A stretch of DNA of 64,000 nucleotides from assembly GCA_963281255.1 (NCBI GenBank), contig OY725498.1, positions 496,001 through 560,000 on the forward strand. Reading direction: 5' to 3'. This stretch comes from Aphrocallistes beatrix. Its lineage: Eukaryota; Porifera; Hexactinellida; Sceptrulophora; Aphrocallistidae. The position numbers and the translations under genes are program-made. How positions within the stretch are numbered: position 1 is the stretch's first letter; each line of letters begins with the position of its first letter. The notes under the pieces are model-generated. The model was not told where the DNA came from. It made no database searches and saw nothing but the letters and a program-made list of their open reading frames with translations. Positions 1 through 64,000 of the stretch are shown here, one piece after another.

Positions 1-240
1 GGTTTTTATGTTAACTATTACCTTTTTTTTATTTCCGTTTTTTTTGCGAACTATTTCCACCATACCATGTCACATTGAGGTGGTGCATACACAATTGAAA
101 GTGACAATCGTGATTATTAACTATAGTCACTTTCAGGCCTCTCAATTTGTAATTTAACTGAATTATGTGATGGCAAGTGACAAATTGTGAGATACGAGAA
201 AATAGTATTATGAACAGTGTTGTACTTTAGTTATCTAGTA

Positions 241-427
241 CAATCGACTCCGCTTAATAGGGTCACTGTTTAATCGGGTCAACCGCTTAATCGGGCCACT
301 TTTGGCAGGATCGGAATAGCTCTCACACATAGAAGCTAATACAAATATTTTCGGTTAATAGGGTTCTCCGCTTAATCGGGGCAAAATGTCCTCTGACCGA
401 TGTGACCCTATTAAGCGGAGTCGACTG
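241..427. mobile_element. pogo-like MITE (family P1), complete copy
   Basis: The ends are inverted repeats, one starting CAATCGACTCCGCTTAATAG and the other ending in GAGTCGACTG. A TA dinucleotide lies directly outside each end. There is no room for a transposase. TA target duplications and CAGT-type ends are typical of the pogo branch of Tc1/mariner, so this is called a non-autonomous pogo-like MITE. Internal CCGCTTAATCGGG motifs are repeated in both orientations. Sister copies occur at 946, 1250, 4808, 8732, 11966 and 14538. Confidence 0.75.
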
Positions 428-942
428 TAATATCTAGTTCACAGAAATAATTAGAGACAAAAAGCAATTAGTATTCCCATTAAAATATTGCTTACTATCA
501 CATATTTGTTCTAAACCCATTTATAAACAAAGATTTGGAATTTCGTCTGTAAGAGTTGACCTGAACTCATTCGGTCAACGCCCATAGAATCAGATTACAG
601 TTATTCTACACAGGTGTAAGGTTGGGAGGTTTGTCTAGTAATAATGGAACTGAAACTTGAGATTTTCACCATTTGTATCCCATGCTAACATGACACAATA
701 GTAAGTGAGACTGGATTGAATACTCATATACAATTGTAGAGGTTATTATTCTGCACGAGTAATCTTCCCAGTTTATTAGTTAACACCTTACAACTACAAT
801 GGTGCACCGACACATTCTCGATTACCAAGTTTGAATAGAGCTGAGGTGATTATAGTTTATTTTAGGTCTGAAGGATATAGTGATAGATATTTGTACCCTA
901 CAACTAGCTGCAGCAGGTTAGAGTACAAACAGAATTGCTTGA

Positions 943-1102
943 TACGACTCCGCTTAATAGGGTCACATCGGTCAGAGGACATTTTGCCCTGATTAAGCGG
1001 AGGACCATATTAACCGAAAATATTTGTATTAGCTTCTATGTGTGAGAGCTATTCCGGTCCTGCCAAAAGTGGCCCGATTAAACAGTGGTCCGATTAAGCG
1101 GA
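943..1102. mobile_element. pogo-like MITE (family P1), inverted and end-trimmed
   Basis: This copy begins TACGACTCCGCTTAATAG and then reads as the reverse complement of the 241-427 copy, including the REGION with GTGTGAGAGCTATTCCGG. The right end stops at GATTAAGCGGAC without the terminal GTCGACTG, so it is degenerate. Confidence 0.6.
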
Positions 1103-1249
1103 CTTATTGCCGTAAATAAAGATAGAAATTCTAAAACTCGTAATAGAGCATTTCTGTATGCTTTATTATGATTGGTTGGTGGGCTATGATCGAATTTGAA
1201 CCGATTATCCAAGTGATTTGATTAGTGGAAAGAAGAATAAGTCTTATAA

Positions 1250-1349
1250 CGGTTGACCCGATTAAACAGTGATCAAATATTTTCGGTTAATAGGGTACTC
1301 CGCTTAATCGGGGCAAAATGACCGATGTGGCCCTATTAAGCGGAGTCGA
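1250..1349. mobile_element. pogo-like MITE (family P1), internally deleted
   Basis: A short derivative of the P1 family. It keeps CCGATTAAACAGTGATC, the TTTCGGTTAATAGGG motif and the right end GCGGAGTCGACTG, which is followed by TA. The left end is missing. Confidence 0.55.
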
Positions 1350-1504
1350 CTGTATTTATCAACAAAATCGCTTTATTCAAAGCTAAGCGCTCTACGGGAA
1401 ACACTGCCTTGGAAACGGTTTTATTGATTGGAATTTGGAATTAACAAAATTGGAAACTCATCAAGTCTAAGACAATCAAGATAGATTTTAGAGAATAAGC
1501 TTAC

Positions 1505-2110
1505 CTGAATCTACCGATCCGCCTTAGGTGTGAAAACATCTCTCCTCCAGGAATATATTCCAGCACCATGTAGAGATTGGAGTTGTCCTAAAAATAGATT
1601 GGTCATCAGACAGCTGATCTAAATGTGTCGCGAGTAAAGACAGTTTTTTCACACCTTAAAAGCGTACACCATACTGATGAGGAACGGAAACGTGATTGAA
1701 GCGAGTATCTGCTTTTCATTGAGTGTGTGTTCAACTTGTTTCAACTTGACAACCTAGAAATATGCCGTTCAAATCAATTCAAACAAAACATTGAAAATTG
1801 ATTGGTTTATAAGCGAATTTTGTTTTTGTTTACCTTTTGTTTGTCCAATATTTTGAGCGCGTAAAAGTTTCCAGTGGTTGTGTGATTCGCGAGAAGGACT
1901 CGACCGAACGAACCAGTCCCAAGCGTCTTTATACGTTCGAAGTCATCCAACTTTGCTTCACTCTAAAATAGGAACAAACTCTATAAATAGAACACAGCTA
2001 TTATTAGGGTGGGAGGGAGTCTAATTATAGAATGGAGTGCGAACTCACTTTAGTTGTTCCATCCCATTTTTGGAGAAATTCCTCCTTGGCTTGTTCCAGA
2101 AATCTTTTGA
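1505..2110 (-). CDS. PRKACA/PRKACB-like: cAMP-dependent protein kinase catalytic subunit, 5' exons only
   Basis: Four exons on the minus strand spell the N-terminal lobe of the PKA catalytic subunit, the kinase released from regulatory subunits by cAMP. They lie at 2049-2110 ([17 protein letters not shown]), 1834-1962 (Gly-rich loop LGTGSFGRV and the ATP-binding lysine in [10 protein letters not shown]), 1655-1753 ([17 protein letters not shown], with the alpha-C Glu) and 1505-1587 ([20 protein letters not shown]...RIGRF). All have GT/AG borders and continuous phase. From recall, the lengths of 62, 129, 99 and 83 nt equal those of vertebrate exons 2-5. The short first exon was not found. The catalytic and activation-loop exons lie beyond the left edge, so the gene is incomplete here. 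Confidence 0.93.
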
Positions 2111-3802
2111 CTAAGATAACCAATATTAAGATAAGGAACCCATAAATAGATTCTATTAATAGAACTAAGTTGGTTCTAGTTCTATTAATAGAACTAAGTT
2201 GGTTCTAGTTCTATCGTTACGTCACAGATGTTTGGAAATGTCATTGTAAAGTATCGGCCAATCAATTTGCATGCGCAATGAAGAGTAAATATGCAAATAC
2301 TCTGACCAATCAATTCACTTGACAGTTTTCAACATGGCACTTTGGTCAAACGACACAATGCGACACAGACAAAGAGAGTTGTTAGTGGAGAAGAAACCAC
2401 TTATCTGATTGGTTAATTAGTAAACAGTCGATTAGATAAAAGAATTTGAATATCATTAGGAACTCTTATAGGTTCTTAGAAGAAAGGATTATTTGAATTA
2501 TGTGATCATGTGAACATGTAATGTGAGAATTATACATTTTAAACATGCTTGGATATTAGGTAATTATTCACAGTCATGCCTAATCTCTGTCACTAGCTAT
2601 CTCACAGGCTAGTAGACATATTAATAAAAATTTTGAAGTGTAACGCTTCCACATGATGGAAATAAAACATAATCTTGTGAGATTGTAAACTTTAAATCGA
2701 AATATTTTCAACTGAGGGCAAATTGGGGACGAAGAATAGACCGGGTGATCAATAATTTAACGTAAACAAAAATATAGACTAACTAATAAGGTGTTGACAA
2801 ACAAATGAATATTGATGTGAAACCATATTGGTTATAACAGTTCATGTCGTCGTGTTCAAGTAAGAATCTGCAATATCACGCTGTTACGTGAGAAATAAAC
2901 GCATAACTTGAGTGCAGTTATGTTACAATGGCAACAATACAGTCTTACTCCATCAAATTAGGTGACAATATTTAATTAAAGAAAAGGGATTTTGTGTAAT
3001 TGTTTGTAACCCCCGTAAATATAACAAATTGACAGATTAAATAAACAAATGTTAAACATTGGAGGTGTTTATGATAATATACTTCTCATTCATTGACTTG
3101 TAAACAAAATAAAATTGTGGTTGTTTGTTTATGATGAATTTTGTTTTTTTAACTCAATCATTCTCACATAAAACAACGGAAGAAATTGATCCCAGTTCCA
3201 TACAATCTGTACTATTAATAGACTGAGAGAAATGAATAGAATGCCGTTTTTAGAATTTCAAATGGAACGGATGTACGATAAATTATCGAAAAACCAACAC
3301 GATTTTATGGCGAAGAATTCAATACAAAACAATATATTTATAAGTAAATAAATAAATAAATAAACAAACAAAAAGAGTAAACAACCTGGGTATGTCTCTA
3401 CAGAAGATGCCATTGATCGGATTATGTACAATCTAATTGAATCTCGTATTTATCTGCCTAGACAAAGCACTCAGACCTGGGATGTAGAGTTTGTATGGAT
3501 TCGAATAGTCTGATACTTTTAGGAATAAAGTACTGGAAAGAATTGAACTGTGAAATATAGTTTGATCGACACAGTTGATAATCCAGTTCAGGGGTTTATC
3601 TCTGTCAAGGGATGGTATGTTGGAAATAGTTCGCACAAAAACCAGAAATAGTTCGACTTTCCAAAAAAGGAAATAGTTCGCAAAAAAACCACCATTAATC
3701 CTAATGATAAAAAGTCGAACTATTTCCTAAATCCGCAATTCGAACTATTTCCTTTTTCGAAAAGTCGAACCATTTCCGCATTACCCAGGGGTTTATCTAG
3801 GT

Positions 3803-3997
3803 CAAGGAATTATCTAGGAACGTGAGACGCTCCTTTAGGCGTATGATTTTAAGCCCGAAAGTGTTTAGGAGCGTGAAAATTCAGAATATTACCCGATTTA
3901 CTCTATATTATACTGTTATTTATAGATTTAGGCGAATGAATTTTATTAGTTTGAGGCTAGGAGCGTATCTCTAGAGGGCTGTATAACGATTTCTAGT
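3803..3997. repeat. Dispersed 190-bp element (family R1), copy 1
   Basis: Runs from AAGGAATTATCTAGGAACGT to AGAGGGCTGTATAAC. It contains the near-palindrome GTGAGACGCTCCTTTAGGCG and a second GGAGCGT motif near the other end. Matching copies are at 5440-5630 and, inverted, at 52762-52945. No coding capacity. Probably a MITE, but clear target duplications were not identified. Confidence 0.65.
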
Positions 3998-4131
3998 CAA
4001 AACGGCTACAAACCAAGACGCCTTAATTAAACCATTAGAAGTGATTGCAATTATTATGTATTAAATATGGTTTGTGGCCATTTTGGTTTGTGGCCGTTTT
4101 GACTTGTATCCTGTATAACACCCTGATCTAG

Positions 4132-4577
4132 GGGGCATGCCTAATTTCCGGGACGAGACAGAAAAGGTACCTAATTTCCGGGACGGGTTAAGATGCCTAA
4201 TCTCCGGGACGGGACGGGTTAAGATGCCTAATCTCTGGGAGGGGACGGGTTAAGATGCCTAATCTCCGGGAGGGGACGGGTTAAGATGCCTAATCTCCGG
4301 GACGGGTTAAGATGCCTAATCTCCGGGACGGGACGGGTTAAGATGCCTAATCTCCGGGACGGGACGGGTTAAGATGCCTAATCTCCGGGACGGGACGGGT
4401 TAAGATGCCTAATCTCTGGGAGGGGACGGGTTAAGATGCCTAATCTCCGGGAGGGGACGGGTTAAGATGCCTAATCTCCGGGACGGGTTAAGATGCCTAA
4501 TCTCCGGGACGGGACGAGTAAAGATGCCTAATTTCTTGGACGGGATCCTGTCCCGTCCCGGAAATTAGGCATGCCCC
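4132..4577. mobile_element. TIR element whose interior is a 31-bp minisatellite
   Basis: Perfect terminal inverted repeats: GGGGCATGCCTAATTTCCGG at the left and its complement ending GGCATGCCCC at the right. A direct 8-bp duplication TGATCTAG flanks both ends (4124-4131 and 4578-4585). The interior is about a dozen tandem copies of a unit reading GATGCCTAATCTCCGGGACG followed by GGACGGGTTAA, with deletions of one GGACG step in some copies. The unit is itself derived from the terminal repeat. An 8-bp duplication suggests a hAT- or P-type transposase acted on it. Confidence 0.8.
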
Positions 4578-4807
4578 TGATCTAGGTGCTAGTCTGGTAT
4601 CGTCCGAGGAGCCAAGGTGCTTGCAGTGTGATTCAATTTCGGTGCTGGTTTTCCATCACCCATGGAACTACAAGATAAACAAACCCATATTTGGGCGCCA
4701 TATATCACTTCAAAAAAGTGCCGGACTGGAAAATCCATGGTCCGGATGTAGACGCGTATATACATGCCAACTTGAGCCGTGATAAAGGCGGGACGCAATA
4801 GAAAGTA

Positions 4808-4936
4808 CAGTCAACTCCGCTTAATCGGGCCACTGTTTGATTGGGTCAACCGCTTAATGGGGTCACTTTTGGCAGAACCGGAATATCTAGGGACAAAATG
4901 TCCTCTGACAGATGTGACCCTATTAAGAGGAGTCTG
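4808..4936. mobile_element. pogo-like MITE (family P1), degenerate
   Basis: Starts CAGTCAACTCCGCTTAATCG after a TA and ends near ATTAAGAGGAGTCTG before TA. It is shortened relative to the other P1 copies. Confidence 0.65.
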
Positions 4937-5439
4937 TACTATATATACATGGAATCTTAAAAAGTGGGGCATAATAGGGAATTTCATGAAAAAACGGGAC
5001 ACTTGTTAAAATTACCTCAAAAGTAAGGTGAAAAAAGTGGACAGCTGCCATGTATGTAAACGGTAGAATGGGTGGAATCCGTTTTCTCTGAGATTCCACC
5101 ACCCAGACACGAGTTCAGTCTTGTATTGGGTCAAAGCCAGATTGAACGCCGTAGACCACCCACTATAGTGGCAAAGTGAAAAAAGTTCCCGAATGAGTCA
5201 ATCCCTTTCCAATTATTCGAATGGTTTTCCTCCCTTAAAACCTCTCAGCTTGTAATCTAACTAAATCATGTGATGCCCATGGAAAATCATGGGTTAGTAT
5301 TACGAACAAATGACTGGGTGACCAATGTCTAATTCTCACAGATTTCAGTTCCCAGAAGCTGACATCTCTACACTACAACACTGATCTTAAGGATTATGTT
5401 CTTAATTAATTACTCTAAGACTACCGAAATATACCACAG

Positions 5440-5630
5440 TGCAAGGAATTATCTAGGAGCGCGAGACGCTCCTTTAGGCGTATGATTTTAAGCTGCCAAG
5501 TGTTTAGGAGCGTAAACATTCAGAAAAATACCCAATTCACCCAATATTATAATGTCATTTAGCGATTTAGGCGTATGAAAATTTAGAAATTTTAGATTAG
5601 GAGCGTATCTCTGGAAGGCTGTATAATACC
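5440..5630. repeat. Dispersed 190-bp element (family R1), copy 2
   Basis: Same layout and orientation as the 3803 copy: AAGGAATTATCTAGGAGCG at the start, GCTCCTTTAGGCGTATGATT inside, GAAGGCTGTATAATA at the end. Diverged by scattered substitutions. Confidence 0.65.
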
Positions 5631-7189
5631 CTGCCACAGTGGTATAACTTTATGGCTTCTTTCCCATTGAAAATGGCTAGAGACATCCGAGTTTTCGATA
5701 ATCTAGGGTTAAAGCTTTACTCTATCCTATCAGATACGACATTAAACATAAAGTATGTTTGTGTCTCGTGTTCCAAAATATTAAGATTTAAAGTTTATCT
5801 CGTTTAGATATATTTCCATTCAAAATCTTGAACTCGTGTGTTGCAATAAAGTAATATGGAAGAATGCATTGTGATATCGTATTGTCTGAGAACCAATCAG
5901 ATGCGAGTACTAAATGGTAACTTCCAGTTTGAATGGCTCAATTGGAAACCAGAAATTTTCTATTGTTTATCAATCAGCTGATTTAGTTGTAAAGTTTCAT
6001 ATAAAGATATCACAATTCTATCATTGAAGGGATTTAAAGTGTGAATTACCAGACATTATATTCAAAAAAAAAGTGTCGAAATATAATTTGACTCTTTTAT
6101 TCAAATATTTGAAAGTTTTAGACAAAGAACAATTTGTCAATCGATTTCAGAATTCTGATTGATTAAGAAGAAATTAAAATTTCTTAATTCAGGGCTGGCA
6201 CTGGAAGTTTGTACGATTTTAATTGGACAACTTTTCAAAAGTGGCATCAGATGGTCCTGTTAAACCGAACCACTTTCCAAAAGTGGCTCAGTTGGTTCGG
6301 TAAACCATGGCACTGTCGCTTAATTTAGAATTTATCATGTTATATATTTAGATTCTATTCATAGAAGCATTTGAAACATGAATTTATATAAATATAAAAC
6401 ACGTTATGAATCAACGTTTATAAAGCGAATAAAATGATAGGACAAATAGATAGGTGTGAAATTGTGTCGCTAACTCACCCTCCATCTCATCTGACTTTTT
6501 ACTGGTCTGGTTGCCCATTAGAACAATTATATACAAAATTCGTTTTGAGAATTTGGGAAATTTCTCAAATTAATTTCGTCAGCTATTTATATGTTAGCGA
6601 GATATTTGGCGCCAAATTTAGAGATAATTAGTCTTTAGAATGATCTAAATTGATTAGTTGAAATTGGAACTAATAATTTCGGTTCTTTATTGAAACTGAA
6701 AGCTTTCAGAGGTGATGAAAATAATCACACCTCTAAGACAACAAGGGTAACGCTATCATAGTTTTTAGCAATGAGTTCTAATTTTAAACTTCTGATCAGC
6801 TGTGCATTCCTCTATCAACCAATAGACAGACGCTCTGTCTCGACACAACGGATATAATACAAAGGAATTTGTTAGTTTCGATGACAAATTCTTGTTTAAA
6901 TTCAAAATATCCTAAAAGAATTTTTTCAATGTGGAAGTGGAACTGAAACTAACACGTTTTGTCTTTCCCTTGACGTACTTTGCAATGTACCGCGACACAA
7001 TTTCGTCACCTAGTCATTCTATTCAGAGGACAATTACTCTTTGAATTGATTGGCTATTGTACGGGATAAGTCTATATTTAGACATCTTCAACAGCTGATT
7101 GTCTTTATCGTTAATTTGATTCGTCATATTGTCACAGGTAGGATTCATGCAGCCATTACCAAATTTAGAAATGTTGCTTTACAGAAGCT

Positions 7190-7246
7190 GTTTGTTTGTT
7201 TGTTTGTTTGTTTGTTTGTTTGTTTGTTTGTTTGTTTATTTGTTTA
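7190..7246. repeat. TTTG microsatellite
   Basis: About a dozen uninterrupted GTTT/TTTG units, decaying into TTTATTTG at the right. It lies about 200 bp upstream of the ADP-ribosylglycohydrolase start codon. Cys-Leu-Phe-Val open frames through it are artefacts of the repeat. Confidence 0.95.
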
Positions 7247-7440
7247 TTAATTTGTTTACTTTTACGTACGTATTTGAATTGGGGGGATTGGATATGTTGT
7301 TATATACAGTTTGATAATTAATGTTTGATATTTTAATGATGAATGCTGTCTATCATTCAATACAAACATTATTTATTAAATTTTGTTTGTTAGTTCATAA
7401 CTCTTTACAAAGGTGTGAAGTATATTTGTGACACAATTCA

Positions 7441-9953
7441 ATGGCTTCAACCAATCAAACGTTAGACCGCATCCATGGTAGCATCCTAGGTCTAGCGGTT
7501 GGTGACGCAATAGGCCTAACAGTGGAATCACAGCCCATTGGTTCGTTCGAGAGGCTCCATGACATGATTGGCGGGGGGAAATTCCGAGTTCTGCCCGGGC
7601 AGTGGACAGACGACACTTCGATGGCACTGTGTGTGGCAGAAAGTGTCGTAGAGTGTCAAGGGTATCAACCAATTGATCAGCTGACTCGTTTCTGCGGTTG
7701 GTACGAGGGTTGGCACATGAACTGCTGTGGAGAGTTGATTGATATCGGTGAGGATATTTATAGATGTAGCTATTTTAAGACTAGGTCTATTTATAGAAAA
7801 CCTCTCAGCATTTTCCATCGACAACTATAATTTAATCAGATTTTGCCCGTTGAAATTATCTATTCTTACTGAATAGAAATATATTTGTATTTTTTATAAT
7901 TGGATCAGACGCATTCCTACTTAAATTGAATAAATAGTCTGATTGGTTATTCGTTGCTAGGGAAGACAGTGCGTAAGGCGCTAGAATGTTTCAAGAAGAC
8001 AGGAGAGGCCTACCCTGGTCCCACTTCTGAATGGGCGGCAGGGAATGGCAGCCTAATGCGATTGTGTCCTCTACCTCTAGCCTACTGCCACAATCCGGAA
8101 CTAGCAATGGAACTATCCGCCCGCCACTCTAAGACCACCCACGGCGCTCAGGCGGCTCTAGACGCGTGTAGGTACTTCGCAGGTACGTCTTGTTCTATAT
8201 TTAGTAACAATACGCATGGAATTTTATATCCCGATTTAAGGTAATATTAAAAATTTAGATTTGAGGCGAGGGTTTATAATACCATACTAGCTAACTGTCC
8301 CGTTTTTTCGGACATATGTTGAAAGTCAGTGTTTGCTTCAGGATTATTGGAAAAAGCGCGTTAAATTGGCAATTTTTGTGCGGTTTATTCGGGTAAATTG
8401 CATTATTTCACACAATCACGTTATTCAAGCTAAGCGGGCGAAATAGCGCGCTTAACTCGCTCGGCGGGAAACACTGTTGAAAGTAATGTCCCGCGAAAAC
8501 GTTCCAAACAGTGGAATTGTCCCGCTTCTCATTGATTAGGACTAATATAAATACACTATCTCCCGCCAAAATACTACTATCTCCCGCTTTTTCTTGGCAG
8601 AGTTGGAGTATGAAATAAGGTTAATGATAGTGCTAAGACAATGGATATACCTCATCGGAACAAATCTTATTTGTATCGACATGCGGGAATAACTTTATCC
8701 TATATAATCACGACTATTCACAATACAGGTACAGGTGACTCCGCTTAATCGACACTTTGGTCCCGGATATTTTGTCCCGATTAAGCGGAGTTCCCAATTA
8801 ACCGATTAAATTTAGTATTAGCTTCTATGTAAGGGAACCATTCCGTTCCTGGAGACTTGTCCCAATTAAGCGGAGTTGACTGTATTTACATTATATAATG
8901 CTGTATTTGGAAGTTCTTGGGGGGTATCTTTAACCCCCAAGTGGGTACCTCACTGACTATATACAGTACATACTTGTATAATAACCATTTTATGTACAAA
9001 CTAATAATATTATTTCTGCTAATATACAATACGAACTCATTTACAGTTTGAACCTTGGATTAGACAATTTTGTTAAATTGATCTAACTGATATTGAGTAT
9101 TATACACAAATACGGAGTTCAAACTTAAAACAAAACAACAACACTACAACAACGAAACTTCTCTTACATAACACCTGTATGTATAAATGGCAATGATTTA
9201 TTTTATAAGCATATCATTCTAGGGATTCTGATTGGCTGCATTCAAGGCGTCCCAAAAGAAACCCTTCTGTCCCCTAACTATTCCCCGTTAGGCGCCAGTT
9301 ACTGGACCTCACACGTGTTAGTTCCGGAAGTACATAAAGTGGTTGGTGGCAGTTTCAAAACGAGAGAACCGCCGGAAATAAAAGCCACTGGATATGTCGT
9401 TGATACGTTAGAAGCTGCACTTTGGGGGTTCCACAAAACTGACAGTTTTAAAGATGGCTGTCTTTTGGTGTCTAATTTGGGAGACGATTCAGACACAGTG
9501 GCAGCTGTTTATGGACAAATTGCTGGCGCCTTTTATGGAATGGCGGGCATTCCTGAAGTTTGGCGCTCAAAAATATTCTATCGGAGCTTAATCGAGGTGC
9601 TGAGTGAGGAAATATACCTGCTTAGTGACAGAACGAAGGGAATGGAATGTCCTAATGACAGTAGCTGGGTGGAATTTGATGTAAAGAGTAATGTTGGAAA
9701 AATGAGTTCTAAATATAGAAGTGTGAAAATGGAAGGTTTTCAGTTTTTGGAGGAAAAAAGTCGTGAGTTAGTTCGGAGGTTGAAACCTTGTCCCAAACAG
9801 TTCAAGAGCTTAGCAGAGGTGGACTCTGCCATCTCAGAAATAGTGTCGGAGTATCTAAAAATAGAAATGTGTTGTCCTTCCATTTTGGAAGATTTCAAAG
9901 CCATGTGGATGTTCGAGAAGGAAAAGTTAGCTCTTCGGTTAGGAAAGAAGTGA
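7441..9953 (+). CDS. ADP-ribosylglycohydrolase (DraG/ARH family), three exons
   Basis: Exons 7441-7747, 7961-8182 and 9223-9953 join in phase 1 at both introns and give 419 residues. Family signatures are present in order: LGLAVGDAIG near the N terminus, the metal-binding QWTDDTSMAL, NGSLMRLCPLPL, ARHSKTTHGAQ, and the second metal site LGDDSDTVAAVYGQIAGA followed by FYGMAGIP. These enzymes hydrolyse ADP-ribose from proteins or related ADP-ribosyl compounds using two Mg ions. The metal-ligand motifs (TDD and DDSDT) are intact, so it should be active. The last ~130 residues, after LLSDRT, form a charged extension I do not recognise. Intron 2 holds a P1 MITE and other repeats. Precise substrate cannot be assigned. 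Confidence 0.9.
8285..8620. repeat. Dispersed repeat with CCCGTTTTTT and GGACATA motifs
   Basis: Intronic sequence with ACTGTCCCGTTTTTTCGGAC, GAAAGTAATGTCCCGCGAAA and TGGAATTGTCCCGC that recurs at 12382-12560. Related scraps occur near 13640-13790, 4950-5040 and 51630-51720. Ends are not well defined. Confidence 0.55.
8732..8882. mobile_element. pogo-like MITE (family P1) in intron 2 of the ADP-ribosylglycohydrolase
   Basis: Starts CAGGTGACTCCGCTTAATCG and ends TAAGCGGAGTTGACTGT, with TA flanking both sides. The internal TTAGCTTCTATGT motif is shared with the other copies. Confidence 0.7.
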
Positions 9954-10227
9954 ATGTTTGTTTGTTTGATTAAAATTGTGTATATGTTTAATGTTGAATA
10001 TATTCTATTATTAGAACTCTTTCGAATATAATTAAAATTTTGTTTATTATTATAACAATTCTATATTTAGTGTCTCGAAACAGAATGGAAGTAATTTCAG
10101 AACAAACAAAAGCAATATATTCAAACAAATATAAACAACAACATATTAAAGGTTTCGAAAAACTATTTTTGAAGTGAAATATAATAATAACCCAAACAAT
10201 AAATACAAAAAAGTAAACAATGACAAG

Positions 10228-13200
10228 TCAAGGTTTCGCAATACTCTTTTTGAAACTGGTAAGGCTTCGTTGCATTCTGCTATTTGCAATTCTTTCTCCG
10301 TCCATTGAGAAGGAATGGAGAGAGAAGTGTTTCTCACCTCTGTGAGGTGTCTGGGATGGTTCCTCTACTCTAAGAGCTGTGATTGGTTCAGAACCACTGC
10401 ACTTTTGTTGAGGTGTGAAATTCCTATTGTCCATTATGGTTGTGTGGTTCTGGATTAGTGAATCCATTAGTGGCGCTTGTTTAGAGAATATTTGCAGTTG
10501 CTTAGCAACGATTGTGGAATCTTCTAACACGGAATTGAATTCTATCCAAATTGAGCAGAATTCTTCTTCTCCTACTGAAGGACAGCCAATCAATTCGCAG
10601 AGTTGGGTACAAAAATATTATTTCTTCAAATAATTAATTAAATAAATAGTTCTAGTATCCTACTGAATGCATAGTGATGATTCGGGTAGATAGGAATGCG
10701 TATATCCGTGAGATTCTTATGCTTGCATAACCATGGATGTTTTTTTAGTATAAGAGCTTTTGTTTCGCTTACTCGAAACGCTTTTGATACAATCGGTTTT
10801 GTCGTAACTTCACAACAATCGCCACAAAATGGTGTCACGAAGCGACACAATTTGATGGCATCCGACACAATTTATTATGGTTAAACCATAAATAATATCT
10901 CTTTGACACCCATGGTCCAAATAGGATTTTACCATACTAAATTGTGTCACGTGCAACCATAGGCGTAACTATTTAGATTTTTTCATGGTTAGCTGGGTTG
11001 GCGAGATTTGTAAACATATATCAAACTAATGTGGCATGCCACCACAAGTCAACATAACATTTAGGTCTGGAGTGGCACGCTACCCCTGCCACTCCTGGAG
11101 TTACGCATATGCGTGCCACTAAATTGTGTCGTGTGTCACTAAATTGTGTCGCGTGCCATCAAATGATGATAATTGGTTAGAGAGTAGCTAGTGAGACCTA
11201 CCAGATCTAGAAGGTGGTTGGTACTGCCAGGAGTAGAGTTGGTGGTAGAGAGTGAACATGATCTCAGCTGACTCGAAGTCCATGATGTGCAGAGTGTCTG
11301 AGTTTAGAGCCACTAAGATCTGCCTATCTCTCACACCGAATACCATTCTTGTAAACATGTTGCTAGGTTTCTCCACCTGATACCATTGATGGGAAATAAA
11401 TCATAAATAGGAATTCTATATTTATAATTCTGGGCGAATTGATTAGAAAATTTTAGCAAATTTTCTAGATTTGCTTTATTAGCTGAATTCCATATGCCTT
11501 CTAGCCCTACTTGGCAACGCTTCGGGTATATAGGAATGCATACCTGAGCTCGGAAGAAGACAGCTCCGTAGTAAGCTAGATTCTGACAGGCCTGCAAGAA
11601 TAGTTTCCTTAGAGTGACAATGGAATGTCCCTTGGTGCACTGGATCTGCAACGAGTGCACCAGCTGATTGGCCAAGGAGATCCTCTTGGACGGACTGGAC
11701 ACGCAGAATAGGCTCTTCCCACTCTGCAATCTGATTGGCAGGAAGTGTCTGATCCTGGTCTGATTCAGGAGCCAATCCACTGAGTGCTTTGATTGGTCGT
11801 ACGAGCCCTCTTGGATTATAATTAGATACGCGCCTAATTTCAAGGTCTCGCTGTTGTCAGGGAGAGGGTACCTATAAATAGAATAATATTGATGCCAGGA
11901 AAGGAAAGTTTACTCTAGTTTCTAAAAATAGAACACTAATTTTAGAATCAGTGGATTAGAATACACAGTCGACTCCGCTTAATAGGGTCTCTATTTAATA
12001 GGGCCACTTTTGGCAGGACCGGAATAGCTCTCACACATAGAAGCTAATAAAAATACGTATTTTCGGTTAATAGAGTTTTCCGCTTAATCGGGGCAAAATG
12101 TCCTCTGACCGATGTGACCCTATTAAGCGGAGTCGACTGTATATATATATTCACACCTGGAGTTAAGGAAGTTGTCTCTAGCCTCGTAGAAGAGATGTGT
12201 CAGAATTGTGTCGCACTGGATCCGTTTCTCTCTCTTCAAAGTCAGGAAAGCCGACCTATCAAATACCAGTTTTGTAAATAGTAAAAAACCCATGGATATT
12301 ATAACGTTATTTTCAGCGGAAAAGCGATAGAGACAGGCCTTTACTATAAATAGACTAAAACTCAGTTCTAATAATCATCAGACAACTGTCCCGTTTTTTG
12401 GCGGGACGTCTCCCCTTTTCGGACATATTTTGAAAGTAATGTCCCGCGAAAACATCCCAAAAAGTGGAATTGTCTCGCTTTTCAGTGCATTGTACTAATA
12501 CAAATATACTATGTCCACTAAATAGCTCAATATCCAGCTAATATACGACTTATGTCTCGATTTTTTTCCTTCCAGAGGTTGGCAAGAACATTGTTCAAGA
12601 ATAATATTTCTAAAATATTGCTATTCGTAAAGGTCTCCTTTATCTTAACCTGACAATAACCATGGATGCACAACTCCAGTAACTCAAGTATTCATGCTTG
12701 TCTTATATTGACATATCATCTGGCTGAGTGGTTGGGAAGTTAAGAAAGAGTCAATAGGAGCAAGAAATGAGTTAGTGTGAGGAGGGAGGGGTAGAAGCAG
12801 TGGCGTACCGTGGGGGGGGCGGCCCGCCCCGGGCGGCACTTCAAGGGGGCGGCAAATTGCATTTACAACTTTAAATTAAATTCTCCTAATGCATGTAGAA
12901 ATCCAGTGTTGAATTAAATTGATCAAAGTTTATTGTCTGTTGACAATTTGCACTATTACCAATTCACAAATAACAATTGATAACTGCACTTCTATAATTA
13001 AGAATCCTTCTAAATCAATTGTAATGATTTCAATTTCTGAAATAATGAAAACATATATTAGTATACAAACCACAACCTTACTGTAATAACATAATAGTAA
13101 TAATACTTGTAGAAGTGATATTATTAACTGTAAGATATAAATGACAATATTAAGTCGCATTTATAGATTTCTTGCGTGTTTTAATATATTAACTATTCAG

Positions 13201-15358
13201 ATTTCATCATGCAATTTCAAATAATGAGCAGCATTGAAAGCGAGAAGAACTATTTGTTAACCATTTGTAGCGAGTTATTATAATATTGTTAAGCAAAATA
13301 AAGCAAATAGGAAAGTGAATCGCGAAGTTATAATTTAAATAATTCACACTTAGGGGCGGCAACGCGGCATTCTAAAATTCCCGCCCCGGGCGGCATTTGG
13401 TCACGGTACGCCACTGGGTAGAAGAGGAAAGTGAACCGTACAAATAATTTCCCGGTCAGACTTTATCAGCCAGGTTATATCCATCACTCATGAGCATACA
13501 TCCAACTTGAGCCGTGATAACAATGGAATATGGCGGTGAATTTTGCGGGATATAACTGGACGCAATAAAAAGTATTAACTGCAGAATTCCCAGCATTTAT
13601 ATGGCTTCAGTGCCATAGAAAATGGTTGGGAGACATCCGCGATATCGGGACACTGTGTCCCCCCCACAGGCATTCTACGATTAAACATTAAAAACGGGAC
13701 ATATTGGAGACTTTTCGTGTAAAAACGGGACACTTGAAAATTAGCTCAATAGAAAAGTGAAACAGTTGGAATGCATACATGGCCGTTATGAGTTACATCC
13801 ATGGTGTCTACCAGCTAAGACGATAAGGTACGACAGTTCTAATCAGAAATTGGACCATGGATAGTATACAATAGTTGAGAATTATAAATTAGCTGAAGAG
13901 TTATCGAACCTTCTCAGTCTCAGGACAGGATGGTCATCACTCAATTCTTCAACAGTGAGATCTGAATAGAGAAGAAGCAAACTCTTCCATTGGTTCAGCA
14001 ACCTGTGAAAGTATTTATAGAAATGGACTATTTATAGAAATGGACTCACAAGAGGCTCCTAGAGCTATTTTTAGAAATTCCTTGGTCAACTGTAACCATG
14101 GTTACTGTGGCTATAAATAGCTCGAAGGATAAAATTTGTTAAAATCTTGAGATTAATTTTCAGAACTTTTTAAAGAAAAATTGATTTAAAATATATGTTT
14201 AAAGTCCTTGGTTACAATCGTACCTCACTGGAATGTGAGAGGATTTCAGTTGCAGTTCTAAATTTGGAGACACAATCCAGAGAGAGAACACTTCTTTCCC
14301 AGAGTTTATGTCTATATTTAGACTCTGAAGTCCATATTCTAAGATAGAATCGGCTGAGTGGTTGGAAACTCCGTTGAGAGGAATCGTTAAAGAATTTCCA
14401 TTCGGTGTGAACACCACTATGTCTCCATCCTGATTGGTTAATCTGGGAAATGTGCCTAAATCAACACAAATGCATATTACATACACATTAAACAGTAAGT
14501 TCACTGATGCCAATTCTAAACTGAAAAAATTCAGATACAGTCGACTCCGCTTAATAGGGTCACTGTTTAATCGGGCCACTTTTGGTAGGACCGGAATAGC
14601 TCTCACACATAGAAGCTAATACAAATATTTTCGGTTAATAGGGTTCTCCGCTTAATCGGGGCAAAATGTCCTCTGACCGATGTGACCCTATTAAGCGGAG
14701 TCGACTGTATTAATAAACTTTAAAAAATGTAATTAATTATTATACAGTCAGGGTCGCTTATTATGAACTAACCTCCTGGTCCCAATTTAATTTTTTAGAT
14801 AGGATTTGTATTGAATCAAGTTTGCTTAATATAAGTATCTCTATTATGAACATATTTTTTGGTTCCCTGGTGGCTCACAATACGCGACCCTGACTGTAAT
14901 TGTTTATTTGAGGATAAGTCAACATAAATAATACTTCATATGCACAAATAATACATCACACCTCTGCTAATTCGACTAAAAAATATTCTTATTGACCTTT
15001 CCAATCCATTTTTATAATCTCCAATATTTCAAAAAGATTGAGAAACATCGATAAAAGCAATCATAATGAATAATAACATTAATATTCAACAATATTATTC
15101 TCGTCAATTCCCGTTGAATTAGTGTTATTTCACTAATCAGAACAAATTCACAAATAAAAAGATTTCTGGACAATTGATTCGAAAAATATTCGGATTAACT
15201 GTAACATATATAAGGCTATAAAGTCCTATTAATAGAACTCCTATTTATATACCTGCAGATTTATGTGTGTAAGCAGAGGAGCCGGGAATTGATTGGTCAG
15301 AAGAGTACTTTCTAAGGGCGATGGATTTGTACGGCACCTCAAGAGACGACACAGCCAT
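10228..15358 (-). CDS. FRMD8: FERM-domain protein FRMD8 (iTAP/Bili orthologue), seven exons
   Basis: Exons 15253-15358, 14224-14455, 13910-14002, 12157-12255, 11544-11871, 11202-11376 and 10228-10571 join in frame into 458 residues, close to the human length. The F1 lobe ends in LWIVSPNLELQLK. The F2 lobe includes LFYEARDNFLNSRYPLP and LAYYGAVFFRAQ. The F3 lobe includes ILVALNSDTLHIMDFESAE and is followed by WIEF and LQIFSKQAPLMDSLIQ. From recalled family sequence, WLVSPLLEVQLK, FYGCAFF and LLKIYSKQAELMSSLIE of FRMD8 fit better than KRIT1. In mammals FRMD8 binds the cytoplasmic tail of iRhoms and stabilises the iRhom/ADAM17 sheddase at the cell surface. It was also described as a Wnt modulator. 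The last exon could instead start at 10574 using a CAG acceptor. Confidence 0.9.
11966..12139. mobile_element. pogo-like MITE (family P1) in an FRMD8 intron
   Basis: CAGTCGACTCCGCTTAATAG at the left and its complement GCGGAGTCGACTG at the right. The right end is 18 bp beyond the splice donor of the 12157-12255 exon. TA follows the right end, while the left flank is CA. Confidence 0.75.
12382..12560. repeat. Dispersed CCCGTTTTTT repeat, second copy
   Basis: Matches 8285-8620 through GTCCCGTTTTTT, TTTGAAAGTAATGTCCCGCG and AATACAAATATACTATGTCC. It sits in an FRMD8 intron. Confidence 0.55.
12798..13416. mobile_element. hAT-type non-autonomous transposon with perfect 8-bp duplication
   Basis: Terminal inverted repeats CAGTGGCGTACCGTG and CACGGTACGCCACTG. 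The direct duplication GGTAGAAG lies at 12790-12797 and again at 13417-13424. Next to each end is a GC-rich CGGGCGGCA motif. The 619-bp interior is AT-rich and carries no transposase. CAG-type ends with an 8-bp duplication are diagnostic of hAT elements. It lies in an FRMD8 intron. Confidence 0.92.
14538..14707. mobile_element. pogo-like MITE (family P1), best-preserved copy
   Basis: Complete 170-bp copy with CAGTCGACTCCGCTTAATAG at the left, GCGGAGTCGACTG at the right, and TA on both sides (14536-14537, 14708-14709). It lies in FRMD8 intron 1. Confidence 0.85.
14745..14896. mobile_element. Second pogo-like MITE family (P2)
   Basis: 152-bp element with inverted ends CAGTCAGGGTCGCTTATTAT and its near-complement ending CGCGACCCTGACTG. 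TA lies directly outside both ends. Unrelated inside to family P1, and only about 35 bp away from it. Confidence 0.8.
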
Positions 15359-15423
15359 TCTATTTATAGTAACAAACACCAACATAACAATACCCAAACT
15401 ATAAATAGACCAACATCAACACC

Positions 15424-15735
15424 AAGTTCAGGGCTGGAGTTGGTTAACCGATACCAGTATTAATTGGTTGAAGTATGGATTTTGGACCAAGCTTTAACCT
15501 GATATTGAAAAAATAGATAATTTTCAGTGGTCACGAAATATAATTTGTGGTTGGAAAATATGAATTATATTACATTTACTAATTTTTAGAAGTAACATTC
15601 TTGAATCTCCTTCGAAAAACAAAGAAATTAATATGAATGTTTAGAATATAGAGCAGATCGGCTAACCGATCTAAGATTTCCTTAACCATTAACCAAGATT
15701 GACGGCGGTTAGCCGGTTAACCGAATCCAGCCTTG
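15424..15735. repeat. Degenerate inverted-repeat element with GGTTAACCG ends
   Basis: Left end GGGCTGGAGTTGGTTAACCG, right end CCGGTTAACCGAATCCAGCC, roughly complementary. A matching end fragment with GGCTGGATTCAGTTAACCGG is at 44371-44450. Confidence 0.55.
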
Positions 15736-15835
15736 CACCAACATATACATGTATCCTTACTATTAAAACTCGATTAATGTGTATGTGTTTATATATATAT
15801 ATCTCTGTAACGAATTGATTGAAGAAACTGCTGGT

Positions 15836-16429
15836 CATAGAAAGCTAATTTTTGGCATGTGGGAGTTTTTTGGCTATGGCTCCAGTAAGTTCTGAGCTCA
15901 GACGAAAATGTCGACTCATCATGGAATTATGACGTCATTGTCACATTTTAAAAAGTTAAGCAACACAGTTATTCTAGCATAACTCAGCCATTATAGGAGA
16001 TAGCAGGCTGAAATTTTAATAGAATCTGTATACTAACATACCTCACATATGGCACAAATATAATCAAAAAATGATGACTCATCACTTTGTTATGACGTCA
16101 TAATTACTCATCAAAAATTTTACAAATTGACAAATTTGGTGATTTTTCGAGTGATATCGATTTTAAAACTAAGGTAGAAATATTTAGAGATGATTTCTCT
16201 CTTATAATTAACCAATCTCACCTCCAGGCGACCGAAGGGAGCCTCCGGCGGACACGAAGTGTCCGCCAGCCGCGCAGCGCAAGCAAGCGAAGCGCGCTTG
16301 TAGTAATTAATTACCAGTATTCAATATAATCAGTTTTGTAATAAACGACATTCAGTAACGAATCGACCATCAAAGTGAGTGATAACGTAATTATCCTAAT
16401 ATAACTTATTCTATTTATAGTAACACTAG
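15836..16429. other. Non-coding stretch between FRMD8 and COX7C
   Basis: No gene seen. It contains a TGACGTCAT-rich segment (15880-16110) and a GC-rich patch at 16225-16300 with GGACACGAAGTGTCC, a perfect hairpin, followed by CAAGCGAAGCGCGCTTG, another. These look like repeat-derived sequence. Confidence 0.5.
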
Positions 16430-16742
16430 TTATCCTGCTCCTCCTCGCTTCTTCCAAATTTGGAATTTGACAATTCCGAATGGAATGGCGAATGGGACTG
16501 CCACCCAGGCTGCCACGTAGAAACTGGCTCGGAACCTACAAACAAATATATAATAATAAACAAACAAGTAAACAAACAAACAAACAAAAACCTCAAACAT
16601 ATAAATACTGTATGGCCTCTACTACCACATGTAAAATTTCATATTTTATAAGAGAGATTATTCAATGAAAATAATCGCACGATGATTGGATAATGGAAGA
16701 GACAAAAACGAAAAACATTCTAAGGGTACGGATACATAAACC

Positions 16743-16776
<34 letters not shown>

Positions 16777-17013
16777 GCAAAATAAATTGATCCTAAGGAG
16801 TGAATACAGTGGACATATGGTATTAACATATAGCTCTACTGGATTAAAAGTGCCTGGTTACAACATGACGTCATTGGAATGTATGACGTACTTATTGTTT
16901 ATGTTGAATGGAATGGTGGATCCCTTCACTCCAGCTGTCTTCTCGTGAGACCATCTCCTTCCGAGCTGACCAATCGGCGATGAAGTAACTTTAGATAGCT
17001 TCAATGACTGCAT
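16430..17013 (-). CDS. COX7C: Cytochrome c oxidase subunit 7C, two exons
   Basis: Exon 1 (16892-17013) and exon 2 (16430-16535) join in phase 2 into a 75-residue protein. It starts MQSLKLSKVTSSPIGQLGRR, a basic serine-rich mitochondrial presequence. It then has IPFNINNK, matching the LPFSVENK block of COX7C, and a single membrane span reading FYVAAWVAVPFAIPFGIVKF with a basic tail. The order presequence, PF-x-x-x-NK, and a span with PF matches COX7C, a small nuclear-encoded subunit of complex IV in the inner mitochondrial membrane. It lies about 0.95 kb upstream of COX5A on the same strand. The gene is too small to stand out by length; identification rests on the motif order and phase. Confidence 0.85.
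16742..16776. repeat. CAA microsatellite in the COX7C intron
   Basis: About eleven CAA units in a row between the two COX7C exons. Confidence 0.95.
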
Positions 17014-17958
17014 TCTCTAATCCAGAAGTGTGATATATATATGTGTTTATATATATATATATATATGTGTATGTAGATATGCTGTATATTTAGAAAGTGA
17101 GGAGTTATAATATAATATTTTGACAGAACTATGAACATGGTAGTGTATTCAAACTGATAAGGTTTAAGTAGAAGGTAGCATTCAAGAGAAGGGAGAAAGG
17201 GTAATTATACTGTGACAGGAGAATTGGAAATGTATGATATAATATTTAGTATTGAAGTACATTAGTCGTAGTGATAATTCACCCATGGTTCTCTACAAGC
17301 ATTCATGGCAAACGTTAGAAGGTTTCAAATATTATGACATTGTGAATTGGAACTTGTTCTAGCTACTAGACCCACCATTAAAAATGCCACACAGTCAACA
17401 CCATAGTGTCCTATTGCCCATTTCTCTTCTACTTTTCAGTGTCAATGGTCATTTAGATTCTAAGAACTGTTGCGCAGATTCATGAGATCTTATATCACAC
17501 AACCATAGCCACCAAATTGTGGCACGCGACACAATTTTGTGGTGATAGTTATCAAGATCGATGAAACAGATTGAATCATAAAGTTATTAGAGTAAGTGAA
17601 ACTAAATCTCATGATTATAGGGATAATCACAGAATTCTACAAAAACCATCCATGGTTATGTAGTACATAATAACTCACAGATCTACGCAACAGAATTATT
17701 TTTAATGACTCATACATATAACACATGATACTTAGATATAGTAAATATCAATATCAAAAACTGACCAATGATATAACGAGTAATGATAATGAAATGCAGC
17801 AGTGGCACCAGGAATTTTCCGAAACCAGTTTAACCATTTCGAGGTTTCTCCCAATGGGGTATATTCTAGCTTTTAATTTTATTAACATAACATCATTACG
17901 GATATTCGCACATTAGAGTTAGTCCTACACATTACTAGTTCTATATTTAGTATAGGAA
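17014..17958. other. Non-coding interval between COX7C and COX5A
   Basis: No gene seen. It holds a TA/TG-rich simple repeat at 17034-17075 just upstream of the COX7C start, likely in its promoter region, and AT-rich sequence with CGACACAATTTTGTGG, a motif shared with 10850-11160. Confidence 0.5.
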
Positions 17959-18474
17959 CTAAGCTATTCCTAGTTCCTCTGGGGTGGGGATGCCGAGTTC
18001 GGTGAGGGTAGGTCTGATCTCTTGGATTATGTACTCGTAGATTTCAGGATTGGAGACAGACTTCACTCTCACCGACTCAAGAACTCTCATCGCAGTAGGG
18101 AAATCGTTCATGCGCCGACAGGCGTTCAGAATCGACACTACGATCTTCGGTTCAGGAACTAAATCCATCCCGTATAAGTGGTTGAACCCATTCCGTAGCA
18201 GCCACTTGTCCAGTCCCTCTTGACTGAAATAGTCCACCCACCTCTGATCGAATATCTCATCTTTCTCTTCTTGAGTCAGCTCCTTTCCGTCTGCAGAGGT
18301 GACAGGGGGTTTAGGGAACTCGACACATGCTTCAGAGAAGGAGCGCCATCCGACACTCTTCTTGCTTCTGCCACGAATGACATATCCACGGGTCTGTGAG
18401 GGAGAGAGGAGGGAGCGAGGGGTGGACAGGAACCTAGACCCGCGGAACATTGGAGAGATTAGTCTGCTAGCCAT
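17959..18474 (-). CDS. COX5A: Cytochrome c oxidase subunit 5A, intact copy 1
   Basis: Single-exon gene of 171 residues with a basic N-terminal mitochondrial presequence ([18 protein letters not shown]). The mature domain has [44 protein letters not shown] and [10 protein letters not shown], all matching COX5A (subunit Va) of complex IV, which sits on the matrix side. Residues that differ from copy 2 are Gly in SQEGLDK, Val in PKIVVS and Leu in the C-terminal EELGIA. It is intronless, unlike the split COX7C, FRMD8 and ZRANB2 genes nearby. It is the last member of a tandem NHL-COX5A series and lies next to COX7C, so it may be the founding copy. Confidence 0.95.
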
Positions 18475-18979
18475 CCTGACACTGGAACTAAGTCTCTAGT
18501 TTCTCAACCAAATATCCGATCGGTTATTTATAACAGAATTTGAAACTTAATTTATAGAATATCCATGGTGGATCACTTTGAGTTCTCTGACCTTAATTAA
18601 TTAAAAGGAATTACCAAAGATCTTCGAATAGAAACATAGATAATCAATTTTTAATTCCATTTAAAAAATCTATCTAGGTTCGAAGGATATAAGTGAGTGG
18701 ATTAGCGGAAAGAAGAATTTTGTTTGTATTTCAATTATAAAAAATAGCAAGGAAGATATTTGAGTGTGGATGCTAAACTACTACAAATATTTTATTGGGG
18801 TTGAGAATATATATTTTATCAATAAAGCAAAAAGAAAATGAATAGAATACAGTGAATGTCAAAATGTCAAAAAACAAGTTCAGTTCAAAGTAAATAATGG
18901 ATAAAAGTAGAAATAATAGTTTAGAGAGAATCAATACTTCTAAAGAATGTAGCCTAACAATACAATAAATAAACTAATA

Positions 18980-20221
18980 CTAAAGTCCGAATTTTTGAAT
19001 GCAATGGTTGGGATTCTTAGAAATTACTATTATTCTATCTTCAGAGTCTAGAGCTATTCCTGCCGCATCAATGAATTCTCCTCTATCTTCTCCTCTCTGA
19101 CCGAATTTGTGTATCAATTCTCCTCTGTTAGAGAAGATTAACACACAATTAGTAATAGAATCCGTCATTAAAATGTAATTGGCTTTATCTACACAGAAGT
19201 ACCATGGACTTATCACTAGGTTCCCTTCTACACGAGGTATTATCTGTCTGATGAGCTGGTGAGAATAATTGTAGTAACGAACACACGGATCTCCAAATAT
19301 CAACACTACAACCTCATCAGAAGTCAGCTTAACATCTCTGGGAGAGGGAATATCCTCAATGAATGAATGGAATGTAAGATCCAAGTTTAAACATTGAATT
19401 CTAGCATTCTTACTGTCACAAATGTAAATTCTTTTCTTCTCATTTGATACAGCGACTCCTCTAACCCAATCAAATTCTAGCTTTCGTTCACCTCTCTTCC
19501 CAACAGAGTTTAAGAATTTCCCTTCAGTACTATACACATTCAGGGAATGGCTCCCGTACTGTGTAACATAGACTTTGCTATGGTTGATACAGATACCTTC
19601 TGGGCAATCCATCTTCTCTTTGAAATCAAATATGAATTCCAGATTCTTAGTAAACACTTGTACACGATAGTTCTTTGAATCACAAATGTAAACATTGTCA
19701 GTTTCAGAATTTATTGCGATTGATCCAGGATAGTAGAACACTCCGGGTGATGTAGATTTACTAGAACTGTGTTTACAAGCTACCATGAGGGGGTCTCCTT
19801 TATATTCATAGGGATGGAGATCACTCACTTCGATCGATCCTATCTCGCTCAGTTTATCGAACACACACTCATCCCACTTCAACACTACTCTCCGCATGCT
19901 AGCGAGATCTCTCTCAAACTTGGCTCTTATCTCTTTTATGCGAGTTTCGTACATAAGTACACATTCTTTCACAATTTCTTTGTTTTCGTTTTCCTTCACA
20001 GAGGATAGTTGCGACTCTTTCAAACGGTTCAGCTCCTCAATCTGTTGGTTGACTCCTTCCCCCCTGTACCTAACCACCAGCTCATCCAGCTCTGACAATA
20101 GAGTGGCTTCCCTCTCCTCTAACACCTGATGAGATCTCTGGAAAATCGTGGCTATTTTCCTCCTCACTTTCTCCGCCTGAGAGAAGAATGAATCACTTCT
20201 CAACACATTAGCACTAGCCAT
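18980..20221 (-). CDS. Coiled-coil/NHL beta-propeller protein, paralogue 1
   Basis: Single-exon gene, 413 residues. Residues ~5-130 are a charged heptad-rich coiled coil (VRRKIATIFQRSHQVLEERE, QQIEELNRLKESQL). A linker with KWDECVFDKLSEIGSIEV follows. Residues ~165-413 are six NHL-type propeller blades with the typical VYICDSKNYRVQVF and SIAINSETD pattern. There is no RING or B-box, so it resembles a TRIM-NHL protein stripped of its ligase end. NHL propellers bind RNA or protein on their top face; the ligand here is unknown. Loop variants specific to this copy are YYPGS, MDCPEG, YGSHS, DWVRG, SKNAR and SPWYF. The C terminus ends IQKFGL, two residues longer than the others. The COX5A copy 1 gene lies downstream on the same strand. 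Confidence 0.9.
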   Translation of the reverse strand: MASANVLRSDSFFSQAEKVRRKIATIFQRSHQVLEEREATLLSELDELVVRYRGEGVNQQIEELNRLKESQLSSVKENENKEIVKECVLMYETRIKEIRAKFERDLASMRRVVLKWDECVFDKLSEIGSIEVSDLHPYEYKGDPLMVACKHSSSKSTSPGVFYYPGSIAINSETDNVYICDSKNYRVQVFTKNLEFIFDFKEKMDCPEGICINHSKVYVTQYGSHSLNVYSTEGKFLNSVGKRGERKLEFDWVRGVAVSNEKKRIYICDSKNARIQCLNLDLTFHSFIEDIPSPRDVKLTSDEVVVLIFGDPCVRYYNYSHQLIRQIIPRVEGNLVISPWYFCVDKANYILMTDSITNCVLIFSNRGELIHKFGQRGEDRGEFIDAAGIALDSEDRIIVISKNPNHCIQKFGL

Positions 20222-20295
20222 TTCCTAATGTTGGATGTACAATCAATTTGAGATATTATTAGTAGAAGTATAATAATCAAATACATTGATTTGGT

Positions 20296-20304
20296 CTATA
20301 AATA
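20296..20304 (-). promoter_or_regulatory. TATA-like box of NHL paralogue 1
   Basis: TATTTATAG about 75 bp before the start codon. The same motif in the same context lies 75-80 bp before four other NHL genes (23265, 26924, 31743, 46457), so it is a conserved core-promoter candidate. It is not evident before paralogue 5. Confidence 0.55.
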
Positions 20305-20689
20305 CTCTTCTGCAGTAGAATGTATTAGAGTGAACAGATCAAGTTTCAAAAGTTTACTTTAACTGAGGATTCTTATCCATTAGCGTTAACGAAAGTTCCC
20401 CTAATCCTTAGTTGATCAAATGTAAACCTATGATCTTTCGATCAATTGCAGGCGCCTCGTCAGGAGATAATTTCCTCCTGAAACTCTTCGTGCGAGATAA
20501 CAGCCTCGATAGTCAACTGTTGCAGTCATCCATAGTACTTAACTATCTGAGGAGACTGGGAGTTGTCTATGGACTGAGGAAGTGGGACATAAGCTAACAC
20601 CGATTCAGATTAATCCACTTATCCAACACCTTTCCTCCCTTTCTGTGTGTTCTGTGACAGAGGTGGTTTATGTCAATAACATAAGTTAA

Positions 20690-20943
20690 AATAGGCCTAG
20701 CTATATAGGTGATGAAAAGAGATTTTGTAGAATTATAAATCTGGTTCTTTCCTTCCAACTACAGTTTACCTTTTTGAGTCAGCTCCTTTCCGAGGTGCCA
20801 GATCTGTAGCGAGATCCCTGTGATGAGAAGTCTGTCCGTTGCCTCAGAGGAAATATCTTAGCTTTATAAACACAACATCATTACGGATATTCGCACATTA
20901 GAGTTAGTCGTACACATTACTAGTTCTATATTTAGTATAGGAA
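20690..20943 (-). pseudogene. Scrap of GTPase and COX5A sequence between tandem units
   Basis: GATTTTGTAGAATTATAAATC resembles the degenerate GTPase-derived segments at 24840 and 47085. It is followed by a short COX5A-like stretch GAGTCAGCTCCTTTCCG and then a COX5A 3' flank (CTGTCCGTTGCCTCAGAGGA) that is repeated at 29180. It marks the joint between tandem units. Confidence 0.5.
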
Positions 20944-21459
20944 CTAAGCTATTCCTCGTTCCTCTGGGGTGGGGATGCCGAGTTCGGTGAGGGTGGGTCT
21001 GATCTCCTGGATTATGTACTCGTAGATTTCAGGATTGGAGACAGACTTCACTCTCACCGACTCAAGAACTCTCATCGCAGTAGGGAAATCGTTCATGCGC
21101 CGACAGGCGTTCAGAATAGACACTTCGATCTTTGGTTCTGGAACTAAATCCATCCCGTATAAGTGATTGAACCCATTCCGTAGCAGCCACTTGTCCAGTC
21201 TCTCTTGACTGAAATAGTCCACCCACCTCTGATCGAATATCTCATCTTTCTCTTCTTGAGTCAGCTCCTTTCCGTCTGCAGAGGTGACAGGGGGTTTAGG
21301 GAACTCGACACATGCTTCAGAGAAGGAGCGCCATCCGACACTCTTCTTGCTTCTGCCACGAATGACATATCCACGGGTCTGTGAGGGAGAGAGGAGGGAG
21401 CGAGGGGTGGACAGGAACCTAGACCCGCGGAACATTGGAGAGATTAGTCTGCTAGCCAT
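20944..21459 (-). CDS. COX5A: Cytochrome c oxidase subunit 5A, intact copy 2
   Basis: Intact 171-residue duplicate of COX5A copy 1, start-to-start spacing 2,985 bp. It differs by only three residues: Arg for Gly in SQERLDK, Glu for Val in PKIEVS, and Arg for Leu in EERGIA. The presequence and the [18 protein letters not shown] core are unchanged. Both copies are open, so both could be expressed. The Gly-to-Arg and Leu-to-Arg changes are at otherwise conservative positions and may mark relaxed constraint. Confidence 0.93.
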   Translation of the reverse strand: MASRLISPMFRGSRFLSTPRSLLSPSQTRGYVIRGRSKKSVGWRSFSEACVEFPKPPVTSADGKELTQEEKDEIFDQRWVDYFSQERLDKWLLRNGFNHLYGMDLVPEPKIEVSILNACRRMNDFPTAMRVLESVRVKSVSNPEIYEYIIQEIRPTLTELGIPTPEERGIA

Positions 21460-21949
21460 CCTGACACTGGAACTAAGTCTCTAGTTTCTCAACCAAATAT
21501 CCGATCAGTTATTTATAAGAGAATTTGAAACTTAATTTATAGAATATCCATGGTGGATCACTTTGTCTGACCTTAATTAATTAAAGGAATTGACAAACAC
21601 TTTTGAATTGAAACATGGATAATAAATTTAATTTCTTTCAAAAATGAATGTTTGTTCAATGGAAAAGCGGAAAGAGAATAATTTCTGTGTGCATTTCAAT
21701 GTTAAATAAATAGCAAGGAACGATTATTTGGTGTGCTATTCCCCTTCAAAGAATTTTTTCGGTCGAGAATATATTTTCATCAGTAAAGTAAAAAGTAAAA
21801 AGGGAATGAATAGAATACAATGAATCACAAATAGACAAAAAACAAAGTTCAAAGTAAATAATGGATAAAAGTAGAAATAATAGTTTAGAGAGAATCAATA
21901 CTTCTAAAGAATGTAGCCTAACAATACTATAAATAAACTAATACTAAAG

Positions 21950-23185
21950 TCAGAATAGTTGTATGGAATGATTGGGATTCTCAGAAGCTACTATTATTCT
22001 ACCTTCAGAGTCTAGAGCTATTCCTGACACATCAACGAACTCTCCTCTATGCTCTCCTTCCCGACCGAATTTGTGCATCAATTCTCCTCTGTTAGAGAAG
22101 ATTAACACACAATTAGTAGCGTTATCCGTCATTAGAATGTTGTTAGCTTTATCTACACAGAAGAAGACTGGATGTATCACTAGGTTCCCTTCTCCATGAG
22201 GTATTATCTGTCTGATGAGCTGGTGAGAATAATTGTAATAACGAACACACGGATTTCCTAATGTCAACACTACAACCTCATCAGAAGTCAGCTTAACATC
22301 TCTGGGAGAGGGAATATCCTTAATGAATGAATGGAATTTAAGATTCAAGTTTAAACATTGAATTCTATAATTACCACTGTCACAAATGTAAATTCTATTA
22401 TTCTTATTTGATACAGCAACTCCTCTAGGCGAATCAAATTCAAGTTTTCCTTTCCCTTCCTTCCCAACAGAGTTTAAGAATTTCCCGTCAGTACTATACA
22501 CATTCAGGGAATTACTCTCGTACTGCGTAACATAGACTTTGCTATGGTTGATACAGATACCTTGTGGCCATTCCATCTTCTCTTTGAAATCAAATATGAA
22601 TTCTAGATTCTTAGTAAACACTTGCACACGACTGTGCATTAAATCACAAATGTAAACATTGTTAGTTTCAGAATCTATTGCGATTGATTCATGACAGCAG
22701 AACACTCCGGGTGATGTAGATTTACAATAACTGTATTTACAAGCTACCATGAGGGGGTATCCTTTCTCTTCATAGGGAGGGAGATCACTCACTTCGATCG
22801 ATCCTATCTCGCTCAGTTTATCGAACACACACTCATCCCACTTCAACACTACTCTCCGCATGCTAGCGAGATCTCTCTCAAACTTAGCTCTTATCTTTCT
22901 CACGCGTTCTTCCAACACAGACACAATCTTCTTCAAAGTTTCTTTGTTTTCGTTTTCCTTCACAGAGGATAGTTGCGACTCTTTCAAACGGTTCAGCTCC
23001 TCAATCTGTTGGTTGACTCCTTCCCCCCTGTACCTAACCACCTGCTCATCCAGCTCTGACAATAGAGTGGCTTCCCTCTCCTCTAACACCTGATGAGATC
23101 TCTGGAACTTTGTGGCTATTTCCCTCCTCACTCTCTCCACCTGAGAGAGGAATGGATCACTTCTCAACACATTAGCACTAGCCAT
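21950..23185 (-). CDS. Coiled-coil/NHL beta-propeller protein, paralogue 2
   Basis: Single-exon, 411 residues, same architecture as paralogue 1. The coiled coil carries the SVLEERVRKIRAK variant block, shared only with paralogue 5, in place of SVLMYETRIKEIRAK. Propeller loops specific to this copy are CCHES, LMHSR, MEWPQG, YESNS, DSPRG, SGNYR, TLGNP and HPVFF. Asn replaces Asp in SETNNVYIC. The C terminus is NPNHSIQLF. It lies 491 bp upstream of COX5A copy 2 on the same strand, as paralogue 1 does relative to copy 1. Function is unknown beyond propeller-mediated binding expected for the NHL family. Confidence 0.9.
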   Translation of the reverse strand: MASANVLRSDPFLSQVERVRREIATKFQRSHQVLEEREATLLSELDEQVVRYRGEGVNQQIEELNRLKESQLSSVKENENKETLKKIVSVLEERVRKIRAKFERDLASMRRVVLKWDECVFDKLSEIGSIEVSDLPPYEEKGYPLMVACKYSYCKSTSPGVFCCHESIAIDSETNNVYICDLMHSRVQVFTKNLEFIFDFKEKMEWPQGICINHSKVYVTQYESNSLNVYSTDGKFLNSVGKEGKGKLEFDSPRGVAVSNKNNRIYICDSGNYRIQCLNLNLKFHSFIKDIPSPRDVKLTSDEVVVLTLGNPCVRYYNYSHQLIRQIIPHGEGNLVIHPVFFCVDKANNILMTDNATNCVLIFSNRGELMHKFGREGEHRGEFVDVSGIALDSEGRIIVASENPNHSIQLF

Positions 23186-24370
23186 TTCCTAATGTTGGAT
23201 GTACAATCAATTTGAGATATTATTAATAGAGACAAAGTATAATAATCAAATACATTGATTTGGTCTATAAATACTATTCTGTTGTAGAATGTATTAGAGT
23301 GAACAGATCAAGTTTCATTTTAATTGGCTATCATACTCAAGAGCTAGAATTGGGAAATCGGAATAAGATCAAAGTATAAATAAGACCTAAAATATTTTAA
23401 AGTAGGATTGAGACTTTAAACCTCTGAAGTAGGATTAAGAGCTAAAATTGGAGGAAGAGAGAAAGAGAGCATTTTTAGTTTGAAATAGTGTTCATTTGAG
23501 TGTGAAAGTGCCATTTTTGTCTGGCATTTTAGGTCTTAATTCTACTTAGCAGTTTTTAGGTCCCTACTTCGAAGGTTTTAGCTCTTATTTCTACTTTGAT
23601 GGTTTAGGTCTTATTCCAAGAAAAAGAATAATCGTCTAGAATGAAGTATACTATTTATGTGGAAGTATTTTTATCACTTTCAAGGCTGCATTAATGGAAT
23701 GCTATAGAGAAGCAATCACAATTTTGATTGCAAATCTTCTCAAAGATATTTCGATCTATAGGAAGGGTTTATATCAACCTCTTTCTACTCTCAGTTATGT
23801 CAGCATATATATTTTCATATAAACAACCTGACACTAATTTGAATGAATATTTTTATCTGTTTCAAGAACAATAACTAACATTTCTTTATTTCTGGGAGGA
23901 TGGTCAAATGCCACCATAGTTAACCGATGAATGTTGAAGATATTTTTTCTAGGAGTTAATTAAGAGATTGATAAGCAAACGAAATGTCCCAATAATTCAT
24001 TTAATCACAAAAAACTGGTGAGAAGCTGAAACATACTAATCCTGTTCAAACCTAGATGCTACAAAGCTTAACTTCTGGAGAAATACTCACATTTCTTCAG
24101 GAATAGAAGACAAAATGGAGAACATTCTTCTGTAAGAATTTCTTTCAGAATGTAGTAACATTTTTGAGTCGAAATTGATTCTTTATCCCAGAAAAAGTAG
24201 TTATATTCTGCCAATACTGTACTTCAGACTTTGGTCCTATCTGATAGAATGGAACCACTCTAAGTGCTTCTGAATTTCGAATTCCAGCACATTTTTACTG
24301 CTTAGTTTATTTATTCAAGCTTAACTCCTCAATCGTTTGATTCATCTTTGATAGCAGGACACAATCAAGG
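23186..24370. other. Non-coding interval after NHL paralogue 2
   Basis: The first ~140 bp is the conserved NHL promoter region with a TATTTATAG box at 23265-23273. The rest is AT-rich with no gene seen. Around 23390-23620 the phrases AGTAGGATT, GGTCTTA and TTCTACTT recur in both orientations. Confidence 0.45.
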
Positions 24371-24414
24371 TTCTTCAAAAATTTATGGTACGGAAAAGCG
24401 TACCATAAGTATTA

Positions 24415-24660
24415 ATCCCAGGGTTTCCGTGGGAATGGGAATCTGTGGGAATTCCCATGGGAAAACCACAGATTCCCATATGGGATAATGGGAATGACTT
24501 TAAGCCTATGGGAATTCCCACATGTGGGAATTTGTGGGATTCTGTGAGCATCTGTTGGATTTCTTGTGGGTTTCTGTGGGATTTCCTTTGGGTTTCTGTG
24601 AGAACTCCGACAGAAATCCTGTGGGAATGGGAATTGTAATTCTATTCCCACGGCAACTCT
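24415..24660. repeat. GTGGGAAT/ATTCCCAC-rich repeat block
   Basis: About 245 bp built from variants of TGTGGGAATTCCCA and TGTGGGATTTC in both orientations, so it can form several hairpins. It contains CGTGGGAA or TGTGGGAA at about six places. No coding capacity is supported. Confidence 0.75.
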
Positions 24661-24739
24661 GATTAATCCCAATGGAGTCACACTTATTTTCTCCGGGAAA
24701 AAAGTATTTAAGATCGGTTTTGAGGAGATTTCCACCAAA

Positions 24740-24902
24740 GCTTTCAGTGGATTCATTTTATCAGAAGATTTGCTTCAGTTTCTATGAATTTATAATTTCT
24801 ATTGATGGCAGTGAAATTAGGTCTAGATAGCTCTAAGAGACTCTGTAGAATTATGAATCTTTTATATTCATTCCAACTACATCTTAATTCTAAATAGTTG
24901 CC
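24740..24902 (-). pseudogene. GTPase-derived fragment
   Basis: TTGCTTCAGTTTCTATGAAT, AAATTAGGTCTAGATAGCTC and TGTAGAATTATGAATC follow the same order as the decayed GTPase fragment at 46990-47110, which in turn matches the A-type GTPase genes (TTGCTTCAGTTCAATTCCTC at 48230). Too decayed to translate. Confidence 0.5.
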
Positions 24903-25131
24903 TGATCGAATATCTCATCTTTCTCTTCTTGAGTCGGCTCCTTTCCGTCTGCAGAGGTGACAGGGGGTTTAGGGAACTCGACACATGCTTCAGAGAAGGA
25001 GCGTCATCCGACACTCTTCTTGCTTCTGCCACGAATGACATATCCACGGGTCTGTGAGGGAGAGAGGAGGGAGCGAGGGGTGGACAGGAACCTAGACCCG
25101 CGGAACATTGGAGATTAGTCTGCTAGCCATC
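24903..25131 (-). pseudogene. COX5A pseudogene, 5' half only
   Basis: Corresponds to the presequence and first part of COX5A and stops at the position of EIFDQ, joined to the GTPase fragment. A 2-bp deletion (GGAGATTAG for GGAGAGATTAG) shifts the frame after about six codons. A G-to-A change turns the Trp codon of VGWRSF into TGA. The 3' half is absent. It sits between NHL paralogues 2 and 3, where the tandem unit predicts a COX5A gene. Confidence 0.92.
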
Positions 25132-25612
25132 CTGACACTGGAACTAAGGCTCTAGTTTCTAAACCAAATATCCGATCAGTTATTTATAACAGAATTTGAA
25201 ACTAAATTTGTAGAATTCAATGGCGGATCGCTTTGAATTCTCTGACCTTAATTAATTAAAATGAATTACCAAACAAATTCGAATAAAAACAGGGATTAAG
25301 AATGTTTAATTCCATTTAAAAATGAATCTGGGTTCAATGGATATAAGTGACTGGATTAGAGGAGAGAAGGAATAATTTCAGTGGGTATTTCAATGTCAAA
25401 AAATAGCCAGGAACGATTATTTGGGTGAGAATGCTATTCACCTTCAACGATTTCATTGGGTCGAGAATATATTTTCGCTCCTCAATAAAGTGAAAAGAGA
25501 ATGAAAAGAACACAGTGAAGGCCAAAATGTAAAAGGTTCAAAGGGAGTAATGAATGAAAGAATAAATACTAAAGAATGTACCTTAACAAAACTAAAAATA
25601 AACAAATACAAG

Positions 25613-26848
25613 TCAGAATAGTTGGATGCAATGATTGGAATTCTGAGAAGCTACTATTATTCTATCTTCAGAATCTAGAGCTATTCCTCTAACTTCAATG
25701 AACTCTCCTCTATCTTCTCCTTTCTGACCGAATTTGTGTATCAATTCTCCTCTGTTAGAGAAGATTAACACACAATTTGTAGCAAGATCTGTCAATAGAA
25801 TGTTGTTAGCTTTATCCAAACAAAGGTGCGATGGATCTATTACGAGGTTCCCTTCTCCACGAGGTATTATCTGTCTGATGAGCTGGTGAGAATAATTGTA
25901 GTAACGAACACACGGATCTCCTGATGTCAACACTACAACCTCATCAGAAGTCAGCTTAACATCTCTGGGAGAGGGAATATTCTTAATGAATGAATGGAAT
26001 GCCAGGTCAAAGTTTAAACATTGAATTCTCACATTATCTCTCTCACAAATGTAAATTCGTTTCTTCTCATTTGATACAACAACTGCTCTAGGCCAATCAA
26101 ATTGTAGTTTTCCATTACCTTTCTTCCCAACAGAGTTTAAGAATTTCCCTTCAGTACTATACACATTCAGGGAATGTCTTCCGTACTGCGTAACATAGAC
26201 TTTGCTATGGTTGATACAGATACCAACTGGCCAACACATATTCTCTTTGAAATCAAATATGAATTCCAGATTCTTAGTAAACACTTGTACACGATCGTTA
26301 CCTAAATCACAAATGTAAACATTATCAGTTTCAGAATCTATAATGATTGATTTGGGACACCAGAACACTCCGGGTGATGTAGAATTACTATAACTGTGTT
26401 TATAAGCTACCATGAGGGGGTCTCCTTTCTCTTCATAGGGAGGGAGATCACTCACTTCGATCGATCCTATCTCGCTCAGTTTATCGAACACACACTCATC
26501 CCACTTCAACACTACTCTCCGCATGCTAGCGAGATCTCTCTCAAACTTAGCTCTTATCTCTGCTATGTGAGTTTCGTACATGAGCACACTATTCTTCACA
26601 ATTTCTTTGTTTTCGTTTTCCTTCACAGAGGATAGTTGCGACTCTTTCAAACGGTTCAGCTCCTCAATCTGTTGGTTGACTCCTTCCCCCCTGTACCTAA
26701 GCACCAGCTCATCTAGCTCTGACAATAGAGTGGCTTCCTTCTCCACTAACACCTGATGAGATCTCTGGAACTTTGTGGCTATTTCCTTCCTCACTCTCTC
26801 CACCTGAGAGAGGAATGAATCACTTCTCAACACATTAGCACTAGCCAT
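25613..26848 (-). CDS. Coiled-coil/NHL beta-propeller protein, paralogue 3
   Basis: Single-exon, 411 residues. The coiled coil has the SVLMYETHIAEIRAK block. Propeller loops distinct from the other copies are WCPKS, LGNDR, MCWPVG, YGRHS, DWPRA, RDNVR, TSGDP, DPSHL and IEVRG. Strand and core positions such as VYICD, VQVFTKNLEFIFDF and IPSPRDVKL are unchanged. A TATTTATAG box lies at 26924-26932, but upstream of about 26935 the promoter sequence shared by other copies is replaced by retroelement sequence. Its coding sequence is nevertheless intact. Confidence 0.9.
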   Translation of the reverse strand: MASANVLRSDSFLSQVERVRKEIATKFQRSHQVLVEKEATLLSELDELVLRYRGEGVNQQIEELNRLKESQLSSVKENENKEIVKNSVLMYETHIAEIRAKFERDLASMRRVVLKWDECVFDKLSEIGSIEVSDLPPYEEKGDPLMVAYKHSYSNSTSPGVFWCPKSIIIDSETDNVYICDLGNDRVQVFTKNLEFIFDFKENMCWPVGICINHSKVYVTQYGRHSLNVYSTEGKFLNSVGKKGNGKLQFDWPRAVVVSNEKKRIYICERDNVRIQCLNFDLAFHSFIKNIPSPRDVKLTSDEVVVLTSGDPCVRYYNYSHQLIRQIIPRGEGNLVIDPSHLCLDKANNILLTDLATNCVLIFSNRGELIHKFGQKGEDRGEFIEVRGIALDSEDRIIVASQNSNHCIQLF

Positions 26849-26935
26849 TTCCTAATGTTGGATTTACAATCAATTTGAATTATTATTAGTAGAGACAAAG
26901 TATAATAATCAAATACATTGAGTCTATAAATACCA

Positions 26936-28060
26936 TTGTTGTGACCCAAACACCAATAAAAGCTGTTTAATCTATGAGTATTGTTGTTAAGGAACCGTCA
27001 TTATTAGTTACCCATACTTAGTTGGATTAGATCCAGCGTTAGGAAATAGGCTAGGCCGCTAGATCATTGAGACAATGTATGCGTACAATTTTAGTATTCC
27101 TCATCATATACTATTTCTATTGTTACGAGTATTACACTATACATTCGTAGTTATAGTTAGACGGACGAAATCTTAACATAAATACTAAAATATACATTAT
27201 ACCTATCTGATGGCTACTCCTCTTACAGTCGCAATCCCACCACTCTTACCTACCCAAAAGATTGAAGAATGGGAACCAAAGTTTCGAGCCAGTGTTTCTG
27301 CCTTAGAAGGGCTGTTGCATGAAAAAATGCCCCCCCCGTGAAAAAATGCCCCCACCATGGATATTCATGTAATATGGGGGGGGCAAAATTTAATGGAGTT
27401 AGCGTGAAAAATTGCCCCCCCGTGAAAAAATGCCCCCACCATGGATATTCTTGAGTTTAACACTAAATATTGCTGATACTATTTATATACGATACATTTA
27501 TGAAAGTCATTGTTATTACTTCACACGACTAGTTTGTTGATTTGCAATGCTTTAGTAAACGAATAGAAGCCAAATAGCATTCAAAATGTTTTGTATAAGC
27601 ATTGGCATACTTTAGAATATCCATGGTGGGGGGCATTTTTTCACGGGGGGGCAATTTTTCACGCTAACTCCATTAAATTTTGCCCCCCCCCCCCATATTA
27701 CATGAATATCCATGGTGGGGGCATTTTTTCACGGGGGGGGGCATTTTTTCATGCAACAGGCCTATATCAACAGAGGTAAACTAGAAGATCGAGTTGTGTT
27801 GGCGGCGATCAGGAAGACCACGCTAGATGCTGCATTTAAGGTATTGAAGGAAAGTCTCGATCCTTCGATTGATCCATTTGAAGCCGCAAACAGATTCCGA
27901 TCTATGACCTGGCCATCTGGAGAACTAGTTTACAACTTTTTTGCGAGATACCTAGAAGTAGCAGTGAAGGCCAAGTTGAGAGTTAAACTCGCTTGCGTTT
28001 TCTGACTACGCAACTTCCAAAAGAAGTGTACCAGAAAGCAAAGGAGTGGTTAACCTGCGC
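26936..28060 (+). mobile_element. LTR-retrotransposon remnant with a gag-like frame
   Basis: A start at 27210 opens MATPLTVAIPPLLPTQKIEE then WEPKFRASVSALEG, which breaks at an inserted element (27313-27758). After it the frame resumes with AYINRGKLEDRVVLAAIRK, LDPSIDPFEAANRFRSM, LVYNFFARYLEVA and, after a frame change, QLPKEVYQKAKEWL. This order fits the capsid part of a Ty3/gypsy-like Gag. The 26936-27209 leader, which contains AATAAA, may be an old LTR, but no partner LTR was found. It is inserted in the promoter region of NHL paralogue 3. It is dead: interrupted and with stops downstream. Confidence 0.6.
27313..27758. mobile_element. G/C-run inverted-repeat element inserted in the gag remnant
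   Basis: The ends are TGTTGCATGAAAAAATGCCC and its complement. Each arm has two runs of 7-12 G or C within GAAAAAATGCCCCC and CCATGGATATTC, and GGAGTTAGCGTGAAAAA occurs in both arms. The arms (27313-27445 and 27617-27758) are near-perfect complements around an AT-rich loop. No clear target duplication was seen. The C-runs on one strand give strong G-quadruplex potential. Confidence 0.75.
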
Positions 28061-29200
28061 TTATTGACGCCTCTCGTGAGTCCATTGGCTCGCGAGCTTC
28101 TTCTTCCCAGCAGACCGAGCAGCTATACGAGTCAGCTAGACGAGTCAGCTAAGGTAAACACAGAGGCGATTCTGCTCTATCATCCTTACGCAATTGTTGT
28201 TCTGCTATACCTCTCAACTTATCTGAGATCTCGACTCTCTGAACTTAGGAGTCTAAATACCCTGAATACAACCCTAATGCTCCGGATAAAGCATACAGTA
28301 AACCTATCTCGCGAAGTGTAACACAAAAACGTATCCATGAGCCAACGGAGGTAATAGAAGCGCTTGAGCTGAGTCAAGATGGCAAACCGCTTCTTAGAAG
28401 CAGAGCTGAACTGTTGTGCGATGTAGATTAAGAATGGAATGCCCTGCTTATCTACATAATCGAAATACCGAACCATCGCTAGGAGAAACTGCCTCCGCTA
28501 TTGCGGATTGCTGTGGACCATGGATTAGATAGCTCGCATCCTACTTTCCCCGCCCAACCTCCCCGCACCAGTCCATCGCCTGAGAGAACTTTCAAGAATT
28601 CAAATCTCCTTCGTATCCAGACCAAGATCTGAGTGTGCAGTATCAACTTGTTTCCCTGATTCATCCCTAGCAGCGACTCAGCCTTGACAGAAATGGGTTG
28701 GACGCTGTCAGTAGACATCGCAATGAGACAGGGGATACAGGGAGCGGGGTAGATCAGGCCCTGACAGAGGACCATGGACAGTAGATTGATAATTTAAGAT
28801 TGTTATACATATTCTCGACATTTTAGTTTGCCGACGATAAATATTTATAAGGCCAAATTCTGAAATGAATTCATCTCTATTTTTGGTTTTTTGGGGTTTT
28901 TTCTCCAGTACGGGGTTTAGGAATGTAGACTCCTGAGCTGTCTTAACTAAGCAGCTTATTCTGAATCTAACTATTCTCTTCAAGTTTTCCTCTTCACACA
29001 GATCGGGAGTATTCTGACAGCTGATTTCTCCTCTCTCTCTCTCTCTGTTCCGATGAGAATAGAAACAGCGGCGGTGAAGAATGGAGGTTGCCATGAAGGA
29101 ATTGTTTGATTCTCTCAGAGTATACTGAGATGTGAGGTGACAAGGCAGTAGCGATATCCCTGGTGCCACCACTGATGAGATGTCTGTCCGTTGCCTCAGA
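28061..29200. other. Non-coding interval with possible retroelement debris
   Basis: No intact gene seen. Frames between 28061 and 28770 are short and broken and may be later parts of the same retroelement. From about 29020 there is a CT microsatellite (29029-29047). From 29180 a COX5A 3' flank shared with 20835 begins. Confidence 0.4.
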
Positions 29201-29295
29201 GGAAATATCTTAGCTTTACTGACATAACATCATTACGGATATTCTCCCATTAGAGTTAGTCCTACACATTACTAGTTCTATATTTAGTATAGGAA

Positions 29296-29792
29296 CTAAG
29301 CTATTCCTAGTTCCTCTGGGGTGGGGATGCCGAGTTCGGTGAGGGTAGGTCTGATCTCCTGGATTATGTACTCGTAGATTTCAGGATTGGTGACAGACTT
29401 CACTCTCACCGACTCAAGAACTCGCATCGCAGTAGGGAAATCGTTCATGCGTCGACAGGCGTTCAGAATCGACACTACGATCTTTGGTTCTGGAACTAAA
29501 TCCATCCCGTAAAAGTGGTTGAACCCATTCCGTAGCAGCCACTGAAATAGTCCACCCACCTCTGATCGAGTATCTCATCTTTCTCTTCTTGAGTCAGTTC
29601 CTTTCCGTCTGCAGAGGTGATAGGGGGTTTAGGGAACTCGACACATGCTTCAGAGAAGGAGCGCCATCCGACACTCTTCTTGCTTCTGCCATGAATGACA
29701 TATCCACGGGTCTGTGAGGGAGAGAGGAGGGAGCGAGGGGTGGACAGGAACCTAGACCCGCGGAACATTGGAGAGATTAGTCTGCTAGCCTT
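29296..29792 (-). pseudogene. COX5A pseudogene, near full length
   Basis: Covers the whole of COX5A but is disabled three ways. The start ATG is changed to AAG at 29790-29792. A 19-bp deletion at about 29543 removes part of [12 protein letters not shown] and shifts the frame; the lost segment is flanked by short ACT repeats. Ser-to-Thr and Arg-to-His changes (VTNPE, GYVIHGR) also occur. Both halves on either side of the deletion remain open, so loss is recent. It is the COX5A partner of NHL paralogue 4. Confidence 0.93.
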
Positions 29793-30154
29793 CCTGACAC
29801 TGGAACTAAGTCTCTAGTTTCTCAACCAAATATCCGAACAATTATTTTTAACAGAATTTGAAAATTTATTTAAGAATATCCATGGTGGAACGCATTTAGT
29901 TCTCTGACCCTAATTATTTTAAAAAAATACCAAACATCTTCGAATAGCAAAAGAAATCATTCATTTTATTGTCATTTAAAAAATGAATCTTGGTTCAATG
30001 GATATAAGTGACTGGATAAGCAGAAAAATTGAATAATTTCTATGTCCAATTCAATGTTCAAAAAAACTACAAGGAAAGATTATTTGGGTGTGGATGCCAT
30101 TCCTCTCAAAAGATTTTATCGGGGTCGAGATATATTTTCGCTCGCTCTGTCACG

Positions 30155-30285
30155 AAAATTTTGGTCCGGGGACCAATTTTTTCATGAAAAATTGGTCCTC
30201 CCCTGAAAAATTTTCCATATAATTATGGACGGGGGGGACCATTTTTTTCAGGGAAAATTGGTCAGGGGGGACCAAAATTCCATGA
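30155..30285. repeat. GGTCC/GGGGGACC hairpin element
   Basis: CACGAAAATTTTGGTCCGGG at one side and GGGGGGACCAAAATTCCATG at the other, with inner GGGGGGACCATTTTT and AAAAATTGGTCCTCCCC repeats. It can fold on itself. Similar in style to 27313-27758 and 47255-47375. Confidence 0.6.
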
Positions 30286-30427
30286 ATTGAATACAATGAA
30301 TCTCAGAATTTCAAAAAGCACAAATTTCAAAATAAATAATGAATAAAAATAGAAATAATAGTTTGGAGAGAATCAATACTTCTAAAGAAAGTAGCCTAAC
30401 AATACTATAAATAAACTAATACTAAAG

Positions 30428-31663
30428 TCAGAATAGTTGGATGCAATGATTGGGATTCTTAGAGACTACTATTATTCTATCTTCAGAGTCTAGAGCTATT
30501 CCCTTAACATCAATGAACTCTCCTCTATCTTCTCCTCTCTGACCGAATTTGTGTATCAATTCTCCTCTGTTAGAGAAGATTAACACACAATTAGTAGCAT
30601 AATCCGTCATTAGAATGTTGCTAGCTTTATCTACACAGAAGTACCATGGATTTATCACTAGGTTCCCTTTTCCACGAGGTATTATCTGTCTGATGTGCTG
30701 GTGAGAATAATTGTAGAAAGTAACACACAGATCTTCTGATGCCAACACTACAACCTCATCAGAAGTCAACTTAACATCTCTGGGAGAGGGAATATCCTCA
30801 ATGAATGAATGGAAAGTAAGATCCAAGTTTAAACATTGAATTATATCATTACCACTGTCACAAATGTAAATTATTTTCTTCTCATTTGATACAGCAACTC
30901 CTCTAGGCCAATCAAATTCTGGTTTTCCTTTCCCTCTCTTCCCAACAGAGTTTAAGAATTTCCCTTCAGTACTGTACACATTCAGGGAATAGCTCATGTA
31001 CTGTGTAACATAGACTTTGCTATGGTTGATACAGATACCTTGTGGCCAATACATCTCCTCTTTAAAATCAAATAAGAATTCCAGATTCTTAGTAAACACT
31101 TGCACACGATGGTTCATTGAATCACAAATGTAAACATTGTCAGTTTCGGAATCTATTGCGATTGATCCAGGAAAGTAGAACACTCCGGGAGATGTAGAAT
31201 TACTATAACTGTGTTTACAAGCTACCACGATAGGGTCTCCTTTCTCTTCATAGGTAGGAAGATCACTCACTTCGATCGATCCTATCTCGCTCAGTTTATC
31301 GAACACACACTCATCCCACTTCAACACCACTATCCGCATGCTAGCGAGATCTCTCTCAAACTTGGCTCTTATTTCTTTTATGCGAGTTTCGTACATGAGC
31401 ACACTTTGATTCACAAATTCTTTGTTTTCGTTTTCCTTCACAGAGGATAGTTGTGTCTCTTTCAATCGGTTCAGTTCCTCAATCTGTTGGTTGACTTCTT
31501 CCCCCTTGTACCTAACCACCAGCTCATCCAGCTCTGACAATATAGTGGCTTTCCTCTCCACTAACACCTGATGAGATCTCTGGAACTTTGTGGTTATTTC
31601 CATCCTCACTCTCTCCACCTGAGAGAGGAATGAATCACTTCTCAACACATTAGCACTAGCCAT
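30428..31663 (-). CDS. Coiled-coil/NHL beta-propeller protein, paralogue 4
   Basis: Single-exon, 411 residues. The coiled coil has RMEITTKF and NQSVLMYETRIKEIRAK. Propeller loops specific to this copy are YFPGS, SMNHR, MYWPQG, YMSYS, DWPRG, SGNDI, ASEDL, NPWYF and IDVKG. The Arg that normally precedes the RIQC strand is Ile here (NDIIQC). The usual CVRYYN is CVTFYN. A TATTTATAG box lies at 31743-31751. It is followed on the same strand by the broken COX5A copy at 29296. Confidence 0.9.
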   Translation of the reverse strand: MASANVLRSDSFLSQVERVRMEITTKFQRSHQVLVERKATILSELDELVVRYKGEEVNQQIEELNRLKETQLSSVKENENKEFVNQSVLMYETRIKEIRAKFERDLASMRIVVLKWDECVFDKLSEIGSIEVSDLPTYEEKGDPIVVACKHSYSNSTSPGVFYFPGSIAIDSETDNVYICDSMNHRVQVFTKNLEFLFDFKEEMYWPQGICINHSKVYVTQYMSYSLNVYSTEGKFLNSVGKRGKGKPEFDWPRGVAVSNEKKIIYICDSGNDIIQCLNLDLTFHSFIEDIPSPRDVKLTSDEVVVLASEDLCVTFYNYSHQHIRQIIPRGKGNLVINPWYFCVDKASNILMTDYATNCVLIFSNRGELIHKFGQRGEDRGEFIDVKGIALDSEDRIIVVSKNPNHCIQLF

Positions 31664-32010
31664 TTCCTAATGCTGGATTTACAATCAATTTAAGATATTA
31701 TTAATAGAGACAAAGTATAATAATTAAATACACCGATTTGGTCTATAAATACTTTTCTACTCTGTTGTAGAATGTATTAGAGTGAACAGATCAAGTTTCA
31801 TTTCAATTCAACTAATATACTCGATAGAATCAATGTACAGGATTAAAAGGATTAATACACTAGTAATATAATACTAAAGGAATATAATGTATACATAAAG
31901 TTCAAAAAGTATAGCCACTCTGACTCCAGTCTTCCTCCACCAGAAAATCACTCTTTTGTACACTTCCTGTTCATCATCATCTCATCTCTTTCGGAGGAAT
32001 GCGGTTAGAA

Positions 32011-32262
32011 TCAGAGTCTGTGGAGTGTCTCTGTTAGGTTGGGAGTACAGTTCTCTATCCTGTCTCGTTTCACTGCCTTCACGAGGAACTCAAGGAGCGT
32101 CTCGGATTGGTCAGTGAGCTGACACATCTCTGTCAGGAGTGCAGACAGAGACATCCACTCACAGGAGAGGAAGTGGTGCGAGGACAGCTGTTGCTGACTG
32201 GACTTAATGCAGCTCTGTCGCTGAACACTGCCATACTGTAGTGCTCTGACAGCCAATATCAT
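32011..32262 (-). CDS. Possible exon or relic of an unrecognised gene
   Basis: An 83-residue open frame with a helical look: SSHHFLSCEWMSLSALLTEM and LLEFLVKAVKRDRIEN. The local base composition is richer in GC than the flanks, and a second open stretch upstream (about 32420-32525, NPIHHILSIHETVSYAG) could be another exon. I do not recognise either and found no convincing splice joining. It could be a decayed gene. Confidence 0.25.
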   Translation of the reverse strand: MILAVRALQYGSVQRQSCIKSSQQQLSSHHFLSCEWMSLSALLTEMCQLTDQSETLLEFLVKAVKRDRIENCTPNLTETLHRL

Positions 32263-32690
32263 TCAGGACAGCTGGACTTCAGTCAGACACGTCACAACCG
32301 CGAGATGGATTCTGTGCAGGACACAGAGCTATCGCACGTCCGCAGTAGCAGTGTGAAGACTCGGTTGCAGTGAATAAACGCATTACAGGACACTATCCAT
32401 GGTCTCGTCGTGCTAGAGCCAGTCCTCCTCTTCTACGCGGTCATCAGCTCCTGCGTAGGACACGGTTTCATGGATAGAGAGGATGTGGTGGATGGGGTTA
32501 CTCCCAATTCGGTAGTTCCAGGGTAAAGTATATGAGTATATAATCGCTGAATAGGAAGTAGTCTATTGGCTATTAATAAATACTGCCAAATTTGAATGCC
32601 TAATTATCGCGGTTTTTGAGATGCAACTCTAACTAGTCAAAATGCGATTCCATTGCAAATTACAATCTTAGTAGCAATAATACTCCAGCC

Positions 32691-32986
32691 CAGAGTTGCA
32701 CGCGGGCCGAATATAATATTTTGCGAGTCCGTGGGCCGGAAATCTTGGCAAACTCCCCGCGATGATAACCGAGACGATGCATTTAATTGTGACGAGGTAC
32801 CAATTAAGGAATACTTACGTAAATGGAACTTTGTTAGTTTCCACTTATTTGTGTTTGCAGAAACTCACTCCCATAGAAGGATTCCCTAAGTGTCTCTCTA
32901 TTGTTAGTAACTTACAAAGCGGGCTAAAAATATTTTTGCGGACATCTTGCGGGCCGCGATTACAAATTTGGGCCAGCGTGCAACTG
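32691..32986. mobile_element. hAT-like element (family H2), degenerate copy
   Basis: Left end CAGAGTTGCACGCGGGCC, right end GCCAGCGTGCAACTG. The interior matches 51889-52210, for example GATGCATTTAATTGTGACGA and GTTTGCAGAAACTCACTCCC. Its right end is diverged and its flanks share only part of an 8-bp duplication. Confidence 0.75.
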
Positions 32987-33686
32987 GTTCAGCATTTGGT
33001 TCTGTATTGTTTTCCAAAGTAGGATATTTATACAGAAGATGTGGATCACTTATCATTAATACTATTTGAGTATACTGGGTAACTCTATTTATAGAAAGCA
33101 AGAATAAGGAAATATATTCAATTCACTGCATAGGACATTTTGACGAAGGCCCAAACATTCTCTAGTAATTTTCATTGAGAGCTATTTATTAATTTTGAGA
33201 CTACCGCATTTACAATCAAATTGAGCATCCATCATTACAAATTACAATGCTATGTCCACTGTGAATTCAAACGATAGAACATGAATTCATAGAGTCCCAC
33301 TCCGTGTCTAGGACAGAATACTACTTTCTTTGATCTGAATGCTTCACTGGCTTCTAACAGTAGCCTGAGTTTATACCCGACTTCGTAAAGTATTTTATTT
33401 CATTGAGTTTGTCAATTGAGTTATGCATTTCAATTATACAAAATAGCAAGGAAGATTATTTCGGTGTGGATGCTATCTCCTTCAAAGATTTTATTGGAGT
33501 AAAGAATATATTTTCACCCCTTCAATAAAGTAAAAATAATGAATAGAAACTAAAATCTTATAATGAAAAAACACATAGTTCAGGGTAAATAATGAATAAA
33601 AGAAGAAATAGAAATGCTAGTTTATAGAGAATCAATACTTCTAAAGAATGTAGCCTAACAATACTATAAATAAACTAATACTAAAG

Positions 33687-34922
33687 TTAGAAGAGTTGGA
33701 TGCAATGATTAAGATTCCGAGAAACTACTATTATTCTATCTTCAGAGTTTAGAGCTATTCCTGTAGCATAAATAAATTGTCCTCTATCTACTCCTCTCTG
33801 ACCGAATTTGTGTATCAATTCTCCTCTGTTAGAGAAGATTAACACACAATTAGTAGCACAATCCGTCATTATAATGTTGCTAGCTTTATCTACACAGAAG
33901 TAGCATGGATTTCTCACTAGGTTCGCTTCTCCACGAGGTATTAACTGTCTGATGAGCTGGTGAGAATAATTGTAGTAACGAACACAAGGATCTCCTTCTG
34001 TCAACACTACAACCTCATCAGAAGTCAGCTTAACATCTCTGGGAGAGGGAATATCCTTAATGAATGAATGGAATGTAAGATCCAAGTTTAAACACTGAAT
34101 TCTAGAATTTTCTCTGTCACAAATGTAAATTCTTTTCTTTTCATTTGATACAACAACTCCTGAAGGCCTATTAAATTCCAGTTTTCTCTTCCCGTGCTTC
34201 CAAATTGATTTTAAGAATTTCCCTTCGGTACTATACAAATTCAGGGAATGGCTCATTAACTGCGTAACATAGACTTTACTATGGTTGATACAAATGCCAC
34301 CAGGATGATCCATCTTCTCGTTGAAATCAAATATGAATTCCAGATTCTTAGTAAACACTTGTATACGATAGTTCATTGAATCACATATGTAAACATTGTC
34401 AGTTTCAGAATCTAATGCGATTGATTCAGGATACCAGAACACTCCTGGTGATGTAGATCTACTAGAACTGTGTTCACAAGCTACAATGAGGGGGTCTCCT
34501 TTATATTCATAGGGAGGGAAATCACTCACTTCGATCGATCCTATTTCGCTCAATTTATCGAACACACACTCATCCCACTTCAACACTACTCTCCGCATGC
34601 TAGCGAGATCTCTCTCAAACTTAGCTCTTATGTCTCTCACGCGTTCTTCCAACACAGACACACTCTTCTTCACAAATTCTTTGTTTTCGTTTTCCTTCAC
34701 AGAGGATAGTTGCGACTCTTTCAAACGGTTCAGCTCCTCAATCTGTTGGTTGACTCCTTCCCCCCTGTACCTATCCACCAGCTCATCCAGCTCTGACAAT
34801 AGAGTGGCTTCCCTCTCCACTAACACCTGATGAGATCTCTGGATCTTTGTGGCTATTTCCCTCCTCACTCTCTCCACCTGAGAGAGGAATGAATCACTTC
34901 TCAACACATTAGGACTAGCCAT
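33687..34922 (-). CDS. Coiled-coil/NHL beta-propeller protein, paralogue 5
   Basis: Single-exon, 411 residues, starting MASPNVLRSD. The coiled coil has the SVLEERVRDIRAK block otherwise seen only in paralogue 2. The propeller has a segment LNLYSTEGKFLKSIWKHGK shared in type with paralogue 6. Unique loops are WYPES, SMNYR, MDHPGG, LMSHS, NRPSG, RENSR, TEGDP, NPCYF and IYATG. The promoter block differs from the other copies: no TATTTATAG box is evident at the expected distance. No COX5A copy is attached. Confidence 0.9.
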   Translation of the reverse strand: MASPNVLRSDSFLSQVERVRREIATKIQRSHQVLVEREATLLSELDELVDRYRGEGVNQQIEELNRLKESQLSSVKENENKEFVKKSVSVLEERVRDIRAKFERDLASMRRVVLKWDECVFDKLSEIGSIEVSDFPPYEYKGDPLIVACEHSSSRSTSPGVFWYPESIALDSETDNVYICDSMNYRIQVFTKNLEFIFDFNEKMDHPGGICINHSKVYVTQLMSHSLNLYSTEGKFLKSIWKHGKRKLEFNRPSGVVVSNEKKRIYICDRENSRIQCLNLDLTFHSFIKDIPSPRDVKLTSDEVVVLTEGDPCVRYYNYSHQLIRQLIPRGEANLVRNPCYFCVDKASNIIMTDCATNCVLIFSNRGELIHKFGQRGVDRGQFIYATGIALNSEDRIIVVSRNLNHCIQLF

Positions 34923-35139
34923 TTCCTAATGTCGGATTTGCAAACAATTTGAGTATTAATAGAGAAACAAAGTAGTATACCGATAGAATTTATTTATTTA
35001 GAACTATGTATAATATTACGCTGTAGTGAAGCGATCAAGTTTTATTCTGGTTGCATTATATATTCAAATTAAATTCCAGTCTAGTATTATTTTGATGTTT
35101 TGTAATGCTAATGTTAAGACTATTCTAGGCATTCTGGGG

Positions 35140-35420
35140 CCAAGATTCCTTCGCCACACCAATAAATAATTGCTTCCTACGGCCCTGTATAGTAATATTG
35201 ATGCATTCGAATACTCACTTAGATTTCTTATACTTATTACTATCCGTTGACAATGAAACGAATTTACCAAATATTGGATATTCGTCAGTTTCAGAACGAA
35301 TATTCGTTTGCGTTAAATTGGAAATATTGCAATTCACTGTGGCATTGTTATCCTTAGCCGATGAAATGAAATATTTGTATTTATTGTCAAGAAGAATTTT
35401 ATTTGGGGATAATTAGAACT
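35140..35420. repeat. Segment duplicated at 44637-44910
   Basis: GGGGCCAAGATTCCTT, TCCGTTGACAATGAAACGAA and ATATTGGATATTCGTCAG occur in the same order in both places. The right-hand match resumes at 36013-36093 against 44920-44990, so about 600 bp was inserted here or lost there. No gene seen. Confidence 0.7.
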
Positions 35421-35811
35421 CTATATATTCTTAAAATAGATTTTAGAGTTACTTATTGCTTAAAACTAAAATTGGACTAGCTAAACAATTGAGGCTATAC
35501 ACACTGGGTATATACATATATCACACGTGCTAAGTGCAGAGAGAGCCAGCATTAGCCCAAACTATGATGCTAATAAATCCTAGTTTATTCAAAATAACAT
35601 CACAATTAGCCAACTAGGTTCTGAATTACCAGCAATCAATGGCATCAATAGGTCTTTTATCAGATGTGAAAATGGTAGTTGGATGGAGCGAATAAATACG
35701 TTTATTGACAAAATATATCACGAATGGATAAAGTCCAAGGTCTATCATCTGAAGCAAATTATTATATTTAGTGTCTATTTCAGCGATTAGACCTATCGTA
35801 TTGTATTTCAG

Positions 35812-35964
35812 TGGAATTTGCTTATTAGCAAATGGCTCCATTAGCAACCAATTTTCAGGTCCCAGGTTAAGGTTTTGTGTTAATTCTGTTCCCTTATTAG
35901 CAACTTCGCGTATTAGTAACCATTTTATGATCAAAACTCAGTTGCTAATAAGCGAATTCCACTA
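35812..35964. mobile_element. Short inverted-repeat element with TTGCTAATAAGC ends
   Basis: AGTGGAATTTGCTTATTAGC at the left and GCTAATAAGCGAATTCCACT at the right are complementary. Interior TATTAGCAACC motifs repeat. It lies in the ~600 bp absent from the 44.9-kb duplicate. Confidence 0.65.
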
Positions 35965-36354
35965 TGTAAGAATTAAAATAGAACATAGTGTCTTATATTT
36001 AAGTGTCAATCAGTCAACCAAAATTGAGTGCCAGTCCAACATATAAATAGAATCACGTCCAGGTAGATTGGCTGCTCGGTAGATCTAAGCTGGTACTTAT
36101 ATGTGTCGGATTTAGCTCTTATATAAACACCTGCGTGCCACATATCTATATATAGCTTTGTACTAAATGTGTTAAAATGTGAATATATAAAATAGTGAGT
36201 AAGTTTTTGAAGTAATAATCACTCAATAGAACTAAATATAAACATTTGTACACATAGGCTTGACAGGGGATGTAGAGAAACAAAATTTTCAAATGTCAAC
36301 AAATAATAAAACTTAATTCAAATACGTATATCAACGTTCGTGTTATATTCTAAT

Positions 36355-39300
36355 TCAATTATTGTACTGAGGTCCTGGATCTTGTCCATCTCTCTCGTCT
36401 GCTCCAGCTGCTGTCATCTTGTCTAAGCTAAAGTAACTGAGTAATGGAACTTCTGACTTCTGACCTGTAAGCATCATGCTCTTAGTTAGAGTTATTTTTG
36501 ACTCAGGCTTCTCTTCCAAGGAGAAAGGAATGTGTCCACTTATTTTTGTTTCTTTCTCTGTTGTTGCATTGGCAGAATTGAGCAAGATTGAGACTGATTT
36601 ATGTAGGTTTATTTCATCTGGCTCCTCAGTTCTTTTCTTTATGCAATCGCTCTCTTGAAACTTTGTCCTTATCAGATCCTTCAAAATTCTAGAAGTTTCG
36701 TCTGTTGACATTCTTTCAGTGACACAAGCATATCTATTATTCACTTTTTCGATCAGAGTTCTTAAATACGAATGTTCTTTGATTGCTTTATTAACAAATT
36801 CATCGTCGTTAATTGATAATTGGAAAAGAATGCTAGTGTATTGCCACTCAGATACCTTCTTCCCACCTGTGGAATTATTTTCTGCTAATTTTAGAATGTT
36901 GGCATATATTTTCTCGTTAAAATCTCCTCTGATATGTATCAGTAATATTCTGATTGGTTGGTTGATCACAGAGCTCAGTTCTTTCAGTGCTTCTACTATT
37001 GAGAATGAGATGCTTTTCTTCTTGAAAATAGCATCTTTAAAATCAGAAATATTTTGAATAGAAGTATCCACCTCAATATTGCATTTGTTTGCATCTTCGT
37101 TTGCTCTACTGAGTTTGTGATACGATTCAGGAGTTTTATTAATTTGGTTTTCGGTGTCAACAAGTTTTCTGCTCTCTTTCTCGTCTACTAAACCCTCCTC
37201 GCTTTTAATATTTGCTCTATGATCACCTGTCTCTCGTCTTAAAATGCGAACAGTATCGTTTTCAGGATTTTTGTTACTTTCGAGATCTACAGGGTTACTC
37301 ATCCTTCGATTCATTTCACTGGGGGCATGCTGAGATTGTTCATTCTTGTTTTCAAAGCGTTTAAAAAACTCCATTTGTGTATTAACAATCCCTCCTTTAG
37401 GAATTTTCTGCATTTCTCTCTGTGATAGCCCCGCTATACCATTAGTTGTCACTTTATCACTAACTGCATGGTTCCTACCTACTTTCCCCATTTCTTCTTT
37501 GCTCTTGTTTTCAGATTTGGAATCTCTTTGGATTTTGTTCTCTGTTTGAAAGACTTCCTTGCTCCTATCTTCGTTTTTAAGATCTTTTTTGCTCTCAGTA
37601 TCTGCCACACAATTACTTTTCTCTCTCTTTACGACAATACAAAGACACTCCCACCCATTGTTTTTATCCTTTTCTGAGCCTCTGAGCTTTTCTAAAAATT
37701 CTAAAGAATTCTTGTCAATTTCTCCCTCATGCTCTCCTGTCTCTCTTGATACTAGTATAATCCTCACTGACGTATCACTAGTTGTCATCAGTTCTTTAAT
37801 ACTGTTAACTATATACCCATCGTTTAATGGACCCCCATTGTTCTGATCTCCCTGCTCAAGGACTTCTATGATTTTGCTTTCGTGTTTAGAATCTGTTTCG
37901 ATTATTTCATCGGGTTTAAACATTTCTACCACCTGGTCATCGGATTTATCAACTTCTTTGGGGTCGTTATTAGTTTCAAGATCTTCTTTGAGTTGGTCAT
38001 TAGTTTCTAGATTTTCTTTGGGTTGGTATTTTTCAGTTCTGAATGTCTGATCTGGATTTTGTGTGGTTGGCTGTAAGATCTTCCTTAAAGTTTCATTGCT
38101 GTTTGTCTTGGTCAAATTCATAGCGTTTAGGAATATATATCTCCGTTCCACTAATTTTAATAACTTCCTTAAAAATGCATGATCTTCTAGCTGTAACTTC
38201 TCCTCTAATATATTCCTGAGATAATCTGCAGAATCATTGTCGAATTCGTCCACATGAGTGAATACTATTATGGCGTTGGAATAGAAATCAAAACCTCCAA
38301 TGGCTAGGATTAGAGAAGCATCATTAATTTTGGTAAATTCATCTTGAGAGAAAGATTCTGAGCTGAAATTAACCGTGATGAGGAAGGTTAGGTTATCTGA
38401 GCATTTTATACCACTGATGCAGTTAGCTAGATATTCTCCGTATGATTTTGAGGTTGAACTTTCTGGTTGATCTACTACTTGAATTCTCAGCGATTCATCT
38501 GAATTGTACGTATCTTCATTTCCATTCATAATCAACTCAGGTAGATCGGCTTCACTTATTGGAAAACCTTTCATCCTTCCAGTTGGCTTGATCCAATATG
38601 TTGGAAATACAGGTGCAAACAACAACAAATTGGCTAAGGAGCTTTTGCCGCTTTGTTTCTCTCCAAATAAGATGAATCTTCGCTGTATATTTTCACTTCT
38701 AAATCCTCCTGCTTTACCATTATAATGTTTGAATGAATCCACCATCTCATTATACCTATTTAGGGCACATATGAGAAACAGTTCAGATTTAAGATCATTA
38801 ATTTCCACGATACATCATACATGACATTAACGATAGTTACGAAAGATATATAAAACATTTATAAATCAACAATTTTGAAGAATTTAACTTTAAAAAATAA
38901 AGCATCAGTAATGTATTTCGTCTCCAAGTAACTGATGAAATAATATTCTAGAACTTACCCAGGTAAATGAGTTCCTCCTAAGGTTAACTTCTCTTTCATA
39001 GAATGCATTGCATCTCGTAACTTCTGCACGAGTTCTCCGTATTCAGTACTGTCAGACATCCAAATGTATCTGTTCCCTGCTTTCTTGACGGTTTGTTTGA
39101 TGCCTCCGTTTTTCTCAAACGACCTCATCACTTGATTGTCGTTTCTCTCCTCCATCTCTCCCATTGAGAATGCTATTATGACATGTTTCCACCACTCTTT
39201 CTCGTTTCTTTGATTGTATCCATATAATTTGCTGTGAGGTAACTTTTGTATCATCGTAGACATTCCTTCACTGAATATCTCTGTCAGACTGATGAGTACT

Positions 39301-39542
39301 AAGATAGCTGATACCTCTACACCTTGGTATGATTCTTCTATTAACCTTATCATCTCTGCATTTGGAATACATGGGGAACTTCTGTTATACAGGTTTATGT
39401 CTGAAAATGGAAAGAATTTGAAATCTTCTAAGGGATTCCTCCCAGGAATTTCCATCTGATTTATGAGTTCTATTGATTTGAATGCTTTATTTCCATGTGT
39501 GATTATTCGAAGAGGATGAATCAGTTTTTTGTCGCTTGCCAT
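36355..39542 (-). CDS. Multi-domain AIG1/GIMAP-like GTPase (BC'), two exons
   Basis: Exon 1 (38959-39542) ends at a strong GTAAGT donor and joins in phase 2 to exon 2 (36355-38755) after a TAAATAG acceptor, giving 994 residues. Exon 1 is a degenerate AIG1-like domain with no P-loop (ISAILVLISLTEIFSEGMST, GNRYIWMSD). Exon 2 opens with a GTPase domain: P-loop GEKQSGKSS, DQPE where DxxG is expected, FTHVD as the guanine-specificity motif and RRYIFLNA as the AIG1-type G5 region. A long charged low-complexity region follows. A further P-loop-less domain (SVINQPIRILLIHIRGDFNE, NRYACVTERM) then follows. GIMAPs act on organelle membranes in immune cells. No membrane segment is evident here. The same intron and phase occur in the inverted copy at 58910. 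Confidence 0.75.
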
Positions 39543-41144
39543 ATTAGCTAATTCAGAGTAAGAGATCTCAATATTAGCTTAGATGTGATTTAATAATTTT
39601 TGAATTTGTTCTCAACCATTTTAGTAATCTTTCTCAACAATAAATCGTGTTTCGGGCATTAGGAATCTATACACACCTATCTATTATAAATGATGAAATG
39701 ATAATCTGAAAAATCAGATATCACATACAGTCGAAACAGTTTTTCTATTTTTAGGTTCGAACAATAAGAAAAATGTCGGTCGACAGACCGATAGTGCAGC
39801 TCCAGGAAGTGACTCGAAGGAACTTGAAATCTGAATATCGGAATACGTCGGGAAATACTCATTTTAGGGCATTTTACGTGTGAAATTTGGAATACCGTAT
39901 TGCTTCGAATAAGCGCCCGGGCGCTTATTTATTTCGTGCACCCTTTAGACCCGGCGCTTATTCAAGCCCCGGCGCTTATTTTTTTCATTCGATATTTTGA
40001 CCCGGCGTTCTTTTTTACTACATTGGCTGGCACTTTTATTTTTGCCACAACTGAGAATGTTAGTTCTATTAAATAGGTGTGAGAATATGTACTTTATATA
40101 TCAATATTTAATAGCTCATAAAATATTCACATTATTTCTTTCAAAGTGCGAAAATCGGAATCTACGTACATATTAAAATATCCTATATTAGCTGTTGAGA
40201 ACTCGGTTTTAGCTCAAAATAAGATTTTTTTCAAAAGGTGTGAAAATATGTATGTATCAATATGCTAATACGAGTAACTCATAAACTATTCATGTTATTA
40301 CTTTCAAAGCGCGAAAATCGGATCCTACATGGTGAAATACCCTACATTAGTTGTTGAGATCTTGCTTATATCTTTAAACAAAGTTTCGCAGTGGAGGTGT
40401 TAAAATATGAATATATACTTATAAAAACCGGAAGTGAAGAGATTTTGCGAAAAAATGTTGACGGTGCACATCTACGAGTACACCATAAAGAGATCCTACA
40501 TGCGAAATTCGGTAAAAATCGGACTGTTAGATTTCGCAGGAGTGCGCGTACGGACATACATACATACATACATACATACATACATACATACATACATACA
40601 TACATACATACATACATACATACATACATACATACATACATACATACATACATACATACATACATACATACATACATACATACATACATACATACATACA
40701 TACATACTCTCCCTATAGGAGCTGCACTAAAAACGATGTAATTTAGCACTCGGTTTATGAAAGAATTCGAACGAATCTAAGAACAATAATTCATTAATAA
40801 TTATATAATTATCCCTGGAATGACTTGGGGTCAAAGATATAAATTGAAATGACTTTTATAAATAGAAATCGCTTATGATTAAATTCTTTATCATACTTAT
40901 ACATATACTATGCTCATTGCTAGACACATACATGGTCAAACACTAATCAGCAGATTAGAAGTAGAATCTAGGAGCTCATTCTATTCCAAAGATAATTATA
41001 GAATCGAATTGCCTAAATATATCTAAGCCGTTAATAGAGTTGGGGCAAAAAATAAAATTATCACAAATAAACAATTAAGTTTGACTATCAAAATATACAA
41101 TAATTGTTCAAATTCAGGAATTCTATGTGGGGTAGCTTCCAAAC
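39543..41144. other. Interval between BC' and A' GTPase genes
   Basis: No gene seen. Repeated CCCGGCGCTTATT motifs at 39905-40010, a long CATA microsatellite and AT-rich sequence. The equivalent interval in the inverted block (58464-58909) is only 446 bp, so about 1.1 kb was gained here or lost there. Confidence 0.5.
40554..40707. repeat. CATA tetranucleotide microsatellite
   Basis: About 38 perfect ACAT/CATA units in a row with no interruption. Met-Tyr-Val-Cys and Ile-His-Thr-Tyr open frames through it are artefacts of a 4-bp period that stays open. Confidence 0.98.
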
Positions 41145-42743
41145 TTAATGCTTCTCCATTGCCTTAATGCAGTAGTCAGTGTACTCCTTAGTTGGAATCT
41201 TAGCTTCTTTGTCTGGATGCTTTCCTCTAAATTCTTCAGCGATGTCAGGATTTATATTCTTCAAAATGAAATAACCAATCATGGGGGATATTTCTTCTTT
41301 ATCCCAGAAGAAACCGTTGGCCTCTACCATCACTTTAGATCCATCATGTGATTGGTAGAACGGAATATCCTGGCGTAAATATTCGTCATCAATTCTGCCA
41401 CTCATTCTAGTCATGTGGCGGCTTCGTTTTAGCTGATCTGCTCCTCTTATCCTTTGCCTCATCTCAGTTAGCACCACTCTGTCAGTGTATGTCTTCCCTT
41501 CTGCATCCAATTTTACTTTCCTAACCAAGTCAGTCAATCTCTTAGAGCATTCCTCAGGCGATGTTCTCTTTGTTACCCAACTGTATCGAGACTTGACCCT
41601 TAATTTTATTTCTTGTAACAATTTGTAATGCGCGACACTCTGCCTAACTCATTCTTCTGAATCATCTGGCGCCTTGAACAAGATGCATGCATAGTCCCAG
41701 AAATCCTGTTTGAATTCTTTCCCAAGGTTGTAGGTTTTAGGAAGATTGAGGATGAGATTGTAGATTTCTTTGTTGAACACTTCTTCAAGGCTTATCAGTA
41801 GTACCATGGCTGAGATTCCCTTTGTAATCCCACTTAATTTCTCTAACGCATTACTAATATCCTCCTCCAAGTTTCTTCTCTCATGTTTCCTAAACAGGTT
41901 AAGATCAGGGTTGAAATGGTATTCTACATCTTGTTTGAGAAGATTTCTTTCGAAGCTATCTTTGTATTCATCTTCTCTGAATAACTGCTTCAGTTCATTT
42001 CCTCTGAATCCGTTATTTCCGTTAATGTACACAGTTAGATTGGGTTTAGTTAGCGCAAAGAGATTCTTCAGTATGGTAAATCGGTTTAAATCGCTTCTAT
42101 CTTGTCCGTTAATAAAGATGTATCTCTCTTCCACCAAGTCTATTAGCTCCTGGATGCATTCAAAATCTTCTTCTCTCACCTTCTCGTAGAGTATTTGTTT
42201 GAGTGTATCCCGCTTCATATGTGGATCCAGTTTGTCTGCGTGTGTGAATACGACTATTGCATTTGAGAAGAAACTGTAGCTGCAATCACTCAGAATCTCA
42301 GCGAGGTTTAGCATTGTAATCAACTCTTCAGAGCTGAAGAAACTTCCTTGGAGATCGATGAGAATGAGGAATGTAGCAGTCATTTCAGCTTTAGCAACTG
42401 CGATGCATTTTTTCAGGAATTCGCAATGGTTTTCGAACTTAAAATTTTGGTCATTAATTCCAGGTTGATCCAATACTTGAATATTCAAGATTTCATTTGG
42501 ACTTCCGTTTAGATCGTAGACCTGACCTGACTCAATCTTGGCTTCTCCTGAATGGACCTTCACTGTAAGTCCGAATGCTTCTGGAAATTTATGTTCACTG
42601 AACTGTTTGCTACCCAAAAGTAAGTTACCGAGAGTACTTTTCCCCGAGGAATTTTTCCCCAATAAAATAAAAGATCGATCGAAATTTCTTTCTTTCACTG
42701 CTTTTGCTCCTTCAACAACATTTCCTTTTTTGAAAAAAGCCAT
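41145..42743 (-). CDS. AIG1/GIMAP-like GTPase (A'), interrupted by in-frame TGA
   Basis: Starts MAFFKKGN. Domain 1 has P-loop GKNSSGKST, DQPG (DxxG), FTHAD and ERYIFING, a complete AIG1-type GTPase set. Domain 2 lacks a P-loop (ITKGISAMVLLISLEEVFN) and resembles exon 1 of the BC genes. At codon 365 (41649-41651) a TGA replaces the Cys367 TGT codon of the intact copy at 56859. The same frame then stays open for 168 codons to 41145 (VKSRYSWVTKRTSPEEC, IGYFILKNINPDIAEEFRG). It may make a 364-residue truncated protein, be read through, or be a pseudogene. The first ~1.1 kb is almost identical to the 56859 gene, while the remainder matches the decayed 47.4-kb copy. Confidence 0.65.
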
Positions 42744-42966
42744 CTTAAATAATTGAATCAAACTAACTCGAATAAAAAAATATCAGAATTTTGTCATGTT
42801 CTGGGATTAAAAAGGGTTAATGGTATTTGTAATGAGGATTCACTTATCTCCCGTATTAGTTCAAAGTTCCTTACAACATTCCTGTTCATTCATAACTACG
42901 GATACATCTAAATAAGATTTAGCAAGAATAGAAATAAAGATATAGTCATAAGTCTCAAATGTGCGG

Positions 42967-44185
42967 TCAATGTTTCCCCTTCCTATGCACAGAAAGAGGA
43001 GATCTGCTTCGATCCCTCTCACGTCTGGACTCGAATTTGTGTCGCTCTGTGTGTCTCCTGTGTCCGTGGGAAGGAGAGGGAGGTGACAAGTGGCGCTTAG
43101 AGCTGTGTCGGTGTTTTGAATCTTTGTTGCTAAAAATAGAATTGATTTTATAATAAAAGTGCCAAACTATTTTCATTCTAAATTTAGTTCTTGACTGTCT
43201 AGATAAAGAATTCTCAGCAATATTCTTGATGAAAACCGACGCATCAGAAAATCAGATGCTTTATTGGAGGAAAGACATTTCTAAATTTACAAAATTTTAT
43301 AGTTTTTTATTCTGTTAAAATTTTTAACTGTGTTTACAATATTTTCGTATTTCAAAGAGAGATGAATTTGGATTTGACTTAAGTGCTATCAATATTAACG
43401 ATGAGACGACAGTGAGACACAAATGGTTTAGATTTGATATCAAATTAAATGTAAACATTTCTGTTCTAAATACAACCTGTGTCTCCTGGTATATGTGGGA
43501 GAGTCTCTGCTGTCTCTCTTTTCAATCTTTGAATCTCTAAAAATAGAACAGTAAGATTAGGTTCAAATTCCAAGCATTCCAGTACGGAATAACGTAGTCA
43601 AGGGATGGAGAGTGATTGAGCGAACCATTAAGATTACCCAACCAAATTCTTCTCTGTCGTGATCAGCTGTTCTTCAGGCGCCAGATCGTACTTAGACACA
43701 TCATCGTTAGACTATAAATAGACATTCCATTAAAGCTCTTCGGTAACCACAACAAAGGAATTTAAGCGCGGAATGGTTAGTAGCTATATTTAGTAACAAA
43801 CCTCTTCATTATCACTCTCCAGATTATATTTAGAAAGATCTCCATCTTCACTGGAACTCTCTCCTGAACCTAACACCTCCTGCTTCTAAAAATAGAAACA
43901 GTCACCAACTTCTAATAATAGAACATTGGGTTATATTAATATTTCACACCTTATTGTCTTCTGAAGGTTTCCGAAACTTCTTCTTTCTACGTCCAAACTA
44001 AATAGAGAATAAACACAAATATTTGTTTATTGTGCATATTACAGAGGTTTTCAGTTCGTGTATTATTTATCTGAGGTGTGAAAAGTGTGTCGTGATTGTG
44101 TCACAACTCACATCATCATATTCTCCGTCTGAATCCCTCTTTATATACTCCACTTCTTCCCTCTCGTTGAAACCTCCCCCGATAC
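42967..44185 (-). pseudogene. ZRANB2 duplicate lacking both zinc fingers
   Basis: Exons equivalent to ZRANB2 exons 5-10 at 44112-44185, 43950-43997, 43802-43885, 43638-43711, 43477-43536 and 42967-43129. All have intact splice sites and phase; exon 9 has one extra codon. They encode GGGFNEREEVEYIKRDSDGE, FGRRKKKFRK, GDLSKYNLESDNEE and the SR-like tail ending HRKGKH. Exons 1-4 with the two RanBP2-type zinc fingers are missing because the duplication stops upstream at 44359. Without a start or RNA-binding fingers it is presumably a pseudogene, though its frame is undamaged. Confidence 0.88.
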
Positions 44186-44370
44186 CTGAAAACAGTGCAA
44201 CCATTCAACCACAAAATAGAAGAACATTCACAGAAAAGTCAATTTCAATATTTATCAATGTTTATAATGGATTCCTGATACTGAATAAACAGCTGTTCTC
44301 AACTTTTATCATAAAGTGCAGACACTGAGATAATCTATGGAGCTAGGTTGAGATTGCCTTATATGGAGCA

Positions 44371-44450
44371 AGGCTGGATTCAGTTAACCGGATAACCGCC
44401 GTCAATCTCGGTTGACGGTTGAGAAAATCTTAGACCAGTTAGCAGATCTG
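44371..44450. repeat. GGTTAACCG-type element end
   Basis: GGCTGGATTCAGTTAACCGG followed by CCGTCAATCTCGG matches the right end of 15424-15735 in inverse orientation. It sits immediately at the breakpoint of the 41.1-44.36 kb duplication. Confidence 0.6.
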
Positions 44451-44459
44451 TGTTATTAT

Positions 44460-44638
44460 ATGTTGCTAGGTTTATCTACACAGAAGTAGGATGGATCTAT
44501 CACTAGGTTCCCTTCTCCACGAGGTATTATCTGTCTGATGAGCTGGTGAGAATAATTGTAGTAACGAACACACGGATCTCCTGATGTCAACACTACAACC
44601 TCATCAGAAGGATACCAGAACACTCAGGGGGATGTAGG
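44460..44638 (-). pseudogene. NHL gene fragment, internally deleted
   Basis: Matches part of the NHL propeller (GAGGTATTATCTGTCTGATG, ACAACCTCATCAGAAG) and then jumps to a segment near the start of the propeller (GATACCAGAACACTC). Everything in between is deleted. It indicates a seventh NHL copy once stood here. Confidence 0.85.
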
Positions 44639-44990
44639 GCCAAGATTCCTTTTTAAATAATTGCTTCGCACGGCCCTGTATATACCTTGTATAGTAATTG
44701 ATGTATCCGAATATTCACTTAGATTTCTTATATTTATTATCCGTTGACAATGAAACGAATTTCCCAAATATTGGATATTCGTCAGTTTCAGAACGAATAT
44801 TCGTTTGCGTTAAATTGGAAATATTGCAATTCATTGTGGCATTGTTGTGTTCTTAGTCGATGAAATTAAATATTTGCATTTATTGTTAAGATGGATTTTA
44901 TTTGGAGATAAATCAAAATTGAGTGCCAATCCAACATATAAATCGAAACACGTCCTGGCAGCTTGGCTGCTCGGTTTATCCTAAGCAGTA
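44637..44990. repeat. Segment duplicated from or to 35140-36093
   Basis: Counterpart of the 35140 block. No gene seen. Contains GTTGACAATGAAACGAATTT and CAAAATTGAGTGCCAATCC. Confidence 0.7.
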
Positions 44991-45141
44991 AAAGGAGAAT
45001 GAATGGATACAATGAATCTCAAAATTTGAAAAACACAAGGGTCAAAGCAAGAAAAAACAAAAGTAGAAATAATGGTTTAGGGGAAATCAATATTTCCAAA
45101 GAATATAGTCTAACAATAAGATAAACAAACTAATACTAAAG

Positions 45142-46377
45142 TCAGAATAGTTGGATGCAATGATTGGGATTCTCAGAAGCTACTATTATTCTATCTTCAG
45201 AGTCTAGAGCTATTCCTGACACATAAATGAACTCTCCTCTATCCTCTCCTTTCTGACCGAATTTATGTATCAATTCTCCTCTGTTAGAGAAGATTAATAC
45301 ACAATTAGTAGCAAAATCCGTCATTAGAATGTTGCTAGCTTTATCTATACAGAAGTAGCATGGATATATCACTAGGTTTCCTTCTCCACGAGGTATTATC
45401 TGTCTGATGAGCTGGTGAGAATAATTGTAGTAGCGAACACACGGATCTCCTGATATCAATACTACAACCTCATCAGAAGTCAGCTTAACATCTCTGGGAG
45501 AGGGAATATCCTCAATGAATGAGTGGAATGTTAGATCCAAGTTTAAACATTGAATTCTACTATTACGACTGTCACAAATGTAAATTCTTTTCGTTACGTT
45601 TGATACAGCAACTCCTCTAGGACAATCAAATTGTAGTTTCCCTTTGCCATGCTTCCAAACAGTTTTCAAGAATTTCCCTTTAGTACTATACAAATTTAGG
45701 GAATTTCTCATTAACTCCGTAACATAGACTTTGCTATGGTTGATACCGATACCAACTGGCACATACATCTGCTCTTTGAAATCAAATATGAATTCCAGAT
45801 TCTTTGTAAACACTTGAACACGATGGTTCATCGAATCACAAATGTAAACATTGTCAGTTTCAGAATCTATTGCGATTGATCCAGGACACCAGAACACTCC
45901 GGGTGATGTAGATTTACTAGAACTGTGTTTACAAGCTACCATGAGGGGGTCTCCTTTCTCTTCATAGGTAGGAATATCACTTAATTCGATCGATCCTATC
46001 TCGCTCAGTTTATCGAACACACACTCATCCCACTTCAACACTACTCTCCGCATGCTAGCGAGATCTCTCTCAAACTTAGCTCTTATCTCTTTTATGCGAG
46101 TTTCGAACAAAAGTACACTTTTCTTCACAGTTTCTTTGTTTTCGTTTTCCTTCACAGAGGAAAGTTGCGAATCTTTCAAACGGTTCAGCTCCTCAATCTG
46201 TTGGTTGACTCCTTCCCCCCTGTACCTAACCACCAGCTCATCCAGCTCTGACAATAGAGTGGCTTCCCTCTCCACTAACACCTGATGAGATCTCTGGATC
46301 TTTGTGGCTATTTCCCTCCTCACTATCTCCACCTGAGAGAGGAATGAATCACTTCTCAACACATTAGCACTAGCCAT
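45142..46377 (-). CDS. Coiled-coil/NHL beta-propeller protein, paralogue 6
   Basis: Single-exon, 411 residues, 10 kb from the rest of the array and embedded between the duplicated GTPase segments. The coiled coil has SVLLFETRIKEIRAK. The propeller carries LNLYSTKGKFLKTVWKHGK, related to paralogue 5. Loop variants are WCPGS, SMNHR, MYVPVG, LMRNS, DCPRG, SRNSR, ISGDP, YPCYF and IYVSG; GICIN is GIGIN. A TATTTATAG box lies at 46457-46465. Confidence 0.9.
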   Translation of the reverse strand: MASANVLRSDSFLSQVEIVRREIATKIQRSHQVLVEREATLLSELDELVVRYRGEGVNQQIEELNRLKDSQLSSVKENENKETVKKSVLLFETRIKEIRAKFERDLASMRRVVLKWDECVFDKLSEIGSIELSDIPTYEEKGDPLMVACKHSSSKSTSPGVFWCPGSIAIDSETDNVYICDSMNHRVQVFTKNLEFIFDFKEQMYVPVGIGINHSKVYVTELMRNSLNLYSTKGKFLKTVWKHGKGKLQFDCPRGVAVSNVTKRIYICDSRNSRIQCLNLDLTFHSFIEDIPSPRDVKLTSDEVVVLISGDPCVRYYNYSHQLIRQIIPRGEGNLVIYPCYFCIDKASNILMTDFATNCVLIFSNRGELIHKFGQKGEDRGEFIYVSGIALDSEDRIIVASENPNHCIQLF

Positions 46378-46899
46378 TTCCTAATGTTGGATTTACAATC
46401 AATTTGAGATATTATTAATAGAGTCAAAGTATAATAATCAAATACATTGATTTGGTCTATAAATACTCTTCTGCTGTAGAATGTATTAGAATGAACAGAT
46501 CAAGTTTCATTTTAATTCGGCTACTATACTCGATGGAATAAATTCTTTTCTAGAATAGAGTGTACTGTTTACGTATTTGAATCATTTTCAAAGTTTCATT
46601 AATAAACTCGGCAATATGAAATGCAAAGGAAAACTAGTTTGAAATTTGTACAGCAAATCTTTTGAACAATAATGTGTACCTGCAAATTACCAACAATAGT
46701 ACTCCATTGTTGTTATGCAGGAACAAAGCCTTTCAAATCACCAACACATGTCTGGAAATTACTCACCAATGTTTAAGTTAAAATGAAGAAAAATTGAGGG
46801 AATTTTCAGCAACTTTTTGTTCAGTAATAAAAAGAAGTCCAACTAGATAGAGGTAGTCATCTAGGAAACTAGATAAAGTTCAGTAGTGTCATCAGTAGT
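46378..46899. other. NHL paralogue 6 upstream region
   Basis: The first 170 bp is the conserved NHL promoter block. The remainder is AT-rich with no gene seen. Confidence 0.45.
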
Positions 46900-47235
46900 G
46901 ATATGCTGTTCATCTCTTTTTCTTATGTCTCCCAAGAAGATTAAGTTCTGGGTTGCAATGGTGTTCTACATCGTATTCGAGATTTCTTTCAAAGCATCAG
47001 TGTCAGAATATTTGCTTCAGTTTCATTCCACTGAATCCATTGTTACCATGATTTTACATAGTAAATTAGGTCTAGTTAGCTCATAGAGATTCTGAGAATT
47101 ATGAATGCGTTATTACTTTTCCCATTCCATCAATGAAATAGTCTTCTGATAGAATATCTCATTCTCTCTGCTTGAGTCAGTTCCTTTCCGTTTGCAGAGG
47201 TGGCATGACTGTAGCTAGATCCCTGGCGTTAGCTC
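46900..47235 (-). pseudogene. Decayed GTPase fragment joined to a COX5A scrap
   Basis: AAGTTCTGGGTTGCAATGGT, TTCTACATCGTATTCGAGA and TTGCTTCAGTTTCATTCC parallel the A-type GTPase at 48160-48250. It then changes to a 45-bp COX5A scrap (GAGTCAGTTCCTTTCCG) at about 47155-47200. The same fusion precedes the COX5A fragments at 20770 and 24900. Confidence 0.65.
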
Positions 47236-47254
47236 CATTTCCTGATGAAAAAGG

Positions 47255-47375
47255 AATCTAGCAAATATGGTTCTGTCAGGCCAAAATTGGTCCCCCTGGC
47301 TAAATTTGGTCCCCCATGGACCAGTCTTAGTCGCCAAAATTAGCCCCGGGGACCAGTTTTGGCTGCCAAATCTAT
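47255..47375. repeat. GGTCCCCC-rich repeat
   Basis: Repeats of CCAAAATTGGTCCCCCTGG, TTTGGTCCCCCATGGACC and GGGGACCAGTTTTGG. Relative of the 30155 element. Confidence 0.5.
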
Positions 47376-47379
47376 TCCG

Positions 47380-50300
47380 GAGGTAGCTTCCAAACTTAAA
47401 GCTTTTCCATTGCCTTAATGCAATATTCGATGTACTCCTTAGTTGGAATCTTAGCTGCTTTATCTGGATACTTTCCTCTAAATTCTTCAGCGATGTCCTG
47501 GTCAATATTCTTCAAAATGAAATAACCAATCATGGGTGATATTGTTTCCTTATCCCAGAAGAAACCGTTGGCCTCTACCATCACTTTAGATCCATCATGT
47601 GATTGGTAGAATGGAATATCCCGGCGTAAATATTCGTCATCAATTCTACCACTCATTCTAATTGCGCGGCGGCTTCGTTTTAGCTGATCTGCTCCTCTTA
47701 TCCTTTGCCTCATCTCAGTTAGCACCACTCTGTCAGTGTATGTCTTCCCTTCTGCATCCAATTTCACTCTCCTAACCAAGTCTGTTAATCTCTTAGAGCA
47801 TTCCTCAGGCGATGTTCTCTTTGTTACCCAACTGTATCGAGACTTGACCCTTAATTTTATTTCTTGTAACAATTTGTAATGCGCGACACTCTGCCTAACT
47901 CATTCTTCTGAATCATCTGGCGCCTTGAACAAGATGCATGCATAGTCCCAGAAATCCTTTTTGAATTCTTTCCCAAGGTTGTAGGTGTTAGGAAGATTGA
48001 AGATGAGATTGTAGATCTCTTTGTTAAATATATTTTCAAGGCTGATCAGTAGTACCATGGCTGATATTCCCTTAGTAATCCCGCTCAATTTCTCTAACGC
48101 GTTCGATATATTTCCTTCTAGAGTCATTTTCTCATGTTTCCTATACAGATTAAGATCTGGATTGAAATGGTATTCTACATCGTATTTGAGAAGATTCCTT
48201 TCGAAGCTTTTAGTGTATTCATATTCCCTGTTGCTTCAGTTCAATTCCTCTGAATCCGTTATTTCCGTTAATATACAGTTAGATTGGGCCTAGTTAGCTT
48301 GAAGAGTTTCTGTAGAGTTGTGACTCGGTTATTTTCACTTCCATCTTTGGCATTTATGAAGATGTACCTCTGATCTACCAAATCTATCAATTCCTGGACA
48401 CATTCAAAGTCTTCTTTGTCTAGTAAATCATCAAACCTTTCTTCAAACGTTTCTCCCTCTAAATTTTCGGGTAGTTCATCTGCATGAGTGAAGACTATCA
48501 TCGCATTCGAAAAGAAGTTATAGTTGCCATCAGATAGAATTTCAGCAAGATTTAAAATTGTAAGCAATTCTTCTGAACTGAAAAATGCGGCACTGAGTTT
48601 GATAAGAATTAGGAAAGATGCATTCATTTCCGCTTTGGATGCTGCAATGCATTTTGTTAAGAATTCACAATGATGTTTTTGTTCGAAGCAGTAATTATTA
48701 AGTCCAGGTTGATCCAATACTTGAATGTTTAGCATTTCATTTGGACGACCATTTAGATCATAAACTAGACTTGACTCAATTTCAGTTTCTCCTGAATGAA
48801 CATTTTGTGTAAGTCCAAATGCTTCAGGCATATCATGCTCTTTGAACGGTTTTCCACCCAAGAGCAAGTTCCCTAGAGTACTTTTTACCGGCAGACCCTT
48901 TCCCCAATAAAATAAAAGATCGATCAAAGTTTCTTTCTTTCACTGCCTTAGCTTCTTTAACAACATTTCCTTTTTTGAAAAAAGCCATCTTAAATAATTG
49001 GATCAAACTAACTCGAATAAAAAAATATCAGAATTTTGTCATGTTCTGGGATTAAAAAGGGTTAATGGAATTTGCGATGGTTTACTTATCTTCCGTATTA
49101 GTTCAAAGTTCCTTACAACATTCCTGTTCATTTATAACTGGATATTTCTAAATAAGATTTAGCAAGAATAGAAATAAAGATATATAGTCAAAGTCTCAAA
49201 TGTGCGGTCAATGTTTCCCTTTCCTGTGCACAGAGAGAGGAGATCTACTCCGATCCCTCTCACGTCTGGACTCGAATTTGTGGCGCTCTGTGTGTCTCCT
49301 GTGTCCGTGGGAAGGAGAGGGAGGTGACAAGTGTCGCTTAGAGCTGTGTCGGTGTTTGGAATCTTTGTTGCTAAAAATAGAATTGATTCTGCAATAAAAA
49401 TGCCAAAATATTTTAATTCTAAATTTAGTTCTTGACTGATAGATAAAGAATTCTCACAAAACACATTTTTTGGGTAAAAACTAAGTAAGAAAATCAAGCG
49501 CTCGATTGGAGGAAAGACTGATTTATAAATTTTGAAAAGTTTATTATTTTTTATTCTATTGAAATTGTTAACTGTGTCTACAATTTGTAAAATATTTTCT
49601 AAAGAGAGATGAAGTTCTTTGATTTGACTTAAGTGCTATCAATATTAGCAAAAAGACAACAGTATGACACAAATGGTTTAGATTTGATATCAAACTAAAG
49701 TAAACATTTCTGTTCTAAATATAACCTGTGTCTCCTGGTATCTGTAGGAGAGTCTCTGTCCCTCTTTTCAATCTTTGAATCTCTAAAAATAGAACAGTAA
49801 GATTAGGTTCAAATTCCAAGCATTCCAGTGCGGAATAACGTAGTCAAGGGACGGAGAGTGATTGAGCGAACCATTAAGATTACCCAACCAAATTCTTCTC
49901 TGTCGTGATCAGCTGTTCTTCAGGCGCCAGATCGTACTTAGACACATCCTCGTTAGACTATAAATAGACATTCCATTATAGCTCTTCGGTAACCACAACA
50001 AGGCTAGGAATTTAAGCGCGGAATGGCTAGTAGTTATATTTAGTAACAAACCTCTTCATTATCACTCTCCAGGTTATATTTAGAAAGATCTCTATCTTCA
50101 CTGGAACTCTCTCCCGAACCTAACACCTCCTGCTTCTAAAAATAGAAAATCTAATCAACTTCTAATAATAGAACATTGAGTTATATTTATATTTCACACC
50201 TTATTGTCATCCGAAGGTTTCCGAAACTTCTTCTTTCTACGTCCAAACTAAATAGAGAATAAACACAAATATTTGTTTATTGTGTATATTACAGAGGTTT

Positions 50301-50590
50301 TCAGTTCGTGTATTATTTATCTGAGGTGTGAAAATTGTGTCACAACTCACATCATCATATTCTCCGTCTGAATCCCTCTTTATATACTCCACTTCTTCCC
50401 TCTCGTTGAAACCTCCCCCGATACCTGAAAACAGTGCAACCATTCAACCACAAAATAGAAGAACATTCACAGAAATTCTATTTCAATGTTTATTAATTAT
50501 AATGGGATTCCTGATACTGTATAAACAGCTGTTCTCAACTTTTATCATAAAGTGCGGATACAATCTATGGAGCTAGGTGAGATTGCCTTA
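47380..50590. repeat. Segmental duplication, copy 2 (direct)
   Basis: Counterpart of 41100-44359. Contains the decayed GTPase A'' and the 3' exons of the complete ZRANB2 gene, so this copy is probably the original location. Confidence 0.85.
47396..48988 (-). pseudogene. AIG1/GIMAP-like GTPase pseudogene (A'')
   Basis: Full-length relative of A and A'. An extra A in the P-loop codons (GGTAAAAAGT for GGGAAAAGT, near 48885) shifts the frame inside the GKGSAGKST motif. Near 48275 two bases are lost (AATATACAG for AATGTACACAG). A further short deletion lies near 48230. The same TGA as in A' occurs at 47900. Between lesions the frame is readable: DQPG, FTHAD and QRYIFINA are present. The N-terminal half is clearly diverged from A and A', while the last 158 codons are very close to A'. 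Confidence 0.9.
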
Positions 50591-52432
50591 TAAGATGAGC
50601 TAACCTGTCCTCTCCTCTATCTTCCCCATCTTAGGATGTCCACACACGTTACACTCGTCTCTTCGTGCCCAGTTGATGTTAGTGCACCTAATTATAGAAC
50701 AGAATCAATGTACAATAACGTCCAAAATAAATATCAGACATATCACCAGTGTGTACCAATGAATAGTAAATTCATTGGTGCTTGGACCCTAAGACAGATT
50801 GCGATGCGTAAATTAGTCAAATCCAAAACGACGCCAAATCGCCCCCTCCCTCCTTCTGTTCCCTTGTATTCATATACAGTAGAACCTTGCTAATACGAAC
50901 ACGGATAATACGAAACACCAGACAATACAAACAAGTATTTCATCCCTTATGGAGGAAGATATATGTAAATTACAGGAGATAGTAAATTTACGAAGGAAGG
51001 GTTACGGAATGTTAAATGCCTATTTTACGGAATATCCCGAAACCGTTCCGTCAAATTCCGTAAATTAGATACACAGATTTCCCGGAATTGTTCCGTTCCG
51101 TTCCATTCCATTCTGTAAATCAGGTATGTCCAAATAACAGTGAATAATGTAAATTCTGGATAATAAAACATATTTCGACCATCCCTGGTGTTCGTATTAT
51201 AATGGGTTCTACTGTATATGTCCTCACATGGAACACTGCCAGTCCTCAGCACTGAAGAGACCGCCGCTCTTCTTAGCTGCGTGTCTGCCTATCTCACTCC
51301 CCACCTTCTTCAGCTTAGGCGCGTGCTTGGGTCGTGCTAGATATAGAATCAGAATAACTAAATATAGAATCAGAATAAAATAGTTCATTATCACACCTCG
51401 TGACAGAAGTAAATCATTGATTTAGAGATTTTAACACAGCAATATAACCCATCTTGTCACAGTAATAAGGGAATTGCTAGGCTATTTGATTGTAAAGGAG
51501 AAAATATTATGGATAAAATGAGTGGGAATTTCATTTGTTTCGTCCCTTCTTTTCACGTATGTTAGTGTTAAAAGTATACACACAGAGTATGGGGACAAGT
51601 ATTATACATAACAAAATCTGGACATTCGTGAAAATTAGCTCAATAGAAGAGTGAAAAATCAGGATGTCCCGCCCAAAACAGGACAGTTGAAGTGTATGCA
51701 TATTTCTATAATCACTATGACACTGCCATATAATTGGATGCAGAGGCGTAGCCAATTGAATTTAAGGTGCGGTCAGGGTGTGACACATATTATTGGGTTG
51801 ATGCCTTGGTCGTATGTTTCACACCTTCTCTACACCAGATGTCCTACTCGCTCGTAGCTAATGGAATGATCAGCTGTTAGATATAGACCAGAGTTGCACG
51901 CGGGATACCCGCGGGTCGAATATGATAGTTTGCGGGCCTGTGGGGCGGAAATCTTGGCTGAACTCCCCGCGATGACAACCGAGACGATGTTTTTAATTGT
52001 TACGAGGTACCAATCAAGGAATACTTACGTAGATGGAACTTTGTTAGTTTCCACTTATTTGTGTTTGCAGAAACTCACTCCCATAAAAGGATTCCCTAAG
52101 TGTCTCTCTATAGTTAGTAACTAACAAAGCGGGCCAAAAATATTTATGCGGGCTTCTTGCGGGCTAGGCTGCGGGGCGAGGTTACAAATTTCTGCCCGCG
52201 TGCAACTCTGGTATAGACTAATCAGCTGTTAGACATGGACTAATCAGCTGTTAGACATAACTCACGGTGTCTGCACTTGTGGCATTCTGTCCTCCTAGCG
52301 TAGTTGATGTTCCCACATCTATAAATAGTACATGGATCAAGTGTGCAATCCTCTAAGTCCTATCAGGACTGACCCTTCCTGAGAACAGATCCAGTCCCCC
52401 TCAGATATCTTGAACCTCCCAGACTGAGACAT
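49208..52432 (-). CDS. ZRANB2: Zinc-finger Ran-binding domain protein 2, ten exons
   Basis: Exons 52374-52432, 52266-52318, 51228-51336, 50605-50687, 50351-50424, 50200-50247, 50052-50135, 49884-49957, 49726-49782 and 49208-49370 give 267 residues in continuous phase. Zinc finger 1: DWICSQEGCGNINYARRTEC then HKC. Zinc finger 2: DWQCSMCTNINWARRDEC then NVC. They are followed by EERTGIGGGFNEREEVEYI, FGRRKKKF, an acidic DLSKYNL block and an Arg/Ser-rich tail (RRERDRSRSPLS). This matches ZRANB2, a nuclear splicing regulator whose fingers bind GGU-containing single-stranded RNA. A 338-bp transposon sits in intron 3. Its 3' part is duplicated at 42967-44185. Confidence 0.94.
50877..51214. mobile_element. 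Third pogo-like MITE family (P3) in a ZRANB2 intron
   Basis: Ends CAGTAGAACCTTGCTAATAC and its near-complement (ATAATGGGTTCTACTG), TA on both outer sides. The interior contains stretches with CCGTTCCGTTCCATTCC. It lies 14 bp from the donor side of exon 3. Confidence 0.8.
51889..52210. mobile_element. hAT-like element (family H2), complete copy
   Basis: Ends CAGAGTTGCACGCGGG and CCCGCGTGCAACTCTG. Flanks ATATAGAC (51881-51888) and GTATAGAC (52211-52218) form a 7-of-8 match duplication. 322 bp, no transposase. It lies in intron 2 of ZRANB2. Sister copy at 32691. Confidence 0.88.
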
Positions 52433-52761
52433 GAGTCAGAACTAACAATCAAATTCAAAAGAGTCAAAAACGAAGAAATTAAAATATTAATCCCGTTCAG
52501 GACGGTCCAAAGGGGGGATATCCAAGCATTTTTCCCGAGTTTTTTCTGCGGTCTCGGGTTTCATTCCATCACCTTAGCCAAGATCGTAGTAAGGCTCGGA
52601 TTTTTTTCTTTGGCCACGCCTCGCCCCGGTTTGGAAAATCCCTGTGACCGCCCTTGGATGCCAATACCTAAGTGAGCAGAAGTGGAAGAAATCCATCAAT
52701 TATTAAATGAGCAGGGGTCAGTTTATTCGGATATCTGAGTACATGTATATCAGGGTACATA

Positions 52762-52945
52762 CAGCCCTCCAGAGATACCCTCCTAGCCTCAAACCCATAA
52801 ATGTCATACGTCTAAATCTATAAATAACATTTTAATATAGGGGAATTGGATAATATTCTAAATTTTCACGCTCCTCAACACTTTCGGGCTTAAAATCATA
52901 CGCCCAAAGGAGCGTCTCACGTTCTTAGATAATCCCTTGCATTGT
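52762..52945. repeat. Dispersed 190-bp element (family R1), inverted copy
   Basis: ACAGCCCTCCAGAGATACC at the left and GGAGCGTCTCACGTTCTTAG at the right, the reverse complement of the 3803 and 5440 copies. Confidence 0.65.
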
Positions 52946-53681
52946 ACATGTAGTCAGATTAAAGAGTTGAGGGACAATGACTAATCCACAGGTAAGAGGT
53001 ATAATGAAGGCAAATTTGGCGGGGTAGTGGGGAAAAGTGTAGCAAAATACCATAACTAAACCTAACAGTTTCTATGTATCAAGGGTGATAAGGACTGCAC
53101 AAATGCTAAACGCAGGCCCCTCAACTCTCACGATCTCGTCGTGTGTCTAACGATATAGAACACTGTTCGTAGTACAATTTTCCCATATCTCATGATTTGT
53201 CACTTGCCATCACACGATTCAGTTAAATTTCAGGTTGAGCCTGCAGACGTTCCTTTTTCCGGCGGACGTCTTTCATTTTACTCTTCTGTAGAGCTAATTC
53301 TGATGAGTGTCCCGTTTCTACATGAAATCTTCCATTATATCCCGATTTTTGGATTCCCGCCATGTCCTGTGAAATTCAACGCCGTGTCCTTTATCATGGC
53401 TCAGGTTGGCATGTATGAGACTGGTATTAGTAACCTCTTGGTTACAAAAGGGGGATGAATATCAGTTATTTTTAACTGAATTAGAACTTCTGCATCAAAC
53501 CTACTATGATAGCAAGATGGCTGGTCAGATACTTCAGAGATTCTCTGAAAGGTATCGCATGCTAACATTCCCAAAGCATTAGTCTCATACTAGTTGTCTA
53601 TGAGAAAGTAGACATATATGTATATCATACGCATATGTGTGTTCCTTTCTCCTCCTAATGTCCCACATAATCTATATCAGT

Positions 53682-53722
53682 TGTTCTCAACCTTATTCAC
53701 CTGTGGACCATCCCCATTAGCT
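53682..53722. mobile_element. End of a hAT-type element
   Basis: CAGTTGTTCTCAACCTTATTC followed by GTGGACC resembles the widespread hAT terminal sequence CAGTGGTTCTCAACC. No opposite end was found. Confidence 0.4.
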
Positions 53723-55209
53723 GCAGAAGTGTAACTACAAACATCTTTCACTACTTTTTAATTGGAATTCTGAGAAAATATGTGCAATTTAGGCAGAAAA
53801 TATTTGTCTTCTGTACGTAGCTCAAAGTTTTCAATAGAACTTAATTAGAGGCTACACATCGTGTCGATTTACTTGGATATTAGCACTGCATAAGATCTAG
53901 GATAGTTGTGCAATGAATAGTAGATGATATAATCTCTATTAGAGCTCTATTAGACTTACATTGGGATAGCTGTATTATAAAGAGACTACATCATATCGAG
54001 TTGTCTGATAATAGAGCAGAATTAGTTGAGATAAGACGGCAGAGAAGAGAATACCTCATCTCATTGAGATAAGGTAATAAGAGAATACATCATCTGGATA
54101 CGAATAAACTAGCATCCGTGATGTATATAAATAAAATTTGCAAAGATAAAACAATAAAATTCCTTTCATACTTTGCAGCTAATAAGATAGTACTGGAGTC
54201 TGGTATGTTTCATCTGAATTCAATTCAATTTTATACCAATTAATTTGACTGCTAATTAGTGATAAATATTATATACTTACTTCCCTGTGTTTATTTCCTC
54301 TGCAACATCTTGTAAAATTTCGATAAAATGAGAAAATTATCTCTGAAGTACAATCCTGATTACATTAGTCACAACTTTGACATTTAGATTCATATATAGA
54401 CCTCGTAGGGAGAGGTTTGCCTATACTGCCTTGGAATTTCTTGATCTTTTTTAGTAAAATAAAATTGCATCCTTTTCATCGTTATTTTTACCTGATGTAA
54501 GACCGTATATCTTTAATCCAAATTTCCGTTAGTAAATACAAGTGACCTAACCACTTAGCTTGTCTAATAACGTGTTGCTGTTGTAATAATGCAATCTAAC
54601 GAAATAAATCACACAAAAATTGCATTTTCTCCACGAATAACCCAGGAAAGTAGCATTTAAACTTAATACAACACATACAGCAATGATCTACTCTGTAAAT
54701 AAAGCTTAAGAAGAATATTAATATACTATATAATACTATCACCTAAATTGAAATGTTCTCTTTTAATCTGAAATAGCCCTGCACTGTGGTATATTCTATT
54801 TATAGTACGTAAATACCGTGCATTTATTTCCACGCCCAAAAAATTCACCATAAGAGTTTGCAACATTCATAGATTAGTTTCGAGTGCCATTTTACATCAT
54901 CTGTGATCATTAGAAGTTTGATTCTAGCAACATAAGGGACAAATGACACCTAAACTAGGACCACATCGGTCAGAGGACATTTTGGGCTGATTAAGCGGAG
55001 AATCCTATCAACCGAATATAATTTGTATAGCTTATATGGAGACTATTCCGGTCTTGCAAATAGTGTACACATTCTAATAAGATTTCAGCCTTATATATAT
55101 ATCACCTAGAATGGCTGAGCTATAGCCGGGAAACTGAAATTTAGCATCATATACTAGTATATATACATTTGAAACTCATAGATAATAGGAACATGTATTC
55201 ACCCCCTAC

Positions 55210-55579
55210 CATAGGCGCCAAGTTAGAATAAAACCTGGGGGGTCCAAGAGCGAGCGAAGCGAGTGATGGTAAGTAAGTGGGGGTCTGGAGACTTGCCCCC
55301 AGAAAATTGTAAAAATCTTAAATGCTCAATAGAAAGTCTCAGACTATAGTGGAAGAAAAATATAATTAGGATATATATTTAGACTCAATTAACATAATTT
55401 TGGGGTTTAGTTGTAACCTATAAGTTTGTGTGGAGTCCTGCCAAACCACAGCTTCTTCCACTGCTCCATTGCCCAGCACAACGGCCCCCCACAGGGTCCA
55501 AACCTGGGGGGGGCGCCTGCCCAGGGTCCAGACCTGAGGGTGGCCGGCCTCCCCCAGTTACCCACGTAGGGCGCCTATG
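55210..55579. mobile_element. TIR element with CATAGGCGCC ends and perfect 8-bp duplication
   Basis: CATAGGCGCC at the left, GGCGCCTATG at the right, and CCCCCTAC directly repeated at 55202-55209 and 55580-55587. The right half is unusually GC-rich (GGTCCAAACCTGGGGGGG). No transposase. 8-bp duplications fit a hAT-like origin. Confidence 0.88.
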
Positions 55580-55592
55580 CCCCCTACGTAGG

Positions 55593-56370
55593 AACAGAGC
55601 TGGGAACTAAACCGTTAAATCCGTTAATTAACGATTTAACTTTTAAGTTAACTTTAAAATCATTAACGGATTAATTAACGTTACATTTTATAACTTCCGT
55701 TACAAGTCCGTTAACACAAATATGAAGGGCATCTTGAAGGACAAGAGATCATTTCTGTCTGATGAAAACCTCAACATGTTGATTTTCATGAAGGGCAACT
55801 TGCGTTTCATGGAATTTTTTCAATAAAATCATGTTTCCCTTCCATACTTACCAACCCATTTCGACAATTTACTTGGACTCTGGGGGTGAAATTCCTGGAT
55901 TTTAAATGATTTCCCTGGATTAAAATTCCTTGATATAATTATTATTACTATTTTAGTCGTTAAAATCAATATTTAGACATGTTTGCAATAGATTATGCTT
56001 ATATCAATGACCACATAAATTGACTCTAAATCCCTAGATTTGGCTAAAAAGTCCCTGGACAGTCCAGTGATTCCTGGTTAGTTGGTAAGTATGCCCTTCT
56101 AAGATCCCTTAAACTATCTCCCTCATTATTCGCAAAATACACCGTATCAAAGTTGTGTTAGGAGATATTTTAGCTAAAAAACAACAACAATAAAGGCTCA
56201 CTTTATAGTTTTACCACTTTTTAGGTGTTTTTATTTTGTAAAAACTGATTTTGCTGTTGTCTGTAATATATAATTTAACGTTAACGGTTCATCGTTAACT
56301 TCCGTTACATTCTTAACGAATTAACGAATTAACGATTAACGAAGTTAACATTTCGATTAGCTGTGCCCAC
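55593..56370. repeat. GTTAACG-rich inverted-repeat region
   Basis: Clusters of CCGTTAATTAACGATTTAAC at the left and CGAATTAACGATTAACG at the right in inverse orientation enclose about 550 bp of unrelated sequence. This looks like an old transposon with subterminal TTAACG repeats. Exact ends not resolved. Confidence 0.45.
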
Positions 56371-56858
56371 CTTTGCGTAGGAAATACATTTACTTCACTC
56401 TGGTTAACAAGAGTTCTGGATAAAACGAACAAATTTGACCATCTCTGATGTTCGTATTGACAAAGTTGTTTAATAGTTTTACAATTAAAAACCAATCTAC
56501 ATATTACCTTGGATATATGGTCCGATTTATTAACATTATAATGCAAATCTTCACATATTTGGCAAGTATTCCAATGGAACTAAGCTAGCGGTCTGTTGAT
56601 TGGTATAACGTTGCTGGCCACATAGTAAATTCCGTCAAATTTTCATACCTCTCCTAACTAATACATCTATAGACTACTTCCAAACAAGTCAAAGTTATAT
56701 GCATTATTATTTTAAAGATGGATATAATTTTCACTTTTTCCGAAATTAACTTTACTAGTTTGATTCAATTTTCAAAGATGACATTGTTCAAAGGAAAGTG
56801 GAGCCAAAATTAACATTTGTAATCATTATTAACTTTGATTAGTTTGATATAATACAAG

Positions 56859-58463
56859 ATGGCATTTTTCAGAAGAGGAAATACTGTTAGGAGAGCAAAA
56901 GCAGTGAATGAAAGAAACTTTGATCGATCTTTCGTTTTATTTGGGAAAGGGTCCGCCGGGAAAAGTACTCTCGGTAACTTACTTTTGGGAAAAAAACCAA
57001 AACAGTTCAGTGAACATAAAGTACCAGAAGCATTTGGACTTACAGTGAAGGTCCATTCAGGAGAAGCCCAGATTGAGTCAGGTCAGGTCTACGATCTAAA
57101 CGGAAGTCCTAATGAAATCTTGAAGATTCAAGTATTGGATCAACCTGGAATTAATGACCAAAATTTTAAGTTCGAAAACCATTGCGAATTTATGAAAAAA
57201 TGCATCGCAGTTGCTAAAGCTGAAATGACTGCCACATTCCTCATTCTCATCGATCTCCAAGGAAGTTTCTTCAGCTCCGAAGAATTAATTACGATGTTAA
57301 ATCTCGCTGAGATTCTGAGTGATTGCAATTACAGTTTCTTCTCAAATGCAATAGTCGTATTCACACACGCAGACAAACTGGATCCACATATGAAGCGGGA
57401 TACACTCAAACAAATACTCTACGAGAAGGTGAGGGAAGAAGATTTTGAATGCATCCAGGAGCTAATAGACTTGGTGGAAGAGAGATACATCTTTATTAAC
57501 GGAGAAGATAAAACCGATTTAAACCGATTTACCATACTGAAGAATCTCTTTGCGCTAACTAAACCCAATCTAACTGTGTACATTAACGGAAATAACGGAT
57601 TCAGAGGAAATGAACTGAAGCAATTATTCAGAGAAGATGAATACACTGAAAACTTCGAAAGGAATCTTCTCAAACAAGATGTAGAATACCATTTCAATCC
57701 AGATCTTAATTTATTTAAGAAACATGAGAGAAGAAACTTGGAGGAGGATATTAGTAATGCGTTAGAGAAATTAAGTGGGATTACAAAGGGAATCTCAGCC
57801 ATGGTACTACTGATAAGCCTTGAAGAAGTGTTCAACAAAGAAATCTACAATCTCATCCTCAATCTCCCTGAAACCTACAACCTTGGGAAAGAATTCAAAA
57901 ATGATTTCTGGGACTATGCATGCATCTTGTTCAAGACACCAGATGATTCAGAAGAGTGTGTTAAAAGGAATGTTGCACATAATGTGCTGTTAAAAGCGTT
58001 GGATTTAAAGGTCAAATCTCGGTATGGTTGGGTAACAAAGAGAACATCTCCCGAAGAATGCTCTAAAAGAGTAACAGACTTGGTACGGAAAGTAAAATTG
58101 GATTCGGAAGGAAAAACATACACGGATAGGGTCGTACTAGCTGAGTTGAATCAAACGATTAGAGCAGCAGCAAATCTTAGAAGGCACAAAGATCTCACTA
58201 AAATGACTTGCAAAATCGGCGATGAAGATATTTGCGAAGACACTCCCTTCTACAAAATGCAGTACAGCCCTAGAGTAATGGTGGCACATAACGAATTTGT
58301 GCGGGACACAGATATGATTTCGCCTCGAATCGGATACTTCGTTCTGAAGAATATAGACCCGACAATTGCCGACCAATTTGCAGATAAATTTCCGGATAAA
58401 GATGTGAGTATTCAGACCAAAGTGTACAAAGACTTCTACCTTGCAGCTATGAAAAAGAAATGA
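56859..58463 (+). CDS. AIG1/GIMAP-like GTPase (A), intact
   Basis: Single-exon, 534 residues. P-loop GKGSAGKST at 29-37, DQPG at 94-97, THAD at 169-172 and ERYIFING near 206-213 give a full GTPase motif set with the AIG1-type G5 region. Residues ~285-430 form a second, P-loop-less domain (GISAMVLLISLEEVFNKEIY). The last ~130 residues (after TSPEECSKR) are a charged tail with IGYFVLKNIDPTIADQF. Cys367 is where A' and A'' have TGA. It lies 446 bp before the BC gene on the same strand. GIMAP-type GTPases are membrane-scaffold or immune-survival proteins; the role here is unknown. The likely only intact A-type gene in the window. Confidence 0.85.
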   Translation: MAFFRRGNTVRRAKAVNERNFDRSFVLFGKGSAGKSTLGNLLLGKKPKQFSEHKVPEAFGLTVKVHSGEAQIESGQVYDLNGSPNEILKIQVLDQPGINDQNFKFENHCEFMKKCIAVAKAEMTATFLILIDLQGSFFSSEELITMLNLAEILSDCNYSFFSNAIVVFTHADKLDPHMKRDTLKQILYEKVREEDFECIQELIDLVEERYIFINGEDKTDLNRFTILKNLFALTKPNLTVYINGNNGFRGNELKQLFREDEYTENFERNLLKQDVEYHFNPDLNLFKKHERRNLEEDISNALEKLSGITKGISAMVLLISLEEVFNKEIYNLILNLPETYNLGKEFKNDFWDYACILFKTPDDSEECVKRNVAHNVLLKALDLKVKSRYGWVTKRTSPEECSKRVTDLVRKVKLDSEGKTYTDRVVLAELNQTIRAAANLRRHKDLTKMTCKIGDEDICEDTPFYKMQYSPRVMVAHNEFVRDTDMISPRIGYFVLKNIDPTIADQFADKFPDKDVSIQTKVYKDFYLAAMKKK

Positions 58464-58909
58464 ATACAGTGCAAGGTGACTAATATTGAACATTTCAGTA
58501 GCAACATATTTAGTTCAGGTATTTACTCATTCCTATTGGTTAATATTTAGTTATATTGTCCCCAGCTCTGATACGTATGAGGTATAGGAATGGAATAAGT
58601 AAGGGTTTTAATAAATCTACTTTCTAAATCCTGTTCTCTGTTAAACTAAAATTTCCATTAATTAATATTAATATGATTTAAGGTGAAAAATAGTGCTTTC
58701 ACGGATCTCAACATTGATTCAGCCTAAAAAGTGATTCTAATAATCTTTAGATTTTTCATTTTGGGGGACTTTGTTTCGTAAATTAAATCAATTAAAAATG
58801 TTAATGATTTGTCATTAAATGTAAGAATTCATGGAATAACAGGACACTATCACTCCTCTAAGTGAAATAAATTATTTTAAAAAAAATTTGGTACTTTGAA
58901 TTAGCTAAT
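58464..58909. other. Short interval between GTPase genes A and BC
   Basis: AT-rich, no gene seen. It may hold the A polyadenylation region and the BC promoter. Confidence 0.4.
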
Positions 58910-61900
58910 ATGGCTACAAGTGACAAGAAACTGACTCATCCTCTTCGAATAATCACACATGGAAATAACGCATTCAAATCAACAGAACTCATAATTCAGA
59001 TGGAAATTCCTGAAGAAAATAACTTAGAAGAGTTCGAATTCTTTCCATTTTCAGACATAAACCTGAATAACAGAAGTTCTGCTATCATTCCAAATGCAGA
59101 GATGATAAGGCTAATAGAAGAAACATACCAAGGTGTAGAGATATCAGCTATCTTAGTACTCATCAGTCTAACAGAGATATTCAGTGAAGGAATGTCTACG
59201 ATGATACAAAGGTTACCTCACAGCAAATTCTATGGATACAATCAAAGAAACGAGAAAGAGTGGTGGAAACATGTCATAATAGTATTCTCAATGGAAGAGA
59301 TGAAGGAGGGAAACGACAATCAAGTGATGAGGTCGATTGAGAAAAATGGAGGCATCAAACAAATCGTTAAAAAAGCAGGTAACAGATACATCTGGATGTC
59401 TGACAGTACTGAATACGGAGAACTCGTGCAGAAGTTACGAGATGTGATGCATTCTATGAAAGAGAAGTTAACCTTAGGAGGAACTCATTTACCTGGGTAA
59501 GTTCTAGAATATTCGATAATTTATTAAGTCTTATATTAAACTAAGTGCAGAAATACTCACACATTAATTGATTCTATGAAGTATACAACGCAAAAATTTC
59601 CGGAAATTTCCAAATATTTGATAGCTTTTGTTGATAATGTCTATGAAATAAATTGAAGTGTAAGTCTAGAATGTTGATTAAAATGTCCTAAATAGATATA
59701 ATGAGATGGTGGATTCATTCAGACATTATAATGGTAAAGCAGGAGGATTTAGAAGTGAAAATATACAGCGAAGATTCATCTTATTTGGAGAGAAACAAAG
59801 CGGCAAAAGCTCCTTAGCCAATTTGTTGTTGTTTGCACCTGTATTTCCAACATATTGGATCAAGCCAACTGGAAGGATGAAAGGTTTTCCAATAAGTGAA
59901 GCCGATCTACCTGAGTTGATTATGAATGGAAATGAAGATACGTACAATTCAGATGAATCGCTGAGAATTCAAGTAGTAGATCAACCAGAAAGTTCAACCT
60001 CAAAATCATACGGAGAATATCTAGCTAACTGCATCAGTGGTATAAAATGCTCAGATAACCTAACCTTCCTCATCACGGTTAATTTCAGCTCAGAATCTTT
60101 CTCTCAAGATGAATTTACCAAAATTAATGATGCTTCTCTAATCCTAGCCATTGGAGGTTTTGATTTCTATTCCAACGCCATAATAGTATTCACTCATGTG
60201 GACGAATTCGACAATGATTCTGCAGATTATCTCAGGAATATATTAGAGGAGAAGTTACAGCTAGAAGATCATGCATTTTTAAGGAAGTTATTAAAATTAG
60301 TGGAACGGAGATATATATTCCTAAACGCTATGAATTTGACCAAGACAAACAGCAATGAAACTTTAAGGAAGATCTTACAGCCAACCACACAAAATCCAGA
60401 TCAGACATTCAGAACTGAAAAATACCAACCCAAAGAAAATCTAGAAACTAATGGCCAACTCAAAGAAGATCTTGAAACTAATGACCAACTCAAAGAAGAT
60501 CTTGAAACTAATGGCCAACTCAAAGAAGATCTTGAAACTAATGACCAACTCAAAGAAGATCTTGAAACTAATGACCAACTCAAAGAAGATCTTGAAACTA
60601 ATGGCCAACTCAAAGAAGATCTTGAAACTAATGGCCAACTCAAAGAAGATCTTGAAACTAATGACCAACTCAAAGAAGATCTTGAAACTAATGGCCAACT
60701 CAAAGAAGATCTTGAAACTAATGACCAACACGAAGAAGTTACTGAACCTAATGACCAACACGAAGAAGTACCTAAACCTAATGATCAACACGAAGAAGTA
60801 CCTAAACCTAATGACCAACACGAAGAAGTACCTAAACCTAATGACCAACACGAAGAAGTACCTAAACCTAATGACCAACACGAAGAAGTACCTAAACCTA
60901 ATGGCCAACACGAAGAAGTACCTAAACCTAATGACCAACACGAAGAAGAACCTAAACCTAATGATCAACACGAAGAAGTACCTAAACCTAATGACCAACA
61001 CGAAGAAGAACCTAAACCTAATGGCCAACACGAAGAAGAACCTAAACCTAATGGCCAACACGAAGAAGTACCTAAACCTAATGACCAACACGAAGAAGTA
61101 CCTAAACCTAATGACCAACACGAAGAAGAACCTAAACCTAATGGCCAACACGAAGAAGTACCTAAACCTAATGACCAACACGAAGAAGTACCTAAACCTA
61201 ATGGCCAACACGAAGAAGTACCTAAACCTAATGACCAACACGAAGAAGAACCTAAACCTAATGATCAACACGAAGAAGTACCTAAACCTAATGGCCAACA
61301 CGAAGAAGTACCTAAACCTAATGATCAACACGAAGAAGTACCTAAACCTAATGACCAACACGAAGAAGTACCTAAACCTAATGGCCAACACGAAGAAGTA
61401 CCTAAACCTAATGACCAACACGAAGAAGAACCTAAACCTAATGATCAACACGAAGAAGTACCTAAACCTAATGGCCAACACGAAGAAGTACCTAAACCTA
61501 ATGACCAACACGAAGAAGTACCTAAACCTAATGGCCAACACGAAGAAGTACCTAAACCTAATGACCAACACGAAGAAGTACCTAAACCTAATGGCCAACA
61601 CGAAGAAGAACCTAAACCTAATGACCAACACGAAGAAGTACCTAAACCTAATGGCCAACACGAAGAAGTACCTAAACCTAATGACCAACACGAAGAAGTA
61701 CCTAAACCTAATGATCAACACGAAGAAGTACCTAAACCTAATGACCAACACGAAGAAGTACCTAAACCTAATGGCCAACACGAAGAAGTACCTAAACCTA
61801 ATGACCAACACGAAGAAGAACCTAAACCTAATGATCAACACGAAGAAGTACCTAAACCTAATGGCCAACACGAAGAAGTACCTAAACCTAATGACCAACA

Positions 61901-63527
61901 CGAAGAAGTACCTAAACCTAATGGCCAACACGAAGAAGTACCTAAACCTAATGACCAACACGAAGAAGTACCTAAACCTAATGGCCAACACGAAGAAGAA
62001 CCTAAACCTAATGACCAACACGAAGAAGTACCTAAACCTAATGGCCAACACGAAGAAGAACCTAAACCTAATGACCAACACGAAGAAGTACCTAAACCTA
62101 ATGATCAACTCAAAGAAGATCTAGAACCTAATGGCCAACTCAAAGAAGATCTAGAACCTAATGGCCAACTCAAGGAAGATCCTAAATCCGATGACCAACA
62201 CGAAGAAGATCTTGAAACTAATGACCAACACGAAGAAGTACCTAAACCTAATGGCCAACACGAAGAAGAACCTAAACCTAATGACCAACACGAAGAAGTA
62301 CCTAAACCTAATGGCCAACACGAAGAAGAACCTAAACCTAATGACCAACACGAAGAAGTACCTAAACCTAATGATCAACTCAAAGAAGATCTAGAACCTA
62401 ATGGCCAACTCAAAGAAGATCTAGAACCTAATGGCCAACTCAAGGAAGATCCTAAATCCGATGACCAACACGAAGAAGATCTTGAAACTAATGACCAACA
62501 CGAAGAAGTACCTAAACCTAATGACCAACACGAAGAAGTACCTAAACCTAATGATCAACACGAAGAAGTACCTAAACCTAATGACCAACACGAAGAAGTA
62601 CCTAAACCTAATGACCAACACGAAGAAGTACCTAAACCTAATGGCCAACACGAAGAAGTACCTAAACCTAATGGCCAACTCAAAGAAGATCTAGAACCTA
62701 ATGGCCAACTCAAGGAAGATCCTAAATCCGATGACCAACACGAAGAAGATCCAGAACAGAAAGACCAACTAAAAAAAGTACTTAAACCTAATGACCAACT
62801 AAAAGAAGATCTAGAACCTAATGGCCAACTCAAAGAAGATCCTAAATCTGATGACCAGGTAGTAGAATTTTTTAAACCCAATGAAATAATCGAAGATCTT
62901 AAATACGAAAGCAAAAACATAGAAGTTCTTGAACAGGAAGATCAGGGCAATAGGGGCTCATTAAATGATGGGAATATTACTAACAGGATTAAAGAACTGA
63001 TGACAATTAGTGATACGTCAGTAAGGATTATATCTAGAGAGACAGGAGAGCATGAGGGTGAAATTGACAAGAATTCTTTAGAATTTTTAGAAAAGCTCAG
63101 AGGCTTAGAAAAGGATACAAACAATGGTTGGGAGTATGTTTTTATTGTCGTAAAGCGAGAGAAAAGCAATTGTGTTGCAGATACTGAGAGCAAAAAAGAT
63201 CTTAAAAACGAAGATAAGAGCAAGGAAGTCTTTCAAACAGAGAACAAAATCCAAAGAGATTTCAAATCTGAAAACAAGAGCAAAGAAGAAATGGGGAAAG
63301 TAGGTAGGAACCATGTAGTCAATGATAAGGTGACAAATAATGGCATAACGGGGCTATCACAGAGAGAAATGCAGGAAATTCCTAAAGATGGGACTGTTAA
63401 TGCAAAAATGGAGTTTTTTAAAAGCTTAGAAAACAAGAATGAACAATCTCACCATGCCCCCCGTGAAATGAATCGAAGGATGAGTAACCTTGTAGATCTG
63501 GAGAGAAAGAAAACCCTTGAAAACTGA
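58910..63527 (+). CDS. Multi-domain AIG1/GIMAP-like GTPase (BC) with ~80 decapeptide repeats
   Basis: Exon 1 (58910-59496) joins in phase 2 to exon 2 (59696-63527) across a 199-bp GTAAGT...AATAG intron, giving 1,472 residues. An in-frame TAA at 59679-59681 separates the two frames, so splicing is needed. Residues 1-195 form a P-loop-less AIG1-like domain. Residues ~200-410 are a GTPase domain with GEKQSGKSS (~227-235), DQPE (~291-294, Glu for the DxxG Gly), THVD (~362-365) and RRYIFLNA. Residues ~444-1251 are about 80 tandem decapeptides of two types, QLKEDLETNG and QHEEVPKPND, strongly acidic. The C-terminal part matches BC' to LERKKTLEN and then stops, about 210 residues before the end of BC', so the last degenerate domain is missing. 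Lost C terminus and repeat expansion make its function uncertain. Confidence 0.75.
60439..62860 (+). repeat. 30-bp coding minisatellite, about 80 units
   Basis: Two unit types of identical length: CAACTCAAAGAAGATCTTGA (first) and CAACACGAAGAAGTACCTAA (second), each followed by a 10-bp linker with AATGACC or AATGGCC. The first type forms a block at the left end, the second dominates the middle, and a mixed block of about 270 bp recurs at 62101 and 62371. Unit length is a multiple of three, so copy-number change keeps the frame. The inverted paralogue has only about three degenerate units at 37930-38020. Confidence 0.97.
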
Positions 63528-64000
63528 GATGAATTCTACTCTTTTCTTCTTCTAACTATCATTAGTACTAAATCTGTATACTCAAATGCTTAAATATTTT
63601 ACTTAATTCCCCTAAACATTGTCAGTGGTCACTGTAGACTTTGTAAAAATAGTGATAGTGTGTAAATTTCTGTGATTGAGTTTTATCATAATTATGTACA
63701 TTTTGATAAAATATTATGAGTTTAGACTGTTTCAGAATAATATTATATTCAAGTAGGACCATTAGGTAGAAATATATTATGATCACTCAGGAGTTATTTT
63801 CCTGATGTATCAGCCATGTTTCATGAAGTAAAGTGCTCTCTCACGATTAACTAATTAATTTCTGATAAGGATACTCATATATACCAACTTGAGCTATGAT
63901 AAAGCGGAACGCAGAGTTGAATTTAGCGGTACATGGTTAGACACAATAGAAAAGTGTTACATATGTATGCAATCTAAAAAAAGTGAGACTAATGGAAATA
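63528..64000. other. 3' flank of the BC GTPase gene
   Basis: No gene seen. From about 63880 a dispersed repeat with CCAACTTGAGCTATGATAAAG begins, matching 4763 and 13505. Confidence 0.45.

What the first reader, a model, noticed from the sequence alone, without database searches (positions are those of the whole stretch)
18980..46377. Six NHL propeller paralogues vary almost only on the predicted binding face
Aligning the six proteins by eye, coiled coil and strands are nearly identical, but short loops change in almost every copy. Examples in order of paralogues 1-6: before strand a of blade 1, YYPGS, CCHES, WCPKS, YFPGS, WYPES, WCPGS; blade 2, MDCPEG, MEWPQG, MCWPVG, MYWPQG, MDHPGG, MYVPVG; blade 5, SPWYF, HPVFF, DPSHL, NPWYF, NPCYF, YPCYF. 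The b-c turn (SKNYR, LMHSR, LGNDR, SMNHR and so on) varies as well. In NHL structures such as Brat and LIN-41 the DA and BC loops form the top face that binds ligand. Variation confined there, in all six blades, is what a set of diversifying recognition surfaces would look like. This is the best candidate here for an undescribed system: RING-less coiled-coil/NHL sensors in a tandem array.
Basis: partly seen in the sequence, partly recalled or inferred. Interest (0 to 1): 0.88.

Follow-up and report, generated by a model that had tools for sequence, protein, structure and literature searches.

The report
Propeller genes with a diversified binding face
An unnamed invertebrate carries a large family of coiled-coil plus beta-propeller genes whose copies differ mainly on one predicted ligand-binding face, under strong positive selection, as expected of a repertoire of recognition proteins rather than of ordinary duplicates.

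Summary
Confirmed and extended. The six ORFs and quoted loop motifs are as described. In 16 intact close copies about 8% of codons have omega about 6 (M1a/M2a 2dlnL 312, M7/M8 357; still 215 and 258 with multi-nucleotide changes; 20 null simulations with varying trees gave at most 29 for M1a/M2a). On the AlphaFold six-bladed propeller 15 of 18 selected sites lie in DA/BC (top-face) loops and 3 at the top of strand a; none in 48 AB/CD (bottom) loop or 89 strand b-d residues. Selected sites share 21% identity, the rest of the propeller 84%. Four other subfamilies select largely the same positions. Five neighbouring AIG1 GTPases and three RING/B-box NHL genes show no such excess. About 160 full-length members were counted, a lower bound. 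The subfamily flanks an AIG1/GIMAP-like array of about 30 places. Best reading: TRIM-NHL derivatives without RING or B-box forming a diversified intracellular recognition repertoire, probably immune; ligand unknown. Some linker and coiled-coil sites are selected too, so 'almost only' is slightly strong. Literature and homologue searches failed, so novelty is unconfirmed.

The parts
18980..20221 (-). NHL paralogue 1, single ORF, 413 aa (coiled coil + six-bladed NHL propeller)
21950..23185 (-). NHL paralogue 2, single ORF, 411 aa
25613..26848 (-). NHL paralogue 3, single ORF, 411 aa
30428..31663 (-). NHL paralogue 4, single ORF, 411 aa
33687..34922 (-). NHL paralogue 5, single ORF, 411 aa
45142..46377 (-). 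NHL paralogue 6, single ORF, 411 aa; reference for residue numbering
45997..46344 (-). coiled-coil region of paralogue 6 (residues 12-127), three predicted helices, low pLDDT; no selected site (M8 PP>0.9) over 16 copies, but residues 89 and 93 pass in the six copies alone
45145..45945 (-). linker and NHL propeller of paralogue 6 (residues 145-411); selected residues 155,163,164,183,206,208,222,223,243,252,271,273,292,309,338,340,355,376,385,387,402
   Evidence: M8 PP>0.9 over 16 copies; DSSP on AlphaFold model; PDB comparison

Best explanation
The six genes belong to a very large family of intracellular TRIM-NHL derivatives without RING or B-box. Each protein is a conserved coiled coil, which probably dimerises or joins a RING-bearing partner, followed by a six-bladed NHL propeller. 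Tandem duplication and dispersal make copies; positive selection then changes residues at the DA and BC loops and the tops of the inner strands in all six blades, so that each copy presents a different top surface on a fixed scaffold. Shown here: the architecture, the family size (as a lower bound), the location of the variable sites, and omega well above 1 in several subfamilies. Inferred: that the top face binds a ligand in each copy, that the ligands are fast-evolving foreign or conflict-driven molecules (most likely pathogen proteins), and that the coiled coil passes the signal on, for example by recruiting an E3 ligase or scaffold.
For: Selection: 16 copies, M7/M8 2dlnL 356.7, M1a/M2a 312.3, M8a/M8 301.5, omega 6.0 on 7.8% of codons; with double and triple substitutions allowed 258.1, 215.4 and 208.7; with six blocks on their own trees M7/M8 215.0 and M1a/M2a 177.6; 20 null simulations with differing block trees gave at most 28.8 for M1a/M2a, against 316.8 for the data in the same pipeline. 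Location: 15 of 72 DA+BC residues, 3 of 38 strand-a, 0 of 48 AB+CD, 0 of 89 strand b-d; Fisher p 1.1e-6. Test on positions chosen elsewhere: 15 positions hit in at least two of three other subfamilies give pN/pS 1.82 (bootstrap 1.37-3.37) in the six copies, rest 0.56; all 39 positions hit in any of the three give 1.46 (1.06-2.16), rest 0.46. Replication, M7/M8 2dlnL: S3 249.5 (13 genes), C14 56.3 (10), S2 10.4 (5), C3 2.1 Mb 152.6 (14), C12 3.8 Mb 54.8 (9); 16 positions recur in at least 3 of 5 subfamilies (S2 not counted). Tryptophan is 11-fold enriched at selected propeller sites, with acidic and basic residues about balanced. Controls: AIG1 GTPases omega 0.24, M1a/M2a 0.0, M7/M8 3.1 (5 of 13 genes); RING/B-box NHL array pN/pS 0.41 in top loops, 0.40 elsewhere in the propeller (3 genes). 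Context: the subfamily lies on both sides of an AIG1/GIMAP-like array at C12:534-713 kb.
Against: No ligand, expression or population data. The AIG1 neighbourhood is only suggestive; the surroundings of the other subfamilies were not examined. Class-average dN/dS of DA+BC loops is about 1, not above. With all 39 outside positions and only one-nucleotide codon differences the ratio is 1.41 with an interval that includes 1 (0.78-4.36 for six, 0.90-2.61 for sixteen). Silent variation is mildly raised in top loops (0.212 against 0.124-0.157), and the inferred synonymous rate averages 1.91 in BC loops against 0.97-1.48 in other loops, so some local mutational or conversion effect is possible. In the C14 subfamily the top-versus-rest contrast is not significant (p 0.21), and it has 2 hits in AB loops; C3 2.1 Mb has 2 in AB/CD loops and 1 in strand b, S3 1 in strand c. 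The FUBAR-like grid supports fewer sites than M8 in the subfamilies. Linker sites (129-155) are selected too.
Confidence: 0.6

Rival explanations
1. The top face binds RNA, as in Brat, Lin41/TRIM71 and other TRIM-NHL proteins, and the repertoire silences transposon or viral RNAs whose sequences keep changing.
For: The nearest solved relatives include RNA-bound NHL domains: Lin41-RNA 6fq3, Brat-RNA 5ex7 and 4zlr, TRIM71-Trincr1 8j72 (entry titles). That the same face is used for RNA there is recalled, not read here.
Against: Selected sites are not strongly basic: K+R ranges 0-6 of 21 per copy, D+E 1-6, and W, Y, M and E are enriched.
Confidence: 0.2
2. The proteins are substrate adaptors for ubiquitin ligases or take part in reproductive or self/non-self conflict, so the diversified face tracks the host's own fast-evolving proteins, not pathogens. 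Nematode MATH-BTB and F-box adaptor families are the recalled analogy.
For: A TRIM-like coiled coil is kept without RING; NHL genes with B-box and weak RING matches exist in the same genome as possible partners.
Against: Nothing here separates it from immune recognition except the AIG1-rich neighbourhood, which mildly favours immunity.
Confidence: 0.15
3. Relaxed constraint in surface loops, with gene conversion and multi-nucleotide mutation, mimics positive selection.
For: DA+BC class-average dN/dS is about 0.9; differing block trees inflate the test (up to 28.8); allowing multi-nucleotide changes lowers 2dlnL; one-nucleotide counts over all 39 outside positions do not exclude a ratio of 1.
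Against: Bottom loops are conserved (0 of 48 selected). The corrected tests remain far beyond the null. At the 15 positions hit in two other subfamilies, one-nucleotide differences alone give ratios of 4.71 and 2.41, intervals above 1. The same positions recur in separate subfamilies. A PHI-like test found no significant recombination (p 0.116).
Confidence: 0.04
4. A targeted mutation or template-switching process writes variation into the loops.
For: Codons at variable sites often differ at two or three bases; silent variation and the inferred synonymous rate are higher in the top loops, BC above all.
Against: In the six copies codons right beside the variable ones stay conserved (P207, G209, P339). 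Inferred synonymous rate at the 21 FUBAR-like sites is 1.38 against 1.20 elsewhere.
Confidence: 0.04

Closest known systems
TRIM-NHL proteins (TRIM2, TRIM3, TRIM71/Lin41, Thin, Brat, Mei-P26)
   Different: No RING and no B-box found; about 160 full-length copies counted; top face diversified by selection
Teleost finTRIM family (recalled; not read)
   Same: Large duplicated TRIM-derived family with positive selection reported in the recognition domain
   Different: finTRIM uses B30.2/SPRY and keeps RING and B-box; here the scaffold is an NHL propeller
Nematode MATH-BTB and F-box adaptor expansions (recalled; not read)
   Same: Lineage-specific expansion with positive selection on the substrate-binding surface
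   Different: Other folds; no BTB or F-box match in the Pfam scans of the six proteins
B-box NHL genes of this same genome (L092, L094, L095, L096, L097)
   Same: NHL repeats; L092, L094 and L095 form a tandem array on C3
   Different: B-box above its cut-off in all five; RING match present but below cut-off in four, none in L097; no excess of replacement changes in the top loops of the three array members

Membership tests
TRIM-NHL | NHL six-bladed propeller | tested here: met
TRIM-NHL | RING finger | tested here: not met
   no RING match in six of six window proteins; none of the genome's 64 zf-RING_UBOX matches lies in the window (one RING model only; nearest 7 kb outside, C12:488491)
TRIM-NHL | B-box | tested here: not met
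   no match in six of six window proteins; none of the genome's 24 B-box matches lies on contig C12
TRIM-NHL | coiled coil | tested here: inconclusive
   helices 12-54, 57-73 and 81-127 predicted, but block pLDDT there 33-70; no coiled-coil predictor run
Diversifying recognition repertoire (functional kind) | many intact copies | tested here: met
   163 places with long stop-free matches, at least one of them out of frame near its end (L050)
Diversifying recognition repertoire (functional kind) | positive selection focused on one face, scaffold conserved | tested here: met
Diversifying recognition repertoire (functional kind) | variation among individuals | not testable with these tools
   one genome only
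Diversifying recognition repertoire (functional kind) | ligand binding at the variable face | not testable with these tools
   needs binding experiments

The most novel reading that the evidence does not exclude
An undescribed animal recognition system: hundreds of germline-encoded coiled-coil/NHL proteins in which the beta-propeller serves as a constant scaffold and about 20 residues on its top face, contributed by all six blades, serve as a variable binding site shaped by conflict with pathogens.
Probability: 0.4. Interest if true: 0.9.

Novelty: new variant of a known kind. Interest (0 to 1): 0.78.

Why it matters
NHL propellers are best known as conserved RNA- or protein-binding domains of a few developmental regulators (recalled). 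Here the same fold appears to have become a diversified receptor surface across about 160 genes or more, with largely the same positions selected in separate subfamilies. If right, it adds a scaffold to the short list of germline recognition repertoires, gives a ready map of an NHL binding face, and ties one subfamily to an AIG1/GIMAP-rich locus in an invertebrate.

Tried and rejected
Differing trees along the gene, multi-nucleotide mutation and relaxed constraint were each modelled and did not remove the signal. Localised hypermutation is not favoured (synonymous rate 1.38 at selected sites against 1.20) but not excluded: BC loops average 1.91. Uncollapsed haplotypes are rejected for the six, which sit in one stretch of one contig with flanks that diverge beyond the shared upstream piece. 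A conserved TAG-GAA-ATG start can be read as an in-frame stop or as a splice acceptor, so a small extra 5' exon is not excluded. Organism: mitochondrial COX1 on contig C28 fits an invertebrate mitochondrial code with AGA read as Ser (my judgement, no reference compared); no phylum was assigned.

My first version of the outside-position test used a hand-typed 'union' of 30 positions that had left out 9 hits, none of them in a DA or BC loop (150, 173, 213, 260, 299, 318, 348, 399, 410); its ratio was 1.91. The full union of 39 was rerun and gives 1.46, which is what I report.

Rows dropped: L025, L037, L038 (truncated or broken); L050 (out of frame near its end); L032 and L035 (only two of their kind); L065 and L067 (short); L001, L005, L007, L008 (another subfamily, split, or other NHL genes); 8 of 13 AIG1 genes (outside the group of 5); of the RING/B-box array L093 (no NHL in its ORF).
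Full report
OBSERVATION. The window is C12:496001-560000 of an unnamed 100.5 Mb genome in 28 contigs. The six ORFs are intact, on the minus strand, 411-413 aa, 89-92% identical in DNA and 80-85% in protein. The quoted motifs are correct. Six of six proteins have Pfam NHL matches and none a RING or B-box match.

FAMILY. Searching the genome with paralogue 6 gave 103 matches, of which 16 are intact copies at 76% identity or more: 12 on C12 and one each on C1, C3, C4 and C11, with several broken or partial copies besides. The union of long, stop-free places (coverage about 94% of the query or more, judged from the tables) is 163; at least one of them, C17:259848 (L050), runs out of frame near its end, so I write 'about 160'. 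A further 101 NHL-bearing places come; some of these are fragments or other NHL genes. The searches score only the best candidates, so these are lower bounds.

SELECTION. I wrote a codon-likelihood script (GY94, F3x4, IQ-TREE trees) because PAML was not at hand. For the 16 copies M0 omega is 0.73; M7/M8 2dlnL 356.7, M1a/M2a 312.3, M8a/M8 301.5; the selected class has omega 6.0 and 7.8% of codons; 24 codons have PP>0.9 (list). Controls: six blocks with their own trees, M7/M8 215.0 and M1a/M2a 177.6, the first block (1-70) showing no signal; multi-nucleotide changes allowed, 258.1 (M7/M8), 215.4 (M1a/M2a), 208.7 (M8a/M8), 23 codons PP>0.9 under M8 and 19 under M2a; 20 null simulations with differing block trees, M1a/M2a from 0 to 28.8, against 316.8 for the data in the same pipeline. 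So the test is inflated by differing trees, but by far less than the signal. For the six window copies alone M7/M8 2dlnL is 82.8 and omega 6.4. A FUBAR-like grid gives 21 sites, with mean synonymous rate 1.38 there against 1.20 elsewhere; by class the rate is 1.91 in BC loops, 1.48 in DA, 1.37 in CD and 0.97 in AB.

POSITIONS CHOSEN ELSEWHERE. Positions selected in at least two of three other subfamilies (15) were applied to this one: pN/pS 1.82 (bootstrap 1.37-3.37) in the six copies and 1.64 (1.33-2.10) in sixteen; the rest gives 0.56 and 0.54. With every position hit in any of the three (39, of which 22 are DA/BC, 8 strand a, 3 linker and 6 elsewhere) it is 1.46 (1.06-2.16) and 1.59 (1.27-2.13), rest 0.46 and 0.43. 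Counting only one-nucleotide codon differences the 15 positions give 4.71 and 2.41 with intervals above 1, the 39 positions 1.41 and 1.41 with intervals that include 1 (which replaces an incomplete union). Against the reading, the plain average over all DA+BC residues is 0.94 and 0.91, and silent variation at unchanged codons is somewhat higher in top loops: 0.212 against 0.153 (bottom loops), 0.157 (strands) and 0.124 (N-terminal part).

REPLICATION. M7/M8 2dlnL: S3 249.5 (13 genes), C14 array 56.3 (10), S2 10.4 (5), C3 2.1 Mb 152.6 (14), C12 3.8-4.26 Mb 54.8 (9). Among five subfamilies (S2 not counted) 16 positions recur in three or more, all in DA/BC loops, DA1 or the start of strand a. DA+BC enrichment is significant in four of five; in C14 it is 6 of 13 (p 0.21) with 5 more in strand a and 2 in AB loops. 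Off-face hits elsewhere: C3 2.1 Mb 2 in AB/CD loops and 1 in strand b, S3 1 in strand c.

CONTROLS. Five AIG1 GTPases from the neighbouring array: M0 omega 0.24, M1a/M2a 0.0, M7/M8 3.1. Three members of a B-box NHL array: pN/pS 0.41 in top loops, 0.40 in the rest of the propeller, 0.54 in the N-terminal part. Both controls are small.

CHARACTER OF THE FACE. Tryptophan is 11 times more frequent at selected sites than in the linker-plus-propeller as a whole, tyrosine and methionine 2.3 times, glutamate 2.0 times; acidic and basic residues roughly balance. Mean identity is 21% at selected sites, 84% elsewhere in the propeller, 86% in the coiled coil.

CONTEXT. C12:534-713 kb holds 31 of the genome's 91 AIG1 matches (about 30 places, some short or broken). 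The NHL subfamily lies on both sides (463-542 and 723-806 kb), with paralogue 6 inside the left edge of the array. The genome has 24 B-box matches, none on C12.

MECHANISM. Shown: architecture, copy number as a lower bound, location of diversifying selection. Inferred: the top face binds different ligands; the coiled coil dimerises or recruits a partner; pathogen proteins are the likeliest ligands. The N termini show no hydrophobic signal-like start by eye (no predictor run), hence an intracellular place is likely.

NOVELTY. Paper searches and paper reading failed each time and the homologue search was off, so I cannot say whether this family is in print. By kind it is a new variant of a known kind: expanded recognition families with selected binding surfaces.

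Noticed in passing
window 36355-42761 (-) and 56859-63527 (+): Inverted near-duplicate pairs of AIG1-like GTPase genes; the four longest blocks match at 88-99% identity in opposite orientation.
   Followed up: partly
window 60448-62857: A 30-base coding minisatellite, about 80 copies, inside an AIG1-type ORF at 59706-63527, giving 10-residue repeats.
   Followed up: no
window 9315-9953 (+): ORF with an ADP-ribosylglycohydrolase match (E 6.2e-20, profile positions 219-286 of 287).
   Followed up: no
window 4137-4545 and 40554-40707: A tandem repeat array with a unit of about 31 bases, and an ACAT array of 38 copies.
   Followed up: no
G000:C12:4253732-4265110: Four NHL copies spaced exactly 3380 bases apart with identical scores: recent tandem amplification or an assembly effect.
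   Followed up: no
G000:C3:485000-496700 (L092-L095): Tandem array of NHL genes with B-box and a weak RING match, possible parent type of the RING-less family.
   Followed up: partly
upstream of the 16 copies: Most copies share up to about 130 bases upstream; ATTAGGAA stands right before the ATG in 14 of 16, while several (L016, L021, L022, L023) have different upstream DNA.
   Followed up: partly
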